The position numbers were made by a program, and so were the translations under genes. A DNA stretch of 64,000 nt from Desulfoluna limicola (GTDB taxonomy: Bacteria > Desulfobacterota > Desulfobacteria > Desulfobacterales > Desulfolunaceae), in assembly GCF_021654575.1 (NCBI RefSeq), contig NZ_AP024488.1, positions 186,001 through 250,000 of the forward strand, read 5' to 3'. This document shows positions 1 to 64,000 of this stretch, in pieces (position 1 is the first letter of the stretch; every line of letters starts with the position of its first letter). Under the pieces are notes generated by a model. That model did not search any database. It saw only the letters and a list, made by a program, of their open reading frames with translations, and had not been told where the DNA came from.

Positions 1-767
1 GGGTCCGCCTGGGAGCCTTTGGGCCAGTGGATGGAGGGGAACTCCATATTCTGAAAGGTGTCGCAGATGGGGCAGGGCACCTCGTAGTGGTGCATCAGCT
101 CCACGTCTTCAGCCATGAGCCGCGAGAAGGCATCTCCGTCTTCCGCCGGGGTGGAAAAGTAGAGGATCTTCTTGGTGAAGGGGTAGGCGTTGGTCCTCAC
201 CTCACCCAGGGAAATCGGGTCTGCTTCCTTTCCGGCGAACTCCGGATACTTTCCGGGCTCATCAAAGAAGAGATACCGGACGGACTCCGATGCCATCACC
301 GCAGGGGAGGTGGCCCATGCCATCATGATGTCCATGCCGTTGGTGAAGTTGATGGAGAGCGTTGAGACATCATCGGCCTTCTGGCTCAGCAGCTCTGCGA
401 TTCTGGGGGTGGACTTCAGGGCCGGGAGGATCTGGCGCCGGCTGATTCGCTTCACCGCTTTTTCATCGGGCATCACGTACATGGCAGGCCCCGGATCCTG
501 ATCCGCCACATACTGCATGCAGTTGATGGCCACCTGGGTTTTGCCCGTCTGGGGGGCAAAGCATAAAAAGATCTTTTGAACCCAGGGGTGGTTCCAGGCG
601 TCCATGGGCGCCACCAGGTAGGGGGTGAGGTCGTTGGTCCACTGCCCCTGGGCCGGGCCTTTGGAGACCCGCCGGTGCCGCTCCGCCCACTGGGAGACGG
701 TGACCTTCTCCTTGGCTTTGAAGATCCGACGCTCCGCCTCGCTGAATTGAATAACCTCTGCCGTCAT
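1..767 (-). CDS. Phage terminase large subunit, GpA type (C-terminus cut by window start)
   Basis: Packaging ATPase/nuclease of a tailed phage; it would translocate DNA into proheads. The minus frame is open from an ATG at 767 to the window edge (255 codons). Visible are a Walker A-like APQTGKTQ near residue 75, a Walker B-like YLFFDEPGKYPE further on, and a CPIC zinc-knuckle half near the cut end, as in lambda GpA-like proteins. The start overlaps the stop of the small subunit by an ATGA junction, which argues for translational coupling. Structural genes should continue to the left, outside the window. Family assignment is from motifs and gene order, not a search. Confidence 0.85.
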   Translation of the reverse strand, partial: MTAEVIQFSEAERRIFKAKEKVTVSQWAERHRRVSKGPAQGQWTNDLTPYLVAPMDAWNHPWVQKIFLCFAPQTGKTQVAINCMQYVADQDPGPAMYVMPDEKAVKRISRRQILPALKSTPRIAELLSQKADDVSTLSINFTNGMDIMMAWATSPAVMASESVRYLFFDEPGKYPEFAGKEADPISLGEVRTNAYPFTKKILYFSTPAEDGDAFSRLMAEDVELMHHYEVPCPICDTFQNMEFPSIHWPKGSQAD

Positions 768-1312
768 TCTGCGTTCACTCCTTCGAAGTCAACTTTAAGA
801 ACCGGCCATTTCTTGGGCTCCGCATACCGCCCGAGAAAAAGCTCCATCCGCTCCAGGCAATAATCGATGAGGTCCGGGTTTTTGGCTGTGTCTCCATCCA
901 CCCGCTTGATCATTTCCCCGGCATTCGACTGGAAGAAGGTCTCCAGGTCGTTCCTGAAGATGGCCGCCCGAGCCGCCAGGTCCCCGTTGAAGAGATCCCG
1001 GTCGATGTACTGACCGGTCTCGATCAGGGTCTTCATCTCCCAGTGCTTTGCCTGGGCTTTTGCCTTTCGGGTCTCTGCTTCCATCTTCTCGCGTTGGAGC
1101 TGCTCTGCATCTTCCGATGGCCGTGAACCATCCAGGGCTTTCAGGTGCATGGATGCATAGCGGTCCACGTCCTTAACGAGAAACGTCCCGTCTTTCTGCA
1201 TCGGGATCCGGCCTTCGTCCCGGTGCTTGTAAACCGTGGACTGGCTGGCCTTGTACCCGGCCTCCTTCAGGTAGGCGGTGATGGCTTTTGCATTTGGAAG
1301 TGTGTCTGACAT
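764..1312 (-). CDS. Phage terminase small subunit-like protein
   Basis: A 182-residue protein placed directly before the terminase ATPase gene with a 4-nt overlap. The N-terminal 60 residues read as a winged-helix or MerR-like DNA-binding fold (a short helix-turn-helix around ASQSTVYKHRDEGRIP, then a DGTFLVKDVDRYA strand/helix). A charged helical middle follows (QREKMEAETRKAKAQAKHWE), then a C-terminal domain that should contact the large subunit. This arrangement resembles Nu1-type small subunits, which recognise the packaging site. The product is inferred from position and architecture; the sequence itself is weakly conserved in this family. Confidence 0.7.
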   Translation of the reverse strand: MSDTLPNAKAITAYLKEAGYKASQSTVYKHRDEGRIPMQKDGTFLVKDVDRYASMHLKALDGSRPSEDAEQLQREKMEAETRKAKAQAKHWEMKTLIETGQYIDRDLFNGDLAARAAIFRNDLETFFQSNAGEMIKRVDGDTAKNPDLIDYCLERMELFLGRYAEPKKWPVLKVDFEGVNAE

Positions 1313-1319
1313 AAAGCTC

Positions 1320-1742
1320 TTATTTCATCCCTTCAATTTTCTTGCGCCAGTTCCTCACCGTGGCCGGATCACACCCGATCCGCTTTGCCGTCTCCGTTGT
1401 TCCCATCTCCTGGCCAAAAGAAAGAAACAGGAAGTAGAGCGCCCGGAACTCCATGTGGCTTCCGGAGAGAAAGGTCCCTGTGAGGCTGGTGAACTTTTTC
1501 CCGCAGGCCGGGCAGGACAATCTTTTTCCGCTCCAGAACCGGGTGAGTCGTTGTTCGTCCTGGATGGAAGATCCGCACCCGGGACAGTGGGCTCCGTCCT
1601 TGTGGATCCGGTTCAGGATCCACCCCCGGCAGACGTCCAGGTCCAGGAACTCCGGGTCGAAGGCATGGGCTGCCTCGGCGGGAGTGAAGGCTTTGACGCC
1701 TGCTGCTGTGTTGCCCTGGTCTGTATTTTCTTGATGTTCCAT
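1320..1742 (-). CDS. Zinc-ribbon plus helix-turn-helix phage protein
   Basis: A 140-residue protein with a four-cysteine zinc ribbon (CPGCGSS near residue 54 and CPACGKKF near residue 78) followed by a helix-turn-helix (TETAKRIGCDPATVRNWRKKI) at the C-terminus. It ends 7 nt before the terminase small-subunit start, so it belongs to the same leftward operon. The fold layout resembles the N-terminal part of IS1595-type transposases and some phage transcription activators, but no catalytic domain is present. A role in controlling late or packaging genes is possible and is inference only. Confidence 0.55.
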   Translation of the reverse strand: MEHQENTDQGNTAAGVKAFTPAEAAHAFDPEFLDLDVCRGWILNRIHKDGAHCPGCGSSIQDEQRLTRFWSGKRLSCPACGKKFTSLTGTFLSGSHMEFRALYFLFLSFGQEMGTTETAKRIGCDPATVRNWRKKIEGMK

Positions 1743-1862
1743 TGTTCCAGCCCGTTTTAAAATTTAAGTGCGAAGAACTTTCGCGGTCAAAGATACCCGC
1801 ATAAGCCAAATGTCCCAGAAGGACCCAAACCGTTTGGGCCGCTTCGGCCCCCTTCCTTCGTT

Positions 1863-2119
1863 GGTCAGCCCGGTCAACCCCGGTCAGGCGGGGTGGCCAG
1901 GGGTTAAGTTACTGATTTCTTTTATCTGGTCAGGGAGGTCAGCCCTTTTTTTTAGAAAACAAAAATTTTGTTAAGGAGGTCCTTAACGCATGCACACGCA
2001 ATAGGTAGCGCTTAGGGCTGACCGGGCTGACCACTCCACCTATCATCCCGACTTAATTGCTTAAATCTGGTCAGGGGTCTTTCGTTTAGGGCTGACCACC
2101 CCCTGACCAACCCCTGACC
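1863..2119. repeat. Iteron-like array of GGTCAG/CTGACC, candidate replication origin
   Basis: Ten copies of GGTCAG or its complement lie in 257 bp: 1863, 1882, 1928, 1937 and 2069 on the plus strand; 2018, 2027, 2092, 2103 and 2114 on the minus strand, plus a degenerate GGTCAA at 1872. Neighbouring copies are 9 to 11 bp apart, about one helical turn, and the centre is AT-rich. The array adjoins a P4-type primase-helicase gene. P4 alpha protein binds iterons at its origin, so this is the best origin candidate. That is inference. Confidence 0.55.
1970..1987. repeat. Perfect inverted repeat within the iteron region
   Basis: GTTAAGGA and TCCTTAAC form an 8-bp perfect inverted repeat with a 2-bp centre. 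It lies in the AT-rich gap between plus-oriented and minus-oriented GGTCAG copies, so it divides the array into two halves. It could be a protein site or an unwinding element. Confidence 0.4.
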
Positions 2120-2169
2120 ATTTTCTCGGGAAATCGTTGCCCCGTCCGGCCTCAAGGGGGAGGGGGACA

Positions 2170-4557
2170 TCATGCCACCACCTTCAGGGAGATGTTCTTG
2201 ACGCACTGCACCCTTTTCTGCCCGTCACGGGCTCGATACTGGGCCAGGCAATCAATGGCCAGGTAAAGCTCCCGGAAGAAGTTGTCGTAGCTCATGGGGG
2301 CGAAATTGCGGCCCCTGGCCCACTCGTTGTAGTCTCGGAACAGGGCATCCTTGGTGGTGTACCCGACAGTCTCTCCCACCTCGCACCGATCCTCCGCATA
2401 GCTCAGGATCGGGTTGTTGCTGAATTTGTACTCCATGAGCAGGTCGTCGGTTTCCTTGCACCGGGTGAAGCCCCCTTGAGCCCTTAGCCTTCGCAGGCCC
2501 TCAAGAGCCCAGACAAAGATGTAGGAGAGTTCGCCCATCAGATCCTTTTCAAGGTTTGTGTCGGCATCATCCCCCAGGAACTGCCGCTTGAACTGGATGG
2601 GCAGCACGCGCCTGAAGAAGCCGTCCGAGTTATCCAGAACGCGGGGCTTCTTGTTGGCCGCGAAGATGAGCTTGCAGTAGGGCGTAAAGTCAAAGGCGTC
2701 CTGATGCTTGAAGGCTGCGGTGATGGGATCACCGGTGACGATGGCCTTAAAAAAGGGGCTGTCCAGGGCCTTGGCGCCCACCTCCGTGCTGATGTTCAAC
2801 AGCTTGTTGTAGAGGCTGGAACGCAGGAACTGGTCTTCAAGGTCCGCAAAGCCGATGGAGGAGCAGTTTTGAATCCCCACCATGTGCCTTAAGATCTTGA
2901 TCACCGTGGACTTGCCGTCCGCTCCCGGCCCAAAGAGGAAAAGGGCTTTGGCGTAGCGGGTGTCTCGCGTCAGGCAATAGCCGAAGAACTCCTGGAGCTG
3001 GGCGATGACCTCCGGGGTCTGGATGGTCTCATCCAGAAAGCGGAACCACCGCTCCGGCCACATCTCTGGATCGATGTTGTAATCGATGGGAAGGCAACAG
3101 GTGCTGTAGTAGCTGACGTGATGGGGCCGGGTGTTCAGGGTCTCCAGGTTGAGCATGCAGGTTTCAAGGCACACCCAGTCCTCCTGGTCGTTCACCGCCC
3201 GTCCGTGGGGGATGGTGCTGAGCATCCGTGCCTGAAGGGACGCGTCACTCACCCGGTTTGCCTTGGACTCCTCCCCAAGCAGCTTGATGCAGCGCTTTTT
3301 GACGTGGTCCTCCTTGAAGACAACCCAGTGGGTCGCATCCCATTTGTATAGAAGGCCCGTCTCCGGATCGTTCAGGAGCGAGAGATCCTGGAGGATCCGT
3401 TCGGCCAGGAGACGGGGTTTGAAAGAGAGCCGGTCCCCGACGCCATAGGAGAAGAACTCCCGCGCACAGGAGATCTCGCCGGGGTCCTTCATTACATAGG
3501 GCTCGGCTTGGTCGATGAGGTTCTGCAGGTCGTCGGGCGTCTGCCCGTGCTTGGCGAAGAAGTCTGTGAGGTCCTCCCCGTGCTTCTCCGGCCACTGGCC
3601 GTCATCACGGCGCCCCATGAAGCCGGGCCAGTTGATGAGCTTCAAGGTTCGGCTCACGGTGTAGAGGTTCTGGCAGGAGACCTCACCGTAGGTCATCCCC
3701 GGCTGATCGCAATCCCGCGCCACTATGATGTCCCGATCCATGAGCTGGTTCAGGTGATTCTGAGCCCACTTCTTTGGCTTGGTGGTGTTGGCAATGGGGT
3801 TAAAACCCATGGAGAGAGCGCACACCACATCGGTGATGCCCTCCACATAGAGGACCGGCCCTTCGGAAAGGGGGGCGGGGGGAAACAGCCGGGTAGAGCC
3901 AAAACCCTTGGCCCAGGAGACCATCTTAAATTCAGATGCTCCGGGCTTGTAGAGGATGATGTTGACCAGCTCGCCGTCTTCATGAATAGGGAAGGCAATC
4001 TTCCGCCAGTCCGGGTTCTTGATGAACACCAGCTCACCCGTCTTGCTATCTTGTCTGTGGGTCTGCATGCGAAGACCAAGGGTCTCGATGGCTTCCCTGG
4101 TCCACATGCGTGTTTCAGCAAGGCGATCCACCCAGGAGTCCGGCAGGGGAGGGAACTTGCTCCAGGCCTCCCGCATCAGGGTGTAATCAAGGCCTGCTTC
4201 AGGCTTCGCTTGAGGTGTGGGGGTGGTTTGTTTGGTGCGGGGCTGCTGAGGAGCCCCGGCAGAAGGCTGGCCGTTTGATTCAATGCCGTACTCGTTGAGA
4301 AACGCTTTGAATCCCTCCTTGGCATCCAGCCCACGGCAGTGACTGTAAAGCTTCACCAGGTCGCCGGTGGCCTGACAGCCAAGGCAGTTGTAAACGTCCT
4401 TGGCCACGTTGTAACTGAAGGAGGCGTTTTGCTCATTATGGAAGGGGCAGAGTCCCCGAAGTTCCGCGTCAGATGATAACTTTGTATCAACCTGAAATAA
4501 CGAATTTGCAATGTCGGCTCGATGGGCCTCGGGCAGCTTATCCAGTGCAATTCCCAT
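2170..4557 (-). CDS. Phage P4/D5-type primase-helicase
   Basis: A 795-residue replication protein. It has a CHC2-type zinc finger near residues 37 to 70 (CPFHNEQNASF, then CLGCQATGDLVKL). A TOPRIM-like region around residue 230 (VLYVEGITDVVCAL, then VARDCDQPG) follows. The C-terminal part is an SF3 helicase/D5 domain with Walker A LFGPGADGKSTVIK near residue 545 and a following FAANKKPRV segment. It would prime and unwind element DNA at its own origin. A TTG at 4578 adds seven residues, but the ATG at 4557 has GAAAGG at good spacing, so I chose it. The product is typical of phages and satellites that start their own replication. Confidence 0.88.
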   Translation of the reverse strand: MGIALDKLPEAHRADIANSLFQVDTKLSSDAELRGLCPFHNEQNASFSYNVAKDVYNCLGCQATGDLVKLYSHCRGLDAKEGFKAFLNEYGIESNGQPSAGAPQQPRTKQTTPTPQAKPEAGLDYTLMREAWSKFPPLPDSWVDRLAETRMWTREAIETLGLRMQTHRQDSKTGELVFIKNPDWRKIAFPIHEDGELVNIILYKPGASEFKMVSWAKGFGSTRLFPPAPLSEGPVLYVEGITDVVCALSMGFNPIANTTKPKKWAQNHLNQLMDRDIIVARDCDQPGMTYGEVSCQNLYTVSRTLKLINWPGFMGRRDDGQWPEKHGEDLTDFFAKHGQTPDDLQNLIDQAEPYVMKDPGEISCAREFFSYGVGDRLSFKPRLLAERILQDLSLLNDPETGLLYKWDATHWVVFKEDHVKKRCIKLLGEESKANRVSDASLQARMLSTIPHGRAVNDQEDWVCLETCMLNLETLNTRPHHVSYYSTCCLPIDYNIDPEMWPERWFRFLDETIQTPEVIAQLQEFFGYCLTRDTRYAKALFLFGPGADGKSTVIKILRHMVGIQNCSSIGFADLEDQFLRSSLYNKLLNISTEVGAKALDSPFFKAIVTGDPITAAFKHQDAFDFTPYCKLIFAANKKPRVLDNSDGFFRRVLPIQFKRQFLGDDADTNLEKDLMGELSYIFVWALEGLRRLRAQGGFTRCKETDDLLMEYKFSNNPILSYAEDRCEVGETVGYTTKDALFRDYNEWARGRNFAPMSYDNFFRELYLAIDCLAQYRARDGQKRVQCVKNISLKVVA

Positions 4558-4646
4558 TTGATTAAACCTTTCTAACAACTCAACTTTACTCTTGTGCAGA
4601 GCAGTATCGTGTGTTAAATATTTCTTACATTTCGTTCAATTTAGAG

Positions 4647-4680
4647 GGCCTCGACAGCTGCAACTGTCGGGGCCTTTTTC
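4647..4680 (+). terminator. Hairpin followed by T-run between CII-like and primase genes
   Basis: GGCCTCGACAG and CTGTCGGGGCC pair over 11 positions with one G-T, with a 6-nt loop, followed on the plus strand by TTTTTC. It has the shape of a rho-independent terminator acting rightward, opposite to both flanking genes. It could insulate the leftward operon or end an unseen short transcript. Confidence 0.45.
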
Positions 4681-4704
4681 TTTTGCCGTTCAGATCTATT
4701 CAAT

Positions 4705-5172
4705 TTACCGTTCCTTATTGACCCTCCCAAGAATCAAGGCCTCCAATTCGTCCAGCTCCCGCCGGCACTCTTTAAAGCTTACCAACAGCTCAAGCTGTGC
4801 GTTTTTGGTGGGCTTTCCGTTGGTCATCAGCTCCTGGGCCTTCTCCCTCAACGTTGAGATGGCCGACACCACGTCAAAAGACTCCTTGTCCCAATTGTCC
4901 GTGGGGCAGAAGACAGCCTCCTTCGTCACCAGGCTCATCCCTTCCGGTTCCAGGTACTTCATCAGGAACGGATCTTCAGTCACCGCGACCACCGCTTTTA
5001 AAAGCCGAAGGTTCATCTTGATCCGGCCAGACAGGTAGTCGTAAATCGTGGCCTCTGAAAGAGACATCCGATCGGCTATCTGCTTCACCACTTCCGACTT
5101 CAGGCAACGGTGCTTTACCGCTGCATTGGCTTCGTTGGTAATCTCATCCCGCTCTGAGTCGCCTAACACCAT
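4705..5172 (-). CDS. CII-like phage regulatory protein
   Basis: A 155-residue protein with a helix-turn-helix at residues 28 to 52 (VVKQIADRMSLSEATIYDYLSG) and an all-helical tail. The pattern of an N-terminal lambda-like fold in a protein of this size beside a Cro-like gene resembles the phage regulatory protein CII (CP76) family. AGGAGG lies upstream of the ATG. It is the first sizeable gene of the leftward early arm after the Cro-like gene and precedes the primase, so it probably tunes early transcription. Family assignment is moderate. Confidence 0.6.
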   Translation of the reverse strand: MVLGDSERDEITNEANAAVKHRCLKSEVVKQIADRMSLSEATIYDYLSGRIKMNLRLLKAVVAVTEDPFLMKYLEPEGMSLVTKEAVFCPTDNWDKESFDVVSAISTLREKAQELMTNGKPTKNAQLELLVSFKECRRELDELEALILGRVNKER

Positions 5173-5305
5173 TCCCTAAACCTCCTGTAAATTCTCTGTA
5201 GCCTCTAATGTCCTATAACAATACTAATGAATGCTATGAGGCCGGAATCCGCATAAAACATTAAGAGTACGTGTATGAATGATTGCAATAATAAGGGTTT
5301 AAACC

Positions 5306-5497
5306 TCACTTAACGCGTTTTAACCCCTTCCAGGGATCACCATATTCTTTTGGCCATATCCATTTGCAACGCTCGATGCCGGTAATGGACTCAAGCTTTT
5401 CTGCGAGTTTCGGAGATATGAACGTAAGCCCCGCTTTTGCCTTATAGAGGGTGGTTGGGTGAACTCCGGCTTTTTTAGATAGCGTTGTAATTTTCAT
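5306..5497 (-). CDS. Cro-like helix-turn-helix protein
   Basis: A 63-residue DNA-binding protein whose helix-turn-helix is TLSKKAGVHPTTLYKAKAG, followed by a helix and a basic tail (WPKEYGDPWKGLKRVK). Upstream in-frame codons exist, but they lie inside the operator and promoter, so the ATG at 5497 is the sensible start. It is the first gene leftward of the immunity region and is divergent from the CI-like repressor, the position of cro in lambdoid switches. The function is inferred from position and fold. Confidence 0.65.
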   Translation of the reverse strand: MKITTLSKKAGVHPTTLYKAKAGLTFISPKLAEKLESITGIERCKWIWPKEYGDPWKGLKRVK

Positions 5498-5504
5498 AAA
5501 CGAG

Positions 5505-5533
5505 AGACTATAGATTAACAATCTATATGTCAA
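5505..5533 (-). promoter_or_regulatory. Leftward early promoter with 19-bp repressor operator
   Basis: On the minus strand, TTGACA (5533-5528) is followed after 17 bp by TAGTCT (5510-5505). The spacer is almost entirely a perfect 8+3+8 palindrome, TATAGATT-N3-AATCTATA, at 5509-5527. A repressor bound there would block the Cro-like/CII/primase arm. Confidence 0.65.
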
Positions 5534-5556
5534 GGTGCGAAGAATAGATTGTTAAA

Positions 5557-5575
5557 TATAGAATTAGACTCAGCA
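5557..5575. promoter_or_regulatory. Degenerate middle operator half-site
   Basis: TATAGAAT matches one arm of the flanking operators and is followed by TAG and the poorly matching ACTCAGCA. It lies between the two perfect operators, recalling the three-operator layout of lambdoid switches. Confidence 0.3.
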
Positions 5576-5596
5576 TGTCAAGAATTTGAAGATGGA

Positions 5597-5625
5597 TTGA
5601 TAAATATAGAATAAGATTCTATAAG
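5597..5625 (+). promoter_or_regulatory. Repressor promoter with 19-bp operator in its spacer
   Basis: TTGATA (5597-5602), a 17-bp spacer and TATAAG (5620-5625) form a promoter pointing at the repressor gene 9 bp downstream. The palindrome TATAGAAT-AAG-ATTCTATA (5605-5623) fills the spacer and overlaps the -10 box, which predicts autorepression. Confidence 0.65.
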
Positions 5626-5633
5626 AAATCATT

Positions 5634-6137
5634 ATGATGAATGAATCAGAAATTATAAAAGAAGAGGTCGGATTACGCCTCGCTCAGTTGTTTAAAGAGA
5701 AGGGCATCTCTAAGGCTGAAATCCAGAGACGTCTGGGGCTGAAGAGTTGGGACACTGTTCATAAGTGGACCAAAGGGAAGTATATTCCCAAAGGTAAAAA
5801 CCTGACCCAACTTGCGACCATATTAGGCGTTTCAACCGACTACATCTTGTTGGGTAAGGGTGGACCTGAAAGCGGCCCCTTCCCAAACTATGATGAAATC
5901 ATGAAATTGCCCATTGAAGATCGTGCATGGTCCATTGCACGTGAAGCCGCCGAGAAATATGGCATAACGGGCTTCATGTCGTTTGCTGGTGGGCGGGATG
6001 CAAAAGAGAAGCCGGAACTTATTGAACGGTTCTTAAAGGGTGAATTTAACGAGGAGGGATTTTATAAAGAGGCATGTGATTTCTTTGCAGCAATGGAAGA
6101 GAGAATAAAGGCTGAATTTGCAAAACGGGGATTTTAG
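5634..6137 (+). CDS. CI/ImmR-like phage repressor
   Basis: A 167-residue protein with an N-terminal helix-turn-helix of the HTH_3 kind (KGISKAEIQRRLGLKSWDTVHKW, residues 23 to 45) and a helical C-terminal half without a LexA-type Ser-Lys protease domain. It is divergent from the Cro-like gene and its promoter carries its presumed operator. The stop codon overlaps the GTG of the next gene, a metalloprotease, as in the ImmR-ImmA pair of ICEBs1. There the protease cleaves the repressor to induce the element, and the same control is inferred here. Confidence 0.7.
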   Translation: MMNESEIIKEEVGLRLAQLFKEKGISKAEIQRRLGLKSWDTVHKWTKGKYIPKGKNLTQLATILGVSTDYILLGKGGPESGPFPNYDEIMKLPIEDRAWSIAREAAEKYGITGFMSFAGGRDAKEKPELIERFLKGEFNEEGFYKEACDFFAAMEERIKAEFAKRGF

Positions 6138-6676
6138 TGGGATCCATCTACAATAAGATTTTTGATTTTGAGACCAAGTGGAATGGCTTTAACAAAACAC
6201 CTTTTTCGAAGAATGATTTGATTGAATTGGCAGAGAGAAACGACATTGTCGTGCTCAAAGACCATTCCGTAAAGAACGCTTGCGCCTTCCACTACGGCAA
6301 CAGAAAAATTGTCATGTACAATCCTCACCAGCCCGATATGGACTTCACATTATCCTTGGGCCATGAACTGGGTCACATTGGCCTTGGACATGTGAAGCCT
6401 CATAGTGAGCCCCTCCACGCAAACTTCTATTCTAATTCCACCATAGAAAAGGACGCCGGTATCATCGGGTTTCTTTTCTGGGCCCCCTCGTCCGATCTTC
6501 ATCAGATGGATAATGCAGGTCGCCTTAACCTCGAAGAGATTTACAACCACTGTAAGGACTATCGTTACGGAGACATAGAAGGCGCAGATCTTGAGAAGAT
6601 CTGTAAGGCCAGGTTGAGGATTTACAATGCGTTAAAACGTATTAAGAAAAATTCTCATTTATGTACGCTGTGCTAA
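6137..6676 (+). CDS. ImmA/IrrE-type metallopeptidase
   Basis: A 179-residue protein with the zinc-binding HExxH motif as SLGHELGHIGLGH near residues 72 to 84, followed by a helical tail. It starts at a GTG overlapping the repressor stop by one base, so the two are translated together. In the ImmA family the protease cleaves the cognate repressor after a host signal. The lack of an autolytic domain in the neighbouring repressor fits that role. The last codons coincide with the TGCTAAC that bounds the cassette cluster, so the C-terminus may have been altered by a cassette insertion. Confidence 0.75.
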   Translation: MGSIYNKIFDFETKWNGFNKTPFSKNDLIELAERNDIVVLKDHSVKNACAFHYGNRKIVMYNPHQPDMDFTLSLGHELGHIGLGHVKPHSEPLHANFYSNSTIEKDAGIIGFLFWAPSSDLHQMDNAGRLNLEEIYNHCKDYRYGDIEGADLEKICKARLRIYNALKRIKKNSHLCTLC

Positions 6677-6791
6677 CTTGCTGTCCCACATTTCTTCAAT
6701 AATCATTTTAGTATTCTTTTTGAAGATGAGAAACTAATAATGAAATTCATTTAATGTGAAACTGAAATCGAATGCGATCAGAGAGTTGACC
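6671..6791 (-). repeat. Candidate degenerate attC site at the distal end of the cassette cluster
   Basis: On the minus strand the HNH gene stop is followed by GGTCAAC-like and finally GTTAGCA (6677-6671), the same core as at 7576-7570. Inner pairing is poor (AACTCTCTG against CAGCAAGTT), so this is weaker than the other three sites. The interval between the two GTTAGCA cores would be one cassette. Confidence 0.35.
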
Positions 6792-6794
6792 GCT

Positions 6795-7550
6795 TCAATG
6801 GGTACGCTCGTCTCCTTTGCTATTAGTTACTTTAGTATCAACTTTGATATTCCCATTGTCATCAATGGAAAATGAGGCTGTTATAGTTATCGATTTATTT
6901 ACGGGGGGGCCATTCACTATAGGTGTGGGATAAAGTTCTCGCAAGTCCTCTTCATCCATGCAAAGTTCAAAGGACGATCCATCGCAACGTCCGTTTGGTT
7001 CACCTTGCTCGAATGATTCAGGAGGATGGCCATGTTTGGTTTCATAGATTTCTCGGCTTATTGCCCTATATTTGGGTTTGAGAGTTTGAAGCCAATCTAT
7101 GAAAGTACGTTTCCCCTTTTTGTAATTACAATTATCACAAACATATACAACATTACGAATTGAATCCTCGCCTCCTTTATTAAGAGGATCCATATGATCT
7201 AAATGGGCACGACCGCGAAAAAGACTTGTAGAAGCGTCTGCACCGATATATTGCGGGGGGAGTTTGTCACCACAATATGGGCAGAAATCTCTCTCGTTAT
7301 AAATCTCATCAGCGAATTCTTTTGGTAGGCAATAGTGCCGCCACCATTCGCCATAAATAATTCTAAGTTTTCTAAGCTTCGACTCACGTTCTTCAATCGC
7401 GGCTTGCTTCCATTCTTCGACCCGGATTAGATGGCAATCGGAACAGTAAGCACCTCTTGGATTTAAATTACCGGATATGTCGACGAATATATTCTTTGGT
7501 TTATGTTCGCCGCAACGTCGACACTTTTTGAGTGGATTTGATTTCGCCAT
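6795..7550 (-). CDS. HNH endonuclease (cassette gene)
   Basis: A 251-residue protein. Residues 9 to 40 hold one zinc-knuckle pair (CRRCGEHK, then YCSDCH). Residues 90 to 145 hold an HNH nuclease core: CPYCGDKL, then HLDHMDPLNKGGEDSIRN, then VCDNCNYKKG, with the paired cysteines and the HxDH metal-binding residues intact. The C-terminal 75 residues are not recognised. It is AT-richer than the element core and is bounded by attC-like sites. An HNH protein in this setting is likely restriction or anti-phage cargo. Homing activity is an alternative. Confidence 0.75.
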   Translation of the reverse strand: MAKSNPLKKCRRCGEHKPKNIFVDISGNLNPRGAYCSDCHLIRVEEWKQAAIEERESKLRKLRIIYGEWWRHYCLPKEFADEIYNERDFCPYCGDKLPPQYIGADASTSLFRGRAHLDHMDPLNKGGEDSIRNVVYVCDNCNYKKGKRTFIDWLQTLKPKYRAISREIYETKHGHPPESFEQGEPNGRCDGSSFELCMDEEDLRELYPTPIVNGPPVNKSITITASFSIDDNGNIKVDTKVTNSKGDERTH

Positions 7551-7569
7551 AATTCTTTTAGATGGTGGT

Positions 7570-7693
7570 TGCTAACGCCACACTTTACCCGACGGGCGCC
7601 GGAGCATGACAGTGTTTGATATTTGATGCCCGCCGGGCTACGTTAAGAACAGAAAAGCCGCACTTGCGTTCGGTCGGCGTGCAAGTGTTTGAT
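7570..7693 (-). repeat. attC-like recombination site
   Basis: Read on the minus strand, the site runs from ATCAAAC overlapping the stop codon of the upstream gene to GTTAGCA. The arms pair as CACTT with AAGTG and CCGAC with GTCGG, the layout of an integron attC with long internal sequence (124 bp). The R'' box departs from RYYYAAC at one position. Confidence 0.5.
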
Positions 7694-8700
7694 TATGCCT
7701 TAGCTTCGACTGCTTGTTTAATTTCGTTTTCATGAAGTCTTTCGATAACTTTGTCTTTTTTTATTGTCCGAAATTTTCCGCCCATTTCAATATACTTGAA
7801 TTCTTCATCCTCTGTAATTTCTGGCTCTCGCCCAGCGAAGTCGCATAGGTTATGAAAGTAGCCTTTGGCATATCTGTATGCAGCAACGGCTTCATCAGTG
7901 GTTTTCCCAACAGTTAAAAGCTCCATTTCTTCTTTTCCATCAAGCTTCGTCGGAACGAGAACGCTATTCTGGGCAAGAGCAATATATATTTCTGGCAACC
8001 CAAGCTTTTGACTTAAACGGTAAATTGTGCTGCAAAATTTGGTAATATAGAAACTATAGGTTATCTTAGGGTTCACATCTCGGATAATTGAGTCGAGCTG
8101 CCATCTGGCAGATGTCAATTCGCTTTCAATATCTTTAAATGCCTCCTCATTTATTAGCGGAATTCCATTTTCAGGCCCACCAGTAAAAAATATTTTATGA
8201 ACTCGCGGATGAACCTTAAATTCACCGGTAAAACAATCAAGATATTCAACTTCGCCTATATGGCTGAAATAGCTGAATAACTCTTTTCTGTGTGAATGAA
8301 AAAGATCTATATTGTTTTTTTGCTGCGTAACCTTAATCTGCTTCGCAGTTTGTTTTGTGGCGTGCAGGCGAGATACAAGAACAGACAGTGGCAGCGAGAG
8401 AGATAAAGTCCCAAGAGGAAGAGCACTAATTGAGAAAAATGTCTTTAAGCCTTCTCCTGTCAAAGAAATAGAATACCCGCTCCAAGAAATTACACCAAAA
8501 GCCAGAAAATATAGAAATGGCGACAGCATTGAAATCCACAACAAGCCTTGCTCAGCAAGGCCCTTTTCCTCATTCAGAGCCAGCGTTGACTTTAAGCGAT
8601 TAAAATCCAAAAGGCCGTTTCCCAAGACAATCGCAACAACGAATGCAGGAATAAAAATCGGCAACAATATAAGGGCGAGAAGGCTAACTATGTCATTCAA
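7693..8700 (-). CDS. Membrane-anchored protein of unknown function (cassette gene)
   Basis: A 335-residue protein not assigned to a family. Two or three hydrophobic segments lie in the first 100 residues (SLLALILLPIFIPAFVVAIV; FLYFLAFGVISW; a third around LGTLSLSLPLSVLVS). A basic stretch KQTAKQIKVTQQKNNIDLF and a large soluble domain of about 230 residues follow. I chose the TTG at 8700 because GGAG lies eight bases upstream and this start falls just after the attC core, while an earlier TTG at 8742 lies inside the attC site. The soluble domain presumably faces the cytoplasm. The layout of membrane anchor plus sensor-like domain is common among phage-defence proteins, but nothing here proves that. 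Confidence 0.55.
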   Translation of the reverse strand: MNDIVSLLALILLPIFIPAFVVAIVLGNGLLDFNRLKSTLALNEEKGLAEQGLLWISMLSPFLYFLAFGVISWSGYSISLTGEGLKTFFSISALPLGTLSLSLPLSVLVSRLHATKQTAKQIKVTQQKNNIDLFHSHRKELFSYFSHIGEVEYLDCFTGEFKVHPRVHKIFFTGGPENGIPLINEEAFKDIESELTSARWQLDSIIRDVNPKITYSFYITKFCSTIYRLSQKLGLPEIYIALAQNSVLVPTKLDGKEEMELLTVGKTTDEAVAAYRYAKGYFHNLCDFAGREPEITEDEEFKYIEMGGKFRTIKKDKVIERLHENEIKQAVEAKA

Positions 8701-8715
8701 TAAATTTCTCCATGG

Positions 8716-8787
8716 GCATAACGCCACGCATGTGGGACCCAAGCGAAGCGAGAGTACTGGCGCATAATCGCTATGTATTTGTTATGT
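8716..8787 (-). repeat. attC-like recombination site
   Basis: On the minus strand it runs from ACATAAC (a perfect RYYYAAC box overlapping the upstream stop codon) to GTTATGC, 72 bp. The two outer boxes are complementary, and the inner CCCACATGCGTGGC segment also occurs in the next site. Confidence 0.65.
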
Positions 8788-9723
8788 TTGAGCGAAACCA
8801 CCCAAAAAAGCAGGTACCAATCCCAGCATTTTTATGTGTTCAGTTTCACTGTGAGTTAAGTTTCTACATACATGAGGAAATGAACTTAAAAGCAACTCTT
8901 TTTCATGTTCGAATGCTTGCTCATGATACTCTATACAGGGATCATTGAGTTCATTTACAAAAACCATTACATTTTTAATGAATAGAAGTGGGGAAAAATA
9001 ATCTTCTAAATGAGCCCACGCATCCATAAAACCATCAGTTCTGTGCCTATGCTTTAGGAATGAGTCACAATCCCCAATACAGCATGTGTATTGGTTTCTG
9101 ATAGTTTTGATATTTGTAATTTCATCATACTTAGTGTATGCGACTACAATACCAGGATTTTCACGATCTAATACAGAACCACAATATTTGCATTTTATTG
9201 GTTCATGTGAAGAAAAAATTTGTGCTACTTTTGGGTTTTCATCTGACCATGATTTATATGAATTAGGGAAGTATCTCTTAGCAATTTCGATGCATTCATT
9301 TTTGGTTAATAATAACTGCTCTATTTTTGAAGAGTCAAAAAACTGATGTTCAATATCTCGAATTGATTCGACTTTTGCAGTCAAACCTGATGAAGGTAGT
9401 GTTGAATAAAAACCTATGAATCCCTGACAGTCATGTGCTTTCAATGAGTCGTATATTTCAGGTTCATCGGTTTTAGAAACGGATGATCCTGAGTGGGCTT
9501 TATGTTTACAACTAACTAACCAACGAATTTCTGTATCGCTTGCAATTCCTTTCCGGATTTCTTTAACTATAAGATCTTTTCCACCGTCTGCACCTCTTCC
9601 AGGTGATGATTCAATTTTGTAACCAATCGCTTCAAAAAAATCTCGTGAAAACAATTCAAATTTGTCTTGCTCACCACCACCTTTGTGAGCTTCTGGTATT
9701 TCTTTAAAATCCAATATTGCCAT
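8782..9723 (-). CDS. Mrr-like restriction endonuclease-fold protein (cassette gene)
   Basis: A 313-residue protein with an N-terminal PD-(D/E)XK nuclease of the Mrr kind: FELFSRDFFEAIGYKIE, then the GADGGKDLIV metal-binding loop near residue 46, then WLVSCKHKA with the catalytic lysine near residue 73. A zinc-knuckle CKYCG near residue 175, further cysteines and a C-terminal helical part follow; these may be for target recognition. The ATG at 9723 has AAGGAG at proper spacing. The stop TAA lies within the attC box. By family knowledge Mrr-like enzymes restrict modified or foreign DNA, so a defence role is likely. The substrate cannot be read from sequence. Confidence 0.7.
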   Translation of the reverse strand: MAILDFKEIPEAHKGGGEQDKFELFSRDFFEAIGYKIESSPGRGADGGKDLIVKEIRKGIASDTEIRWLVSCKHKAHSGSSVSKTDEPEIYDSLKAHDCQGFIGFYSTLPSSGLTAKVESIRDIEHQFFDSSKIEQLLLTKNECIEIAKRYFPNSYKSWSDENPKVAQIFSSHEPIKCKYCGSVLDRENPGIVVAYTKYDEITNIKTIRNQYTCCIGDCDSFLKHRHRTDGFMDAWAHLEDYFSPLLFIKNVMVFVNELNDPCIEYHEQAFEHEKELLLSSFPHVCRNLTHSETEHIKMLGLVPAFLGGFAQT

Positions 9724-9739
9724 GGGCACTCCTTGAAAA

Positions 9740-9828
9740 ACATAACGCCACGCATGTGGGGCCGCCGAGCGTAGCGAGGGTACCTGGAGCGCAGCGGAAG
9801 GCGGTCCGACACAATGCGTTTGTTGGAA
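9740..9828 (-). repeat. attC site (best example)
   Basis: On the minus strand it runs from TTCCAAC through AACAAACGCA and a GGACCGCC arm, then a variable loop, then GGCGG and CCCACATGCGTGGC to GTTATGT. The arms pair as CGCATTGTG with CACATGCG and CCGCC with GGCGG. Length is 89 bp. This is the classical integron attC layout. Confidence 0.75.
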
Positions 9829-9844
9829 TATTAGTAATTGTGTT

Positions 9845-10405
9845 TTAGGAAACCAATTGTTTTAATTTTGAACCCATAGTTCTTTTTGATTGAACTAAAT
9901 CCTTAGTTAATATAGAAGAAATTTTTTCATAACCTAACTTGGTAATGAAATTTTCATTTTGAAATTCTTTAATTTTAGTTAAAGTGACGTGTAAATCGAT
10001 TGGTTTGTTATTTTTGATAAATAGGTCGCCTATCATCTCTGCCGTTCTTTCAGCTGAGATTAAATCTTCCTTTCTAAGATTTTTGATTTCATCAATTTTT
10101 TCATTTAGGGATAAAGTGTAAGATTTTAATTGAGCACGCCCTGTATTTATTTCATCCTCGATTATTTGCAAATCAGAGGTTAGTTGCTTAATTTTTTGCT
10201 CTTTAACTGTTGTTTGCAGATTTAGGGTTTTAATGTTGTCTTCAATTTTTAAAAGTTGATTCTTGCTCGATCTAAGGACCTGTTTTGATTTGTAAATTGT
10301 TAAATACAAATATATACTTGTTGTAAAGGCTAATCCGCTATACAAAAATTTTAGTGGATGATTTTGAATTAAAATAGAAATTGAATCATTTAACTCTTGT
10401 AGCAT
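9845..10405 (-). CDS. Single-span membrane protein with coiled coil (cassette gene)
   Basis: A 186-residue protein with one hydrophobic segment near the N-terminus (LKFLYSGLAFTTSIYLYLTI, residues 18 to 37). A long heptad-rich coiled coil follows from about residue 45 to 115 (KIEDNIKTLNLQTTVKEQKI and onward), and a short globular tail. It is strongly AT-rich with Lys, Ile and Asn codons, unlike the surrounding element, which marks separate acquisition. It is the first gene of the cassette cluster in reading direction. Function unknown. Confidence 0.55.
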   Translation of the reverse strand: MLQELNDSISILIQNHPLKFLYSGLAFTTSIYLYLTIYKSKQVLRSSKNQLLKIEDNIKTLNLQTTVKEQKIKQLTSDLQIIEDEINTGRAQLKSYTLSLNEKIDEIKNLRKEDLISAERTAEMIGDLFIKNNKPIDLHVTLTKIKEFQNENFITKLGYEKISSILTKDLVQSKRTMGSKLKQLVS

Positions 10406-11198
10406 TGTTACCTTCCAAATATAAAAAATTATTTATTAAAAAAATTCAGTGATAACCACCCTGCTTTTATTCTAACAAGTATTAGTGCGCACGAAAGTGC
10501 CATAAAACCTCAGATGCTCAGAAAATGCGCATATGATTTCAGATGTGACTCTTTTCTTACCTGTAAACTATATGAAAGATGGATTTTTTGGGCAAGAAAG
10601 AAATAGAGATGTTTACTTGGCAGGAACAGGAGATGAACGGTGAGATGTGATCAGTGAGCTACAAGGAGATAACACAACACTTTTTCTTTTAAGGACAATG
10701 AAATTCATTTCATTAAACTCTTTTCCCGCAGACGGTAAGTGCCAGCGAGCTGGATACAAACCGATTTCGACGTGACTCAGCTTGCCACAACAGGCAAGGC
10801 ACTTAGTTTTATTCAATTCGGCAGTTTCCTATAGCAACTCATTTGGTGTACGCCTCCTCCCTTTTACAATATCTCTGACGTGTTTACATTGTACCTCGGT
10901 CTTCAGCGCAACTATAAGCTTAACCTTCTTTTTATTAACTCGATAAAACTATTGAGCCATTTCTCGTAAGCTGAAGATTTCATAGAAAGCAATTTAACAG
11001 TTCCCCCACGTTTATCCCCCCCCACCACGCATATCAATACACCTACATCTATATTTTATATATTGACATATAGATTTAGAATCCATATTGTTCTTTTCAA
11101 CATTACACTCAAGTCCGATAGATACCAGGTGCAACTAAACCTTAGATCAGGGTGTTCATTCACCACGGGTGAGCTGTACCCAAAATCAGGAGGCGGTC
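10406..11198. other. Non-coding gap at the promoter-proximal end of the cassettes
   Basis: No convincing gene is seen. TTCTAAC at 10470-10476 (minus strand GTTAGAA) may be the recombination core that opens the first cassette. A palindrome-rich segment, TGCGCACGAAAGTGCC, lies just beyond it. The right end holds the regulated promoter described separately. Confidence 0.4.
11063..11091 (+). promoter_or_regulatory. Distant promoter carrying the same repressor operator
   Basis: TTGACA (11063-11068), a 17-bp spacer, then TATTGT (11086-11091). The spacer holds TATAGATT-TAG-AATCCATA (11069-11087), one mismatch from the perfect operator at 5509-5527. It sits identically, directly after the -35 box. 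It drives the rightward arm with parA, parB, the excisionase-like gene and the integrase. Confidence 0.65.
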
Positions 11199-11678
11199 AT
11201 GAACCACGCCAGAAGCAGAAACGAACAACCCATTCATAAAGCCTTCGAAGTCCTCTCACCCTGGTGCAAATGGGGGCATGCAACCCCATCGATCCGGTAT
11301 GGTGAGTCCGCTCAGGATGTGAAGCACGAAGCAGAACTCAGGGACATTGACGGGATAAAAATTCGTCGATGCCCTGAGCAGGACCTCTTCGCGCCCAGCC
11401 CTGATGAATGCCTGGCTGATGTACCCCGCCACCAGCAACGCATTCTTGCCCACGCCAATGGCAACGACACAAGCAGTCATGGCTTTCGGAGCTACTATTG
11501 CACATCCAAAGATGACCCGGACCTCCTTTCGCTTGTTGAGAAAGGGTTGATGTCTGGGCCTGTACGTCGCAAAGGCGCCCTCCCGAAAAAGCTCGCCTAT
11601 TTTTATCTGACAGAACAGGGAAGGGCGGCAGCTCGATCACTGCTCCCACGACGAAGAGGGACAAAGAAACATGCATGA
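11199..11678 (+). CDS. Hypothetical protein, first gene of the parAB-integrase arm
   Basis: A 159-residue basic protein that I do not recognise. The ATG at 11199 is preceded by AGGAGG at good spacing, so the longer in-frame extension is not used. The C-terminal 55 residues (DPDLLSLVEKGLM, then YFYLTEQGRAAARSLL) look like a winged-helix wing and helix, suggesting a DNA-binding or replication accessory protein. The stop overlaps the next start by 8 nt. Confidence 0.55.
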   Translation: MNHARSRNEQPIHKAFEVLSPWCKWGHATPSIRYGESAQDVKHEAELRDIDGIKIRRCPEQDLFAPSPDECLADVPRHQQRILAHANGNDTSSHGFRSYYCTSKDDPDLLSLVEKGLMSGPVRRKGALPKKLAYFYLTEQGRAAARSLLPRRRGTKKHA

Positions 11679-11865
11679 ATTTAAAGAGAACGATCTGGTT
11701 CATTATCACCCCATCATTGGCGGCCCCCATGACGGCAATGAGTATCGCATTCGGCGTGTGGGCGACCTCCCAGGGAATCGTAAGGTGGCTTGGCTGGTGG
11801 CGAAGGCGGGGTGTGTGGCTCTTGAAGCATTAAGCCTTGTTGAGGAAGGAGAGCAGAAGAAATGA
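11671..11865 (+). CDS. Small hypothetical protein
   Basis: A 64-residue protein (start [18 protein letters not shown]) that reads as a small beta-rich domain similar in outline to KOW or SH3-like folds. It overlaps the gene before it by 8 nt and parA by 4 nt, so it is a coupled member of the operon. No function is assigned. Confidence 0.5.
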
Positions 11866-12608
11866 ATATTACGTGTATCGCAAACCAAAAAGGAGGCGTG
11901 GGCAAAACCACCACCTCCATCAACCTTGCAGCCGGGCTCGCACAAAAGGGGAATCGGGTTCTCCTGATTGACCTTGATCCCCAGGCAAACCTCACCAGCG
12001 CCGCCGGTGTCTTTGCCGGTGGCTGCGACTATAAAACGAGCCATATACTTCACCAGGAGGTGGGGATCTCTGAGGCTGTGGTCAAGGATGTGGTCGGCTG
12101 CAATGGAGCTGTAGACCTTATCCCAGCGGATGAAACCCTGAAGAGGGCAGAGGACCTTTTGATCCCAGAACTCTTCTCCGAGTCCCGCCTTGCTAAAGCC
12201 CTTGCAGGTCTTGACTATGACCATGTAATCCTGGACTGCTCGCCTTCACTTGGCCTTCTCACCGTCAACGCCCTGGTGGCGGCAACCCATGTTCTGATCC
12301 CCTGCGACTATGGGAGCTTCTCCATCGGGGGGATCGCCAATATTTGCGAGAAGATTCAACAGATCGGGATCACGGGCAAGACTGTTCGGCTTCTTGTCAC
12401 CATGTATCAAAGCCGTACCACCCGGACCAATGAGTGGGCCGAAGATCAGTTGCACCATTATAAAGAGATCCTTTTGGAGACCAAGATCCGGAGGCGGGAG
12501 TCCTTGCGCCAGGCTTCCATCGAGCAGCAGAGTATTTTTGAGTTTGCCCCCAAGGGAGTTGGGGCCGCAGATTACGCCGCCCTCACGGAGGAGTACCTAT
12601 CCTTATGA
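11862..12608 (+). CDS. parA: ParA-type partition ATPase
   Basis: A 248-residue Walker-type ATPase. The deviant Walker A is KGGVGKTT at residues 10 to 17 ([17 protein letters not shown]), with [12 protein letters not shown] and a [11 protein letters not shown]alker B. It would move or space element DNA together with ParB. The stop overlaps the parB start by 4 nt. No extra N-terminal helix-turn-helix is present, as in chromosome- or phage-type ParA rather than P1-type. Presence in an integrated element suggests a plasmid-like phase after excision. Confidence 0.88.
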
Positions 12609-13663
12609 AAAAGCTTGGTGCAGGCAAGAAGGTGAAATTGGTTGATGTGTTCGCTGAAGAGTCTCCCAGAACGACGGCAGTGGCCCAGGTCCAACCGGTT
12701 CAGGGTATGTTTTTAAATGTACCGGTGGATGAATTGAAACCGAATCCGTATCAGCCACGGCAGATCTTCGACGAGGAGGAGCTGGTGGCCTTGGCAAATT
12801 CCATTGAAGGTCAGGGCGTCCTTTTGCCGCTGTGCATCTTCATTGAAAACGGGACGTACTTTATCGGTGATGGCGAAAGGCGCTGGAGGGCTTCCAGGAT
12901 GGCCGGGAAAAAATCGGTGCCCTGTTATGTCACCACAGGCAACCCTGCCGAGGTGGCCCTCATCGGCAACATGCTCCGTTCGGATCTCTCGCCCCTGGAA
13001 GAGGCCGCAGCCTATGCACGGATGCAAACCGAATTCGGATACACCCACCAGGAGCTGGCAAAAGTGGTGGGCAAATCCCGTAACAACATCACCGAAACCC
13101 TAAGCCTGAACAAGTTGCCGGCTGCGATCAAAGAGGAGTGTCTACGCGTAGACATCGCCAAGCGTAAGCTGATCAAGGTTGCCCGGATGGAGACTCCCGA
13201 GGCCATGGAGGAGGCGGTGAAACCTCTTCTTGGCAAGAAGGAGGCGAAGCCGGAAAAACCGAGACCGTCCAACGTGGCTAAGATGAGCGTCCAGGTAAAG
13301 AAGATGACCGGCGAAATCCGAAAGGTGAGCCTGTCGGAGGGAAAATCAACAGACGCCATCGCACTTGTCATGGCGCTACGTGATTTGAAAACTGAGATTG
13401 AAACGCTTTCGTCCATGGGCATGAACATGAATAGCGGGGGAGGGGGGCAGGAGCCTGAAGAGGGATTGCACCTCACGGGAACGTGTCGGGGAAAGCTCAT
13501 CGATGCCGGGTTCCGGCTATTCCGGGCATCGGAATGCGAGAAGTTGATCAAAGAGCTTTCGCCCACGGGGAGCTGGAAGCTGGTCGGCAGGTACACCACA
13601 AAGAAAGCAATGAAAGAAGCCATGGATGAGATCCTCAAAGATCCCATGAGCGTGAGAGATTAA
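12605..13663 (+). CDS. parB: ParB-type DNA-binding partition protein
   Basis: A 352-residue protein with the ParB/Srx N-terminal domain: VDELKPNPYQPRQIF near residue 37, then YFIGDGERRWRASRMAG (the CTP-binding GERRxRA box). A helix-turn-helix follows (YTHQELAKVVGKSRNNITE). The C-terminal part is Lys-rich and ends in an unrecognised domain. It pairs with parA. No canonical parS palindrome was seen by eye nearby, so its centromere site is unknown. Confidence 0.85.
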   Translation: MKKLGAGKKVKLVDVFAEESPRTTAVAQVQPVQGMFLNVPVDELKPNPYQPRQIFDEEELVALANSIEGQGVLLPLCIFIENGTYFIGDGERRWRASRMAGKKSVPCYVTTGNPAEVALIGNMLRSDLSPLEEAAAYARMQTEFGYTHQELAKVVGKSRNNITETLSLNKLPAAIKEECLRVDIAKRKLIKVARMETPEAMEEAVKPLLGKKEAKPEKPRPSNVAKMSVQVKKMTGEIRKVSLSEGKSTDAIALVMALRDLKTEIETLSSMGMNMNSGGGGQEPEEGLHLTGTCRGKLIDAGFRLFRASECEKLIKELSPTGSWKLVGRYTTKKAMKEAMDEILKDPMSVRD

Positions 13664-13674
13664 GGGAGAGTGTG

Positions 13675-13950
13675 ATGGCGCGAATCAACGAGAAACTGGT
13701 TGGAGAGCTGAAGAAAGATTACCTCACGGCAGAAGAGCTGGCCGAAGTTTTCCGCCTGAAGAGTTACAAAACCATCCTCAACTGGAATTGTGACGGCAAA
13801 TTCAAAAAAGGTGTTGAAGTGGTTAAGTTCGGCGGCATCCTTCTTTTTTATTGGCCTGCCATCAAGGAAAAACTCCATGCACCGCCCGAACCTCCTAAAA
13901 GAAGAACCAGAAATATCCCGAAGCCCAAAGGCTGCCTCATCAATTTATGA
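13675..13950 (+). CDS. Excisionase-like small HTH protein
   Basis: A 91-residue protein with a MerR/AlpA-like helix-turn-helix (LTAEELAEVFRLKSYKTILNW, then VEVVKFGGILLFYWPAI) and a basic Pro-rich tail. GGGAGAG precedes the ATG. It lies directly before the integrase, the usual place for a recombination directionality factor. The function is inferred from fold and position. Confidence 0.6.
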   Translation: MARINEKLVGELKKDYLTAEELAEVFRLKSYKTILNWNCDGKFKKGVEVVKFGGILLFYWPAIKEKLHAPPEPPKRRTRNIPKPKGCLINL

Positions 13951-14023
13951 TTTGAAGCTCCCCATCTCCATGTTGTATCGTCATGCTGATACAGATGAAA
14001 GGAGGTGCACGAAAGGAAAAAAC

Positions 14024-15274
14024 ATGACAGGAAACGAAGCCGTTTTGATCGATTTCCCAGGCCAGAAAAAGAAAGCCTGGAAGCGGGATAAGCTCAACGA
14101 GAACAAAAAGGGCTCAGTTTACGAGAGGGGAGGGAAGCTCTACGTCTACTTCTTTTATAAGAATGAACGGGTGAGGGAGCCTTCCGGGCTTGCCGACACA
14201 GAGGAGCACCGGCGCAAGCTTCGTCTTTTTCTGGACAAGATCCATTTTGAAATCGATGAAGGGTCATTTGAGTTCGGCTACACCTTCCCCTATAGCAAAA
14301 AAAAGGAGCATTTCACCCTGCTGGAGGGGCGCACGCTGAAAACAACTCCGGAAGAGGTGACCTTCGGCAGCTACTTTGAGAAGTGGATGAAGGAGATGAA
14401 GCCCGGCATGACGGTTGGAAAGATCCGTGATTATCAGAAGATTGCGGACTTCTACCTCTTGCCGTATTTCGCTGAGATGCCTTTTTCAGAATTCAAGATC
14501 ATGACCATGAAGAAGTTCCTGGCTCATCTGGTGGGTTCCCGAAGCAGGTATGGGAAGCCACTTGCAGCCAACACCATAAAAAATGTCTTCATCCCGCTTC
14601 GGGCCATCACCGCTGACGCTTTTTCAGAGTATGATTGGGCCATGCCAGATCCATTCATTGCCTTGAAGATGCCCAAGCGGAAAAAGCCGAAGGTGAACCC
14701 CTTTACTTTTGAAGATTGGATTCAGGTGATGGGGGCAATCAGTCCCTGGTACAAGCCCTACTTTGAATTTGCGGTAAACACAGGGCTGAGACCTTCGGAA
14801 CAGGTTGCACTGAAATGGTCGGCCATTGATGCGGAGTACATCGAGGTCGAATTAAGCCGGGTCCTGGGCTATGAAAAGGAAGACTTGAAGACGGAAAGCA
14901 GCCGGAGAAGCATCGAGATCAGGCCAGCCATGCGGGAGATTCTGGAACGTCAGAAAAAACTCACGTCCCATCTTAAGAGCGAGTATGTGTTTCTTAACAA
15001 CAACGGAAAACCCATCAGCCAGGTGAAGATGAGTCAGCTCTGGGGAAGGGCCATGAAAAGGGCGAATCTGCCTCACCGGCGTATGTATGAAATACGGCAC
15101 ACCTTTGCTTCATGGGCCCTGGCCGCAGGGGAACAGCCTGGGTGGGTTGCCAAAACGTTGGGGCACACAGATTTAACGATGGTCTACACGGTGTACGCCC
15201 GGTTTATTCCGGCGCTCAAGAAGGATGACGGAGGCAAGTTCGAAAGCATGTACGCAAAAAAGCACCTCTTATAA
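14024..15274 (+). CDS. int: Phage tyrosine integrase
   Basis: A 416-residue site-specific recombinase. An N-terminal arm-binding region (KGSVYERGGKLYVYFFY, typical of DUF3596-type arms) and a core-binding helical domain around residue 110 to 200 come first. The catalytic domain has Arg in NTGLRPSEQVAL, HxxR-type EIRHTFASWAL, LGHTDL and the nucleophile in MVYTVYARF. I chose the ATG at 14024 because of GAAAGG upstream; longer frames begin inside the preceding gene. It ends 99 bp from the 3' end of tRNA-Gly, which is the presumed attachment site. Confidence 0.9.
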   Translation: MTGNEAVLIDFPGQKKKAWKRDKLNENKKGSVYERGGKLYVYFFYKNERVREPSGLADTEEHRRKLRLFLDKIHFEIDEGSFEFGYTFPYSKKKEHFTLLEGRTLKTTPEEVTFGSYFEKWMKEMKPGMTVGKIRDYQKIADFYLLPYFAEMPFSEFKIMTMKKFLAHLVGSRSRYGKPLAANTIKNVFIPLRAITADAFSEYDWAMPDPFIALKMPKRKKPKVNPFTFEDWIQVMGAISPWYKPYFEFAVNTGLRPSEQVALKWSAIDAEYIEVELSRVLGYEKEDLKTESSRRSIEIRPAMREILERQKKLTSHLKSEYVFLNNNGKPISQVKMSQLWGRAMKRANLPHRRMYEIRHTFASWALAAGEQPGWVAKTLGHTDLTMVYTVYARFIPALKKDDGGKFESMYAKKHLL

Positions 15275-15373
15275 AAGCGTGGCTTCTCGTAAAACTTCCA
15301 CATTTTACGCCACATTGCTTTAAAAAGGTGCTTTATAACAAATCTAATAAGCTGATTTGATAGTTTTTGCTTT

Positions 15374-15448
<75 letters not shown>

Positions 15449-15461
15449 TCATGTGGAAAGC

Positions 15462-15490
15462 ATATTAATGGCATTTCATGCGTCCGTCAA
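15462..15490 (-). promoter_or_regulatory. Promoter of tRNA-Gly
   Basis: Minus strand TTGACG (15490-15485), 17-bp spacer, TAATAT (15467-15462), 13 bp from the tRNA 5' end. Confidence 0.6.
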
Positions 15491-15821
15491 TCACTTTGAG
15501 AAGATTTTTGAATGGCGGATGCGGGCCGTTCGGAAGTGCTTAGAATCTTGGGGGCAAACAGTGGAGGGTACTTTTAGGGATGTTGAGTGGTGCCGTGGAT
15601 TCACCTCTTTTTGGGGGGGGGAGCACTCAGGTGGAAGCCAATCGTCCGCAATCACACTCGGGTGTTTAGGAGCATGCACATGGCTTCCCGGTCATTTTTT
15701 TGAATGAAGGGTAAAATGTCATTTTACGATAAAACAATATGGTGGTTATTACGTCTCTGAAAGCCGGGAAAGACGATGCGGGGATTATAATCGCCGCTGC
15801 TATCCACGGCGCAACTCGCTT

Positions 15822-15850
15822 TCGAGGTGGCCCGCCTCGCCGCCGGAGGC
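15822..15850 (+). repeat. Chromosomal hairpin repeat, partial copy
   Basis: Hairpin CGAGGTGG/CCGCCTCG followed by CCGCCGGAGGC. Relative to the minus-strand gene beside it, the box comes straight after the stop, as at other gene ends. Confidence 0.65.
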
Positions 15851-15874
15851 ACCCCCGTTGCCCGGTTTTAGCCC

Positions 15875-16831
15875 TTAATGAACAATCCACACCGCCCTGT
15901 CTTCTGCAAGCTGCACCAGTTTCTCCCCCACCCGGCCCAGGAAGAACTCTTCCACGATGGAGTGGCCGCGTCGTCCCACCATGATGGTGCCGTACCCTCT
16001 GTCCTGGGCCTCGGTCACGAGCCCTTCGGATCGGCTCAGGTAGGATTTCATGATCATGGAGGCCACAGCTGCCTTTGGAAAGCCGCATTGAAGGAGCTGT
16101 TCTTCGGCTGATTTCAAGATTGGGAGCATGCGGTTTCGTTGGCCGACCTGGTGTTCCTGCTCCACCATCTGGGGCACGCCCAAAGAGGACTCAAAGGGGT
16201 CTACGGCGCCGCTCATGATGTTGAGTGATCGGGATACATAGCAGAGGTGCACTCGCTCGACCCTACGGGTGATCACCTGCTCTGCCATGTGCAGGCATTT
16301 TTTTGAGCCTTTTGAGGCATCAAATCCAATCAGGACACTGCTGTTGTCGGGCTGGCCGCCCACGACCACCAAGGTGGTGTGGGTAAGGGCCGATACCATC
16401 TTTCGGGCGCAGTTTCCGAGTGTTGAACCGGTATGGATGCTGTGGCCGACGCGTCCGGCTACGACCATGTCGTAGCCTTTTTTGGACTCTTTGATGATAT
16501 CGCGGGCGATGCCGGTCTCTCTGGGGGCAATCTTGATATGCACCGATGTGTCGGGGAATCCTGACTCCAGAAATGTTTTGCGGGCAGTCTCCAGGCTCTT
16601 TCGGTTTGCCTCAAGTTGTTCTTCCCACCAGCCATTGGCGATGGGGCTTTCAAAGATATTTGTCTCCTCGGATTTGTTGTCCCAGAGGGATTCAGGCAGG
16701 GGGCTCTCTACCAGAAAGAGTGTGATATCACTTGTTTCTGGTTTGATGATGTTGGCGGCATATTCCGCAGCTTTAAGGCCCTGGCCGGATCCATCCAAAG
16801 CGATAAGAATTCGTTGGGTTTGATGTGGCAT
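15875..16831 (-). CDS. Tandem universal stress protein
   Basis: A 318-residue protein with two UspA domains. The first starts ILIALDGSGQGLKAAEYA and ends with the nucleotide-binding GRVGHSIHTGSTLG. The second starts VLIGFDASKGSKKCL and ends GRRGHSIVEEFFLGRVGEKLV. Both keep the G-x2-G-x9-G-S/T-like pattern of ATP-binding Usp proteins. AAGGAG precedes the ATG. Cytoplasmic; by family knowledge a stress or energy-status protein. It is a single-gene unit with its own promoter. Confidence 0.85.
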   Translation of the reverse strand: MPHQTQRILIALDGSGQGLKAAEYAANIIKPETSDITLFLVESPLPESLWDNKSEETNIFESPIANGWWEEQLEANRKSLETARKTFLESGFPDTSVHIKIAPRETGIARDIIKESKKGYDMVVAGRVGHSIHTGSTLGNCARKMVSALTHTTLVVVGGQPDNSSVLIGFDASKGSKKCLHMAEQVITRRVERVHLCYVSRSLNIMSGAVDPFESSLGVPQMVEQEHQVGQRNRMLPILKSAEEQLLQCGFPKAAVASMIMKSYLSRSEGLVTEAQDRGYGTIMVGRRGHSIVEEFFLGRVGEKLVQLAEDRAVWIVH

Positions 16832-16938
16832 CGGGGTCTCCTTGGCTTTGAAACATGGGAGCGTGGCGGTGCTTAAAACATCAAGTGCATGGAATGATCT
16901 ATGGCGCAGGGGAGATGACAGAGAGAGGATGTCTTTAC

Positions 16939-16967
16939 AATATCTCGTGATATCGCTGGAGTGTCAA
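16939..16967 (-). promoter_or_regulatory. Promoter of the universal stress protein gene
   Basis: Minus strand TTGACA (16967-16962), 17-bp spacer, GATATT (16944-16939), about 108 bp before the ATG. Confidence 0.5.
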
Positions 16968-17207
16968 GGGCTGGGTGGGGCATCAGGGGCAGTCTGCAGG
17001 CTTGCCGTTGGTGGCGCGTGCCTCCGGAAGCGAGGAGAGTCACCTCAACGGCTGATTGTCCATGGGGGTTGTCCCTCAGGCCTCATCGCATGGGGGGGGC
17101 GGGCTGCCCCGCCTTAATAGCAGGGGGGTGTCCTGGTGTTTTACACGTTTTGAAATGGTGTGGGTACGGCTTAATGTCTCTGAGGTTTTTGTAACTATTC
17201 AGCTTGT

Positions 17208-17247
17208 GCCTCCGGCGGCCAGACTTTTGAAAAGTTTGATAAACAGG
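17208..17247 (-). repeat. Chromosomal hairpin repeat, inverted partial copy
   Basis: Begins GCCTCCGGCGGC, followed by hairpin AGACTTTTGAAAAGTTT. A close relative is at 54547. Confidence 0.6.
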
Positions 17248-17283
17248 TTCTATAAATGATCCTTAGGTAGTGCGCGAATTAAA

Positions 17284-17367
17284 GGCGGATGTGATTTGTT
17301 TCGAGGAACGAGGGGCAAAGCGAGGCCGCAACCTGTTTTAAGGTTGCACACCTTGCAGCCGTATGCC
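17284..17367 (+). repeat. Chromosomal hairpin repeat, diverged copy
   Basis: GCGGATGTGATTTG, then the conserved CGAGGAACGAGGGGCAAA core and AAGGTTGCACACCTT. The terminal box is decayed to GCAGCCGTATGCC. Confidence 0.5.
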
Positions 17368-17470
17368 TTTGGGGTTGCCATTCTTGATTTGCGGCGGGTT
17401 GGTGGGGAGCAGGGAGTGGGAAAATGTTCAGCGCCCCTTCGGTGAAGGGGCGCTGAGGGTTTTGCAGGTG

Positions 17471-18991
17471 TTACTCTATCGCTTCAAGAACGGACTTGGC
17501 TGCTTTGAGTTGCTTGAGGGCTTCGCTCAGCTCTTTGGGGCCGGGGGCGAATTCCACTGCACTCTCATAGGACGCGATGATGGCATTCATGTCCGGAACA
17601 CTTCCTTCGGAATGAAACGCCTCGGCCTGGGTCATGTAGTGGCCGAAGATCAGGGGCTTCACCTCCTGGAGGGTGTAAGTCTCTTTGACTGTGTCCAGGG
17701 TGACGGCAGAGGGAATGGTGATCATGAGGTCTTTGCCGGTGGGTGAGAAGATACCCTTGTAAATCTGGGTGGAGTGCTTCTTCACCTTGATGAAGTAGTT
17801 GGATGAGTTGGAGGCGCTGGAGAAAACGAGAACCAGTACGAGGGCGCCGAAGGTGCAGGCTGCCACGATGGTTTTCTTGATGGAGGATTTTTTCTTCGCT
17901 TCCGCCTGGAGTTTTTCGTCAGCTTCTGCTTGGAGCCTGGCCTCTTCTTCGGCTTTGCGGGAAGCCTCATCCGCAGCCTGAAGGCGGGCTTTGGTTTCGG
18001 CCTTTACCTTGGCTGCCAGTTCCGCCTGACGTTTGGCTTCTGCCTCAGCTTTTGCCTTTGCTTCGGCCTCAGCCTTGAGTCGGGCCTCTGCCTCAGCTTT
18101 TGCCTTTGCTTCGGCCTCAGCCTTGAGTCGGGCCTCTTCCTCAGCTTTTGCCTTTGCCTCGGCCTCAGCCTTGAGTCGGGCCTCTTCCTCAGCTTTTGCC
18201 TTTGCCTCGGCCTCAGCCTTGAGTCGGGCCTCTTCCTCAGCTTTTGCCTTTGCCTCGGCCTCAGCTTTGAGTCGGGCCTCTTCCTCAGCTTTTGCCTTTG
18301 CTTCGGCCTCAGCCTTGAGTCGGGCCTCTTCCTCAGCTTTTGCCTTTGCTTCGGCCTCGGCCTTGAGTCGGGCCTCTTCCTCTGCTTTGGCCTTTGCTTC
18401 GGCCTCGGCCTTGAGTCGGGCCTCTTCCTCGGCTTTTGCCTTTGCTTCGGCCTCAGCCTTGAGTCGGGCCTCTTCCTCGGCTTTTGCCTTTGCTTCGGCC
18501 TCAGCCTTGAGTCGGGCCTCTTCCTCGGCTTTTGCCTTTGCTTCGGCCTCGGCCTTGAGTCGGGCCTCTTCCTCAGCTTTTGCCTTTGCTTCGGCCTCGG
18601 CCTTGAGTCGGGCCTCTTCCTCGGCTTTTGCCTTTGCTTCGGCCTCAGCCTTGAGTCGGGCCTCTTCCTCGGCTTTCGCCTTGGCTTCGGCGTCAGCTTT
18701 TGCCTTGGCATCATCTTTTTTCGCCGGGGCTTTTTTGGCTGCTGCTTTTGCCTCGGTGGGCGGGGTGGTCTCGCCAGTGTCAGTCGCCGCTACCTTTGGC
18801 TCGTCTTTTGACGCTTTTTCTTTGTTTTTCTTTTTGGTCGCAGCAGCTTTCTTTACGGCTTTTTTAGACTTGGGAGCTTTCTTGGTGGTGGTCTTTTTTG
18901 CCGTTGCCTTCTTCTCCTCCTTAGGAGACCCTTCCTTGGCAGCGGCCTCTTTGGCCGCATCGGTTGAGTTCTTTACGGTTTCCTTCGCCAT
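17471..18991 (-). CDS. Membrane-anchored Ala/Lys/Glu repeat protein (TolA-like layout)
   Basis: A 506-residue protein. The first 90 residues are Lys/Ala-rich like histone H1 tails (KKATAKKTTTKKAPKSKK). A long charged helix follows, built from thirteen 16-residue repeats (ARLKAEAEAKAKAEEE). One membrane segment lies near residue 375 (TIVAACTFGALVLVLVFSS), with a C-terminal domain of about 110 residues that should lie outside the cytoplasm. The layout is reminiscent of TolA or of envelope-spanning rods turned inside out, since the helix precedes the membrane span. AAGGTG precedes the ATG. Function unknown. DNA or RNA binding by the basic head is possible. Confidence 0.65.
   Translation of the reverse strand: MAKETVKNSTDAAKEAAAKEGSPKEEKKATAKKTTTKKAPKSKKAVKKAAATKKKNKEKASKDEPKVAATDTGETTPPTEAKAAAKKAPAKKDDAKAKADAEAKAKAEEEARLKAEAEAKAKAEEEARLKAEAEAKAKAEEEARLKAEAEAKAKAEEEARLKAEAEAKAKAEEEARLKAEAEAKAKAEEEARLKAEAEAKAKAEEEARLKAEAEAKAKAEEEARLKAEAEAKAKAEEEARLKAEAEAKAKAEEEARLKAEAEAKAKAEEEARLKAEAEAKAKAEEEARLKAEAEAKAKAEAEARLKAEAEAKAKAEAEAKRQAELAAKVKAETKARLQAADEASRKAEEEARLQAEADEKLQAEAKKKSSIKKTIVAACTFGALVLVLVFSSASNSSNYFIKVKKHSTQIYKGIFSPTGKDLMITIPSAVTLDTVKETYTLQEVKPLIFGHYMTQAEAFHSEGSVPDMNAIIASYESAVEFAPGPKELSEALKQLKAAKSVLEAIE
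18027..18690 (-). repeat. Thirteen tandem 48-bp coding repeats
   Basis: The string GAGTCGGGCCTC recurs every 48 bp from about 18077 to 18653. Copies differ only by a few synonymous or near-synonymous changes (TCC or TCT, CAGC or CGGC), so the array has been homogenised recently. Confidence 0.9.
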
Positions 18992-19119
18992 GTGATCACC
19001 TTTGAAAATCTCAATTATTTATAATATGATGCCAACTGGTTATTTTCTACTTGTTAACGCACATCTATATAATAAGATGCACTCAATTGTAAACCATTTT
19101 GGTGGAAGTTAAAGGCGAC

Positions 19120-19938
19120 GTGAAAAGCTGCTTGATAAAATATGAATCACTCATAAATGTATTGAAAACATACGATTGCATCGCTGTAGCGTTTTCTGGG
19201 GGAGTGGACAGTACTCTTCTTTTGAAAGCTGCCGTGGATGCCCTTGGACGGAACGTTGTGGCCATTACATCGGATTCCCCCGTCCATTCAAGGCGTGAAA
19301 TCGAGGCTGCAATACAGTACGCAAAATCGCAGGGTATCCATCATATTGTTTGTGATCCCGGAATGATGGATGCTGATGGGTTTGTGGAAAATACAGCGAT
19401 GCGTTGTTATCACTGTAAACAGCGTATGTTTCTGCAAATGAGTAAAGATGTTTCGTCTCTCGGAGTGAGCAATGTAGTGCATGGCGTGAATTGCGATGAC
19501 CTGGAAGATTACCGGCCGGGTCTGAAAGCAGCTGAAGAACTCGGTATCAAGGCCCCCATGGTCGAGGCCGGGCTGTTTAAGGTCGACATTCGGGAACTGG
19601 CAGAATTCTTCGGGCTTGCCGTGGCCCACAAGCCGGCCATGAGCTGTCTGGCTACCCGGATACCCTATGGGGAGCCCATCACCGAGGAAAAGCTATCTAT
19701 GATCGAGGCGGCGGAAAACGCGTTGTATGATCTTGGCTTTCTTCAGTTTCGAGTAAGACATCACGATAGCGTGGCGCGGATTGAATTTTCCCAGGACGAC
19801 TTGAAACGACTCTTTGACCTGAATCAGATGGCCCCGGTGGTAAAGGCGGTGAGGGGAGCGGGGTACCTCCATGTCGCCGCAGATCTTGAGGGGTACGGCC
19901 AGGGACGGATGAACCGCGTCTTGAACGAGGGGGCCTGA
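19120..19938 (+). CDS. larE: LarE-type ATP-dependent sulfur transferase
   Basis: A 272-residue PP-loop ATPase with AFSGGVDSTLLLKAA near the N-terminus, a CYHCKQRMF motif and CLATRIPYGEPI. These are typical of LarE, which donates the sulfur atoms for the pincer nickel cofactor of lactate racemase and related enzymes. The Cys of CLATRIPYG is the residue expected to be the sacrificial sulfur source. I favour the GTG at 19120 because AAAGG lies upstream; GTG or TTG codons seven residues earlier are possible. larB and larC are not in the window. Confidence 0.8.
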   Translation: MKSCLIKYESLINVLKTYDCIAVAFSGGVDSTLLLKAAVDALGRNVVAITSDSPVHSRREIEAAIQYAKSQGIHHIVCDPGMMDADGFVENTAMRCYHCKQRMFLQMSKDVSSLGVSNVVHGVNCDDLEDYRPGLKAAEELGIKAPMVEAGLFKVDIRELAEFFGLAVAHKPAMSCLATRIPYGEPITEEKLSMIEAAENALYDLGFLQFRVRHHDSVARIEFSQDDLKRLFDLNQMAPVVKAVRGAGYLHVAADLEGYGQGRMNRVLNEGA

Positions 19939-19991
19939 AGGTCCATCATTGGGCCTCGCACGTTTGATTGCCAGGGAAGACGGTAGAATGT

Positions 19992-20060
19992 CCACGGGCG
20001 AAGCCCGTTAGCGAATGTAGTCAGCCTGAGGGACGACGGCTGAAAGCATTCGCGAAACTG
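19992..20060 (+). repeat. Chromosomal hairpin repeat, left part only
   Basis: CACGGGCGAAGCCCGTTAGCG, GCGAATG paired with CATTCGC. The variable hairpin and GGAGG box are missing. Confidence 0.6.
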
Positions 20061-20134
20061 GGTGTTTGACGTGTTGCTTCTGCGGTGTATAGTTCATGAT
20101 ATTAGGTGGCCTTGGATGAATGAGGGGGGATGGT

Positions 20135-20908
20135 ATGAATATTCGGTGCCTGGTGGTGGACGATGAGCGACCCGCTGTGGAAGAGCTTGTCTATCTTTTG
20201 TCTGAATTGCCGGATGTGACGGTGGTGGGCGAGGCCAACTCCGCCAATGAAGCGGTGGAGAAGATCGGCACCCTGAAACCGGACCTCGTGTTTTTAGATA
20301 TCAATATGCCGGGTCATAGCGGCTTTCACGTCATCGAGGCCTGCGCCGGTGGTACAAGGTCTCCTTTGTTCATCTTCTGCACGGCCTACGACCAGTATGC
20401 GGTGAAAGCCTTCGAAGAGCAGGCCGTGGATTACATCCTCAAACCCTTCTCCTCAAAGCGGGTGGCCACAGGGGTCCGTCGGGCCCGGGAGCGGCTGGAA
20501 GCTGAATCCAGCCACGCATCGGATGACGTGGCAAGGCTCCTTGAGGCCCTTGGATCCCAGCAGCATCACGTGGTTCGCCTCTCGGTGGAGAGCCAGGGGC
20601 GCCTCCTTCTCCTGGACCCGGATGAGGTGATTTTCTGCAAAGCCGAAGAAAAACGGGTGCGGGTCTTTACACACGATGGTGACTACATCTCCCACAGCGC
20701 ACCCACCCTGGATCGCCTCGAGGAACTCGTAACCGGGTTTCCCTTCTACCGCGTGCACCGCGCCAGCCTTGTGAACCTCAAACACATTCGGGAAGTGACA
20801 AGCTGGTACAACGGCAAGTATCTCCTCGTCATGGATGACGCCGCCGCAAACGAAGTGGTGGTGAGCCGCAACCGGGTAAAAGGGCTCAAAGAACACCTGG
20901 GCATTTGA
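20135..20908 (+). CDS. LytTR-family response regulator
   Basis: A 257-residue protein. The receiver domain has the acidic pair VVDDERP, the phospho-acceptor Asp in LVFLDINMPGHSG, and Lys in ILKPFSSKR. The C-terminal LytTR DNA-binding domain spans residues 140 to 257 (VIFCKAEEKRVRVFTHDGDY, then FYRVHRASLVNLKHI). The ATG at 20135 follows a GGGGG run. It is upstream of a LytS-type kinase and a CstA-family transporter. This order matches BtsR-BtsS systems that sense pyruvate and control a CstA-type pyruvate transporter in enterobacteria; the same logic is inferred here. Confidence 0.88.
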   Translation: MNIRCLVVDDERPAVEELVYLLSELPDVTVVGEANSANEAVEKIGTLKPDLVFLDINMPGHSGFHVIEACAGGTRSPLFIFCTAYDQYAVKAFEEQAVDYILKPFSSKRVATGVRRARERLEAESSHASDDVARLLEALGSQQHHVVRLSVESQGRLLLLDPDEVIFCKAEEKRVRVFTHDGDYISHSAPTLDRLEELVTGFPFYRVHRASLVNLKHIREVTSWYNGKYLLVMDDAAANEVVVSRNRVKGLKEHLGI

Positions 20909-21056
20909 TCTCTCTTGCGTTTCGCCCCGCCAAACTGCCCCTGCATCCCCCAAATTCGACCAACCAGGATAGATTTCTGGCCCCTGCGCTGAGAGCGATT
21001 TATGGTGTATGAGGGGCCAGGTAGCCTCAAGAGCATGGTGGAAGCGCTGAAAGCAT

Positions 21057-21098
21057 GCCTCCGGCGACCAGGGGATGATCCCCTGGACCCCAGGTTGC
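21057..21098 (-). repeat. Chromosomal hairpin repeat, inverted partial copy
   Basis: GCCTCCGGCGA followed by the hairpin CCAGGGGATGATCCCCTGG and ACCCCAGGTT. Confidence 0.6.
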
Positions 21099-21469
21099 AC
21101 CCGGTTCGCTGGCGCTCACCGGGTGCGAGGGGAGTCGAAGGTATAGATGTGAAAGCTGATTGCGAGTGCACTTTGCCGCGGGCTGCGCCCGCCTCTATCG
21201 TTGTGGGCTTTTCAAGCATTGTCACAAGCTTCGGAGAGTTGTGGGGATGGTGTCGTCACTCCAAAGGTATCGGATTTAATCTTGAGCCTGGAAATTGCCC
21301 AGGGAAGATGTCCATGGTTGGCTGATTGCCCATACGGTCTTGGGGTGCACACATGGATCCCCGGTCACTCGTCATGCAAAGAGTTAAGGGGTTTGTCGCC
21401 AAAGGCCTCCTCTGCACTTCAGGTTCCCCTGACAGCCGGGGAAGACGAAAAGAATGAAGTATCGTGAAT

Positions 21470-21590
21470 CACGGGCGTAGCCCGTCAGCGAATGTGATCA
21501 GCCCGAGGAACGAGTGCTGAGAGCATTCGCAACCCTGCTTTCAAGGTGTTTTTTGCCTAATGTGGCTTCGCCACCCTTGCCGCCGGAGGC
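21470..21590 (+). repeat. Chromosomal hairpin repeat, full copy
   Basis: CACGGGCGTAGCCCGTCAGCG, GCGAATG/CATTCGC stem around the CCGAGGAACGAG core, an enlarged hairpin III containing GTGGCTTCGCCAC, then CCGCCGGAGGC 23 bp before the kinase start codon. Confidence 0.7.
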
Positions 21591-21612
21591 AGACTATGGA
21601 GAGAAAAAGATA

Positions 21613-23331
21613 GTGGACGTTTCCATTGCACATTTGTTGATTACCCTCATTGAGCACCTGGGTCTTACGGTGGCCGCGGCCTTTCTCATTTTGAACATGG
21701 GGGCGGCGGGCAAGACCTTTCTCGGGAAGCACCCCTGGGTGGAAAAGGCCGTCTTGACGGTCTTTTTCGGTCTGTTTGCCATTTTGGGGAACTACGGGTT
21801 TGGTCCGGTTCATGACGCCTTTGCCAACTTGCGGGCCATGGCAGTGGTGACCGGTGGGCTGTTTGGTGGGCCCTGGGTGGGCATCGGCGCAGGGGTGATT
21901 GCGGGCGGGCATCGGTTCTTGATTGATATTGGTGGGTTTACCTCGGCGCCTTGTGCCACGGCCACTCTTATAGAAGGTGTGGCGGCGGGGCTTCTGGCCG
22001 GTTGGTACGGTTCACGGGTGATGAACTGGAAGGTGGCTTTTGGCCTCGGTGTGGCGGGGGAGTCCATGCACATGGGGCTGGTGCTTCTGTTTGCCAAGCC
22101 CTTTCCCGAAGCGGTGGATCTGGTGCAGCTCATTGCTGTCCCCATGATCCTGGTGAACTCCGTGGGGGCCGCTTTTTTTGTGGAGCTGATCAAGGGGCTG
22201 TTTCGGGAGCGTGAGCAGCGGGAGTCCCGGCAGGTGCAGCAGATTCTGGGTATCGCCAACCTGACGGTGGGGTATCTTCGTTCGGGACTCGGGGCCGGTT
22301 CCGCCAAAAAAACGGCGGAGATTATTTTTCGGTATGTGGATGTGGCGGCGGTGGCCATCACCGACACCACCCATGTACTGGCCCATATGGGCGAGGGGGC
22401 CGATCATCACATCGTTGGGGAGCCCATCCGCACCGCCGCCACCCGGATGGTCCTGGATGACGGGTTGCCCCTGTTCCGGCACACGCGGCGAGAGATCGCC
22501 TGCCCCCAGGCGATCTGTCCCTTTCACCACGGCATCATCGTTCCCCTGAAAAAGGGGGATACCATTGTGGGGACCCTGAAGTTTTACGGAACCCGCGCGA
22601 AACCCCTGGACCGGGTTCACTTTCAAACGGTCAAAGGGCTTGCTGTTCTCTTTTCCACACAACTGGAACTGGAAGACATTCAGATCAAGGCCCGGATGCT
22701 GGCCTATGCGGAGATCAGGCGGCTTCAGGCCCAGATCAACCCCCATTTTCTGTTCAACTCCCTCAACACCATCGCCAGCTTTTGCCGAACCCGGCCGGAT
22801 CGGGCTCGGGAGCTGATCCTGGATCTCTCCAATTACATGCGCAGGAACCTGGATCAGAGCAAGGGCTACATTACGGTCAAAGAAGAGCTGGAACAGGTGG
22901 AAGCCTACCTGGCCATCGAACAGGCTCGCTTCGGAAAGAGGGTGAAGTACCGGCTGGACGTCGGTGAAGGCTGTGACAACTGGCCAATCCCCTCCCTGGT
23001 GATTCAGCCGGTGGTGGAAAATGCCGTCAAGCACGGAATCACGCCCAAAGAAAAGGGAGGTACCGTCACGGTGTCCATCACGTGTGAAGAAGGCCTCCTG
23101 AAGGTACGCGTCACGGACGACGGCATGGGGATGCCCGAAGAGACAGTGAATCGCCTCTACAATCCCGAAGAGCTGGCCGCTGTCAGCGAAGGAATCGGGG
23201 TACGCAACACCATCCACAGGCTCCGCAGGATTTATGGCCCGGCCTGCCGGATGGTTATCCAAAGTGTCCAGGGGCAGGGGACCGAGGTCACCTTCTCCAT
23301 TCCCCGCAACCACCCCTCGGCGCAACTCTGA
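21613..23331 (+). CDS. LytS-type sensor histidine kinase
   Basis: A 572-residue membrane kinase. The N-terminal 190 residues hold six or so hydrophobic segments of the 5TM-5TMR_LYT type (VGIGAGVIAGGHRF is part of the conserved loop). A GAF-like sensor domain spans about residues 210 to 340. The kinase core has the phospho-His in INPHFLFNSLNTIASF, the N box in VVENAVKHGI and a G box in VTDDGMGMPEE. The GTG at 21613 with GGAGAG upstream is the likely start; a longer frame runs into the repeat. It pairs with the response regulator and precedes cstA, so pyruvate or a related acid is a plausible signal (inference). Confidence 0.85.
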   Translation: MDVSIAHLLITLIEHLGLTVAAAFLILNMGAAGKTFLGKHPWVEKAVLTVFFGLFAILGNYGFGPVHDAFANLRAMAVVTGGLFGGPWVGIGAGVIAGGHRFLIDIGGFTSAPCATATLIEGVAAGLLAGWYGSRVMNWKVAFGLGVAGESMHMGLVLLFAKPFPEAVDLVQLIAVPMILVNSVGAAFFVELIKGLFREREQRESRQVQQILGIANLTVGYLRSGLGAGSAKKTAEIIFRYVDVAAVAITDTTHVLAHMGEGADHHIVGEPIRTAATRMVLDDGLPLFRHTRREIACPQAICPFHHGIIVPLKKGDTIVGTLKFYGTRAKPLDRVHFQTVKGLAVLFSTQLELEDIQIKARMLAYAEIRRLQAQINPHFLFNSLNTIASFCRTRPDRARELILDLSNYMRRNLDQSKGYITVKEELEQVEAYLAIEQARFGKRVKYRLDVGEGCDNWPIPSLVIQPVVENAVKHGITPKEKGGTVTVSITCEEGLLKVRVTDDGMGMPEETVNRLYNPEELAAVSEGIGVRNTIHRLRRIYGPACRMVIQSVQGQGTEVTFSIPRNHPSAQL

Positions 23332-23393
23332 TGCGGGGTTGTTGCCTCCTATGGTTAACATTGGCTGAGCCACTGAAGAAGGACGAAAAGCTT

Positions 23394-23499
23394 GCCTCCG
23401 GCGGCGAGGTGAGCCACCTCGAAAGCTTATTGCCCTTGCGTTTTGTCCCTCGTTCCACGGGGCAAATCGCATGGGCGTTCGGCTCGGGCTTCGCCGACT
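23394..23499 (-). repeat. Chromosomal hairpin repeat, inverted copy
   Basis: GCCTCCGGCGGCGAGGTGAG, CACCTCG hairpin, then CCTCGTTCCACGGG core. It begins 63 bp after the kinase stop codon. Confidence 0.65.
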
Positions 23500-23777
23500 C
23501 CAATGCTGGTGGCTGGCACAACTGGTGTCACAATCTTCTCAGGGTAGCGATATGGCAGTATTTCCTTCGTCCCCGAGGTCCACGACGATAGAGAATTTTC
23601 GCTCCATTTTTTGCACCGATGCCGTTTCGGTCCACCTCAGGTGCATTCCATCCTCCAAAAACGACATCACCCCAAACAGGGGTGGTTGACCTCCCGTTTT
23701 TCCCTGTAAAAAAGCACAGAAAAGAGAGGAGGCCCTGCTTGGGGCTATAATGCGTTTTGTCATGGAGGTTTTATATT

Positions 23778-25208
23778 ATGCTGACTTTTTTTGCGTGCGT
23801 TGTTGCACTGATTCTCGGGTACTTTACCTACGGTACCTTTGTTGAGAAAACCTTCGGAGCGGACGGCTCCCGAAGGACCCCTGCCTACGAACTTGAGGAC
23901 GGCGTGGACTACATGCCCCTTCCCAAGTGGAAGGTTCTTTTTATTCAGGTTCTCGATATCGCGGGTATCGGACCCATCTTCGGCCCCATTCTGGGTGCTC
24001 TCTACGGACCGGTGGCCCTGGTCTGGATCGTCATCGGCTGTATTTTCGCTGGCGCCGTTCACGACTATTTCTCCGGCATGCTCTCCATCCGCAACCGCGG
24101 CGGCAGTATTCCCGAGGTGGTGGGTGATTTCCTCGGCATGCCCGCCCGCCAAGCCATGCGAGTCTTTTCCGTGATTCTTCTGATGCTGGTGGGTGTGATT
24201 TTTGTTCTGGCCCCAGCCAAGCTCCTTACCGGCCTCACCGGTGTGAATACCCAGATCTTTATCTTTGCCATCTTCGGGTACTATTTCCTCGCCACCATTC
24301 TTCCCATCGACAAGGTGATCGGTAAGATCTACCCCCTTCTGGGTGCCCTTCTGCTGATTACCACCGTTGCTACGGTTGTGGCGCTGATGTTCGGCGGTTA
24401 CGAGATCCTGCCCAACCTGGATGTTACCACCAGCGCGCATCCCGCAGACAAGCCCATCTGGCCCCTGCTTTTCATCACCCTTTCTTGTGGAGCCATCAGC
24501 GGTTTTCACTCCACCCAGTCTCCCCTGATGGCCCGTTGCGTCAAAAATGAGAAAGACGGTCGTGCTGTCTTCTACGGCGCCATGATCCTTGAAGGCATCA
24601 TCGGTCTTATCTGGGCCACCGTGGGACTCTCCTTTTACAAGTCTCCCGAAGCCCTGAATGCAGTGATCGCCGCCGGTTCCCCTTCAGCCGTTGTTGCTGA
24701 AGTCTCCAACACGCTGCTGGGTCCCGTCGGTGGGTTTCTGGCTGTCCTTGGCGTGATTGTTCTTCCCATCACCAGCGGGGACACCGCCTTCCGAAGCACC
24801 CGTCTGATCCTGGCGGAGACCTTCAAGGTGAATCAGTCGGCTGCTGTCAAGCGCCTCATGATCGCCGTGCCTCTTTTTATCCTCGGTTTCATCATCTCCA
24901 AGCAGAACTTCGGCATCATCTGGCGTTACTTCGGTTTCTCCAACCAGGCCCTGGCCACTCTGGTGCTCTGGTCTGCAGCCGTCTTCCTTGCCAAGGAATC
25001 GAAAAACCACTGGATCGCCTGTCTTCCCGCCACTTTTATGACGGCTGTGGTGGTCACCTTTATCCTTCAGGCAAAAATCGGATTCGGCATGGCCATCGGC
25101 ACCTCGACGTACATAGGTGTCGGAACTGCCGTGACCGTGCTCTCACTCTTCCTTCTCAAGGCCTCCGGAATGAAAGCCGCCAAAGAAGCACCGGGTTTGG
25201 CAGAATAG
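23778..25208 (+). CDS. cstA: CstA-family transporter (carbon starvation / pyruvate uptake type)
   Basis: A 476-residue membrane protein with about 12 to 14 hydrophobic segments, starting MLTFFACVVALILGYFTYG. The family signatures DGVDYMPLPKWKVL, GIGPIFGPILGALYGP and AGAVHDYFSGMLSIRNRGGS are present. ATGGAGG precedes the ATG. It is shorter than E. coli CstA (about 700 residues) because the C-terminal extension is missing, as in many anaerobes. By family knowledge it is an inner-membrane pyruvate or peptide transporter. The LytS/LytTR pair upstream probably controls it. Confidence 0.88.
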   Translation: MLTFFACVVALILGYFTYGTFVEKTFGADGSRRTPAYELEDGVDYMPLPKWKVLFIQVLDIAGIGPIFGPILGALYGPVALVWIVIGCIFAGAVHDYFSGMLSIRNRGGSIPEVVGDFLGMPARQAMRVFSVILLMLVGVIFVLAPAKLLTGLTGVNTQIFIFAIFGYYFLATILPIDKVIGKIYPLLGALLLITTVATVVALMFGGYEILPNLDVTTSAHPADKPIWPLLFITLSCGAISGFHSTQSPLMARCVKNEKDGRAVFYGAMILEGIIGLIWATVGLSFYKSPEALNAVIAAGSPSAVVAEVSNTLLGPVGGFLAVLGVIVLPITSGDTAFRSTRLILAETFKVNQSAAVKRLMIAVPLFILGFIISKQNFGIIWRYFGFSNQALATLVLWSAAVFLAKESKNHWIACLPATFMTAVVVTFILQAKIGFGMAIGTSTYIGVGTAVTVLSLFLLKASGMKAAKEAPGLAE

Positions 25209-25317
25209 CCGGTCTTTCTGGATGGTTATTTGTCTTCTTCGCTGCCCGCTGTGTGTGTCTCCCATTTAATGGGATTCGACCAGCGGGCAGGGAATGAGCA
25301 AACAGGCTTAGATTGGC

Positions 25318-25346
25318 TTGACAACCGCAAAGGTGTGGCTTAGGAT
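25318..25346 (+). promoter_or_regulatory. Promoter of the first cobalamin riboswitch transcript
   Basis: TTGACA (25318-25323), 17-bp spacer, TAGGAT (25341-25346), immediately before the riboswitch. Confidence 0.6.
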
Positions 25347-25351
25347 CACGC

Positions 25352-25590
25352 CTGATACTTGGTGCAGCAATGCTTAATAGGGAACGCCGTGAAAATCGGA
25401 GACGGGCCCGCCGCTGTAACCGGGGACGCTTATCGCAACAACGCCACTTTCTTGATACGTGCGGGACAACCGGCTCGAATAAAGAGGGGAAGGCGCGAGA
25501 ACGCGGTTGATCCGGAAGTCAGAAGACCTGCCAGGTGCTATATGATGTCTCGTGGACGGGTTAATTCACGATGCCCCACTGTCTTTCCGG
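25352..25590 (+). ncRNA. Cobalamin riboswitch 1
   Basis: The core GCCGCTGTAACC (25410-25421) follows GGGAACGCCGTGAAAATCGG. The B12 box CCGGAAGTCAGAAGACCTGCC lies at 25512-25532. Both are diagnostic of the adenosylcobalamin-sensing element. A strong terminator, not a gene, follows 170 bp later. Exact ends are approximate. Confidence 0.9.
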
Positions 25591-25700
25591 GCGGTGAGGG
25601 CAGTCTCAAAAAAAGGGACTGCAGGAACACGAGGACCCATCATATAGAGGGACGTACTGCCGTGGTAAAGGGTGCGTCCGCCATTGAGGATTGAATTCGG

Positions 25701-25742
25701 AATCCCCATACATGCTTAACATCGCATGTATGGGGATTTTTT
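25701..25742 (+). terminator. Strong intrinsic terminator between the two riboswitches
   Basis: A perfect 15-bp stem (25701-25715 with 25724-25738; arm AATCCCCATACATGC) and an 8-nt loop, followed by TTTTTTG. It would end the transcript after riboswitch 1 unless antitermination occurs. Confidence 0.85.
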
Positions 25743-25794
25743 GTTTTTGGCTCTGGAGACCTGTTGAGATCTTTGATCCCGGTTCTCAGGGCGA

Positions 25795-26085
25795 ACACGT
25801 GACCGGGTCCCCTTAAGTGGGGTCTTGCAACACGCAGGAAGGGAATCCCGTGAAAATCGGGAACGGTCCCGCCGCTGTAACCGGGAACTGTGCAGGCCAT
25901 GATGGGGAGTTGCAAACGGGCACGATGCTGTTTGTGGTGCCATCATGAAAACGTCACTGTCGGTCGTCTCCACACCTTTCACGGAGACGTATTCACGATG
26001 GGAAGGCAGCCTTGCACGGGATGATCCGGAAGTCAGAAGACCTGCCCGGCATGAGACGCTGTCTTTCCACCATCTTGTCTTGATG
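25795..26085 (+). ncRNA. Cobalamin riboswitch 2, leader of cbiK
   Basis: The core GCCGCTGTAACC (25871-25882) follows GAATCCCGTGAAAATCGGGA; the B12 box lies at 26036-26056. The distal part holds a hairpin CCACCATC/GATGGTGG at 26077-26099. It lies about 150 bp before cbiK and should repress the operon when cobalamin is plentiful. Ends are approximate. Confidence 0.9.
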
Positions 26086-26133
26086 GTGGCAGGGTCCCTG
26101 CGATGGACGGGGAGTTGCAGCGTGGTGAGAGGG

Positions 26134-26165
26134 CCAAGCAAACAGGGTGCAGCCCTTTTTTCGTT
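26134..26165 (+). terminator. Candidate attenuator of riboswitch 2
   Basis: AGGGC and GCCCT can pair around a long loop and are followed by TTTTTTCG. The stem is short, so translational control by the hairpin TGTGTTGA/TCAACACA just before the cbiK ribosome site is the alternative. Confidence 0.4.
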
Positions 26166-26234
26166 GTGTGTTGACGGCCTCGCCTCAACACCTGAACTGA
26201 TTGTTTCAACACACCCAACGTAAAAGGTAAGACG

Positions 26235-27209
26235 ATGAAAAAAGTGACTGTCTGGATTCTGAGCCTGGTCCTGATGACCTTCTTTGGTTTTTCACATGCA
26301 ACAGCCTCGACTGCACGCCAGGAGGTTGATGCGGTTGTGATTGCCAGCTTCGGAACCAGTTACCCCGAAGCCCTCAAGGCTATTTTGGCCATCGACAAAG
26401 AGATGAGAAAAGAGTTTCCCGAGGCAGAGATCAAGCATGCCTTTACCTCCAACATCATTCGTGGGATCTGGCGCAAGCGCGCAGATGACACCGCCTGGAA
26501 AAAGGCAAACCCGGATACGCCGGCATGGCTTTACGAGGTGAAAGGCCCCTTGTCTACGTTTGGTGAGCTTCAAGAAGAGGGCAAAAAGCGTGTGGTGGTG
26601 CAGACCACTCATATCTATGCAGGGGAAGAGTACCTTGATTTGAAAGCCTATGTGGACGCAGTGGCAGGGATTGAGACCTTGCGCGCCAAGTGGAAGCCCT
26701 TTTCATACATGACGCTGGGGCGCCCCGCCCTCGGCAAAGCCGGGCTGCATCCCGAGTACCATGAAGACATTGAGGACGCCGCCAAGACCCTTGCCGGCGA
26801 TGTGGCAAAAGCCAAAAAAATGGACGCTGTCCTTGTTTACATGGGCCACGGGAACGACATCTTCCCCACCAGCGCTTACGCTGAATTTCAGAAGGCCATG
26901 AACAAAATGTACCCCGAGGTCACCACCATCGTGGGGAATGTGGAAGGCTATCCCGGCCTCGAAGAGGTGGAAGCCGCCCTGACGCACATGAAGGTGACGA
27001 AGGTGTTCATGAAGCCCTTTATGGTGGTTGCCGGCGATCATGCCCGCAATGACATGGCAGGGGATGAAGACGACGCCTGGAAAAGGATTTTCGAGAAGAT
27101 GGGCATCAAGGTGACTTGCGAGCTCAAAGGCCTTGGCGAGAACCCGGCTTGGGCGAAGCTCTACGCCAAGCACGCCGTGGATGCTGTGACCGTGCATACC
27201 GGCAAGTAG
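26235..27209 (+). CDS. cbiK: Exported sirohydrochlorin cobaltochelatase
   Basis: A 324-residue class II chelatase that inserts cobalt into sirohydrochlorin, the first committed step of the anaerobic cobalamin pathway. A cleavable signal peptide (MKKVTVWILSLVLMTFFGFS) sends it to the periplasm, as for CbiK(P) of Desulfovibrio vulgaris. Catalytic and metal-binding signatures are QTTHIYAGEEY, VYMGHGNDIFP and MVVAGDHARNDMAGDEDD. AAAGGTAAG precedes the ATG. It is the first gene after two cobalamin riboswitches. A periplasmic chelatase may alternatively serve cobalt or haem handling; location relative to cytosolic CbiL is an open question in the family. Confidence 0.9.
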   Translation: MKKVTVWILSLVLMTFFGFSHATASTARQEVDAVVIASFGTSYPEALKAILAIDKEMRKEFPEAEIKHAFTSNIIRGIWRKRADDTAWKKANPDTPAWLYEVKGPLSTFGELQEEGKKRVVVQTTHIYAGEEYLDLKAYVDAVAGIETLRAKWKPFSYMTLGRPALGKAGLHPEYHEDIEDAAKTLAGDVAKAKKMDAVLVYMGHGNDIFPTSAYAEFQKAMNKMYPEVTTIVGNVEGYPGLEEVEAALTHMKVTKVFMKPFMVVAGDHARNDMAGDEDDAWKRIFEKMGIKVTCELKGLGENPAWAKLYAKHAVDAVTVHTGK

Positions 27210-27344
27210 TTTTTTTCGGGGAGAACTAAACGTACTCCCCCGTAACCCTCTCCATATGTTCGAGTGTGGGGAGGTGAAAAAGTATGAAGCTTTATTCATA
27301 CAGCGTGCCCTCGTGGCAGCAACCCAATGAATACCAACCGTTGT

Positions 27345-27414
27345 GCATCCGCTGAGCGCGAAGCGAAGCGGATGCCATATGGGGTCCAGGGGATCATCCC
27401 CTGGCCGCCGGAGG
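27345..27414 (+). repeat. Chromosomal hairpin repeat whose box is the btuC ribosome site
   Basis: GCATCCGC/GCGGATGC stem, hairpin CCAGGGGATCATCCCCTGG, box GCCGCCGGAGGC. The GGAGG is 7 bases before the btuC ATG. Confidence 0.75.
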
Positions 27415-27419
27415 CACAC

Positions 27420-28499
27420 ATGACCACCGCCACAGAGCAGATAAGAAAACCAGGAGAGCTCCCTTCCTTTATTAAAGGGCTGGGTGGGCTGCTTTGCCTG
27501 TGCGCGCTTCTCTTTGGGGCGGTGCTCCTTTCGGCCCGTCTGGGGTTTGTGGAGTTCTCCTTTGGGGAGGTTCTTACCGCCCTCTGGCATGGAATCACCG
27601 GGGCCGAAGGCCAGAGCACGGCCGCTGAAACAGCCCGGGTGATGGTCTGGGAGGTGAGGCTTCCGCGTATCCTGACTGCGGCTGCCGCAGGGGCGGGGCT
27701 TGCTGTTGCCGGGGCCGTCTACCAGAACATTCTTTTGAACCCTCTGGCGGATCCATACACCCTGGGCGTCTCTTCGGGGGCAGCCTTTGGGGCAGCCGTG
27801 GCTCTTCTCTTCGGCATGGGAAAGGCGGTGGTCTCCGTTCCCTTGTTTGCCTTTTCCGGTGCCATTCTTACCCTTTTTATCGTCATTGCCATGGCCTCGC
27901 CTTCGGGACGGCTTTTGCGGTGCGGCATCGACTCCTCCAATCTTATTCTTTCGGGCATCATGGTTTCGGCCATCCTTTCGGCGGGCTTGAGCTTTATGAA
28001 GTACCTGGCCGACGAGCAGGTGTCGGTGATCATCTTCTGGCTCATGGGCAGCTTTGCTGCTGCTACCTGGCAGGATGCCGCGATTCTTACGGGCGTCACC
28101 GCAGCAGGTTTTCTCCTCTTTCTCTTTTACGCCCGGGACCTGAACCTTCTTGCCCTGGGAGAAAAGAGCGCCCGAAGCCTTGGGGTGGATACCTCAAAAA
28201 CGGTCCTCATTCTGTTGGTGGCAGCCTCCCTTGTGGCGGCCATCTGTGTCGCCGTGTCAGGCATTATCGGATTTGTCGGGCTTCTGGTACCGCACATGGT
28301 GCGGTTTGTCACCGGGCCTGATTCCCGAAAGCTTCTGCCTGCAACCCTTATCACCGGTGCCATACTGCTTCTTTTTGCCGACACGGTGACCCGTGCCGTG
28401 CTTCCGTATGAAGTGCCCATCGGGGTTCTGACAGCCCTTATCGGGGGGCCGGTTTTTTGTGTGATTTTCCGGAAGAGCCGAATGGGAGGCGGAGCATAA
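27420..28499 (+). CDS. btuC: Corrinoid/iron-siderophore ABC transporter permease
   Basis: A 359-residue FecCD/BtuC-family permease with about ten membrane helices. The signatures VRLPRILTAAAAGAGLAVAGA, LGVSSGAAFGA and GFVGLLVPHMVRFVTGPDSR are present. The ATG at 27420 uses GGAGG from the hairpin repeat. It forms an operon with the ATPase (1-nt gap) and the binding protein. Its place behind cbiK in a cobalamin cluster points to corrinoid rather than siderophore uptake; this is inferred from context. Confidence 0.88.
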   Translation: MTTATEQIRKPGELPSFIKGLGGLLCLCALLFGAVLLSARLGFVEFSFGEVLTALWHGITGAEGQSTAAETARVMVWEVRLPRILTAAAAGAGLAVAGAVYQNILLNPLADPYTLGVSSGAAFGAAVALLFGMGKAVVSVPLFAFSGAILTLFIVIAMASPSGRLLRCGIDSSNLILSGIMVSAILSAGLSFMKYLADEQVSVIIFWLMGSFAAATWQDAAILTGVTAAGFLLFLFYARDLNLLALGEKSARSLGVDTSKTVLILLVAASLVAAICVAVSGIIGFVGLLVPHMVRFVTGPDSRKLLPATLITGAILLLFADTVTRAVLPYEVPIGVLTALIGGPVFCVIFRKSRMGGGA

Positions 28500-28500
28500 C

Positions 28501-29298
28501 ATGACGGACAGTGTGCTCCACATGGATGGGATCTCCTTCAGGCGCGGAAAGCGTGAGGTGCTGAAAAGCATTGATGCCAGCTTTGAACAAGGGCTTTTCT
28601 ACGCCATTCTCGGCCCCAACGGGGTGGGGAAGAGCACCCTTGTGGAAATTCTTGCCGGACACCTGGAACCGGATGCCGGAACGGCCTCTCTTTTCGGGAC
28701 CCCTGTGAACAAGATCCCGGCCCGCAAAGTGGCCCAGGCGGTGGCTGTGGTAGCCCAGAGCCATGACGTTCGGTTTGCCTTTTCCGTGCGGGACGTGGTG
28801 ATGATGGGGCGTCATCCCCATATCGACCGCTTTGGCTCCCCTTCGGAAGACGATTTCAGGCTGGTGGAGGAGGCCATGAATGTTGCCGACATCCTTCACC
28901 TGGCCGACAGGCCTGTCACCGAGGTGAGCGGCGGTGAACGCCAGCGAACTCTCTTTGCTCGGGCCCTGGCCCAGGACACCCCTGTCCTGATACTTGATGA
29001 AGCCACGAGCAACCTCGACATGAAACACACCCTAAGCCTTCTTTCTGTTGTGAAGGAGAAGGTAAAGCGGGAGAACCGATGCGCCGTGGGGGTGTTTCAG
29101 GACATCAACACCGCGGCCCTCTTCTGCGATCGCTTTCTTTTTTTGAAAGATGGCCATGTGGCGGTGTCGGGACATGTGGACGAGACCCTTACCCCTGAGA
29201 CCCTCTGGGAGGTGTTCGGGGTGAAGACGCGAGTGATGGAGGATGCCTCCACCAACAGCCGCCAGGTGCTCTTCAGCCCGGGAGGTTTCCATGGGTAG
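28501..29298 (+). CDS. btuD: Corrinoid ABC transporter ATP-binding protein
   Basis: A 265-residue ABC ATPase. Walker A is LGPNGVGKSTLVE, the signature VSGGERQRTLFARALAQ, Walker B LILDEATSNLD, and the switch His lies in FQDINTAALFCDR context. It is cytoplasmic and energises the BtuC-type permease encoded just upstream. The end overlaps the binding-protein gene by 8 nt. AGGCGGAG precedes the ATG. Confidence 0.88.
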   Translation: MTDSVLHMDGISFRRGKREVLKSIDASFEQGLFYAILGPNGVGKSTLVEILAGHLEPDAGTASLFGTPVNKIPARKVAQAVAVVAQSHDVRFAFSVRDVVMMGRHPHIDRFGSPSEDDFRLVEEAMNVADILHLADRPVTEVSGGERQRTLFARALAQDTPVLILDEATSNLDMKHTLSLLSVVKEKVKRENRCAVGVFQDINTAALFCDRFLFLKDGHVAVSGHVDETLTPETLWEVFGVKTRVMEDASTNSRQVLFSPGGFHG

Positions 29299-30238
29299 AA
29301 AAACAGTTCTTGTCTCACTCTTGATGATCATCTCGATGGTGATCTCAGCTTTTTTGTGGGCACAGACCGCTGGCGCCGCACAGATTACCGACGCGTCGGG
29401 GCGGGTGATCACCTTTGAAAAGCCCTTTACCCGGATTATCTCCCTCTACAGCGCCCACACCGAGAATCTCCTCGCCATGGGAGGGCAGGAGGCCCTGATC
29501 GGGGCCTCCAAGACGGATGAAGGGACAAGCCTTCCCCGCTTTTCTTACCACGACGGCACCGAACGGTTCCTGGCAGCCCGTCCCGACCTGGTCCTTATCC
29601 GGCCCATGATCGAGAGGGGGTACGGCAGGCTGGTGGCGAGCCTTGAAGCGCGCGGCATCACCGTTGTTTCCCTGCAACCTGCCACCGTCGACGAGATGAT
29701 GGAGTACTGGGTGATCCTTGGGCAGCTGAGCGGCCGGGATACCGAGGCGCGGGCCATGGTATCGACCTTTGAAAGCGAGACGCACCGCATCAAGAAACTT
29801 ACGGATACGATTGATGAGCGAAAACAGGTGTTCTTTGAAGCCATGCACGGCAAGCTGCGCACCTTTTCCAAAGAGTCCATGGCTGCCTGGGCATTGGGGC
29901 TTGCTGGCGGCGTGAACGTCGCTGAAGACGCTGTCCCTTCCAAGGGGAGCAATATCGCCATTTATGGCAAAGAGCGCCTGCTTGCCAAGGGGCCGACCAT
30001 CGATGTCTACCTGGTGCAGCAGGGGCGCATGAACCGCGTCTCCATTGAGGAGATAAAAAAAGAACCCGGCTTTTCACTGATCCGGGCCGTGCTGGAAGGC
30101 GAGATTCATTTTGTGGACGAGGCCCTGGTGTCCCGACCCACCCCCGCACTTCTTGAGGGCGTCAGAAGCATTGGTCGCATCCTCTACCCGACGATTTTCG
30201 ACATGACGACAAAAGGACTGGCAGTGCATGAGCAGTAG
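29291..30238 (+). CDS. btuF: Corrinoid-binding protein of the ABC transporter
   Basis: A 315-residue periplasmic binding protein with an N-terminal signal peptide (VSLLMIISMVISAFLWA). The family features ITDASGRVITFEKPFTRIIS, AHTENLLAMGGQEALIG and RPDLVLIRP are visible. The ATG at 29291 follows GGAGG inside the end of btuD. No lipobox is obvious. It delivers corrinoid to BtuCD. A siderophore specificity cannot be excluded from sequence. It overlaps cbiA by 11 nt, so uptake and synthesis genes are coupled. Confidence 0.85.
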   Translation: MGRKTVLVSLLMIISMVISAFLWAQTAGAAQITDASGRVITFEKPFTRIISLYSAHTENLLAMGGQEALIGASKTDEGTSLPRFSYHDGTERFLAARPDLVLIRPMIERGYGRLVASLEARGITVVSLQPATVDEMMEYWVILGQLSGRDTEARAMVSTFESETHRIKKLTDTIDERKQVFFEAMHGKLRTFSKESMAAWALGLAGGVNVAEDAVPSKGSNIAIYGKERLLAKGPTIDVYLVQQGRMNRVSIEEIKKEPGFSLIRAVLEGEIHFVDEALVSRPTPALLEGVRSIGRILYPTIFDMTTKGLAVHEQ

Positions 30239-31637
30239 GGTGAACCATAATAAAACCGGGTTTCTGATCGGTGGCACCATGAGCGGCAGTGGCAAAACGA
30301 CCTTGTCCCTTGGCATCATGGCCGCGCTGAAAAGGCGCGGGCTTGCCGTGGCCCCTTTCAAGGTAGGGCCGGACTACATCGATCCTGGCCATCATCGCCG
30401 GGTGACGGGCCGCTACTCCCGCAACTTGGATGGCTGGATGCTCACGAAAGAGTATTGCAGAGATGCCTTTTTTACCACCATGGCCGATGCAGACGTGGCC
30501 GTGGTAGAGGGCGTGATGGGACTCTATGACGGGTTCTCCGGCACCGATGAGTCCGGCTCTTCGGCTCAGATGGCCAAATGGCTTGGGCTTCCCGTGATTC
30601 TGGTGGTGAACGCCGCCAGCATGGCCCGAAGCGCCGCAGCCCTTGTCACCGGGTTTCAGAACTTCGACCTCGAACTCGATTTCCTTGGCGTGGTCTTCAA
30701 CAACATCGGCAGCAAGAGCCACCTCAACTACCTCACCGAGGCCCTATCAGCCCACAGCGACCTGCCCTGCCTGGGCGGGATTCCAAGGGACGAAGCCTTA
30801 AGGATTCCCGAACGCCACCTTGGTTTAGTCACCGACGAGGAGCACCTGCTTTCCGGAAAAGAGACCGACCACCTGGCCGACACCGTGGAGGCCCACATCA
30901 ACCTGGATCTGCTGTTGGAAAGGGCAGGGGAGATCATTGCCCCGGCTGAGACTGCAGATGTCCGGGCTGAAACCGAATCTCCGGAACTTAAGATCGGCGT
31001 GGCCATGGACAGCGCCTTCTGCTTCTACTACCCGGACAACTTTGAAGCCCTGGAAAGGGCGGGGGCAACGCTGGTTCCCTTTTCCCCCGTAGACGATGAG
31101 ACCCTTCCAGAAGGACTCAACGGCCTCTACTTCGGCGGTGGCTACCCTGAGCTCTTTGCAGAAAAGCTCAGCGCCAACAAGGGCGTACGAAAGGCCGTCA
31201 AGGAGGCCTCCGAGTCCGGCATGCCAATCTACGGCGAGTGCGGCGGGCTCATGTATCTTTCCGAAGCCATCACCGACTTTGACGGAAACCGCCGGGAGAT
31301 GACCGGCTGTCTTTCCCTGGAAACAGAGATGCAGTCAAAACGCAGCGCCCTGGGCTATCGGGAGATCACCCTGAAAGAGGGCTCTCTTCTTGGGCCATCC
31401 GGCACCACCATCCGAGGACATGAATTTCACTACTCCAAACCGGTGGGAGACCCATCGTGTGAGACCATTTACCGGGTCACACCGCGCATCGATCGCACGC
31501 TTCCCGATGAGGGGTATGTAAGCGGCAATACACTGGGCAGCTACGTCCACCTTCACTTCGGAAGCTCTGCCGGAGTGGGAGAGGCGTTTGTGGCCCAATG
31601 CAGGAACTATAAAAAGCAGCCTCCGGCCACAAGGTGA
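30228..31637 (+). CDS. cbiA: Cobyrinic acid a,c-diamide synthase
   Basis: A 469-residue amidotransferase that amidates the a and c side chains of cobyrinic acid with glutamine and ATP. The N-terminal dethiobiotin-synthetase-like domain has GGTMSGSGKTTLSLG and FKVGPDYIDPGHH. The C-terminal class I glutamine amidotransferase domain has the nucleophile in YGECGGLMYL and His near GSYVHLHF. The last few codons (after NYKKQ) lie inside a copy of the hairpin repeat, so the C-terminus was reshaped by the repeat. Confidence 0.93.
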   Translation: MSSRVNHNKTGFLIGGTMSGSGKTTLSLGIMAALKRRGLAVAPFKVGPDYIDPGHHRRVTGRYSRNLDGWMLTKEYCRDAFFTTMADADVAVVEGVMGLYDGFSGTDESGSSAQMAKWLGLPVILVVNAASMARSAAALVTGFQNFDLELDFLGVVFNNIGSKSHLNYLTEALSAHSDLPCLGGIPRDEALRIPERHLGLVTDEEHLLSGKETDHLADTVEAHINLDLLLERAGEIIAPAETADVRAETESPELKIGVAMDSAFCFYYPDNFEALERAGATLVPFSPVDDETLPEGLNGLYFGGGYPELFAEKLSANKGVRKAVKEASESGMPIYGECGGLMYLSEAITDFDGNRREMTGCLSLETEMQSKRSALGYREITLKEGSLLGPSGTTIRGHEFHYSKPVGDPSCETIYRVTPRIDRTLPDEGYVSGNTLGSYVHLHFGSSAGVGEAFVAQCRNYKKQPPATR

Positions 31638-31718
31638 GCCACCTTGAAAGCTGATGGCGAATGCTCCCGGCCTTCGTTCCTCAGGCCGATCGCATTCGCT
31701 GACGGACAGAGCCCGTGA
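31619..31718 (-). repeat. Chromosomal hairpin repeat overlapping the end of cbiA
   Basis: GCCTCCGGCC, hairpin CAAGGTGAGCCACCTTG, GCGAATG/CGCATTCGC region with TTCGTTCCTCAGG core, and a terminal GACGGACAGAGCCCGTGAAC. The cbiA stop codon TGA lies inside the hairpin. Confidence 0.75.
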
Positions 31719-31782
31719 ACAATGGCTGAGATCACACCGTCTCCTTCATTAATACCGAAGGAATAACCAAAACCTGTTTGTC

Positions 31783-31825
31783 AAACTTTTGCAAAAGTTT
31801 GGCCCCCGGCAGGGCCGCCGGAGGC
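31783..31825 (+). repeat. Chromosomal hairpin repeat, partial copy before cbiC
   Basis: Hairpin AAACTTTTGCAAAAGTTT, CCCCCGGCAGGG spacer, box GCCGCCGGAGGC. Confidence 0.65.
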
Positions 31826-31850
31826 AAGAAATGAAGGAGTCAACACAGCG

Positions 31851-32468
31851 ATGAAACCCCAGGACATAGAAGACCTGAGCTTCAAGATCATTGAAGAGGA
31901 AGCCGGCGACCACGGGTTCTCCGAAAAGGAGTGGCCCATTGCCCGCCGTGTGATCCATACCAGCGCGGATTTCGAATACGTGGACAACCTTCGGTTTCAT
32001 CCCGAAGCCATTGAAAGTGGCATCGCGGCCATCCGGGCCGGTAAGCCCATTTTCACCGACACCAACATGGCCCTCTCCGGCATTCGCAAGATGGAAGTGA
32101 AGTCCTTCGACGGCAGCGTTACATGCCTGGTGGCCGATCCCGTGGTGGCCGCCACTGCCAAGACCCAAGGGATCACCCGGTCCAAGGCCGCCGTGGATGC
32201 CGTGGCAGACAAACTCGACGGCGCCATCTACGCCGTGGGCAACGCCCCCACAGCCCTGCTCCGCCTTCTGGAGCTGGTTCGGGAAGGGCGCATCAAGCCC
32301 GCCCTCATCGTGGGCTTTCCCGTGGGCTTTGTAAACGCAGCCGAGTCCAAGGCGGAGCTTCTGGAAACGGCGGGCGTCCCCTACATCACCAACGTGGGAC
32401 GCAAAGGGGGCTCCAACGTGGCCGCTGCGGCCGTCAATGCCTTGCTTATAATGGCAGCTGCCAGGTAA
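31851..32468 (+). CDS. cbiC: Cobalt-precorrin-8 methylmutase
   Basis: A 205-residue protein that moves the C-11 methyl group to C-12, giving cobyrinic acid. The family motifs ARRVIHTSADFEY (with the catalytic His), TDTNMALSGI and IVGFPVGFVNAAESK are intact. AAGGAG lies upstream of the ATG. It is separated from cbiA by two repeat copies and stands alone between repeats. Confidence 0.93.
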   Translation: MKPQDIEDLSFKIIEEEAGDHGFSEKEWPIARRVIHTSADFEYVDNLRFHPEAIESGIAAIRAGKPIFTDTNMALSGIRKMEVKSFDGSVTCLVADPVVAATAKTQGITRSKAAVDAVADKLDGAIYAVGNAPTALLRLLELVREGRIKPALIVGFPVGFVNAAESKAELLETAGVPYITNVGRKGGSNVAAAAVNALLIMAAAR

Positions 32469-32485
32469 GTCAGGTAGGGAAAAAA

Positions 32486-32609
32486 GCCTCCGGCGGCGAG
32501 GGTGGCGAAGCCACTTAGGCAAAAACACCTTGAAAGCTGATTGCGAATGCACGTTGTCCCTCGTTCCTCGGGCCAAATTGCATTCGCCTTTGCCGCGGGC
32601 TACGCCCGC
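32486..32609 (-). repeat. Chromosomal hairpin repeat, inverted copy
   Basis: GCCTCCGGCGGCGAGGGTGG with an enlarged hairpin, GCGAATGCA/TGCATTCGC stem around CCTCGTTCCTCGGG, and GCGGGCTACGCCCGC at the end. Confidence 0.7.
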
Positions 32610-32696
32610 CACTATCGTCGTGGGCTTTTCAAACTTTGCTACAAGCTTCGGAGAGTTGTGGAGACAATTTCGGTTACACTATCTCTGTCGATGTTT

Positions 32697-32793
32697 ACGG
32701 GCGCAGCCCGTCAGCGAATGTGAAGGGCATGAGGAACGAAGGTCAGGAACATTCGTGAACCTGGGGTCCAGGGGATCATCCCCAGGCCGGAGG
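32697..32793 (+). repeat. Chromosomal hairpin repeat, direct copy
   Basis: ACGGGCGCAGCCCGT, GCGAATG, GAGGAACGA core, GGGGATCATCCCC hairpin and a shortened box GGCCGGAGGC. Confidence 0.7.
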
Positions 32794-33123
32794 CCGTTAC
32801 TTTGAAAGAAAAAAATCTGCGTTGATCGTTTTGATCATGCCCCAACCAGATGGATGGAAAGCCCCCTTGCCCGGGAGCCCTTTCACAATATCCATCGGCA
32901 TGAGTGAGACAGGTACGCGCCGATCGTTTCATAGAAAGATTCATCAAAGCGGACAGGAGAAGTTGGAGGCTATGCAGCGCTGAAGGGGTGTCTGTCAATC
33001 GTCAACCCGGCTTTGATGAAAGATGCGGCAAATGCCGTTTTTAAAACAGTCGATTTTTCAGGGTTCTTGTGGAGAGTCGGCACCAATCAACCGCTTGAGC
33101 AGCAAGCGGATACCGAGGTAGTT

Positions 33124-33852
33124 ATGTCTGAGAACAGAGGCACGCTTTATGGCATTGGCGTAGGTCCGGGTGATCCCGACCTCATCACGATGAAAGCCGT
33201 CAAGGCCATGGGTGGCGTGGATGTGATTTTTACAGCATCCTCATCCAAGAACAGTTTCAGCCTGGCCGTGGACATCGCTCGTCCCCACCTTCCCGAAAAC
33301 GTGGACGTGGTGGTGCTCCCCTTTCCCATGACCAGCGACAAAGAGGTCATGGCCAAAGCATGGAACGAAAACGCATGCACAATCGCCAAGGTACTTGATG
33401 AAGGCAAGAACGTTGCATTCCTTACCCTGGGCGACCCCATGACCTACTCCACCTTCGGCTACATCGCCCAGTGCATGCGTTCAGATTACGCCGATTACCC
33501 CATGGTGACCATTCCCGGTATCACCTCTTTTCAAGCCGCCGCCGCCCGCATCAATACTCCCCTTGTGGAAGGCGAAGAGACCCTCATGATCACCTCCGGT
33601 GCCTACGGCGGAGCCCATGTGAGGCGCGTTGCCGATGCAGCTGAGAACGTGGTGCTGCTGAAGGCCTACAAAAACGTGGATGACATCGCCGACGCTCTCT
33701 CCGAAAGCAACCTTCTGGATCACAGCTGCGCCATCAAAAAGTGCGGCCGCCAAGGGGAAGAGATTGTATGGAACGTCAGCGACCTGAGGGACATCAAGCC
33801 CGATTACTGGACCCTGATCATTGCCAAGCAGAACAACGGACTGAAGATCTGA
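33124..33852 (+). CDS. cbiL: Cobalt-precorrin-2 C20-methyltransferase
   Basis: A 242-residue SAM-dependent methyltransferase of the tetrapyrrole methylase family, which methylates C-20 of cobalt-factor II. The motifs LYGIGVGPGDPDLITMKAVKA, FLTLGDPMTYSTFGYI and VTIPGITSFQAAAARI are present. The ATG at 33124 with GAGG upstream is the family-typical start; 37 extra in-frame codons are not needed. It ends one base before the next gene. Confidence 0.92.
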   Translation: MSENRGTLYGIGVGPGDPDLITMKAVKAMGGVDVIFTASSSKNSFSLAVDIARPHLPENVDVVVLPFPMTSDKEVMAKAWNENACTIAKVLDEGKNVAFLTLGDPMTYSTFGYIAQCMRSDYADYPMVTIPGITSFQAAAARINTPLVEGEETLMITSGAYGGAHVRRVADAAENVVLLKAYKNVDDIADALSESNLLDHSCAIKKCGRQGEEIVWNVSDLRDIKPDYWTLIIAKQNNGLKI

Positions 33853-33853
33853 G

Positions 33854-34909
33854 ATGGCAAAGCATCACAGGGGAAAAGGCGGCTATAAGAAGCTGGTGAT
33901 CTCCCTGGGGGTGACAGCAGGCATGATTGCAGCAGGACTTGTCTGGATGGATGGGGTCACCCCTATGGTGGTGGCCACTCGCATCGGCAAACCCCTGCTT
34001 CGGCTCATCTGTTTTATCTCCCTGGGACTGGTTGCCGGTCAGGTCATCGAATCCACGGGTTGGACACGCTATCTTGCCAAAGTGGCCGGTCCGCTCTTCA
34101 GGTTCGCAGGTCTGGGTGATCGTTGCAGCGCGGCCTTCACCACAGCCTTTGTTTCCGGGGTGGCGTCCAACTCCATGCTCTACGGCTTCTATACAGATGG
34201 CAACATCAGCCGCAGGCAGCTCTTCATGGCCAACTTTCTCAATCAGTTTCCGGCCTATTTTCTGCACCTGCCCACCACCTTTTTTATCGTCATTCCATTG
34301 GTGGGCAAGGCAGGGCTGGTCTACTTTGGCCTTACCTTCTCGGCCCTTATCCTTCGCAGCGTGTTTCTCGTTGCCCTTGGCCACGTCATGCTGGACGGGG
34401 AGAAGGTGGGGGAGATACATGTGGAAGGCAAAGAGCCCACAGCCAAAGGGTGGCAAGCCGTAAAGGATGGCATTCGAAAACGCTTTCCCAAACGCGTGGC
34501 CACCATCGCCACCTGGGTGATTCCCATCTATGTGGCGGTCTTCTTTGTCCATCGCCTCGGCTTTTTCGATTTCATGAATGAAGCCCTGGCGCACCTGGCC
34601 GTATCGAAGATCATGCCCGTGGAATCCCTTTCCGTGGTGGTTCTGGGCTTTACGGCAGAGTTCACGTCAGGCTTTGCAGCTGCCGGTGCCCTGCTCGATG
34701 CAGGGGTCCTCACCGTCAAACAGACGGCCCTGGCCCTGATCATCGGCAACATCATCGCCTTTCCCATCCGGGCCGTGAGACACCAGCTGCCCCGATACGC
34801 GGGGATCTTCTCACCCGTTATGGGCACACAGATTCTGCTTATCGGCCAGTTCCTGAGGATTTTCTCGCTGATGGTTACCGGCGTGCTCTTTTATTTTCTC
34901 GTGCCTTAA
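33854..34909 (+). CDS. GATE-type membrane protein linked to cobalamin genes
   Basis: A 351-residue inner-membrane protein with eight or so hydrophobic segments. Two related halves can be recognised: TAFVSGVASNSMLYGFY in the first and LGFTAEFTSGFAAAGALLDAG in the second, both resembling the nucleoside-recognition/GATE domain. It starts one base after the cbiL stop codon and is therefore in the same transcript. No cobalamin enzyme has this fold. A transporter for cobalt, a corrinoid intermediate or a lower-ligand precursor is possible, and the context is the only evidence. Confidence 0.65.
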   Translation: MAKHHRGKGGYKKLVISLGVTAGMIAAGLVWMDGVTPMVVATRIGKPLLRLICFISLGLVAGQVIESTGWTRYLAKVAGPLFRFAGLGDRCSAAFTTAFVSGVASNSMLYGFYTDGNISRRQLFMANFLNQFPAYFLHLPTTFFIVIPLVGKAGLVYFGLTFSALILRSVFLVALGHVMLDGEKVGEIHVEGKEPTAKGWQAVKDGIRKRFPKRVATIATWVIPIYVAVFFVHRLGFFDFMNEALAHLAVSKIMPVESLSVVVLGFTAEFTSGFAAAGALLDAGVLTVKQTALALIIGNIIAFPIRAVRHQLPRYAGIFSPVMGTQILLIGQFLRIFSLMVTGVLFYFLVP

Positions 34910-34923
34910 GAATGGGAAAGGAC

Positions 34924-34980
34924 GCCTCCGGCGGCCAGGTGGAGGCACCTGGAAACCATAAGGCGAATGCGCAATGGGTG
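34924..34980 (-). repeat. Chromosomal hairpin repeat, inverted partial copy
   Basis: GCCTCCGGCGG, hairpin CCAGGTGGAGGCACCTGG, GGCGAATGCG. It starts 15 bp after the preceding stop. Confidence 0.65.
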
Positions 34981-35137
34981 TCGGAATGCGGTTCTTATCG
35001 CGTCCGCACTCGCGCGACGTCCAAAACGACGCAGCGGGCGTCACAAATGCAAGCCCATTCGGTGCTTCGGTTTGACGCATGGGAACGATGGTTCGGCTGC
35101 AAGTTGCAAACACATTAGAGGCAACTTCAGCGTTTGT

Positions 35138-35236
35138 CACGGGCGCAGCCCGTCAGCAAATGTGATCGCTCCGAGGAACGAGGGGCGGGAGCATTTGCAA
35201 CCCGCTTTCGAGGTGGCACACCTCGCCGCCGGAGGC
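35138..35236 (+). repeat. Chromosomal hairpin repeat, full copy before cbiD
   Basis: CACGGGCGCAGCCCGTCAGC, GCAAATG/CATTTGC stem around CGAGGAACGAG, hairpin CGAGGTGGCACACCTCG, box GCCGCCGGAGGC. Confidence 0.78.
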
Positions 35237-35259
35237 TAAAGCTGTAAGGGTTTTTCAAT

Positions 35260-36348
35260 ATGGCCAAGAAACGAACATTACGAAGTGGGTTTACCACAGG
35301 CACGGCGGCAGCAGCGGCGGTGAAGGGTGCGGTGAGCCTTCTTTTTACCGGGGTTTGCCCGGATATGGTTCGCATTCCTTTTTTAAGTGAGGGGCATGTG
35401 GACATTCCTCTTGTCTCCTGCACGATGGAAGGGGACGTTGCGGTGTGCACCGTCATGAAGGACGGTGGCGACGACCCGGACATCACCCGAAATGCCATTA
35501 TCGGTGCCCGGGTGAGGCGTGTAGAAACCACTGAGCCTGTTACGCTTCGCGGCGGGATAGGGGTGGGGCGTGTGACTCGTCCCGGCCTTGAGGTACCGGT
35601 GGGAGAACCGGCCATCAACCCGGGACCGGTAAAGATGATCCATGGGGCTGTGGAGATCCTTCGGTCTGAAACGGGCGATGAGGGCTCGCTTGATATCGAG
35701 ATTTTTGTCCCCGAAGGGGAGCTGATGGCGGAAAAAACCCTCAACAGTCGCCTCGGCATTGAGGGGGGAATCTCCATTCTCGGTACCACGGGCATTGAGC
35801 GGCCTCTCTCCCATGAAGCGTATGAAGCAACCGTTCGATCGGCCATCAAGGTGGCCAAGGCCATGGGTTCCGACAGCGTGGTCTGCACCACGGGACGCCG
35901 CAGCGAGCGGTTTGCCATGGGGGTGTTTCCGGAGTTTTCCGAAACCCGTTTTGTTCAGATCGGGGATTTTTTCAAAAGCTCCATGGAGACGGCGGGCAGC
36001 CAGGGAACCGATGTGATTCTGGCGGTCTTTTTCGGCAAAGCGGTGAAGATGGCCGCGGGCATTCCCCATACCCATGCGGCAAAGTCGGACCTGAACCTTC
36101 GGTTTCTGGCCGATCTGGCAGAAGAGATGGTGGACGATGCCGAGCTTTTAAACAAGGTGGCTGAGTCCAACACCGCCCGAGAGGCCTTTACCTATCTTGT
36201 GGGACCCTGTCCGGAAGTGATTGATCGGGTGGGTGAGCTGGCAGCCGCTTCAGCATCCAGGTTTGCCGGGGGGGGCATCAGCACCCGGTGTATTATTTTT
36301 GATTTCGATGGAAACGTGGCAAGCGACACCTGTAAGGAGTCATCATGA
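35260..36348 (+). CDS. cbiD: Cobalt-precorrin-5B C1-methyltransferase
   Basis: A 362-residue protein that methylates C-1 during ring contraction. The N-terminal signature RSGFTTGTAAAAAVKGAV and the downstream VGRVTRPGLEVPVGEPAINPGP are characteristic of CbiD. TAAGG precedes the ATG. It overlaps cbiET by 4 nt, starting a compact run cbiD-cbiET-cbiF. Confidence 0.94.
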   Translation: MAKKRTLRSGFTTGTAAAAAVKGAVSLLFTGVCPDMVRIPFLSEGHVDIPLVSCTMEGDVAVCTVMKDGGDDPDITRNAIIGARVRRVETTEPVTLRGGIGVGRVTRPGLEVPVGEPAINPGPVKMIHGAVEILRSETGDEGSLDIEIFVPEGELMAEKTLNSRLGIEGGISILGTTGIERPLSHEAYEATVRSAIKVAKAMGSDSVVCTTGRRSERFAMGVFPEFSETRFVQIGDFFKSSMETAGSQGTDVILAVFFGKAVKMAAGIPHTHAAKSDLNLRFLADLAEEMVDDAELLNKVAESNTAREAFTYLVGPCPEVIDRVGELAAASASRFAGGGISTRCIIFDFDGNVASDTCKESS

Positions 36349-37565
36349 AACAAGCCATCACCGTTGTGGGCTACGGCCTGTCGGAGACGGATCTGCCCGA
36401 GGCATCCCTGTCGATCATCGCAAAAGCCGATGTGCTGGTGGGGGGGAAGCGGCACCTTGCCGCCTTTGGGGAGGCCACGGCCGACAAAGTGGTTATTGAA
36501 GGTAAAATGTCCGCCATCCTCGATCGCCTCGAAGGGGAGGTGGCAGCTGGCAAAGAGGTGGTGATCCTTGCCTCGGGCGATCCCCTGTATTACGGGATCG
36601 GCTCTCTGGTGACGAAACGATTTGGGGGCGATGCCGTAACCGTGATTCCCAATGTTTCGGCTGTTGCCGGCGCTTTTTCCCGCCTTGGGCTCTCCTGGCA
36701 TGACGCCGGGGTGGTGAGCCTCCACGGGCGTGGCTTTTCCAAGGGTACCCTTGAGACCCTTCTGTCACACGAAAAAACAGCTCTTTTTACCGATCTCACC
36801 AACAGCCCGGATGCCGTGGCCGCTTGGCTTCTGGAACAGGGGGTGACCTCTGGGGCCTGCCACGTTTTTGAGCAGATGGGGACAGACGGTGAAAAGCATA
36901 CCCAAACCACCCTTGCCGAGGCAGCCGAAGGCTCATTCAGCGATCCCAACATGATGGTTGTGGTGGGCGCTTCCCTTGAAGAGGAGCCCCTTCCCATTGG
37001 CCTTGGCATGCCCAGCGAGGCCTTTGCTCACCAGCGAGGCCTGATCACCAAGCCCGAAGTACGGGCCGTAACGATCTCAAAGCTGAACCTCAAGCCCTGG
37101 CATGTGCTCTGGGATTTAGGGGCCGGCAGCGGGTCGGTCTCCATCGAAGCCTCCCGGTTTGTAAAACAGGTGTGCGCTGTCGAGCAGAAAGAAGGCCGCG
37201 TGGCTGACATTAAAACCAACATTCGCCGCTTTGGCGCAACCAATATGACGGTAACGGAAGGTGAACTTCCCGATGCCGCAACAGAACTTCCCGACCCGGA
37301 CGTGGTCTTCATCGGAGGCGGCGGCAAAGGCCTTGACGCCATCATCCGCATGGCCTCCACCCGAATGAAAGAGAACGCGCGCATGGTGGTCAACACCGTG
37401 CTTCTCCAGAGCCTCGGCACCGCCGTGACCACCCTTGAAGATGAAGGATTTTCCGTGGAGGTGCTGCAGCTTTCAGCCAGCGTCTCCACCACCGTGGCCT
37501 GGGATATGATGCTTAAAGGAACCAATCCGGTCTTTATCGTCACCGGAATACGAGGAGAAGGTTGA
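36345..37565 (+). CDS. cbiET: Cobalt-precorrin-7 C5-methyltransferase / C15-methyltransferase fusion
   Basis: A 406-residue fusion of CbiE (residues 1 to about 205: VVGYGLSETDLPEASL, VILASGDPLYYGIG) and CbiT (about 215 to 406: WDLGAGSGSVSIEASRF SAM-binding loop, VVFIGGGGKGL). Together they methylate C-5 and C-15 and decarboxylate the acetate side chain at C-12, as in CobL. The start overlaps cbiD and the stop overlaps cbiF by ATGA-type junctions. Confidence 0.93.
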   Translation: MKQAITVVGYGLSETDLPEASLSIIAKADVLVGGKRHLAAFGEATADKVVIEGKMSAILDRLEGEVAAGKEVVILASGDPLYYGIGSLVTKRFGGDAVTVIPNVSAVAGAFSRLGLSWHDAGVVSLHGRGFSKGTLETLLSHEKTALFTDLTNSPDAVAAWLLEQGVTSGACHVFEQMGTDGEKHTQTTLAEAAEGSFSDPNMMVVVGASLEEEPLPIGLGMPSEAFAHQRGLITKPEVRAVTISKLNLKPWHVLWDLGAGSGSVSIEASRFVKQVCAVEQKEGRVADIKTNIRRFGATNMTVTEGELPDAATELPDPDVVFIGGGGKGLDAIIRMASTRMKENARMVVNTVLLQSLGTAVTTLEDEGFSVEVLQLSASVSTTVAWDMMLKGTNPVFIVTGIRGEG

Positions 37566-38344
37566 TGACAGACGTAAAATACCCCATCACATTCACAGGT
37601 GCCGGTCCCGGCGATCCCGAGTTGATCACTGTCAAAGGCAAGCGAAGTCTGGAAGAGGCCGATCTTGTGATCTTTGCCGGATCCCTCGTTCCCGAAGAGC
37701 TTCTCGTCTGGACCCGGGAAGAGTGTGAGTGCCTGAGCAGCGCCTCCATGGATTTGGACGGCATGGTGGAGAAGATGGCCGAAGGCTATCGGGCCGGCAA
37801 AAAAGTGGTGCGACTCCACACCGGCGACCCTTCCCTCTACGGCGCCATCGACGAGCAGATGCGGGACCTTGATAAACTGGATGTGCCCTATACCGTCATC
37901 CCCGGCGTCACCGCAGCCTTCGGAGCCGCCGCCGCCATGAAGATGGAGTACACCCTCCCCGAGGTGACCCAGACCCTGATCCTCACCCGCGCCGAAGGCC
38001 GTACCCCGGTCCCCGAAGGAGAATCCCTGGATTCCCTGGCCTCCCACGGCGCCTCCATGGCCATCTATCTCTCCAGCGCCCTGGCGGAAAAAGTCTCCAA
38101 GCAGCTGGCCGCACACTACGGCGAAGAATCCACCTGTGCCGTGGCCTACCGCGTGAGCCAGCCTGATGAGAAAATCATCTACACAACCATCGCCAAACTG
38201 CCCGAAACCATGAAAAACGAAGGCATCCGCAAGACCGCCCTCATCATCGTGGGCAAAGGCGTGGGCGACCATAACGCGGCCAAGTCCAAACTCTACGATG
38301 CCACCTTTACCCATGAGTACCGGGATGGCGTGGAGAAGGTTTAA
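37565..38344 (+). CDS. cbiF: Cobalt-precorrin-4 C11-methyltransferase
   Basis: A 259-residue tetrapyrrole methylase. The motifs ITFTGAGPGDPELITVKGKR, VRLHTGDPSLYGAIDEQM and YTVIPGVTAAFGAAAAM are typical of CbiF/CobM. It methylates C-11 of cobalt-precorrin-4. The ATG overlaps the cbiET stop by one base. It is the last gene of the compact trio; a repeat follows 6 bp after its stop. Confidence 0.93.
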   Translation: MTDVKYPITFTGAGPGDPELITVKGKRSLEEADLVIFAGSLVPEELLVWTREECECLSSASMDLDGMVEKMAEGYRAGKKVVRLHTGDPSLYGAIDEQMRDLDKLDVPYTVIPGVTAAFGAAAAMKMEYTLPEVTQTLILTRAEGRTPVPEGESLDSLASHGASMAIYLSSALAEKVSKQLAAHYGEESTCAVAYRVSQPDEKIIYTTIAKLPETMKNEGIRKTALIIVGKGVGDHNAAKSKLYDATFTHEYRDGVEKV

Positions 38345-38350
38345 AAGCGT

Positions 38351-38452
38351 GCCTCCGGCGGGCAGGGGATAAATCCCCTGCACCCCAGGTTCGCGAATGC
38401 TCCGACCCTCGTTCCTCGGGTTGTCACATTCGCTGACGGGCTTTGCCCGTGA
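38351..38452 (-). repeat. Chromosomal hairpin repeat, inverted full copy after cbiF
   Basis: GCCTCCGGCGGGCAGGGGAT, hairpin GCAGGGGATAAATCCCCTGC, GCGAATG/CATTCGC stem around CCTCGTTCCTCGGG, ACGGGCTTTGCCCGT. Confidence 0.78.
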
Positions 38453-38652
38453 ATAACATCGGGGTTATTAAACCTCCTTGGAGTATCCCGAAGTATTTGA
38501 AGCACCGTGGTCCGTAGGGTGCGTTCCACGCACAAGAATGAAGGCGTGAGTATCCCCCTCATCGAGTTATCTCGTTCCTGGGCCGCCTGGCAGCGAGACA
38601 TATACCTTCGGTTCGTCAGGACTGACGTGCCGATGCAACACAGAGTTTTGAG

Positions 38653-38749
38653 GTCGGATGTGGTTTGATCCGAGGAACGAGGGTCAAAACGCATCCACAA
38701 CCGGAACGTTTTTGGTCCAGCTTTTTTCAAAAAGCTGGCCGCCGGAGGC
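38653..38749 (+). repeat. Chromosomal hairpin repeat providing the cbiG ribosome site
   Basis: GCGGATGTGG-like arm with CGCATCCAC partner, CCGAGGAACGAGGG core, hairpin of CCAGCTTTTT with AAAAAGCTGG, box GCCGCCGGAGGC ending 6 bases before the cbiG TTG. Confidence 0.78.
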
Positions 38750-38754
38750 ATGTT

Positions 38755-39783
38755 TTGAAGCATCAATCACTGAAAATCTGGGCCGTCACAGCATGCGGGG
38801 CGAAGCTTGGCCAAAGGCTGTCAGAGGCCCTTGGCGCCGAACTCTGCCTGCTCGAAAAGCCCTGGGCCTCCGCTTTTGCCGGGGCGCGGCTTGTGCCGTC
38901 GCTTCGGGAGGGGATTGCTTCGGAATTCAATGGTGCAGACGGGCATCTCTTTATCATGGCCACGGGCATCGTTGTGCGGATGATCGCGCCGTATCTCTTG
39001 AGCAAGGCCGAGGATCCGGCAGTTGTGGTAATGGACGAGGCGGGGCGCTTTGCCATCAGCCTTGTCTCGGGCCACATCGGCGGGGCGAACCGGCTGGCTG
39101 CGGAGGCGGCTGCGGTTGTTGGCGCAGAGCCTGTGATTACCACGGCCACAGACACCCACGGGATTGCGTCGGTGGATGGCGTGGTGACGGAAAGGGGCCT
39201 TGTGGTGGAGAATCCTTCGGCCATCAAGGGGGTCAACATGGCCCTTCTTGAGAAGCGAAAGCCGCTTCTCTGGGACCCCATGGGGTTTTATACGGACATG
39301 GCTGGTTTATATACCCCTGCAACGGACCGAGGGACTGCCGATGTGGTGGTGGATTGTGAGATCACCCCTGTAAAGGAGGGGGCTCTGGTGATTCGACCCA
39401 AGGTTGTGACGGCGGGTGTCGGGTGCAACCGGGGTACGGATGTTGCCGAGATTATGGAAGTGGTTGGCAGGGCGTTTGAGGCAGGAGGGATCTCCCCCTT
39501 GTGCCTTCGGGCCATGGCCTCCATAGATGTAAAAGCAGATGAAGAGGGAATTCTGGAAGCGGCAAAGCGCTTTGGTGTGCCCCTCTCTTTTTATACCAAA
39601 GATCAACTCAGCGGCACGGAAGGGGTTGTGACTCCTTCGGCGGCCGCTTTAAAACATGTGGGAACGGTGAGTGTATGCGAAGCAGCAGCGATTCAGAGTG
39701 CAGAGATGGGAACCCTTGTGGTGCCCAAGGTGAAGAGCAAAAATGTAACGGCGGCGCTGGCAAGGGTATCCTCTACATCATAG
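38755..39783 (+). CDS. cbiG: Cobalt-precorrin-5A hydrolase
   Basis: A 342-residue protein that opens the delta-lactone and releases acetaldehyde during ring contraction. The motifs HLFIMATGIVVRMIAPYLLSK, ISLVSGHIGGANRLA and TAGVGCNRGTDVAEI are typical of CbiG N- and C-domains. The best start is TTG at 38755, seven bases after the GGAGG of the repeat box; the only nearby ATG runs straight into a stop. Longer frames read through the repeat and are unlikely. It overlaps cbiH by 109 nt in another frame. Confidence 0.9.
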   Translation: MKHQSLKIWAVTACGAKLGQRLSEALGAELCLLEKPWASAFAGARLVPSLREGIASEFNGADGHLFIMATGIVVRMIAPYLLSKAEDPAVVVMDEAGRFAISLVSGHIGGANRLAAEAAAVVGAEPVITTATDTHGIASVDGVVTERGLVVENPSAIKGVNMALLEKRKPLLWDPMGFYTDMAGLYTPATDRGTADVVVDCEITPVKEGALVIRPKVVTAGVGCNRGTDVAEIMEVVGRAFEAGGISPLCLRAMASIDVKADEEGILEAAKRFGVPLSFYTKDQLSGTEGVVTPSAAALKHVGTVSVCEAAAIQSAEMGTLVVPKVKSKNVTAALARVSSTS

Positions 39784-40550
39784 GCATCGGGCCCGGAAGC
39801 CTGGACCACATGTCCATGCGATGCGTGGATGTGATCAAGGGTGCGGATGTCATTGCCGGCTACACCGTCTACGTGGACCTGATCAAGGACTTTATCGACG
39901 GCAAAGAGGTCATCGCCACCACCATGAAGAAAGAGGTGGATCGCGTGAAGGCGGCGGTGGAGTCGGCCCTTGCCGGCAACAAGGTGGCCCTTGTCTCCAG
40001 CGGAGACCCCGGCATTTACGCCATGGCCGGCCTGGCCCTTGAGATCATCAAAGAAAAAGGCGTGTCCGCCGTGCGGCCCGGTGAGGGAGAACCCGAAGAT
40101 GGCGGCCTCACCGTGGAAGTGGTGCCCGGCATTCCGGCCCTCTCTTCCGGCGGTTCCCTTCTGGGTGCCCCCCTGACCCATGATTTTGCCTGCATCAGCC
40201 TGAGCGATCTCCTGACTCCCTGGGAGCTCATCGAAAAGCGCCTCAACGCTGCTGCCAGTGCGGACTTTGTCATGGTGATCTTCAACCCCAAGAGCAAGAA
40301 GCGCAACTGGCAGCTGAACAAGGCCCAGGAGATTGCCCTGAAACACCGCAGCGGGGATACCCCCGTGGGCATCGTGAAGAGCGCCATGCGGGATGGTCAG
40401 GACGTGACCATCGTGCCCCTGAAAGATCTTCACGAGGCCGATGTGGACATGCTCACCACCGTCTTTATCGGCAACAGCGCTTCCGAAGGGTACCTGGACT
40501 TCATGTTTACCCCTCGGGGCTATGGAAAGAAGTACGACCTCAAATCCTAA
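39675..40550 (+). CDS. cbiH: Cobalt-precorrin-3 C17-methyltransferase
   Basis: A 291-residue tetrapyrrole methylase that methylates C-17 and drives ring contraction. The motifs LYIIGIGPGSLDHMSMRCVDV, VALVSSGDPGIYAMAGLAL and VEVVPGIPALSSGGSLLGAP are family-typical. The conserved part begins at residue 32, and the ATG at 39675 inside cbiG is the only in-frame standard start before it. The first 30 residues are Cys/Gly/Ser-rich and probably not part of the fold. The repeat-like hairpin begins directly after its stop. Confidence 0.9.
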   Translation: MRSSSDSECRDGNPCGAQGEEQKCNGGAGKGILYIIGIGPGSLDHMSMRCVDVIKGADVIAGYTVYVDLIKDFIDGKEVIATTMKKEVDRVKAAVESALAGNKVALVSSGDPGIYAMAGLALEIIKEKGVSAVRPGEGEPEDGGLTVEVVPGIPALSSGGSLLGAPLTHDFACISLSDLLTPWELIEKRLNAAASADFVMVIFNPKSKKRNWQLNKAQEIALKHRSGDTPVGIVKSAMRDGQDVTIVPLKDLHEADVDMLTTVFIGNSASEGYLDFMFTPRGYGKKYDLKS

Positions 40551-40643
40551 CCAGGGGGTAACCCCCTGGACCCCGGGTTCGCAAATACTCTGTACCTTCG
40601 TTCCTCAGGTACGTCATATTTGCTGACGGGCTGCGCCCGTGAA
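40551..40643 (-). repeat. Chromosomal hairpin repeat without box, after cbiH
   Basis: Hairpin CCAGGGGGTAACCCCCTGG, GCAAATA/TATTTGC stem around CTTCGTTCCTCAGG, ACGGGCTGCGCCCGT. It starts immediately after the stop codon and lacks GCCTCCGGCGG. The following 160 bp up to cobA show nothing I can name. Confidence 0.7.
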
Positions 40644-40806
40644 CAGCGGTAGAGGTTTCACCATTTTTGTGTAGCCCATTCTGAAGATTGTTCATGGGTT
40701 GTTTCGAACTTGTTTTGTCGTTATGCCGGTAATGGCAATAACTGCAACCCCCTCGGGGGAGTACGGGCACTAACCGATAATACAGAGCAGCACAATGGAG
40801 TGCGGT

Positions 40807-41328
40807 ATGGAAAAAGGATACATTCAGGTCTACACAGGCAACGGCAAGGGCAAGACCACGGCATCCCTGGGGCTCAGCGTCCGGGCGGCCGGAGCCGGCT
40901 TCAAGGTGCTTATCGCCCAGTTTATGAAGCAGGGCGATTACTCTGAGATCAAGGCTTTGGAACGCTTCAGCGATTTGATCACCGTGCGCCAGTTCGGAGC
41001 AGGCGGTTGGGTCAAGGGGAAGCCTTCCGACAAAGAGAAGGCCCAGGCCCGCGAAGGGTACGCTTTGCTGAAAGAGGCGCTTACCACAGGAGAGTACGAC
41101 GTGGTGGTGGCCGAAGAGGGGAACCTCGCCGTGAAGTACGGACTCATTACCCTTGAAGAGATGCTGGGGCTCATGGAGATGAAACCCGAAGGGACCGAAC
41201 TCATCATCACCGGGCGTTATGCCCATGAAGAGGTGATGAAAAAAGCGGACCTGGTCTCTGAGATTCAGCCTGTGAAGCATTATTTTGCAGATCAGGGGGT
41301 CAAGGCACGGGTGGGGATTGAGAAATAA
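40807..41328 (+). CDS. cobA: Cob(I)alamin adenosyltransferase, CobA/BtuR type
   Basis: A 173-residue P-loop protein (VYTGNGKGKTTASLGLSVRAAG, then VVVAEEGNLAVKYGL) that transfers adenosyl from ATP to reduced corrinoids. The ATG at 40807 has GGAG upstream; an ATG four codons earlier lacks a good site. The HDE-type motif seen in many CobO proteins (xxLDE) is replaced by VAEEGNLA, which is slightly unusual but within the family. Confidence 0.88.
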   Translation: MEKGYIQVYTGNGKGKTTASLGLSVRAAGAGFKVLIAQFMKQGDYSEIKALERFSDLITVRQFGAGGWVKGKPSDKEKAQAREGYALLKEALTTGEYDVVVAEEGNLAVKYGLITLEEMLGLMEMKPEGTELIITGRYAHEEVMKKADLVSEIQPVKHYFADQGVKARVGIEK

Positions 41329-41400
41329 CGCAACCGTGAATCGTTAAAAGCGAGTTCTGCATAGCTTGTGGCAACACGTGCGCAACCACCAGCTCAGGAG

Positions 41401-41505
41401 TCGGGCGAAGCCCGAGCCGAAGGCCGATGTGATTTGGCTCGAGGAACGAGAGACAAAACGCATCGGCAACCAGCTTTCAAGGTGGCTCACCTTGCCGCCG
41501 GAGGC
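41401..41505 (+). repeat. Chromosomal hairpin repeat, full copy before cbiP
   Basis: TCGGGCGAAGCCCGA (a covarying version of ACGGGC/GCCCGT), GCCGATG/CATCGGC stem around CTCGAGGAACGAG, hairpin CAAGGTGGCTCACCTTG, box GCCGCCGGAGGC. Confidence 0.78.
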
Positions 41506-41548
41506 ACGCTTTTTCTAAGCAACATTTACGGAGACATCAGGATACGAG

Positions 41549-43066
41549 ATGACAAAACCATCTGGTGAAAAAAAGAAGCTGGCCCGTTGTATTGCCGTGT
41601 TCGGCACGGGATCGGATGTGGGGAAGAGCGTGGTCACCACCGGGCTTTGCCGTCACTTTGCCGAGCAGGGGCTCAAGGTGGTGCCTTACAAGGCCCAGAA
41701 CATGTCCAACAACTCAGGGGTGACCGCTGAGGGGCTGGAGATGGGCCGGGCCCAGATCATTCAGGCCGAGGCGGCCGGTGTGGTGCCTTCGGTGTTGATG
41801 AACCCGGTGCTGTTGAAGCCCACGGGCGAGATGGGGTCTCAGGTGGTTCTGATGGGCAAGGTGGACGGGGACGAATCCGCTGCAGCCTACCACAAGAAGA
41901 AAGAGCGCTACTTCAAGGTGGCCGCCGATGCCCTGGACCGTCTTCGTGAGGAGAATGATCTGGTGATCATGGAAGGGGCCGGGTCCTGTGCTGAGGTGAA
42001 CCTCATGGCCGGGGACATCGTCAACTTCCGCATGGCCGACTATGCCGATGCAGACGTGATCCTTGTGGCCGACATCCATCGGGGAGGTGTCTTCGGCCAG
42101 GTGGTGGGAACCATGGCCTGTCTGCCGGAGCATTATGCCGATCGGGTCAAGGGGGTGGTGATCAACCGCTTCCGGGGCGATATTTCTCTTTTTAAGGATG
42201 GCTGTGAGTGGATTGAGACTAAGGCAGGCAAACCGGTCCTGGGCGTCCTGCCCTGGTACAAGGATTTTCACATCGGATCCGAAGACTCTGTGGTCATCGA
42301 ACAACCCAAAGGGAAATCGTCCCTGACCGGTACCAAGCCCGCCGGGGCAGTTATTCGCCTTCCCTTTATTTCGAACTTCACCGACTTTGAGCCATTGATG
42401 CAGCGGGACGAGATCGAACTCTGTTATCTGGATCGACCCTGTGACCTGTCCGAATTTGCCTTTGTCATCATTCCCGGCTCCAAGAACACGCGCAAAGACC
42501 TTGCCTGGCTCAAAGAGACGGGGTGGGACCTCAACATCAAGTCGTATGCGGAAAACGGTGGCCATGTGGCAGGCATCTGCGGTGGCTACCAGATTCTGGG
42601 TGAGAAGATTGAAGACCCTCAAGGCGTGGAAGGAACCGCAGGCACCGAAGAGGGCCTGGGCCTGCTTCCCGTTGCCACGGTCATGAAGGCTCCCAAGACC
42701 ACCACCCTCAGCCGGTTTACCTACGAGGGGATCGAAGGCAGCGGTTACGAGATCCATATGGGCACGACTCAGCGGTATGGCGGCGAGCCCCTCGTCTCCG
42801 TTCAGGATAGGAACAGTATCCCCACAGAGGATACCGATGGCTGCAGAATCCCTTCCGGAAAGGTTATCGGGACCTACATGCACGGTATTTTCGATACTCC
42901 GGCCATTGTGGATTCCTGGTTCAAAGAAATTGGCCTCGATCTCATCCCATCCAAAACCGCAGGCGGTCTTGACGCACGTATGGAAGCCTACGGCCGGCTC
43001 GCCGAGCACACCCGAACACACCTGACCATGGAAAAAATCGAAACCATGGCGAAAGGAGAGGCGTAA
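41549..43066 (+). CDS. cbiP: Cobyric acid synthase
   Basis: A 505-residue amidotransferase that amidates positions b, d, e and g of adenosylcobyrinic acid diamide. The N-terminal synthetase domain has FGTGSDVGKSVVTTGLCR and YKAQNMSNNSGVT. The C-terminal glutaminase has the nucleophile in GICGGYQILGE and His in GTYMHGIFD. The stop is directly followed by the GTG of cobU. Confidence 0.95.
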   Translation: MTKPSGEKKKLARCIAVFGTGSDVGKSVVTTGLCRHFAEQGLKVVPYKAQNMSNNSGVTAEGLEMGRAQIIQAEAAGVVPSVLMNPVLLKPTGEMGSQVVLMGKVDGDESAAAYHKKKERYFKVAADALDRLREENDLVIMEGAGSCAEVNLMAGDIVNFRMADYADADVILVADIHRGGVFGQVVGTMACLPEHYADRVKGVVINRFRGDISLFKDGCEWIETKAGKPVLGVLPWYKDFHIGSEDSVVIEQPKGKSSLTGTKPAGAVIRLPFISNFTDFEPLMQRDEIELCYLDRPCDLSEFAFVIIPGSKNTRKDLAWLKETGWDLNIKSYAENGGHVAGICGGYQILGEKIEDPQGVEGTAGTEEGLGLLPVATVMKAPKTTTLSRFTYEGIEGSGYEIHMGTTQRYGGEPLVSVQDRNSIPTEDTDGCRIPSGKVIGTYMHGIFDTPAIVDSWFKEIGLDLIPSKTAGGLDARMEAYGRLAEHTRTHLTMEKIETMAKGEA

Positions 43067-43594
43067 GTGGGATCTTTTACTTTTGTCACAGGCGGGTGCA
43101 GGAGCGGAAAAAGCTCCCACGCCCAAGAACTCGCAGAATCCCTTGCCTCCGATAACCGGCTTTACGTGGCCACCCTCCAGCCCCTGGACACCGAGATGGA
43201 GAAACGGGTGACCGATCACCAGGCCCAGCGTGACGACTCCTGGTACACCATCGAAGAGCCCATCGACATCGTTCAGGTCATAGAAAAAGAACAGGACAGG
43301 GCAGGCGTCATCCTCGTGGACTGCATCACCCTCTGGGTCACCAACCTGTTTATGACCGAACAGAGCGAAGGGGATATCCTGAAACGCGTGGAAGCCTTCG
43401 CAGACGCCTCCGCAGCATCCAATGTTCCCATCGTCACCGTTTCCAACGAAGTGGGCATGGGCATCGTCCCGGACAACGCCCTCTCACGCCAGTTCCGGGA
43501 TATTCAGGGGGCCGCCAACCAGCGCATCGCCGCTATGGCCCACAAGGTTGTTTTCACTGTTTCCGGCATCCCCATGGTGATGAAGGGGGCTTAA
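43067..43594 (+). CDS. cobU: Adenosylcobinamide kinase / guanylyltransferase
   Basis: A 175-residue bifunctional enzyme that phosphorylates adenosylcobinamide and transfers GMP to it for nucleotide loop assembly. P-loop GGCRSGKSSHAQELAE, then VATLQPLDTEMEKRVTDHQAQR and ILVDCITLWVTNL are family-typical. The GTG start abuts the cbiP stop, so the two genes are coupled. Confidence 0.92.
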   Translation: MGSFTFVTGGCRSGKSSHAQELAESLASDNRLYVATLQPLDTEMEKRVTDHQAQRDDSWYTIEEPIDIVQVIEKEQDRAGVILVDCITLWVTNLFMTEQSEGDILKRVEAFADASAASNVPIVTVSNEVGMGIVPDNALSRQFRDIQGAANQRIAAMAHKVVFTVSGIPMVMKGA

Positions 43595-43610
43595 AAAGGG
43601 CAAAAAGCAT

Positions 43611-43680
43611 GCCTCCGGCGGCGAGGTGAGCCACCTCGAAAGCATATTGCAGCCGCCTTCGGCTCGGGCTTCGCCCGACT
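43611..43680 (-). repeat. Chromosomal hairpin repeat, inverted copy after cobU
   Basis: GCCTCCGGCGG, hairpin CGAGGTGAGCCACCTCG, then a GGCTCGGGCTTCGCCCGA arm. It starts 16 bp after the stop. Confidence 0.7.
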
Positions 43681-43775
43681 TATAGGCTGGAGGTTGTTTT
43701 GATGCCTCGACAAGTATCCCGAAATTTATGGGCAGGCCTTTGAACTGTGCGTTCAAATGGACATAATCGACTGTT

Positions 43776-43843
43776 CACGGGCGTAGCTCGTCAGCGAATG
43801 TGATCGCCCTGAGGAACGAAGGGCGGGAGCATTCGCGAACCTC
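43776..43843 (+). repeat. Chromosomal hairpin repeat, left part before cobS
   Basis: CACGGGCGTAGCTCGTCAGC, GCGAATG/CATTCGC stem around CTGAGGAACGAAGG. The variable hairpin and box are missing. Confidence 0.65.
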
Positions 43844-43874
43844 CAGTTTCTCTCGTCATTAGAAAGGAAATAAG

Positions 43875-44621
43875 ATGAATGTAAAAGAGTTGCTGCTGGA
43901 CTTGAAGTCGGCAATGCAGTTTTCCACCATTCTTCCCGTGGGCACAGGCAATGTGTTTCGCCCGGTGGGGCAGGTGGCGATGTTTCCGGTGGTGGGGTTG
44001 ATCTTGGGCGGGATCCTTGCCTTTACGGATGCTCTTTTGTCCCTTCTCTGGCCACCTCTGGTGGTGGGGATCCTGGACACACTGCTTCTCATGGTGCTTA
44101 CAGGCGGGTTTCACTTGGACGGCCTGGGCGACACAGCAGACGGCCTCTTCAGCCACCGCCCGAAGGAGAGAGTCCTTGAGATCATGAAGGACAGCCGCAG
44201 CGGGGCCATGGGAGTCCTTGCCATGGTTGCCATCATTGCCATGAAATGGGCGGGTCTTGCTGCCATGCCCGATCCGGGTTGGAGTCGGGCTCTTCTCCTC
44301 ATCGCCATCCCATCCCTTGCCCGAGGCAGCCAGATCATCGGCATCGGCCTGTTGCCCTACGGCAGGAAAGAGGGCACCGCCCACGATCTCTTCGGGGACG
44401 TCCCCCTGGCACACCGACTCAGGTTTATGGCAATTCCTGTGCTTCTGGCCCTTCTTACCGGCGGCCGGGGCCTCATCGTTCTTATTATCTATGCGGCCAT
44501 CACCGCTGCACTGCTCCACTGGTACAAGAAGAAGATGGGAGGCATCACAGGGGACATGCTGGGCGCCATGACGGAGATTACCGAAGGGTTTCTCTTTGTG
44601 GCGGCGGCGGTTGCGCTTTGA
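43875..44621 (+). CDS. cobS: Adenosylcobinamide-GDP ribazoletransferase (cobalamin synthase)
   Basis: A 248-residue polytopic inner-membrane enzyme that joins adenosylcobinamide-GDP with alpha-ribazole, the last assembly step. The motifs LGGILAFTDALLSLL, GGFHLDGLGDTADGLFSHRP with the DGxxDTxDG metal-binding core, and MKDSRSGAMGVLAM are intact. AGGAAA precedes the ATG. Confidence 0.93.
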   Translation: MNVKELLLDLKSAMQFSTILPVGTGNVFRPVGQVAMFPVVGLILGGILAFTDALLSLLWPPLVVGILDTLLLMVLTGGFHLDGLGDTADGLFSHRPKERVLEIMKDSRSGAMGVLAMVAIIAMKWAGLAAMPDPGWSRALLLIAIPSLARGSQIIGIGLLPYGRKEGTAHDLFGDVPLAHRLRFMAIPVLLALLTGGRGLIVLIIYAAITAALLHWYKKKMGGITGDMLGAMTEITEGFLFVAAAVAL

Positions 44622-44702
44622 TGATGAGAATCGAACGAGTTCAATGCTCCTCATGAAGAGAGGCTGGTTTTGTTTACCCTCAGAGTTTGATTCGAGTCGA
44701 AT

Positions 44703-44785
44703 GCGAATGCAATTTGGCCCGAGGAACGAGGGGCAAAATGCATTCGCAATTAGCTTTCGAGGTGGCTCACCTCGCCGCCGGAGGC
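44703..44785 (+). repeat. Chromosomal hairpin repeat before cobD
   Basis: GCGAATGCA/TGCATTCGC stem around CCCGAGGAACGAGGGGC, hairpin CGAGGTGGCTCACCTCG, box GCCGCCGGAGGC. Here the next start is 97 bp away and has its own AAGGAG. Confidence 0.75.
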
Positions 44786-44881
44786 ACAGTTTTTACTGTT
44801 TGAATGTAACAGGGTGCGATTACAGGGCATCCGGTGTATACTAAAGAAACATAAGTTCATGAAAAACAAGGAGTTCGGATT

Positions 44882-45958
44882 ATGATTATCGGTCATGGCG
44901 GCAACATATACAAGCTGGCAAAGGATCTGGGGGTAACCCCGGCTGAGATTACCGATATGAGCAGCAACCTGAACCCTCTGGGACCGCCCGAAGGACTGAT
45001 GGAGCATCTGGCGTCAAAGCTCTCCACCATTGTCAGCCTTCCCGAGGTGGATGCCGGGCATATCAAGGGTCTTCTCGCAGGGAAGTACGGAATTTCTCCT
45101 TCCACCATCCTCGCGGGGAATGGGACCACCGAGTTTATCTATGCGATTCCCAGAGCCCTGGGCACCAAGCGTGCCCTTATTGTGGGGCCCACTTACGCCG
45201 ATTACCGGGATGCGTGCGAGATGTACGGAGCTGAGGCGGACTTTCTTGTGAGCCAGAAAGAGAATGCCTTCTGTATGGATCCCAAGGACATTGCAGAGGC
45301 CGCAGATGGCTACGACACCGTCTTTCTCTGCAACCCCAACAATCCCACCGGCACCATGGTGGCCGCCGAAGAGATCAAGGCCATGGCCGAATCCCGTCCC
45401 GATATCCGCTTTGTCATCGATGAGTCCTACCTTCCCTTTGCGTGCGACTCTTACGCGGAAAGCACCGCACGCTATGGCCTTGAAAACGTGGTGGTCTTAA
45501 ATTCCATGAGCAAGGTGTTCCGCATTCCCGGGCTTCGGGTGGGGTTTCTCATTGCATCCGATGCCCTCATCGCAGAGTTCTCCAAATACGTCCTCCCCTG
45601 GAGTGTGAACGCCATGGCACAGGCGGCCGTGGATTTTATCCTCTCTGGTGGTGAGGCCATCGACACCTTTCTGAAGGAGACCCGAGCGTACGTCAAAGAG
45701 GAAAAAGACCGATTTGTTGCGGCGCTGGAGAAGATGCCGGGCATCACGCCCTTTGGCGCGGAAACCTATTTTGTTATCTGCGAACTTGCCGCCCCCAACA
45801 CGGCTGCAGCCCTCTGGACAGCCCTGGCCGAAGAGGCCATCCTCATCCGGGACTGCACCAACTTTATCGGCCTCGAAGGCGAGTTTGTGCGTTTCTCCCT
45901 TAAAGACAAAGAGACCAACACGAGACTGCTCGCCCTTCTGGAAAAGCACTTGAGATAG
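44882..45958 (+). CDS. cobD: L-threonine-O-3-phosphate decarboxylase, CobD type
   Basis: A 358-residue PLP enzyme of the class I aminotransferase fold that makes (R)-1-amino-2-propanol phosphate for the corrin linker. HGGNIYKLAKDLGVTPAEITD and MSSNLNPLGPP are typical of CobD. NPNNPTGTMV, FVIDESYLPFA and the Schiff-base lysine in NSMSKVFRIPGLRVGF are present. HisC-type histidinol-phosphate aminotransferase is the alternative, but the context favours CobD. Confidence 0.88.
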   Translation: MIIGHGGNIYKLAKDLGVTPAEITDMSSNLNPLGPPEGLMEHLASKLSTIVSLPEVDAGHIKGLLAGKYGISPSTILAGNGTTEFIYAIPRALGTKRALIVGPTYADYRDACEMYGAEADFLVSQKENAFCMDPKDIAEAADGYDTVFLCNPNNPTGTMVAAEEIKAMAESRPDIRFVIDESYLPFACDSYAESTARYGLENVVVLNSMSKVFRIPGLRVGFLIASDALIAEFSKYVLPWSVNAMAQAAVDFILSGGEAIDTFLKETRAYVKEEKDRFVAALEKMPGITPFGAETYFVICELAAPNTAAALWTALAEEAILIRDCTNFIGLEGEFVRFSLKDKETNTRLLALLEKHLR

Positions 45959-45975
45959 GGTAAAGGTAAAAACCT

Positions 45976-45999
45976 GCCTCCGGCGGCGAGGTGGGCGAG
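45976..45999 (-). repeat. Chromosomal hairpin repeat fragment after cobD
   Basis: GCCTCCGGCGG followed by CGAGGTGGGCGAG; the rest is lost. Confidence 0.5.
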
Positions 46000-46192
46000 T
46001 TGTTCGGTGGGGGGGCGTGTTCGCGCGATGTGTGAGACCCTGCATCAGGAGCCACAAGGCATAAGCTGTAAGGCAAAGGGGCCCATTTCAGAGTTTTTTT
46101 TACTTCGCTGCCCAGGCAGAGCCTGGGAGCGAGACAAAGAGAGTTCCCAGCATCGTGGGAAGACGAGGGTCAACATCGCCGTTGAAAAACCT

Positions 46193-46287
46193 CACGGGTG
46201 CAGCCCATCGGCAAATGTGATCGACCTGAGGAACGAAGGCCGAGAGCATTTGCGAACCTGGGGCCAGGGGCTATCCCCTGGCTTCCG
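46193..46287 (+). repeat. Chromosomal hairpin repeat overlapping the end of the mscS-type gene
   Basis: CACGGGTGCAGCCCATCGGC, GCAAATG/CATTTGC stem around CCTGAGGAACGAAGG, hairpin CCAGGGGCTATCCCCTGG, decayed box CTTCCGG. The stop codon of the minus-strand gene lies in the hairpin loop. Confidence 0.72.
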
Positions 46288-47389
46288 GTGTTTCCCATGG
46301 CATGGTCTCCACGTAGAGTGACTGGCTTGGGAATGCAAATCCAGCCCCTTCTTCTTCCACGATCTCTTTGATGACACAGACCAGCTCCTCTTTCAATTTC
46401 AGCCACTCTCCCCAGACAGTCGTCCGTGTAAAACAGTAGATCTTCATATCGATGGAGGAGTCTGAGAAGTTGTCGATGCGGACAAAGAGAGGGGCGCTTG
46501 GTGGATTGACGTATCCTTCGTGGTGGGTGATCCACGCCTCGATCTTTTCCCGGATATTTCGGAGCTGATCAACGGTGGTCTTGTATTCAAGGCCCACGAG
46601 CCAGGAGATGCGCCGGAAGGTCATGGAGGTGAAGTTGATGACGGTGTTGTCGGACAACAGGGTGTTGGGGACAAACACCGGGGCTTTATCGAACCGTCGG
46701 ATGCGTGTTGAGCGAAATCCGATCTGCTCCACGGTGCCTTCCACCACGCCGTTGACCTGAACCCAGTCTCCGATTTTAAAGCGTCGTTCGGACAGGATCA
46801 GGATCCCTGAGATGAGGTTTTTGAAGAGATCCTGGGCTCCCAGGGCCACTGCCACGCCGAAGAGCCCGAGGCCGGCGATGATGGGCCCGACGCGGATGCC
46901 CCAGATTTCGAGAATGGTGGCTGCACCGATGAGGGCCAGGGCAGCTCTGGCGGCGTTGAAGAGCCAATCCAGGAGGGAACGGTCAAAGATATCTTCCAGC
47001 CTTTTAAACAGGTGGGAGATGGGCAGGATGATATTGAAGAAGCTCCAGAAGATGGTGAAGACCACGAGGGAGCGGATCAGTTTGTCCATAAGAAGGGCGA
47101 CTGTTCCTTCGACCCCGATGTATTCCCTGGCAAAGAAGAGGCCGAGGACGATGGGCAGGAGGTTCAGGGGCGGTTCAAGGGCAGAGAGAATCTTGTCGTC
47201 GAGTTCGGTTTCCGTCTTGGCAGTGAGGCGTTCCAGTCGGTGAAGGATCACCTTGGAAATGGTTTTACGAAGAACGAGAAAACCTAAGAAAATCGCCGCA
47301 GCCACAAGAACACGTCCGATATCAACACCGAAGAGTCCATTTTTCCAGACATCAAGAACCAGGTCACCGAAGGCTTTCAACTGTTCCAT
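46271..47389 (-). CDS. Small-conductance mechanosensitive channel, MscS type
   Basis: A 372-residue inner-membrane protein with five or so membrane segments in the first 185 residues. The MscS pore helix is around GLGLFGVAVALGAQDLFKNLISG, followed by the beta domain (RRFKIGDWVQVNGVVEGTVEQIGFRSTRIR, shortened here by reading order) and a C-terminal alpha/beta domain. It protects against osmotic downshock. AAGGAG precedes the ATG. It interrupts the cobalamin cluster on the opposite strand. The last residues (after TPEA) are encoded by a hairpin repeat copy. Confidence 0.88.
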   Translation of the reverse strand: MEQLKAFGDLVLDVWKNGLFGVDIGRVLVAAAIFLGFLVLRKTISKVILHRLERLTAKTETELDDKILSALEPPLNLLPIVLGLFFAREYIGVEGTVALLMDKLIRSLVVFTIFWSFFNIILPISHLFKRLEDIFDRSLLDWLFNAARAALALIGAATILEIWGIRVGPIIAGLGLFGVAVALGAQDLFKNLISGILILSERRFKIGDWVQVNGVVEGTVEQIGFRSTRIRRFDKAPVFVPNTLLSDNTVINFTSMTFRRISWLVGLEYKTTVDQLRNIREKIEAWITHHEGYVNPPSAPLFVRIDNFSDSSIDMKIYCFTRTTVWGEWLKLKEELVCVIKEIVEEEGAGFAFPSQSLYVETMPWETPEARG

Positions 47390-47906
47390 GGGGTTGTGGT
47401 CTCCTTCACAGGGGTCACGAGAGGATATGAGTGTTAAAAAGGGTATATCATCGCTTTTTTTTATTGTGACTTCAAGGGCGAAGATGCAGGGGAAAAACCC
47501 ATTCTCCTTCCTTGACTTTGCAGGGGTGTTTCACTAATCAGGAATGATGGATGGTGAGTGCCGCAATTATCAGAAGAAGGCGGGCATGGGGTGCGGGGTG
47601 CACCGAACAGCGCTTTTTGCTGCCATCACCAACTGGTGTATGGCGCTGAAAATCAACCTCAGGCAATGTTGGTGTGCATATTAACCCGGCGGTTAAATGC
47701 GTGACTGTCGAGGAGCCCTATCACCCCGATACGTTTGACACCTCTTTCATCTTCTGTTTCGTGTGTTAAGCTGCCGGGTTAATACTGCGATCCCTGTTGT
47801 GCGGCATTCCAAAGAGGTCGAGCCTTAAGCGGTGTCACCTGTCGATCCGGTACGGTATGTCGAGAAGCCGGGGAAGACGGCACAGATGAGGTTGTTCAAT
47901 AACCCT

Positions 47907-48027
47907 CCGGGCTTTGCCCGCCAGTGAATGGAATGAGCCTGAGAAATGAGGGCCGCGAGCATTAAAGGCCCTAATGCCAATGGGTGGCGAATCCACTATC
48001 GCTTAAAACCTTGACCATCGGAGGCAC
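47907..48027 (+). repeat. Chromosomal hairpin repeat, decayed copy
   Basis: CGGGCTTTGCCCG, GTGAATGG, CTGAGAAATGAGGGCC and a final CATCGGAGGC are recognisable remnants. Confidence 0.45.
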
Positions 48028-48130
48028 CCAAGCGAAAAGATGTCTCTGAAGACCCTGCCGGGAGACAAGCTTTTGAAAAGTGAGGTGAACATCTCTTTAT
48101 ATTTGAATTCGAGAGAGTTTTGATCCAAAG

Positions 48131-48213
48131 GCGGATGTGATTTGACCCGAGGAACGAGGGGCAAAACGCATCCGCAAGCTGCTTTCGAGGTGGCACACCT
48201 CGCCGCCGGAGGC
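48131..48213 (+). repeat. Chromosomal hairpin repeat before cbiB
   Basis: GCGGATGTGA with CGCATCCGC partner, CCGAGGAACGAGGGGC core, hairpin CGAGGTGGCACACCTCG, box GCCGCCGGAGGC. Confidence 0.75.
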
Positions 48214-48268
48214 TAATTTTATAGAAGGCACGATTTTTCATATGACCCCATCTCTATAAGGACGATTC

Positions 48269-49237
48269 ATGTTTCCCATTTCCGAGTGGTATATTTTGCC
48301 CGCAGCCTTTCTTCTGGACCTTCTTCTGGGGGATCCCGCCTTTATTCCACACCCCATTTGCTGGATGGGCAATCTTATCTCGAAGGCTGAGGAGCCGTTT
48401 CGTCGGTTGAAGGTCCCCACGGTGGTTGCAGGGGGGCTTTTTGCCGGGGTCATGGTCTTGGTTGTCTGTGCAATCGCCACAGCCGTGATGGCTCTGGCCT
48501 CGCTTCTCCATGCGGACCTTGCCCGTGTGGTGGAGATCTTGATGATCTGGTTTGCCATCTCTACCCGATCTTTAAAGGAAGCGGCCCTGGCCGTAGCCGA
48601 TGCTCTGCGGCTGGGAGGCCTTGAGGCGGCTCGTCAGAAGGTGGGGATGATCGTGGGACGGGATACGTCTGAGCTGGATGAGCAGGGGGTGCTCAAGGCC
48701 GCAGTGGAGACGGTGGCCGAGAACCTTGTGGATGGTGTTATCTCTCCCCTTTTCTTTGCGGCCATCGGTGGGGCGCCCCTTGCCATGGCGTATAAGATGA
48801 TAAACACTCTGGATTCGATGGTGGGGTACCGAAACGAGAAGTACATCGATTTCGGCAAGGTGTCGGCCCGGGTGGACGACGTGGCCAATTTCATTCCGGC
48901 ACGTCTCTCGGTCTTTTGTGTGGCTGTTGCCAATTATGGGATTTCGCGTCGCTGGAAAGAGATTCTGACAGCTGCGTGGCGGGACGGGCGTAACCATCTC
49001 AGCCCCAACGCCGGTTTTCCTGAAGCCTCCTTTGCCGCAGCCCTTGAAGTGACCATGGGGGGGCCTTCTGTTTATTTCGGAAAAGTGGTGGACAAACCTT
49101 ACATCTGTGAGGAACACAAAGACAACCCATACGTCGCCTTTACGGTGGACAAGGCGTGTCGTCTGATGGTGTGGTCGGCGGCTGTTTCGCTTTTTGGGGC
49201 CATGACCCTTGCTCACCTGATGAATATGGTAGCCTGA
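48269..49237 (+). CDS. cbiB: Adenosylcobinamide-phosphate synthase
   Basis: A 322-residue inner-membrane protein that attaches aminopropanol phosphate to adenosylcobyric acid. The motifs LLLDLLLGDPAFIPHPICWMG (split here at the hydrophobic core), RDTSELDEQGVLKAAVETVAEN, DGVISPLFFAAIGGAPLAMAYK and DDVANFIPARL are typical of CbiB/CobD(Pd). AAGGACG precedes the ATG. It acts together with cobD, encoded 2.3 kb upstream. Confidence 0.93.
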   Translation: MFPISEWYILPAAFLLDLLLGDPAFIPHPICWMGNLISKAEEPFRRLKVPTVVAGGLFAGVMVLVVCAIATAVMALASLLHADLARVVEILMIWFAISTRSLKEAALAVADALRLGGLEAARQKVGMIVGRDTSELDEQGVLKAAVETVAENLVDGVISPLFFAAIGGAPLAMAYKMINTLDSMVGYRNEKYIDFGKVSARVDDVANFIPARLSVFCVAVANYGISRRWKEILTAAWRDGRNHLSPNAGFPEASFAAALEVTMGGPSVYFGKVVDKPYICEEHKDNPYVAFTVDKACRLMVWSAAVSLFGAMTLAHLMNMVA

Positions 49238-49427
49238 CAAAGCCCGGTTGTGTTATAGGATATCCTTTTTGAATCAATGATGTAGCGTGCAGGGCGTCTG
49301 CAGGGGGGATTCCCTTTGCAGGCCGGCTCATGCGTGCTGCTAAGCCGTCAATATATGTCCGGAGTACGGAACATCCCGGGGTGCGCGGGAAGTCACGCAT
49401 CGGAAGTGAACCCAAAGAGATAGAAGC

Positions 49428-50366
49428 ATGAATATCGCATTTGATTTGATGAAGGTAACGGAGGCTGCAGCCATCGAGGCAGCCAAGTGGGTGGGCACCG
49501 GACGTAAAAGAGCCGGAGACGGAGCGGCTGTGGCCGCCATGCGTAAGGCTTTTTCAAACATCGACCTTTCTGGCCGTGTGGTCATCGGCGAGGGGGAGAA
49601 AGACGAAGCCCCCATGCTTTACACCGGTGAAGAGGTGGGCAACGGCCAGGGTCTTGCAGTGGACATCGCCGTGGACCCTGTGGAAGGGACCAACCTCATG
49701 GCCCTGGGGCGCCCCAACGCCATTGCTGTACTCGGTGCGTCACCTCGTGGTTCCATGTACGATCCCGGCCCAAGTTATTACATGAACAAGCTGGTGGTGC
49801 CCAAGGCAGCTGCACAGGTGGTGGACATCGACGCCCCTGTGGAAGACAACCTTGATAACACAGCCAAGGCCCTGGGTAAGGCTGTTCGGGACCTGGTGAT
49901 TTTTGTCCTTGATAAGCCGCGCCATGTGGAGCTGATTCGTCGTATTCGTGCCAAAGGGGCCCGGGTCCAGCTTCATACCGACGGCGATGTGGCCGGCTCC
50001 CTGATGGCCGTGACCCCCGGTTCCGGTGTGGACATGATGATGGGCACCGGTGGAACGCCTGAGGGTGTAATATCCGCTTGTGCTGTTGTTGCCCTTGGGG
50101 GCGCCATCTTCGGTCGCCTGGATCCCAAGACCGAAGAAGAACGCAAAGCCGTTATCGAGTACGGCACGGAGATTGATCGGGTCCTCACCACCACTGACCT
50201 TGTGGACAGCGAGAAGGCCTGTTTCGTGGCCACCGGTATTTCCGGCGGAACCTTCCTTGCCGGTGTGGAGAACGATGAGTCTGGGATTATTACCCACTCC
50301 ATGGTTCTTGATGGCGGGGCAGGGCACCTGTGCATGGTTCGCTCCGTTCACACAAATCTCGGTTAA
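49428..50366 (+). CDS. glpX: Class II fructose-1,6-bisphosphatase
   Basis: A 312-residue lithium-sensitive phosphatase for gluconeogenesis. The motifs VIGEGEKDEAPMLYTGEEVG, VDIAVDPVEGTNLMALG and TGGTPEGVISACA carry the metal- and phosphate-binding residues of GlpX. It stands alone in its orientation block, with only a weak AAGAGA before the ATG. Confidence 0.93.
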   Translation: MNIAFDLMKVTEAAAIEAAKWVGTGRKRAGDGAAVAAMRKAFSNIDLSGRVVIGEGEKDEAPMLYTGEEVGNGQGLAVDIAVDPVEGTNLMALGRPNAIAVLGASPRGSMYDPGPSYYMNKLVVPKAAAQVVDIDAPVEDNLDNTAKALGKAVRDLVIFVLDKPRHVELIRRIRAKGARVQLHTDGDVAGSLMAVTPGSGVDMMMGTGGTPEGVISACAVVALGGAIFGRLDPKTEEERKAVIEYGTEIDRVLTTTDLVDSEKACFVATGISGGTFLAGVENDESGIITHSMVLDGGAGHLCMVRSVHTNLG

Positions 50367-50393
50367 TCAAACGTATCCAAATAGCCTCCGGCA

Positions 50394-50411
50394 GTCCTGC
50401 CGGGGGCCATG
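50394..50411 (-). repeat. Chromosomal hairpin repeat fragment after glpX
   Basis: GCCTCCGGCAGTCCTGCCGG, a short fragment of the family with its own small hairpin. Confidence 0.4.
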
Positions 50412-50521
50412 CTTTTCGCCTGTCTTTGAGCTGGGTCTGACAAACAGATCTTGGTCTTGTCCCCCGACCCGCGGCACGCCCCTGTTCTACTTTACAAACG
50501 CTTCATCGATTGGAGGCTCCT

Positions 50522-52015
50522 ATGATCATACTGAAAAGTGCCGATCTGTCCCGACGACGATTTACCAACATCGTGGTACCGGTCTGTGAAAAGAAATCCG
50601 TAACCTCTGAGGCCAAGCTGGTGGCCCTGGTGGATGATGCGCTCTCCCTTCCCGAGTTTGAGGGCAAGAAAGATGACGCTCTTGTTCGTTACTCCACCGG
50701 TGGCATCAAAGCGGAACGCCTTATCTTCTTAGGGCTTGGCAAGGCCAAGCAGGTGGAAGAAGAGGATCTGCGCAAGATGGCCGCCAAGGGCGTGCGACGC
50801 GCCCTGGAGCTGGGCCAGCCCAAGGTCGCCATTGTAATGCCTGATATCGAGACCCTTAAGATTGACCGGGATCGTCAGGTTACCGCGGTCATCGAAGGGG
50901 CCCTGATGGCCAACCATCTTTATCACCGATACCGTGGGAAGAAGGAGCGCAAGGTAAAGCCATTGTCGGCCATTGAGGTGCTTATTGCCCGTAATGAGGT
51001 GAATCGGCTTCGCTTGGTGGCGGAAAAGGCCGCAGCGGTGGTTTCAGGTTCTCTTCTGGCTCGGGATTTTGTCACAACGGCCCCTATGGACAAGGTGCCG
51101 CAGAAATTCGCCGCCATGGTGGAAAAGAGCTTGGAAGAGGTTGGGGTCACCGTTGAGATCAAGGACCACAAGGAGCTGGCCCAGATGAAGTTCGGGGCCA
51201 TGTTGGGTGTGGCCATGGGCAGTGAGAGCCCGGCTCGTCTGGTGGTGGCTGACTACAACCCCGAGGGAGCCACAAAGACCGTGGTGCTTGTGGGCAAGGG
51301 GGTGACCTACGATTCCGGAGGACTTAACCTCAAGCCCGCCGACGGCCTCAAGGACATGAAGAGCGATATGGCCGGGGCAGCCGCTGTTGCAGGGACTCTC
51401 TACAACGTGGGGCAACTCAGGCCCGATGTACGCGTGGTTGGGGTTATGCCCCTGGTGGAAAACATGCCGTCCGGCAAGGCGCTTCGCGTTGGTGACGTGC
51501 TGAAAAGCCACTCCGGCAAAACCATTGAGGTGGGGAACACCGACGCAGAAGGTCGCCTGATTCTTGCCGATGCCCTCTCCTGGGCTGCCAAGACCTACAA
51601 ACCGGACCTCATGATTGACCTGGCTACCCTCACCGGTGCATGCATGGTGGCATTGGGGCAGGATGTGGCAGGGGTTTTTGCCAACGACGACAAGCTGGCC
51701 AAAGCCATCAAATTGTCTTCGGAGAAGGTGCACGAGCGTTGCTGGCCCCTTCCCATGCCCGAAGACTATAAGGCCATGCTGAAGAGTGATATTGCCGATA
51801 TCGCCAATATATCGGGGCAGCGATGGGGAGGCTCCATCACGGCAGCCCTTTTTCTCTCCGAGTTTGTGGGCAAATCCCGATGGGCCCATATCGACATCGC
51901 CGGCCCTGCCTTCACCCGCAAGGACGGCCCCTACACCCGTCCCGGGGGTACCGGCTTCGGTGTTCGGCTTATCTGCGACCTTCTTTTTGATGAAGAGAGC
52001 GCATTGAAGCTTTAA
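50522..52015 (+). CDS. pepA: Leucyl aminopeptidase (M17)
   Basis: A 497-residue cytosolic zinc aminopeptidase. The C-terminal catalytic domain shows VGKGVTYDSGGLNLKPADG with the metal-binding Lys and Asp, DMAGAAAV, and NTDAEGRLILADAL with Asp, Glu and Arg. The N-terminal macro-like domain spans residues 1 to 170. GGAGG lies 7 bases before the ATG at 50522. A strong terminator follows the gene. Confidence 0.93.
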   Translation: MIILKSADLSRRRFTNIVVPVCEKKSVTSEAKLVALVDDALSLPEFEGKKDDALVRYSTGGIKAERLIFLGLGKAKQVEEEDLRKMAAKGVRRALELGQPKVAIVMPDIETLKIDRDRQVTAVIEGALMANHLYHRYRGKKERKVKPLSAIEVLIARNEVNRLRLVAEKAAAVVSGSLLARDFVTTAPMDKVPQKFAAMVEKSLEEVGVTVEIKDHKELAQMKFGAMLGVAMGSESPARLVVADYNPEGATKTVVLVGKGVTYDSGGLNLKPADGLKDMKSDMAGAAAVAGTLYNVGQLRPDVRVVGVMPLVENMPSGKALRVGDVLKSHSGKTIEVGNTDAEGRLILADALSWAAKTYKPDLMIDLATLTGACMVALGQDVAGVFANDDKLAKAIKLSSEKVHERCWPLPMPEDYKAMLKSDIADIANISGQRWGGSITAALFLSEFVGKSRWAHIDIAGPAFTRKDGPYTRPGGTGFGVRLICDLLFDEESALKL

Positions 52016-52048
52016 TTCACCGACCAAGTTATCCATGTAAACATCGAA

Positions 52049-52082
52049 GGCCGAATTTCCATCAGGAAATTCGGCCTTTTTT
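52049..52082 (+). terminator. Intrinsic terminator of pepA
   Basis: GGCCGAATTTCC and GGAAATTCGGCC form a perfect 12-bp stem with an ATCA loop, followed by TTTTTT. Confidence 0.9.
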
Positions 52083-52107
52083 ATGGGGCACAGTTTTAAA
52101 AAACCGT

Positions 52108-52192
52108 GCCTCCGGCGGAGAGGTGAGTCACCTCGAAAGCTGATTGCCGTTGCGCTTTGCCTCTCGTTCCTCGAGTCAAATCACTACGGCAA
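52108..52192 (-). repeat. Chromosomal hairpin repeat, inverted copy after pepA
   Basis: GCCTCCGGCGGAGAGGTGAG, hairpin AGGTGAGTCACCT, GCCGTTGCGC arm, CTCTCGTTCCTCGAG core. Confidence 0.7.
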
Positions 52193-52322
52193 TAATCTCA
52201 ACATTGTGTTTTTTTTTCCAGCAGTCTTGATTTCGTATCAGAGAGTGATGACCCGGCCCGAAAACTTGACCCGCATTTGTGGCACGTGGGGAAAACAGCA
52301 TAAATAATCCCAACAGCATGCC

Positions 52323-52425
52323 CACGGGCGAAGCCCGTCAGCAAATGTGAAGATCCTGAGGGACGAGGGATTAGAGCATTTGCGAACCTGGGGTCCAGGG
52401 GATTTATCCCCTGGCCGCCGGAGGC
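52323..52425 (+). repeat. Chromosomal hairpin repeat at the end of the minus-strand hydrolase gene
   Basis: CACGGGCGAAGCCCGTCAGC, GCAAATG/CATTTGC stem around CTGAGGGACGAGGG, hairpin CCAGGGGATTTATCCCCTGG, box GCCGCCGGAGGC. Seen from the hydrolase gene, the box comes first after its stop. Confidence 0.78.
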
Positions 52426-52435
52426 ATGTTGGCTT

Positions 52436-53233
52436 CTACGATGCTTTTTTCTCTTTTCGCTTCTGTCTGTAATACTTTTTAATCACCGGAGAGAACCCTT
52501 CCAATTTCCTGAACCGTTGCAATCCTGGCGGGTAGCCCTTGTCGATTTCTGTGAGCATGGCATCGATAATGGCCGGAAAATCAGTGATCTTCTCTGCACC
52601 GCCATGGGCCATGAGGAGGAGCTTTACGTCCAGGTTACGGAGTTTTCCGATGCTTTCCCGCATCTCTTTTTTCATGGAGACGGGGAAGGGCGGGCGGTAG
52701 CCGGTTCCGACCTTTAAGATAACGTCTGCGGCATAGAGGGTTTTGGTTTCGGCATGGTAGAGCACCACATCGTGGGAGGTGTGACCCGGTGTGGCTATCA
52801 CCTGCCAGTCTTCAAAGCCGGGGAGTCTGTCTCCATCATTAAGGGGGTGGTCATAGGCAAGGCGCTTGTTGTAGCAGATCATCTCGAATGGGTATTTGAG
52901 GGTCCAGGCAACAAAGTAGCCCAGCATGGTGTCGATTTTGTGTTGAAGCCCCCCTGTGAAACCGGCGTACCAGCGGTTGATGTCCTTGGGAGCGGCTACT
53001 GGGATGGCGTGGCGTTCGCGCAGGAGATGGGCGCCTCCGGCATGGTCCGGGTGGGTGTGGGATGCCACGGCCAGGGATATCTGGCTCATGGGGCGGTTCA
53101 GACGACGTTTCATGGCCTGCTCTATTCGAGGGACGTCGCTTCGGCAACCGGAGTCAATCAACAGCACCTTGTCATGATACACGGCAAGGTAGATGGTCTC
53201 AATGTAGCCGTCCACGGCATGGATCGTGAACAT
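52436..53233 (-). CDS. Metallo-beta-lactamase-fold hydrolase
   Basis: A 265-residue protein with the HxHxDH metal motif as ASHTHPDHAGGAHLL near residue 60, a second-site ATPGHTSHDVVLYH and DVILKVGTG. A thiolesterase, glyoxalase II-like or lactonase activity is possible; the substrate cannot be read. It is transcribed alone with its own promoter and AAGG before the ATG. Confidence 0.82.
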   Translation of the reverse strand: MFTIHAVDGYIETIYLAVYHDKVLLIDSGCRSDVPRIEQAMKRRLNRPMSQISLAVASHTHPDHAGGAHLLRERHAIPVAAPKDINRWYAGFTGGLQHKIDTMLGYFVAWTLKYPFEMICYNKRLAYDHPLNDGDRLPGFEDWQVIATPGHTSHDVVLYHAETKTLYAADVILKVGTGYRPPFPVSMKKEMRESIGKLRNLDVKLLLMAHGGAEKITDFPAIIDAMLTEIDKGYPPGLQRFRKLEGFSPVIKKYYRQKRKEKKAS

Positions 53234-53284
53234 GTGAAGCCTTCCTTGGTTGGGGTCGACTGTTTAACCTAACAGTTAAAGTTA

Positions 53285-53313
53285 AGTTTAGGTATGGGGT
53301 AGGGTTCTGTCAA
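53285..53313 (-). promoter_or_regulatory. Promoter of the metallo-beta-lactamase-fold gene
   Basis: Minus strand TTGACA (53313-53308), 17-bp spacer, TAAACT (53290-53285), about 50 bp before the start codon. Confidence 0.6.
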
Positions 53314-53355
53314 GACATGTTTATAGCAATACTGTGGCGCCGGTGGTTGTATGGG

Positions 53356-53568
53356 TCAAGCGATAATGCCTTTTTTAGGCGGGGTGTGCTTTTTAGGCTG
53401 CCTGGGTTGAAAATGGAGGCAAGGCTTCCCTGAACTTCTTAAGACGGTGACAGATGGAAGGGTTGGGCCTTTAAAGCCCATTTTCCGACACCCGTAAGGG
53501 TGTTGGTTGTCCCAGGTGATAAAGAAGTGTGTGCAGATTTTGCAGTTGACATGTTTTTGGGTCGTCAT
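53356..53568 (-). CDS. Small cysteine-rich conserved protein
   Basis: A 70-residue protein with CKICTHFFITWDNQHPYGC, then MGFKGPTLPSVTV and SGKPCLHF. This four-cysteine pattern matches a small conserved protein common in Geobacter- and Desulfo-type genomes that is often mislabelled as uracil-DNA glycosylase. It probably binds zinc. Function unknown. No strong ribosome site precedes the ATG at 53568; a TTG three codons upstream is an alternative. Confidence 0.65.
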   Translation of the reverse strand: MTTQKHVNCKICTHFFITWDNQHPYGCRKMGFKGPTLPSVTVLRSSGKPCLHFQPRQPKKHTPPKKGIIA

Positions 53569-53671
53569 GGCTATCAAACGTAAAACGGAGAGTCTGTGGC
53601 CCCGATTTTGTTATGGGTTTATGCAGGTCTTCTCTCGTGGTTTTTATCACAGGCAGGGAGGAGGGACAAAA

Positions 53672-53702
53672 CAAAAAAGCCGCTGGATATGAATCCAGCG
53701 GC
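53672..53702 (-). terminator. Terminator of tRNA-Leu copy 1
   Basis: GCCGCTGGAT and ATCCAGCGGC pair with a 4-nt loop; on the minus strand the stem is followed by TTTTTTG. Confidence 0.8.
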
Positions 53703-53715
53703 CCTTGCTTTTAAA

Positions 53716-53800
53716 TGGTGCCGAAGGGGAGACTTGAACTCCCACGGGTTGCCCCACACGGCCCTCAACCGTGCGCGTCTACCAATTCCACCACTTCGGC
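53716..53800 (-). tRNA. tRNA-Leu (GAG), copy 1
   Basis: 85 nt with a long variable arm, acceptor GCCGAAG/CTTCGGC, anticodon loop TTGAGGG giving GAG, encoded CCA. It differs from copies 2 and 3 by one base in the variable arm (GGTTGCCCC instead of GGTCGCCCC in plus-strand reading). Confidence 0.93.
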
Positions 53801-53813
53801 AAAATGTGTGAGC

Positions 53814-53842
53814 GTTATAGCATCGGTTACGGGGTTGATCAA
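53814..53842 (-). promoter_or_regulatory. Promoter of tRNA-Leu copy 1
   Basis: Minus strand TTGATC (53842-53837), 17-bp spacer, TATAAC (53819-53814). Confidence 0.65.
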
Positions 53843-53943
53843 GGGTTTTTGATGGGGGAGGGGGCAGCTTTTTTCTGAGGCTGCCCTTAAAGCCTGGAAT
53901 GACAGAAATGTTCTTTCGGATGTTACGGATTTGGCGAGGGGTT

Positions 53944-53954
53944 GCCTCCGGCGC
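53944..53954 (-). repeat. Isolated repeat box
   Basis: GCCTCCGGCGC, a remnant of the chromosomal repeat between tRNA copies 1 and 2. Confidence 0.35.
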
Positions 53955-54062
53955 ATGAGTGTCATGTTCAAATCAGGTTCACTTATTCCTGAACCTGTTT
54001 ACGGGCTGATTGCATTCGTTGGCGCTTCATGGTTGAGGGCTGTTGGCTGTGGTGGGGGGGGT

Positions 54063-54100
54063 AAAAAACAAAAACCCCCTTGCCGTTTCCAGCAAGGGGG
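54063..54100 (-). terminator. Terminator of tRNA-Leu copy 2
   Basis: CCCCCTTGC/GCAAGGGGG stem; on the minus strand TTTTTGTTTTTT follows. Nearly identical to the one after copy 3. Confidence 0.82.
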
Positions 54101-54111
54101 TTGTCATCAAA

Positions 54112-54196
54112 TGGTGCCGAAGGGGAGACTTGAACTCCCACGGGTCGCCCCACACGGCCCTCAACCGTGCGCGTCTACCAATTCCACCACTTCGGC
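54112..54196 (-). tRNA. tRNA-Leu (GAG), copy 2
   Basis: Identical to copy 3 and one base different from copy 1; same anticodon GAG and encoded CCA. Confidence 0.93.
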
Positions 54197-54209
54197 AAAA
54201 GATGAATGC

Positions 54210-54238
54210 TTTATAGCGCCGGATTGTGGGTTGATCAA
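54210..54238 (-). promoter_or_regulatory. Promoter of tRNA-Leu copy 2
   Basis: Minus strand TTGATC (54238-54233), 17-bp spacer, TATAAA (54215-54210). Confidence 0.65.
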
Positions 54239-54546
54239 GCTTTTTCTTACGCTATTCACCGTTTTTTTCAGTGGGCTGAGGTAAGGGTCTAAAATGATGG
54301 ATGCATTGGGCTTGAAGGCTGTGTGCCGGCCCTTTGGGACTTGTGCCAAAAGCATGACCGGTGTTGGCGGGTGGTAATCTACGGCCAGTGCAAACCGAAT
54401 GGAAGACAACGCGTACATCCGGTTTTATTGGAGGGGGCATGGGGGGATATTTCGACCATCCGGAAATCTGATGACAGAAAGCTGTGGGCGGCAAGTGGTC
54501 GGTAAGGGAAACGTTTTTGAGGGGCATTTGTAACCATTCAGCTTGT

Positions 54547-54597
54547 GCCTCCGGCGGCCCTGCCGGGGGCAAGCTTATGAACATTTGATAAACAGGT
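54547..54597 (-). repeat. Chromosomal hairpin repeat, inverted partial copy
   Basis: GCCTCCGGCGGCCCTGCCGG, AAGCTT hairpin remnants and TTGATAAACAGG, which also follows the copy at 17208. Confidence 0.55.
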
Positions 54598-54632
54598 TTT
54601 CTCAACTTGAGCCGGGGGCCTCCCGGATCTAA

Positions 54633-54716
54633 GGTGGATGTGATTTGCCCCGAGGAACGAGAGGCAAAACGCGTTCGCTACCTGTTTTCAAGGTGGCACA
54701 CCTTGCCGCCGGAGGC
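54633..54716 (+). repeat. Chromosomal hairpin repeat, direct copy
   Basis: GTGGATGTGATTTG, CCCGAGGAACGAGAGGC core, CGCGTTCGC, hairpin CAAGGTGGCACACCTTG, box CCGCCGGAGGC. Confidence 0.72.
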
Positions 54717-54796
54717 AGTGTTTCGTGTGCTGAATAATTACGAGCTTTTTACGAAAAGCGGTCGTTCGGGGGCTCGGCTGGATGGTTGCTTTTTAC

Positions 54797-54833
54797 CAAA
54801 ACAAAAACCCCCTTGCCGTTTCCAGCAAGGGGG
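54797..54833 (-). terminator. Terminator of tRNA-Leu copy 3
   Basis: CCCCCTTGC (54808-54816) pairs with GCAAGGGGG (54825-54833); TTTTTGTTTT follows on the minus strand. Confidence 0.82.
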
Positions 54834-54844
54834 TTGTCGTCAAA

Positions 54845-54929
54845 TGGTGCCGAAGGGGAGACTTGAACTCCCACGGGTCGCCCCACACGGCCCTCAACCG
54901 TGCGCGTCTACCAATTCCACCACTTCGGC
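54845..54929 (-). tRNA. tRNA-Leu (GAG), copy 3
   Basis: Same sequence as copy 2. The shared block with copy 2 covers the terminator and tRNA, about 135 bp, and points to a duplication. Confidence 0.93.
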
Positions 54930-54942
54930 AAAAGATGTGTGG

Positions 54943-54971
54943 GTTATAGCACTGGCATTTGGGTTGATCAA
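54943..54971 (-). promoter_or_regulatory. Promoter of tRNA-Leu copy 3
   Basis: Minus strand TTGATC (54971-54966), 17-bp spacer, TATAAC (54948-54943). Confidence 0.65.
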
Positions 54972-55597
54972 GCCTTTTTCCTGGCATTTTGGCGCTTTTT
55001 TAAAGGGGTTGAGGTAACGATCTTAAATGATGGGTGGATTGGGGGTGGCGATGGGGTCAGGGATCTGGCGTTCAGGTGTAAAGCTACGCGTGGGACGGCT
55101 GATGGTTATCTCCTGTCTGTCTGCGGCACTGTGGGAAGCCATCGTTTGTTTGGTGTCAACTTCGGGCTATAAAGGGGGGGGGGAGCGTAGCCGTTACCAA
55201 GGGCAAGTGGAGCCGGGGTGTGGTGAGTCTCTGTTTTACGTCTGTGGATTATTTTCAGGAGAGGGGTTGGTTGGATTGTATAAAGAAGCAAATAAAATGA
55301 ATGCATTTGAAATAAGGCCGGGATTAGCCGGGAAAAAACGGGAATTCATGGGACTGGCTGGGTTTAGGTAAGGCGAGAGGGCTGAAAAAGGGACGATTCT
55401 TATTCTGAACACAATTGGGAAAATCAAGAGGAAATAGGAGGGGTTTTTGCAAATAGAATAACCCCAATCTTATAGTGTGTCCAAGAGTGATCACTGGGAT
55501 ACTATTTTGTCAGCGATGGCTTTCTATAGGGTTGGGGTTGCGGTGTGAAGCAAAAGGGTCGAGTGCGAATGGTGGACTGTTCTTCAAAAGCGATTTG
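54972..55597. other. Intergenic region that should contain the left end of the Mu-like prophage
   Basis: No gene is supported. CCCCAATCTTATAG near 55463 and CTATAGGGTTGGGG near 55525 form an imperfect inverted repeat. Composition becomes AT-richer after about 55270. The exact prophage terminus (expected 5'-TG) cannot be fixed by eye. Confidence 0.4.
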
Positions 55598-56188
55598 TTA
55601 GGTTGAAGATAATGAGTCGGAAAACGCATGCTCAGGTAATCCTCCAAATGCGGTTTGTCCGTTTAACGGACGATTTGCATTGGGTTTGCATGCAGCGTGA
55701 ATGATATTGCAAAACGATTCTACGTCTTCGATAACTTTGGCTACTATGCCTTCTGGTAAAATTTCATTGTACAGCTTTGAGTGAAACATATTTGGGGGTT
55801 CTGATTCATCATGCTCAATATTGATTTCATATTTATCAATTTTTGCATGGGCCAAGAAATTGCGAATTTTAGTTAACTGAACTATCGTTTGATAGGGCCT
55901 TTCCCGTTTATTTAAGGATATTTTAGATTTTTGAATTATTTTTTGGATTTTCTTGTGAATGCTAAGAAATGGTGGTTTATCCTCTTGTTCCCATATTTCA
56001 GGGAGAATGATTTCACCAACAAAGTTGATATAGGCTTCTAAGGCACAATGGGCCAATATGCATGTAGATATTTCGTAAAAGATAGTACCTTTGTCGGTTT
56101 CCGTTAAATGCTGGTATTGAATAGTACACGCTTCCCACAAATATATATGGGTGTAAAGTACGCCATTTATCGTTGTTCGAATTGGCAT
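55598..56188 (-). CDS. HEPN-motif protein (prophage cargo)
   Basis: A 196-residue AT-rich gene. The protein is largely helical (CILAHCALEAYINFVGEIIL in the first half) and carries KIRNFLAHAKID near residue 112, an R-x4-H motif as in HEPN ribonucleases. It lies between the prophage end and the repressor, the place where Mu-like phages carry accessory genes. HEPN proteins often act in toxin-antitoxin or anti-phage systems by cutting RNA. No antitoxin-like partner (such as a nucleotidyltransferase) is adjacent, so activity is inference. Confidence 0.55.
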   Translation of the reverse strand: MPIRTTINGVLYTHIYLWEACTIQYQHLTETDKGTIFYEISTCILAHCALEAYINFVGEIILPEIWEQEDKPPFLSIHKKIQKIIQKSKISLNKRERPYQTIVQLTKIRNFLAHAKIDKYEINIEHDESEPPNMFHSKLYNEILPEGIVAKVIEDVESFCNIIHAACKPNANRPLNGQTAFGGLPEHAFSDSLSST

Positions 56189-56222
56189 GATAACTTACCT
56201 ATCAAGAATTGACGGGTCATAT

Positions 56223-56960
56223 TTATATAGGATAGAGCCTATCCCCCCAGATCACCTGGCCGATAATTCGGAGTGACGTGGCATCGGCTTCATAGGCGGG
56301 GTATTGATCGTGGTTCTTGGAGATGATGCGGACGCGTCCCCCAGGGAGGCGCTCCAGCTCCTTTATTATAATGGTGTCTTCAAGGCCGAGGGCAAAGATG
56401 CAGTTGTTCTTGATGCGTTTGCGGCCCAGATCGATCATGACCGTGGCCCCGTTTCTAATTTCGGGGTCCATGGAATCCCCTGATACCCGCATGAGAACCA
56501 GATTTTTTGGGGCTGTGGCAATGTTTGAAATGAAGGGTTTTCTGAATGCGTAGTAATCCTTGATTCTTTCGCTCGCCACAAGGGAACCTCCCCCTGCCGA
56601 AAGTTCAGCCTCCACCATGGGGACCCAGTTGTAGTTGTCCGGCTCTGGGTCTTCCAGTACGGGTACCTTCAGCTCACCATTCTCATCTTCTTCTATTCTG
56701 CCTGGCAGGCAGGCGCACTCCCCCGAGGCATCTTTGCCTGAGCGTAAACCGCCCCCATGCATCCCGCCTGTGCCAAAAAGAAACCACTCTGTAGAGATGT
56801 TGAACTCTTTGCAAATCAACGCAGCCAACCTTGAGTCAGGAACACTGTCTCCTCGCTCATAGCGAAGCAGGGTGTTTCTGCTCACCTCCAGGATTTCTGC
56901 AAACTCAGTCTGGTTCTTTTTGCCACGGATAAGTTTTAGTCTGTCGCCTATGCTTTTCAT
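56223..56960 (-). CDS. Mu-like phage repressor with S24 peptidase domain
   Basis: A 245-residue CI-type repressor. Helix-turn-helix: NQTEFAEILEVSRNTLLRYERG near residue 16. The C-terminal LexA/CI-like domain has the catalytic Ser in MRVSGDSMDPEI and Lys in TIIIKELERLPG, so RecA-stimulated self-cleavage is expected. I chose the ATG at 56960 with AAGGAC upstream; a longer frame adds nine residues. It is divergent from the early lytic genes across a palindrome-rich region. Confidence 0.85.
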   Translation of the reverse strand: MKSIGDRLKLIRGKKNQTEFAEILEVSRNTLLRYERGDSVPDSRLAALICKEFNISTEWFLFGTGGMHGGGLRSGKDASGECACLPGRIEEDENGELKVPVLEDPEPDNYNWVPMVEAELSAGGGSLVASERIKDYYAFRKPFISNIATAPKNLVLMRVSGDSMDPEIRNGATVMIDLGRKRIKNNCIFALGLEDTIIIKELERLPGGRVRIISKNHDQYPAYEADATSLRIIGQVIWGDRLYPI

Positions 56961-56967
56961 AGTGTCC

Positions 56968-56997
56968 TTGCACCACTTCTGTTGCAAAAGTGGTGCA
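56968..56997. promoter_or_regulatory. Operator-like palindrome next to the repressor start
   Basis: TGCACCACTT and AAGTGGTGCA are perfect 10-bp arms separated by 9 bp (56969-56978, 56988-56997); AAGTGGTGCGC follows at 57000 as an extra half-site. Likely repressor binding sites. Confidence 0.5.
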
Positions 56998-57072
56998 CCA
57001 AGTGGTGCGCAATGTTTGAAGAGAAGAGGATTTAAGATCCCATTGTAGATACAGTTGTTTACATCGCTGCAT

Positions 57073-57112
57073 CAAAAATGGCGCAGAAATTTTAAGTGAT
57101 GCGCCATTTTTG
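57073..57112. promoter_or_regulatory. Long operator-like palindrome in the early control region
   Basis: CAAAAATGGCGCA (57073-57085) and TGCGCCATTTTTG (57100-57112) are perfect 13-bp inverted arms with a 14-bp centre, ending 2 bp before the early promoter -35 box. Confidence 0.55.
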
Positions 57113-57114
57113 AG

Positions 57115-57142
57115 TTGACGATTGCACCAAAATCGTTACAAT
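57115..57142 (+). promoter_or_regulatory. Early promoter of the Mu-like prophage
   Basis: TTGACG (57115-57120), 16-bp spacer, TACAAT (57137-57142), pointing at the transposition genes. A second palindrome, AGCACAAT-TCG-ATTGTGCT, lies downstream at 57180-57198. Confidence 0.55.
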
Positions 57143-57251
57143 AGATCAAAAATTTGATTAAACGTGATGCACAACATTTAGCACAATTCGATTGTGCTTA
57201 ACAACGACCAAACTGGTCGGGGGCTCTATTCGACAACCATGGAATGAAACG

Positions 57252-57392
57252 ATGCCCACCATTTTAAACAAGTGTCCTGTGTGCGGGCAATCGGAACAGC
57301 TTGAGATTGAAGACGTATGGAGTCTCTTTGCATGGATTGTATTTCATGCCTCCTCGATGAAGAGGAGTTCCCACGTTTCAATAGAAGATTAG
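57252..57392 (+). CDS. Possible small zinc-knuckle protein at the ner position
   Basis: From the ATG at 57252 a 46-residue frame begins MPTILNKCPVCGQSEQLEIE. One CxxC pair is present. It lies where Mu carries ner, but it has no helix-turn-helix and no strong ribosome site, so it may not be expressed. Confidence 0.3.
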   Translation: MPTILNKCPVCGQSEQLEIEDVWSLFAWIVFHASSMKRSSHVSIED

Positions 57393-57413
57393 CAGGAGTA
57401 GGAAGGAGGAACA

Positions 57414-57950
57414 ATGGCAAGACGACGTGAAAAATTGGACCCGAGTCAGCGGATTATCGACTTCACCTGGGGTCAACAAGTTGACCGCTATGTGGAGGAA
57501 CGTCAGGATATCCAGGCGGCCATCGAGCAACCCAGAACCCCTTCGGATTATGAAAACGAGTTTGAGTATGGCTTTGAACTGGCCACAGCGATCAAGAAGG
57601 CAATTCGCCAGAGCGGTCTTTCACGTGAGCAGGTGGTGGATGAGATCAACGCCTTCTTTGACCGCAGCCATGAAGGGGCCAAGACCGATCCTCCTTCCTG
57701 CCGCAATCCGCTGACCATCAACATGCTGAATAAGTACATCTGCAAGCCGGATGAGGCTCCGATTCCCGCCTACTATTTGGTGGCGCTGATGTTCGTCACA
57801 GGCTCCCTTGAGCCTGCCCGAGCTTTGGTGGAGCCCATGGGGGCACAGGTGGTGGATGAAGAGGACGTGAAACAACTGACACTTGGCAAGATCGATCAAA
57901 ATATTTCCGAGTTACAGCGGCTCAAGAAAGAGTTGAGGGGTGTCCGATGA
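57414..57950 (+). CDS. Conserved regulatory-type protein of Mu-like phages
   Basis: A 178-residue protein with AIRQSGLSREQVVDEINAFF near residue 66, which resembles a helix-turn-helix, and a C-terminal helix LGKIDQNISELQRLKKELRG. GGAGGA precedes the ATG. It overlaps the next gene by 4 nt and starts the early operon. Genes like this occur before transposase A in BcepMu-type phages; its role is unknown. Confidence 0.6.
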   Translation: MARRREKLDPSQRIIDFTWGQQVDRYVEERQDIQAAIEQPRTPSDYENEFEYGFELATAIKKAIRQSGLSREQVVDEINAFFDRSHEGAKTDPPSCRNPLTINMLNKYICKPDEAPIPAYYLVALMFVTGSLEPARALVEPMGAQVVDEEDVKQLTLGKIDQNISELQRLKKELRGVR

Positions 57951-58168
57951 CCAGAGATTTTCAAAATGGCGTTGAGCTTAAGGTGTGGATGCTGCGAGAA
58001 GGCGTCAAGCCCGGTGAAATCAAGGAAGCCCTTGGGCTTGCACACACGTCTGCGGTGACTCATTTCATTAATGGAGATATGGCGAGTCGCCCCATTGCCG
58101 CCTATCTGGTGGGTCGGGGGTGCCCCCGAGGGTTGGTTGATGTGAAAACCGGACGGGTAGCGGCTTAA
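57947..58168 (+). CDS. Small DNA-binding protein before transposase A
   Basis: A 73-residue protein with a helix-turn-helix-like KPGEIKEALGLAHTSAVTHFIN. It probably acts as an early regulator (Ner-like role). It overlaps the preceding stop by 4 nt. Confidence 0.55.
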   Translation: MTRDFQNGVELKVWMLREGVKPGEIKEALGLAHTSAVTHFINGDMASRPIAAYLVGRGCPRGLVDVKTGRVAA

Positions 58169-58184
58169 CTATCGAGAGCATCGG

Positions 58185-60401
58185 GTGATCCATATGACAC
58201 ACATGTCAATTCAAAAAACTACCGCTCCGGAAATAGCCGAAATTATGGGTGTGGCCCGTACGACCATAAGTCGACGGGCTGAATCAGAAGGTTGGACGTA
58301 TGATGAGCGTACCGTTCGAGGTGGTGTTCAAAGGCAATACCACATTGCCGCTCTTCCCACCTCCATCCGCATGGCCATCCAAACCTACCGGTTCAAGAAC
58401 CACCTTCCCGAGGTGGCAACGCCGAATCTTCCCGTGCATGAGATGGACAAGGCCTGCGTGAGGTTGGCCCCGGCCCAGGAGGCCAAGGCGTTGGCGAAGG
58501 CAGACCTGGTGCGCCTTTATAAAGGTGCAGGTGAGGCTGCGGCCTGGGGGAGGAAGAAGGAAGCGCGGGCCATTTTCCTGGAGAGTTACAATACCGGGAT
58601 CTCTCACCCGGAGCTGTTCAAGCACCTGGGGGCTGTCTCGGAGCCGAGCCTCAAGCGGTGGGAGCGTAACGCCAGGAACAACGGGCTCTCCTCCCTTGCT
58701 GACAATCGAGGCTACTGGAAGCGAGGTCAACGGGCGGTAACAGACGAGGAGGGCATGGCCCTGCTTCGCCTTGCGCTGAATCCCAACAGGCCGCGTTTGT
58801 CGGAAGTTATCCGCCTCTGCCGCAACGTGATGAACGAGATGGGCATGCCCATGACCCGCTCGGAAGACACCTACCGGCGCTGGATCAACACCTGGAAATC
58901 CACCAACTACGATACCTGGGTGTTTTACCGGGAGGGATACACGGCCTGGAACGACAAGGTGGCTCACTATATCGAGCGAAACTATGACCTCCTTGAGGTT
59001 GGGGATGTCCTGGTAGCCGACGGTCACACCCTGAACTTTGAAACCATCAACCCCTTCACGGGAAAGCCGTGCCGGATGACCATGATCCTCTGGTACGACA
59101 TGAAGTCCAACTTTCCCCTGGGTTGGGAGCTGATGCCCACGGAGAACACCAAGGCCATTGCAGCGGCATTTCGTCGGGCGGTGCTTCGTTTGGGGAAGTT
59201 GCCCAAGGTGGTCTATCTGGACAACGGCAGGGCGTTTCGATCCCGCTTCTTTAAAGGGGCTCCAAACTTTGATGAGGCAGGTTTCACGGGTATCTACAGC
59301 CATATGAACATAGCTGTCTGTCATGCATGGCCCTATCACGGACAGAGTAAAACCGTTGAACGTTTCTTCGGAACCTTTGCCGAGATGGAACGCCGCATGA
59401 TCACCTATGTGGGCACCTCCATTGTCAGCAAGCCACCCCGAATGCACCGGGGGGAAAAGCTCCACAGGCGCGTTCACGAGAAGATGACCGGCGGCATGTG
59501 CCTGAGCCTTGCAGACACGCACCGCGCCATCGCCACCTGGTTTGATGAATACGCAAATCGCCCCCAGGGAAGCGAGAGCCGTATTGCAGGGCAGCGACCT
59601 GCCGAGTTGTTTGAGGCTGGGCGCGGCCCTGGCGTAAACCCCGAGCTGCTGCGTCACATGATGATGGCCGAAAAGATCACCGCCATCACTCGCCACGGGA
59701 TCCGCTTCTTAAACCGCAAGTATTATCACCCCGAGCTGTATGGGCGAACCCATAGCGCCATCATCCGCTACGACCTTCAGAACCCCGAGCTTATCTATGT
59801 GTATGACGCTGACGGGCAATTCTTATGTGAAGCTTCGGAGAAGGTGAAGGTTCACCCCATGGCCACGTACCTGGGCACAGAAGAGGATCGCAAGGAGGTT
59901 GCCGGGCAGATCGAGCTGAAGCAGTCCCTTGCCAAGCAGACCACCTCATCGGCCCGTCAATTCCTTGAAAGTGAAGTGATGCCTGAAACCCGAAGGCAGC
60001 TTGAACGCCAGGGCATCCATCTGACCAACCTGCCGGAAGAGCGCAAAAAACTGGCGGCTCCGGCCCCTATGACGGATGAAGAGCGGGATCAGATCTTAAA
60101 GGATGTAGAGGACCTTGAGGCTCTGAATGCCGAGCCGGAACCCACCGTAGAAGAGGAGGTGTACGTTCCTGAGGTTGAGGACGAAAGCGCCCGTGAATGG
60201 ATGCTTATCGAGAAGATGAGCGACATGGATCGCATGTACAAACTCTTAGAATTTGAAGTGAAAGGCGTGATGATGCCCGCCAAGTGGCAGGCCTGGATGA
60301 AGTACTACGAAGAGACCGTAGAGTTTAAAACGTACAAAGGCCACTTCACGGATCATCGCAACCAGATGGCCCTGGTGTACGGACATGAAGCAGCCCTATA
60401 G
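58185..60401 (+). CDS. Mu-type transposase A
   Basis: A 738-residue DDE transposase. N-terminal Mu-type helix-turn-helix (EIAEIMGVARTTISRRAESEG). The catalytic core has the first Asp in VLVADGHTLNF near residue 278, the second Asp in VVYLDNGRAFRS near residue 346, and Glu in SKTVERFFGTF near residue 391. A Mu-type C-terminal domain and an acidic tail for contact with B follow. It cuts prophage ends and joins them to target DNA. The GTG at 58185 has GAGAGC at proper spacing; ATGs at 58194 and 58203 are alternatives. Confidence 0.9.
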   Translation: MIHMTHMSIQKTTAPEIAEIMGVARTTISRRAESEGWTYDERTVRGGVQRQYHIAALPTSIRMAIQTYRFKNHLPEVATPNLPVHEMDKACVRLAPAQEAKALAKADLVRLYKGAGEAAAWGRKKEARAIFLESYNTGISHPELFKHLGAVSEPSLKRWERNARNNGLSSLADNRGYWKRGQRAVTDEEGMALLRLALNPNRPRLSEVIRLCRNVMNEMGMPMTRSEDTYRRWINTWKSTNYDTWVFYREGYTAWNDKVAHYIERNYDLLEVGDVLVADGHTLNFETINPFTGKPCRMTMILWYDMKSNFPLGWELMPTENTKAIAAAFRRAVLRLGKLPKVVYLDNGRAFRSRFFKGAPNFDEAGFTGIYSHMNIAVCHAWPYHGQSKTVERFFGTFAEMERRMITYVGTSIVSKPPRMHRGEKLHRRVHEKMTGGMCLSLADTHRAIATWFDEYANRPQGSESRIAGQRPAELFEAGRGPGVNPELLRHMMMAEKITAITRHGIRFLNRKYYHPELYGRTHSAIIRYDLQNPELIYVYDADGQFLCEASEKVKVHPMATYLGTEEDRKEVAGQIELKQSLAKQTTSSARQFLESEVMPETRRQLERQGIHLTNLPEERKKLAAPAPMTDEERDQILKDVEDLEALNAEPEPTVEEEVYVPEVEDESAREWMLIEKMSDMDRMYKLLEFEVKGVMMPAKWQAWMKYYEETVEFKTYKGHFTDHRNQMALVYGHEAAL

Positions 60402-60427
60402 CACTGTTGAACTGAGGAGAAATTACC

Positions 60428-61147
60428 ATGAGCACTATCAAATTAAAACCCACATTCATCAAAAACAAGAACGTCCGGAACTTCACGGTCATGATGGACG
60501 CCCTGTCCCTTTCCGAAGGCGAGGGCCGCCTGGCGGTGGTGTGGGGACGAGCCGGTCGCGGCAAGACCCGAACGGCTCAGTGGTATGCCGCCCATAACGA
60601 CTGTATCTACCTGCGAGTGATCTCTATCTGGCGAAACAGCGAGGCCGGTTTTCTACAGGCTCTCTGCCGGGAACTCGGGGTGGCCAACCCACCCAAGCGC
60701 AAGGATGCCGCCTTTTTTTCGGTGATCGATTGTCTGATGGAAGACCCCAGGCCCGTCTTTATTGATGAGCCGGAGAAGCTTCCCTCCTCCTACTTGAACC
60801 TGTTCCGGGATCTCACCGACATGACGGCGGTGCCCTTTATCATGGTAGGGGAAGAGGAGATCGAACCCTGGATGAAGCGGCACAGAAGGGTTTTCTCACG
60901 AACCTTTCAACGGCTTGAGTTTGACCGTATCGAGGTGTCCGATGTGATCCTCTACGCTGGCGAGGCCACGGGCGGCCAGGTGAAGCTGTCTCCGGATCAG
61001 GCAGGGAGGATCCACGCCGATGCTGACGGCGACTTCCGGATGGTGAAACGAAGCCTCCTTAACCTGGTGCACGTTTTGAACTCCAATAACACAGCGCAAG
61101 CTACAGACGAGATGATCCAGATCGCAATCAAGATGGGCCTGAAGTAA
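60428..61147 (+). CDS. Mu B-like target-DNA activator ATPase
   Basis: A 239-residue AAA+ ATPase. Walker A is VVWGRAGRGKTRTAQW near residue 38 and Walker B RPVFIDEPEKLPSS near residue 107. It would select target DNA and stimulate transposase A, encoded 26 bp upstream. GAGGAGAAA precedes the ATG. It lacks the extra N-terminal helix-turn-helix of Mu B, as in BcepMu-type relatives. Confidence 0.85.
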   Translation: MSTIKLKPTFIKNKNVRNFTVMMDALSLSEGEGRLAVVWGRAGRGKTRTAQWYAAHNDCIYLRVISIWRNSEAGFLQALCRELGVANPPKRKDAAFFSVIDCLMEDPRPVFIDEPEKLPSSYLNLFRDLTDMTAVPFIMVGEEEIEPWMKRHRRVFSRTFQRLEFDRIEVSDVILYAGEATGGQVKLSPDQAGRIHADADGDFRMVKRSLLNLVHVLNSNNTAQATDEMIQIAIKMGLK

Positions 61148-61156
61148 GGGGGCGGT

Positions 61157-61744
61157 ATGCTGAAAGAGAAGATGTCATTAACGGACCAGGTACGGAAAGC
61201 AGCTCGGGGCTATAGGGGTGAAGCCTTCAAGGTGCACGATCTTGCAGACAAAATGAACCTTGATTCGAAACAGAAGAAACGGGTCTACAACATTTTAAAC
61301 CACATGGTTGTGCGGGACGGAGAGGCCGAAAAGGTCAAGCCTGGGGTGTACCGCTATATTGGCAGGAAGAAGGTGCCCCTGGAGCAGGTGGCCTGGAGCC
61401 TGCTGCGGGCGCGGAAAAAGATGACGGTAGCAGAGCTTCAGGAGTTGTCCGGGATGAGTGAGCACTATGCCCGCTTATGGTTCAAGATGCTTGAGAAGCG
61501 AGGTGTCGTGAAGGCAATTGGCGGGGGAGGCAGTGTCCATGACGGAAAGCCCAAGGTCTGGCAGTTGAGTCATGACCCGGTGAAGATGCCTGCAAATACG
61601 GTAATGCTGGAGCGGCACCGCCAGAGGAAAGCCAACCGCATCAAGGCGCTGGACTTGATTGAAGAAGCGGAAAAAGCCCTTTGTGAAGCACGGGAACTCT
61701 TAATGGATGGAGGTGAGGAATGCGACGAAGCAATGGTCGGGTAG
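61157..61744 (+). CDS. Winged-helix protein of the Mu-like early operon
   Basis: A 195-residue protein with two winged-helix-like segments: FKVHDLADKMNLDSKQKKRV and MTVAELQELSGMSEHYARLW. The tail (LIEEAEKALCEARELLMDGG) is helical. It follows B by 9 nt and probably regulates early or middle genes. No family name can be given with confidence. Confidence 0.6.
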   Translation: MLKEKMSLTDQVRKAARGYRGEAFKVHDLADKMNLDSKQKKRVYNILNHMVVRDGEAEKVKPGVYRYIGRKKVPLEQVAWSLLRARKKMTVAELQELSGMSEHYARLWFKMLEKRGVVKAIGGGGSVHDGKPKVWQLSHDPVKMPANTVMLERHRQRKANRIKALDLIEEAEKALCEARELLMDGGEECDEAMVG

Positions 61745-61932
61745 TCGTGGAAGGCCCCAAGCTGAAACTGAACACCACCCGGATGTGTGTGCAGTGCGAG
61801 ACCCTGTACAGCAGCACGGAAAAATGCCCGGTTTGTGGCTCCACGGGCATGCCTCTCACCCATTGGGTTCCTTCATCCGAAGGATGCCCCATGGTGCGCC
61901 GGATTACGTCAACAACCTCGGAGGTGGCTTAG
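61720..61932 (+). CDS. Small zinc-ribbon protein
   Basis: A 70-residue protein with CVQCETLYSSTEKCPVCGS, a zinc ribbon. GGAGGTGAGGA precedes the ATG; the start overlaps the previous gene by 25 nt. Function unknown. Confidence 0.5.
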   Translation: MRRSNGRVVVEGPKLKLNTTRMCVQCETLYSSTEKCPVCGSTGMPLTHWVPSSEGCPMVRRITSTTSEVA

Positions 61933-62433
61933 ATGGCTAAGGGCGCGGCAAACATCATCTACGGCAAGCAGAACAAGAGCCTTCACAAGGCGTTTTCTTC
62001 ATCGGGGATGCCATACAGCGCTAACCGTGTCTGGTGGCAACCGGTGCTTAAAGAGGCCGCAGGGCGTCAGGTGGCGGGGCTCTCGGACATGACCCTTGGG
62101 GAGAGGTACAAGCTGATTCAACACTTCCAGAAGAAAGGGCACTCCCTTCACAACCCCCGAATCTACAAGGGGCTGTGGGGTTGGAAGAAGGGCGATCCGG
62201 TGGTGGTTGTGGCATCGGCAGAACGCCCCCTGGAGGTGCCAAGCGAGAAGCAGCCCATGGTGGATAAGATCGGGGCCATTCTGGCCGAACAGAAGAAGCC
62301 CTGGAGCTATGCAGACGGCATCGCCAAGAAACGCTTTAAGGTTCAGGTAGTGGAGTGGCTGAGGGTGGAAGACTTGGAGAAGGTGATGCAGATGCTGATT
62401 ACATACAACAGACGGCATGGAGGAGAGGATTGA
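61933..62433 (+). CDS. GemA/Gp16-family regulator
   Basis: A 166-residue protein with a GemA-like (DUF1018) pattern: RYKLIQHFQKKGHSL in the middle and KPWSYADGIAKKRFKVQVVEWL in the C-terminal half. In Mu, GemA modulates host gene expression. It starts right after the preceding TAG with GGAGG upstream and overlaps the next start by one base. Confidence 0.7.
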   Translation: MAKGAANIIYGKQNKSLHKAFSSSGMPYSANRVWWQPVLKEAAGRQVAGLSDMTLGERYKLIQHFQKKGHSLHNPRIYKGLWGWKKGDPVVVVASAERPLEVPSEKQPMVDKIGAILAEQKKPWSYADGIAKKRFKVQVVEWLRVEDLEKVMQMLITYNRRHGGED

Positions 62434-63041
62434 TGCAGGTACCAGACGGATACATGAAAGATATGAAGGGGCACCTTGTGCCCATGGATCAGGTGGATGA
62501 GTTGGACCTGATGCGTGATGCCCTGGTGAAGGAGCTTGTGGCCGATGCCATGGCCACACAGAAAGTTCTGGCCGAGTTTAAGGGGAAGGCCATGGCTGAT
62601 ACCCAAGCCTTTGTGCAGCTCTCCGGAGAGGAGTACGGGGTGAAGATCGGGGGCAAGAAGGGCAACGTGTCTCTCCTCTCCTATGACGGCAGGTACCGTA
62701 TCGACCGGGCCATGAGCGATTACATCGTCTTTGATGAGCGCCTCCAGGTGGCCAAGGAGCTGATTGATGAATGCATCCTGGAGTGGACGGATGGAAGCAG
62801 GAGCGAAGTGAAGGCCCTTGTGGAACATGCCTTTAAAGCCAACAGCGACGGCAAGGTGAGCACGGACAAGGTGCTGGGACTTCGGCGACTGAAGATCACC
62901 CACTCCACCTGGAAGAGAGCCATGGAGGCCATCACGGACTCCATGAACGTGGCTGAGACGAAACCTTATTTCAGGGCGTATGAGCGGGATGAGGAGACAG
63001 AGGCTTACAAGCCCATTGCTCTGGCTCTTTCGGCTTTATAA
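62433..63041 (+). CDS. DUF3164-type protein of Mu-like phages
   Basis: A 202-residue protein starting MQVPDGYMKDMKGHLVPMDQ, with VSLLSYDGRYRIDRAMSDYI in the middle and an LGLRRLKITHSTWKRAMEAI segment near the end. This matches the DUF3164 family found in the early region of Mu-like prophages. Function unknown. The ATG at 62433 overlaps the gemA stop. Confidence 0.68.
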   Translation: MQVPDGYMKDMKGHLVPMDQVDELDLMRDALVKELVADAMATQKVLAEFKGKAMADTQAFVQLSGEEYGVKIGGKKGNVSLLSYDGRYRIDRAMSDYIVFDERLQVAKELIDECILEWTDGSRSEVKALVEHAFKANSDGKVSTDKVLGLRRLKITHSTWKRAMEAITDSMNVAETKPYFRAYERDEETEAYKPIALALSAL

Positions 63042-63153
63042 TCCATGCGAAACGAAGGCTTTCGATGAAGGGGGCCTTCGTCATCCGGGCGTTGTGGCTC
63101 GGGTCTGATGAGCAGCACGTTCTATTCAAATGGTTTTATGAAAGGAAGTGGGG

Positions 63154-63384
63154 ATGGGACAACCGGAACAGACAACCCGAAACGTTAAGCTCACCCGTGC
63201 CGTGCTCTGAGGCAAGACCTTTGCAGAAGCCGGGCGGCTTTTTGGGGTGAGCCAGACACGGGCACGGCAGATCTATGAGGCGAATGTGTTCCGGTTCTTT
63301 ATCGACAAGGGGCTGGATGAGAACGGAAAGCTGAAGAGTCTTGCCGTATTGAGGCGGATCGGGCCGGGACACTGCAATTACTGA
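63154..63384 (+). pseudogene. Small HTH regulator broken by an in-frame TGA
   Basis: From the ATG at 63154 (AAAGGAAG upstream) the frame encodes 18 residues, meets TGA at 63208-63210, and continues open for 57 codons with a clear helix-turn-helix, GKTFAEAGRLFGVSQTRARQIYE. A C-to-T change turning CGA into TGA would explain it. Readthrough or selenocysteine insertion is unlikely for a DNA-binding protein. Confidence 0.55.
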
Positions 63385-63439
63385 TTGACTGAGCAGATTC
63401 AGCTTTTGGAAACAGATTGAAATGAAAGAGGATTTAAGC

Positions 63440-63919
63440 ATGGGAAATGCACAAGAAAACACAAGAGAGGTGGCGGCTTCAGTCGAAAGCAGGCCCATGA
63501 CCGATGCGGATTGGGACCAGATTAAGAAGATGATGGACATGCCCTATGGGCAAGCCCGGCTAATGGTGGACGGGTTTGAGGTGATCTTTCAGCAGCATAT
63601 TGAGAAACGCAAGCTGATTACCGTCACCTATGTCAATGGGCAACTTAAAGGTGAATGGATCGCAGCTGCTGAAGATGGCACGTGCGACGCCAAGCATGAA
63701 GAGGCCAGGCGGTTTTTTATGCCCCGTGCAAGGAGCCTGTATTCCGCCAAAGAGATCAAAGCTGTTCAAAGGTTTCATGGCAAAAAAGAGGCGACAAAGT
63801 GTGCCGCCAAGAAGACCTATTCCTTTACGCCCCTATGGAAGAGCGCCAACTCTTTGCGGAAACACCTGGAGGCCCACAACAAAGAGATCCGGGTGGTGAA
63901 TATCACCTCCTTTGCATGA
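63440..63919 (+). CDS. Hypothetical protein of the Mu-like prophage
   Basis: A 159-residue protein. The N-terminal part holds DADWDQIKKMMDMPYGQARL and a strand-rich segment (VDGFEVIFQQHIEKRKLITVTY). The middle is RFFMPRARSLYSAKEIKAVQ and the basic C-terminus resembles a DNA-contacting tail. AGAGGA precedes the ATG at 63440, preferred to the one at 63422. Not recognised further. Confidence 0.55.
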   Translation: MGNAQENTREVAASVESRPMTDADWDQIKKMMDMPYGQARLMVDGFEVIFQQHIEKRKLITVTYVNGQLKGEWIAAAEDGTCDAKHEEARRFFMPRARSLYSAKEIKAVQRFHGKKEATKCAAKKTYSFTPLWKSANSLRKHLEAHNKEIRVVNITSFA

Positions 63920-63993
63920 AGCGAAACGCCCCACTTGGGGCGTCGGCAAGGTGTGGTTGCCTTGCCCTGACGAGCAGCCGAAATGGAGGAACG

Positions 63994-64000
63994 ATGAAAC
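63994..64000 (+). CDS. Start of the next prophage gene, cut by the window end
   Basis: GGAGG lies six bases before an ATG at 63994; only two codons (Met-Lys) are visible. A palindrome ACGCCCCACTTGGGGCGT precedes it at 63930-63947. Confidence 0.35.

Follow-up and report, generated by a model that had tools for sequence, protein, structure and literature searches.

The intergenic hairpin repeats of Desulfoluna limicola probably form a MITE-like family made largely of two outward-facing halves, whose class with complete ends is likely moved in trans by a DDE transposase of the IS66 type. Each half ends in a tag of 12 nt, next to a hairpin that varies in sequence and keeps its pairing. The evidence comes from the window (the whole stretch of 64,000 nucleotides analysed, contig NZ_AP024488.1, positions 186,001 to 250,000), from the rest of this genome and from its relatives.

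The tag, hereafter the box, is GCCGCCGGAGGC, present in 780 + 778 = 1,558 exact copies in a whole-genome scan (6.26 Mb), against no match for the reversed box in the same 6.26 Mb; the repeat family described in an earlier note on this DNA is thus real, and extends genome-wide. In the window, 54 matches occur with up to two mismatches (9.4 expected, and no shuffle reaching 54), 21 sites with up to one, and the core GAGGAACGAG matches 23 times with up to one mismatch (4.3 expected). The exact box is absent from the window before 15.8 kb and after 54.7 kb, and in these flanks a phage-type integrase gene (13,790-15,274) and, from 58,185 on, Mu-type genes are located, so that the remark of the earlier note that mobile elements lack the repeats holds within this window. 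Its statement that nearly every gap has a copy was too strong: a box or core is found in 16 of the 25 conserved-gene gaps of at least 100 bp listed at 16,831-54,606, and a copy in 200 of 415 gaps of at least 100 bp in an 864-kb sample of the 6.26-Mb genome (40 stretches of 20 kb at even spacing, in addition to the window). About 3.9% of sampled DNA falls within 95 bp inward of some box.

The unit of the family is an inverted doublet, as neighbouring boxes less than 700 bp apart face outward in 87 of 122 pairs. In the window, a complete element of the class with terminal inverted repeats (TIRs) measures 212 bp (GTAACCATTCAGC ... GCTGAATAATTAC, 54530..54741) and contains two outward boxes, one with a type C end (GCCCCCGGCAGG ahead of the box; 54547..54558, - strand) and one with a CAAGGTG/CACCTTG hairpin end (54705..54716, + strand). 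It lies between a left 8-bp target repeat GGGCATTT (54522..54529, + strand), identical at six of eight positions to the right copy, and this right copy, GAGCTTTT (54742..54749, + strand). Further pairs, to which, as to the complete element, no strand is assigned, are the outward half-elements at 52108..52425, an outward pair with a long spacer at 21057..21590, another at 38351..38749, of which D. butyratoxydans and D. spongiiphila also have the left half, another at 34924..35236, where both relatives have an empty gap of about 25 bp, and a pair with a degenerate left box at 31619..31825, absent from the orthologous gap in both. The succession of stem II, hairpin III and box is found on the + strand at 41423..41505 (a member of covariance model R1), 44703..44785, 48131..48213, 35155..35236 (half of the 34.9-kb pair) and 21488..21590 (with a nested GTGGCTTCGCCAC hairpin in hairpin III). 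Boxes on this strand face the gene at 15,875-16,831 (15839..15850) or stand with a CCAGGGGATCATCCCCTGG hairpin 4 bp ahead of an ATG (27404..27415); on the - strand, boxes lie at 17208..17219 (with GCTGAATAGTTAC, from the inverted repeat TIR1 described below, immediately outside), 23394..23405 (the same gap having neither box nor core in G005, G001 and G004), 32486..32497 (with a hairpin nested within hairpin III), 43611..43622 (the orthologous gap being 0 bp in G005 and G001) and 45976..45987.

That units are inverted pairs with boxes outward also accounts for the rule, proposed earlier, that copies after a gene begin with the inverted box and copies before a gene end with it. The outward inversion stands, whereas a bias relative to gene direction does not, since in tandem gaps both single boxes (34 vs 25) and single cores (24 vs 27) are unbiased; random orientation, which had been named as evidence against the proposal, is therefore found in part.

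Outside some boxes lies TIR1, a 13-bp inverted repeat (GTAACTATTCAGC), and 54 copies have it at both ends (search limited to 120-520 bp, coding capacity being judged from size). Directly outside these TIRs stands a direct repeat whose length is precisely 8 bp: flank identity is 0.579 against 0.300±0.025 in shuffles (maximum of 1,000 shuffles, 0.375), compared with 0.402 at 7 bp and 0.399 at 9 bp, and amounts to 0.656 against 0.309±0.032 in the 36 elements with stricter TIRs (at most two mismatches). Individually, the flanks match at all eight positions in 8 of the 54 elements, at six or more in 22, and at fewer than six in 32, and it is as a group that the 54 copies bear the footprint of MITEs (miniature inverted-repeat transposable elements), with terminal inverted repeats, a target duplication fixed at 8 bp and a short non-coding size (127-418 bp, 46 of 54 within 179-259 bp). 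The counts of TIR1, of target duplications and of pairs without TIRs add other Desulfoluna loci or four extra stretches of this genome; the overlapping loci L096 and L156 supply none of the 54 elements.

Of 664 boxes, 175 have TIR1 within 90 bp on the outside, whereas random windows contain it in 1.3% of cases; about three quarters of the boxes (489 of 664) have no recognisable TIR1. No clean target duplication was found in 95 box pairs without TIR1, where the best signal (z 4.8), at an odd offset, came out of thousands of combinations and was taken as noise. A direct repeat around the box plus hairpin III is likewise not significant (3.37 vs 3.27±0.06 matches, a value reached by 105 of 2,000 shuffles). 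At 51 of 664 flanks there is a second outer motif, CTTTAACCATAGAAGG, on one side only. In the two relatives with the best coverage, about half of the orthologous gaps also lack the elements (8 of 15 and 9 of 14 by script, with two corrections by eye), and this turnover between species, with the 8-bp duplications of one class, supports mobility.

Bacterial MITEs, especially those of the IS66 type, are likewise short and non-coding, with TIRs (here GTAACTATTCAGC), an 8-bp target duplication and no internal transposase. In contrast to them, this family has, further inside, a second pair of tags of 12 nt and hairpins that covary, most of its boxes are without TIR1, and no identical autonomous partner was found; we judge it a composite, structure-conserving MITE family.

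The likely type of the enzyme is suggested by two IS66-type copies in the congener G004, whose ends are GTAAGCGTTCACG and whose duplications, AAAGAAAC and CATATTTT, are perfect. They share with the MITE ends the 8-bp duplication and GTAA-N3-TTCA, the remaining end sequence being different, and from these similar ends and equal duplications we infer that a borrowed transposase of IS66 type may mobilise the complete-end class in trans. IS66 elements making 8-bp duplications are described in PMC3281130, in which such duplications are not exclusive to IS66, being reported for one IS6 and one IS21 element. Within the genome of the window, a resident IS66 was rejected as the source, the single match to PF03050 being short, and at E 0.001 this domain was not found in five of seven relatives. 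In the 1.7-Mb set, neither an IS66 copy with an end identical to TIR1 nor a unit of 0.7-3.5 kb between TIR1 ends whose flanks match was found, and in the 18 intervals of 0.7-5 kb between outward boxes in the genome sample no transposase was recognised by eye, the proteins being read by eye as housekeeping or unassigned. The lack of an internal transposase and of an autonomous unit is expected of units that are non-autonomous.

Hairpins keep their pairing far beyond chance. In 105 copies taken with no pairing filter, 81.7% of positions pair in register, where sliding gives 32-43% and shuffling 55.7±0.8%; in 43 aligned halves, pairing reaches 90.8% (74.5±0.8% shuffled), with 124 double-change cells in the covariance count (29.5±4.6 shuffled). 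The four hairpin III sequences quoted in the earlier note are all in the window, and its proposal of a constraint at the level of structure, which a lack of significant covariation would have contradicted, is borne out by these figures: shape, not sequence, seems to be what persists. Covariation alone is nevertheless no proof of a functional RNA, because the covarying stems here belong to a mobile DNA family.

Covariation might even say nothing of function if template switching copied one arm onto the other, making stems perfect without any selection. This neutral upkeep is a tentative alternative, although it is the best placed of the rivals: stems of unrelated sequence can indeed be perfect, both here (6 of 45 listed copies pair at all 18 positions, in a set pre-filtered on pairing) and in other families, and in the left half of the 38351..38749 pair two inner stem pairs differ, on both sides, from the orthologous copies of both relatives (by eye). 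Against it, the hairpin loop GAGGAACGA, a frequent U.G pair between columns 10 and 40 (22 of 43 aligned halves) and an excess of G.U over A.C on the box-forward strand (31 vs 16, p=0.04, in 48 pooled non-redundant copies, omitting six of 18 stem positions) point to a preferred strand. The test is a weak one, as column composition alone predicts 63 vs 55, and one of five genome sets is reversed (1 vs 3). The overlap of L096 and L156, both from the G004 MAG, may have doubled a few rows of the G.U and TIR1-flank counts.

The same G.U excess would be expected, with the same weakness, of cis-acting RNAs, such as terminators or mRNA stabilisers of 3' regions kept by selection on the transcript, a reading that we consider unlikely. 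It is also supported by position: convergent gaps are the richest in boxes (49 of 82; tandem gaps, 117 of 374; divergent gaps, 23 of 65) and boxes facing a stop codon lie at a median of 29 bp from it, as counted with a simple home-made gene caller (coding fraction 0.68). Despite this preference, the gene-boundary role suggested earlier was not supported, nor was one in termination, since tandem gaps show no strand bias relative to genes and terminator-like sites are not enriched (17 vs 19.9±4.7 in 31-49 kb); the element is, moreover, missing from about half of the comparable orthologous gaps. Rfam gives no match worth naming over the whole window at gathering thresholds, and three matches at chance level only over 38.3-48.3 kb in E-value mode.

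Less likely still is a REP or REPIN family dependent on a RAYT-type transposase (Y1, HUH) that would act on folded single-stranded DNA, despite the resemblance of its inverted pairs, extragenic sites and high copy number. Target duplications of 8 bp would not be expected of the Y1/HUH mechanism. Six Y1 matches occur in this genome, of which L042 is flanked 5' by box elements and 3' by a hairpin III that lacks an intact box, and L044 has one box; a Y1 match also lies about 70 bp from a box in G007 and about 290 bp in G006. However, no box lies within 1.5 kb of L041, L043 or L045, and L046 has a single one, with two mismatches; the exact box is at none of 30 Y1 loci fetched (74 kb) from G006, G007, G093 and G329, and four of eight other box-rich genomes (G097, G443, G267 and G349, with 46-97 boxes each) have no match to PF01797 at E 0.001. 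Upstream of L043, L046, L047 (the same gene as L045) and L049, the repeat is instead GGGGACAGGC, as in TIRYTs, which carry GGGGWSAS repeats according to PMC3733652. A REP-type transposase is thus probably not what moves the boxes: of the REP/BIME-like mobile unit proposed in the earlier note, mobility stands and the RAYT drive does not, the search for a RAYT flanked by the repeats having yielded, in this genome, only the exceptions L042 and L044.

REPINs and BIMEs are likewise extragenic, mosaic, inverted pairs of tagged hairpins with compensatory changes, described for REPIN spacers in PMC3116915. They differ from the present family in that its constant tag is of 12 nt and not GTAG (which is seen by eye in some hairpin I loops), in the 8-bp duplications of one class, and in an inconsistent link to RAYTs, four box-rich genomes being without Y1 match. 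The TIRYT/TIRtron system of PMC3733652 is found alongside the family in these genomes: in four loci read, GGGGACAGGC lies upstream of 308-aa Y1 proteins. Its repeats are unrelated to the box or TIR1. The CGTC-tagged REPs of that text are palindromic and have no known transposase, like the family here, and CGTC, ahead of stem II in copies with hairpin I (by eye), would fit a REP origin; the constant tag is nevertheless GCCGCCGGAGGC, found even in copies without CGTC.

Uptake sequences resemble the box in copy number (1,558) and length (12 nt), yet a signal for DNA uptake or chromosome architecture with hairpins as by-products is very improbable, since only 25 of 336 boxes are inside predicted genes (same gene caller), pairs have a conserved inner architecture and one class has target duplications.

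In the preferred MITE-like reading, the boxes without TIR1 would be eroded, recombined or separately spread relatives, the hairpins may persist because they are folded in single-stranded DNA (or RNA) during spread, and a host function would not be required. Other Desulfobacterota families also have the box next to a palindrome of freely varying sequence, with boxes adjoined by perfect stems whose arms are unrelated (one cross-genome scoring covered the best 150 candidates per genome). The outer sequences around this box core are different in G006 and G007 (by eye), so that TIR1 does not account for the box in every genome. It is conceivable, if doubtful, that tag and palindrome form a module of their own, common to distant families, in which some factor would read the 12-nt tag and the shape of the hairpin rather than its letters, and which would be lodged in different transposon ends in each genus (in Desulfoluna GTAACTATTCAGC, and other ends in G006 and G007). 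Open-licence papers searched for the box sequence, Desulfoluna repeats, Desulfovibrio palindromes, Desulfobact MITEs and covariation contained no description of this repeat family, and those on REP/RAYT, palindromes at large and IS66 were of a general kind.

Taken together, these elements represent a dense natural library of hairpins, with structure kept and sequence free, beside neighbours with empty sites. Does the pairing of palindromes last through selection or through arm-to-arm copying? Can high-copy extragenic palindromes spread without a RAYT? Both questions become testable here, and the module, if real, would be a structurally defined class of mobile DNA, with several unrelated transposition systems as its carriers.

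The box, a constant 12-nt tag beside hairpin III, occurs as 1,558 exact copies (780 forward, 778 reverse) in the D. limicola genome, a single contig of 6,263,790 bp of which the window covers bases 186,001-250,000, while its reversed control has no occurrence in the whole genome. Among 57 relatives counted, five congeners hold 1,252, 41, 775, 612 and 669 exact boxes; the counts are 95 and 66 for two other members of the family, and 0-14 for the order's remaining 50 genomes, with one exception (42 vs 24 for the control). At the phylum level, box and reversed control were compared in 395 sampled genomes, D. limicola included: one further family displays a large excess (97/2 in G097, 103/12 in G329, 88/8 in G443, 64/11 in G267 and 46/6 in G349), G093 is among the largest excesses (76 vs 5), and lesser ones also exist, e.g. 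23 vs 2 in G373. Copies of the core (the sequence enclosed by stem II) are confined, among 64 stretches listed in a scan of named genomes, to Desulfoluna and one related MAG.

Within 864 kb of D. limicola, 336 boxes were found at up to 1 mismatch, and 87 of the 122 neighbouring pairs spaced <700 bp face outward. A half-element runs toward the outside from hairpin I (in some copies) through stem II with its loop GAGGAACGA (in many copies) to hairpin III and the box. Elements look mosaic, because half-elements have several end types: CGAGGTG, CAAGGTG, CCAGGGG, CAAACTTTTCAAAAGTTTG with GCCCCCGGCAGG, and GCTTTTTTCAAAAAGC. Hairpin III itself encloses a smaller hairpin, GTGGCTTCGCCAC plus a TTTTTGCCTAA-like tail, in 13 copies identified by one pattern. 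By eye, a second recurring module, ACATGG(A/C)TYCCCGGTCA ... GCCGGG(G/A)AAGACG, lies in long spacers separating half-elements (window 21351-21447 and about 15675-15777). When the best 150 candidates per genome were scored with a covariance model running from stem II to the box, all matched in five Desulfoluna genomes (at least 150 each), 19 matched in G002 and 8 in G097, and none in G006, G007, G093, G017 or G329. Since matches concentrate in Desulfoluna, stem II looks mainly like an addition of this genus onto an older box-plus-hairpin core. Of the boxes inspected in other genomes, 6/7 in G097, 5/7 in G329, 4/8 in G093 and 1/9 in G006 have a perfect stem (at least 5 bp) whose end is no more than 4 nt away; in G006, stem and box are frequently separated by GCCCCCGGCAGG-type sequence or nested hairpins. 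The stem arms are unrelated in sequence, as with CCAAAGGGC and CCAGGGAGGAACCCTTT.

The hairpins, described in the earlier note as covarying, pair in register at 81.7% of positions in 105 copies picked without regard to pairing, vs 32-43% when slid and 55.7±0.8% when shuffled; in a non-redundant subset (42 copies, <80% identity), pairing is 79.9% vs 53.6±1.3%, with 195 double-change cells vs 71±6. Similarly, 43 aligned halves (39 of 40 selected for length and diversity, plus four more window copies) display 124 both-side changes vs 29.5±4.6; their covariation score is 0.454 vs 0.147±0.011, slid alignments reaching at most 0.099. On the box-forward strand, G.U exceeds A.C (31 vs 16, p=0.04, 48 pooled non-redundant copies), as do all-copy counts in four of five genome sets (66:30, 44:7, 11:0 and 8:2). 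This excess is only a hint, because column composition by itself would give 63 to 55 and the GLD-1 MAG set is opposite (1:3).

Part of the boxes are flanked outside by a 13-bp terminal inverted repeat (TIR1), elements with both such ends forming the TIR class; for 175 of 664 boxes, GCTGAATAGTTAC is found no more than 90 bp beyond the box. In 54 two-ended elements (58 matches minus 4 overlapping), flank identity over exactly 8 bp is 0.579 vs 0.300±0.025, and it is 0.656 vs 0.309±0.032 in the 36 with better ends and 0.552 vs 0.274±0.037 in the 24 of D. limicola. Flanking 8-bp repeats are perfect in 8 of the 54, e.g. GTTGATTG at locus L006 and TTTGTGCC at L020. An 8-bp target duplication of this kind is what a DDE-type transposase leaves behind. 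Two IS66-type elements of the MAG Pyr_d60_bin26 (L219 and L221) contain one 476-aa open frame apiece and are bounded by GTAAGCGTTCACG ends and perfect 8-bp duplications; these copies measure 1,578 bp and share 95.8% identity. Full-length IS66 matches were found only in this MAG among six Desulfoluna genomes searched; in D. limicola, GTAACTACTCACAC occurs close to a short PF03050 (IS66 transposase) match (L143), and is a candidate element end at most. A one-sided outer motif, CTTTAACCATAGAAGG, occurs in 51 of the 664 Desulfoluna box flanks and in 41 of these begins 10-19 bp beyond the box; by eye, G006 loci L160-L188 carry CTGAAG(G/A)ACACGAAG-type outer repeats where Desulfoluna has TIR1.

A RAYT-like (Y1) transposase is probably not the source of mobility. 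Y1 genes were found in all six Desulfoluna genomes searched. In the four loci read, GGGGACAGGC lies upstream of the Y1 genes, an upstream repeat of the kind given as the mark of TIRYT, another Y1 group (PMC3733652). The exact box is absent from all 30 Y1 loci of four other box-rich genomes, and PF01797 has no match at E 0.001 in four more. The exceptions, with a Y1 match near boxes, are L042 and L044 in D. limicola and single matches in G007 and G006. At L042 (5764326-5767631), the RAYT-like gene reads, by eye, as minus-strand; box elements flank it on the 5' side, and a hairpin III lacking an intact box on the 3' side. This neighbourhood may be due to chance in this genome.

Elements also differ between species at the same gaps. 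By script count, gaps occupied in D. limicola lack the element in 8 of 15 comparable cases in D. butyratoxydans, 9 of 14 in D. spongiiphila and 3 of 4 in the MAG Pyr_d60_bin26, and two gaps show the reverse pattern. Contrary to the script, reading the sequences revealed an element at 20.9 kb in D. butyratoxydans, missed because the D. limicola frame begins within the element, and a degenerate remnant at 32.5 kb in D. spongiiphila. The sites at 31.6 and 34.9 kb are cleanly empty, with almost no gap in either relative. Only 25 of the 336 boxes fall inside predicted genes; convergent gaps are the richest (49 of 82 hold boxes), with 23 of 65 divergent and 117 of 374 tandem gaps. The earlier note had tied orientation to the adjacent gene; in tandem gaps, box elements have no direction bias. 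Terminator-like sites show no excess.

Several other features share the window. A tyrosine integrase adjoining a tRNA gene (13790-15448) likely marks the border of an integrated element, before which no exact boxes occur. It is followed by a 506-aa ORF (17471-18991), with an extended tract of nearly identical short repeats in its middle, by two consecutive cobalamin riboswitches (25343-25549 and 25803-26063) preceding the gene at 26235, and by two equally scoring tRNA gene matches on the same strand, ~400 bp apart (53719-53800 and 54115-54196). Further on, two type II hammerhead ribozymes (Rfam; 63045-63121 and 63919-63983) lie within an apparent Mu-like prophage that includes Mu-transpos_C (58185-60401), AAA (60428-61147) and DUF3164 (62355-63041) proteins.

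Taken together, the TIR class is a MITE. Which enzyme moves these elements, how TIR-less copies spread and why pairing is retained are matters of inference rather than observation. The wider family is composite: its 12-nt tag and structure-conserving hairpins are the constant parts, and its outer sequences vary, by eye, among genera.
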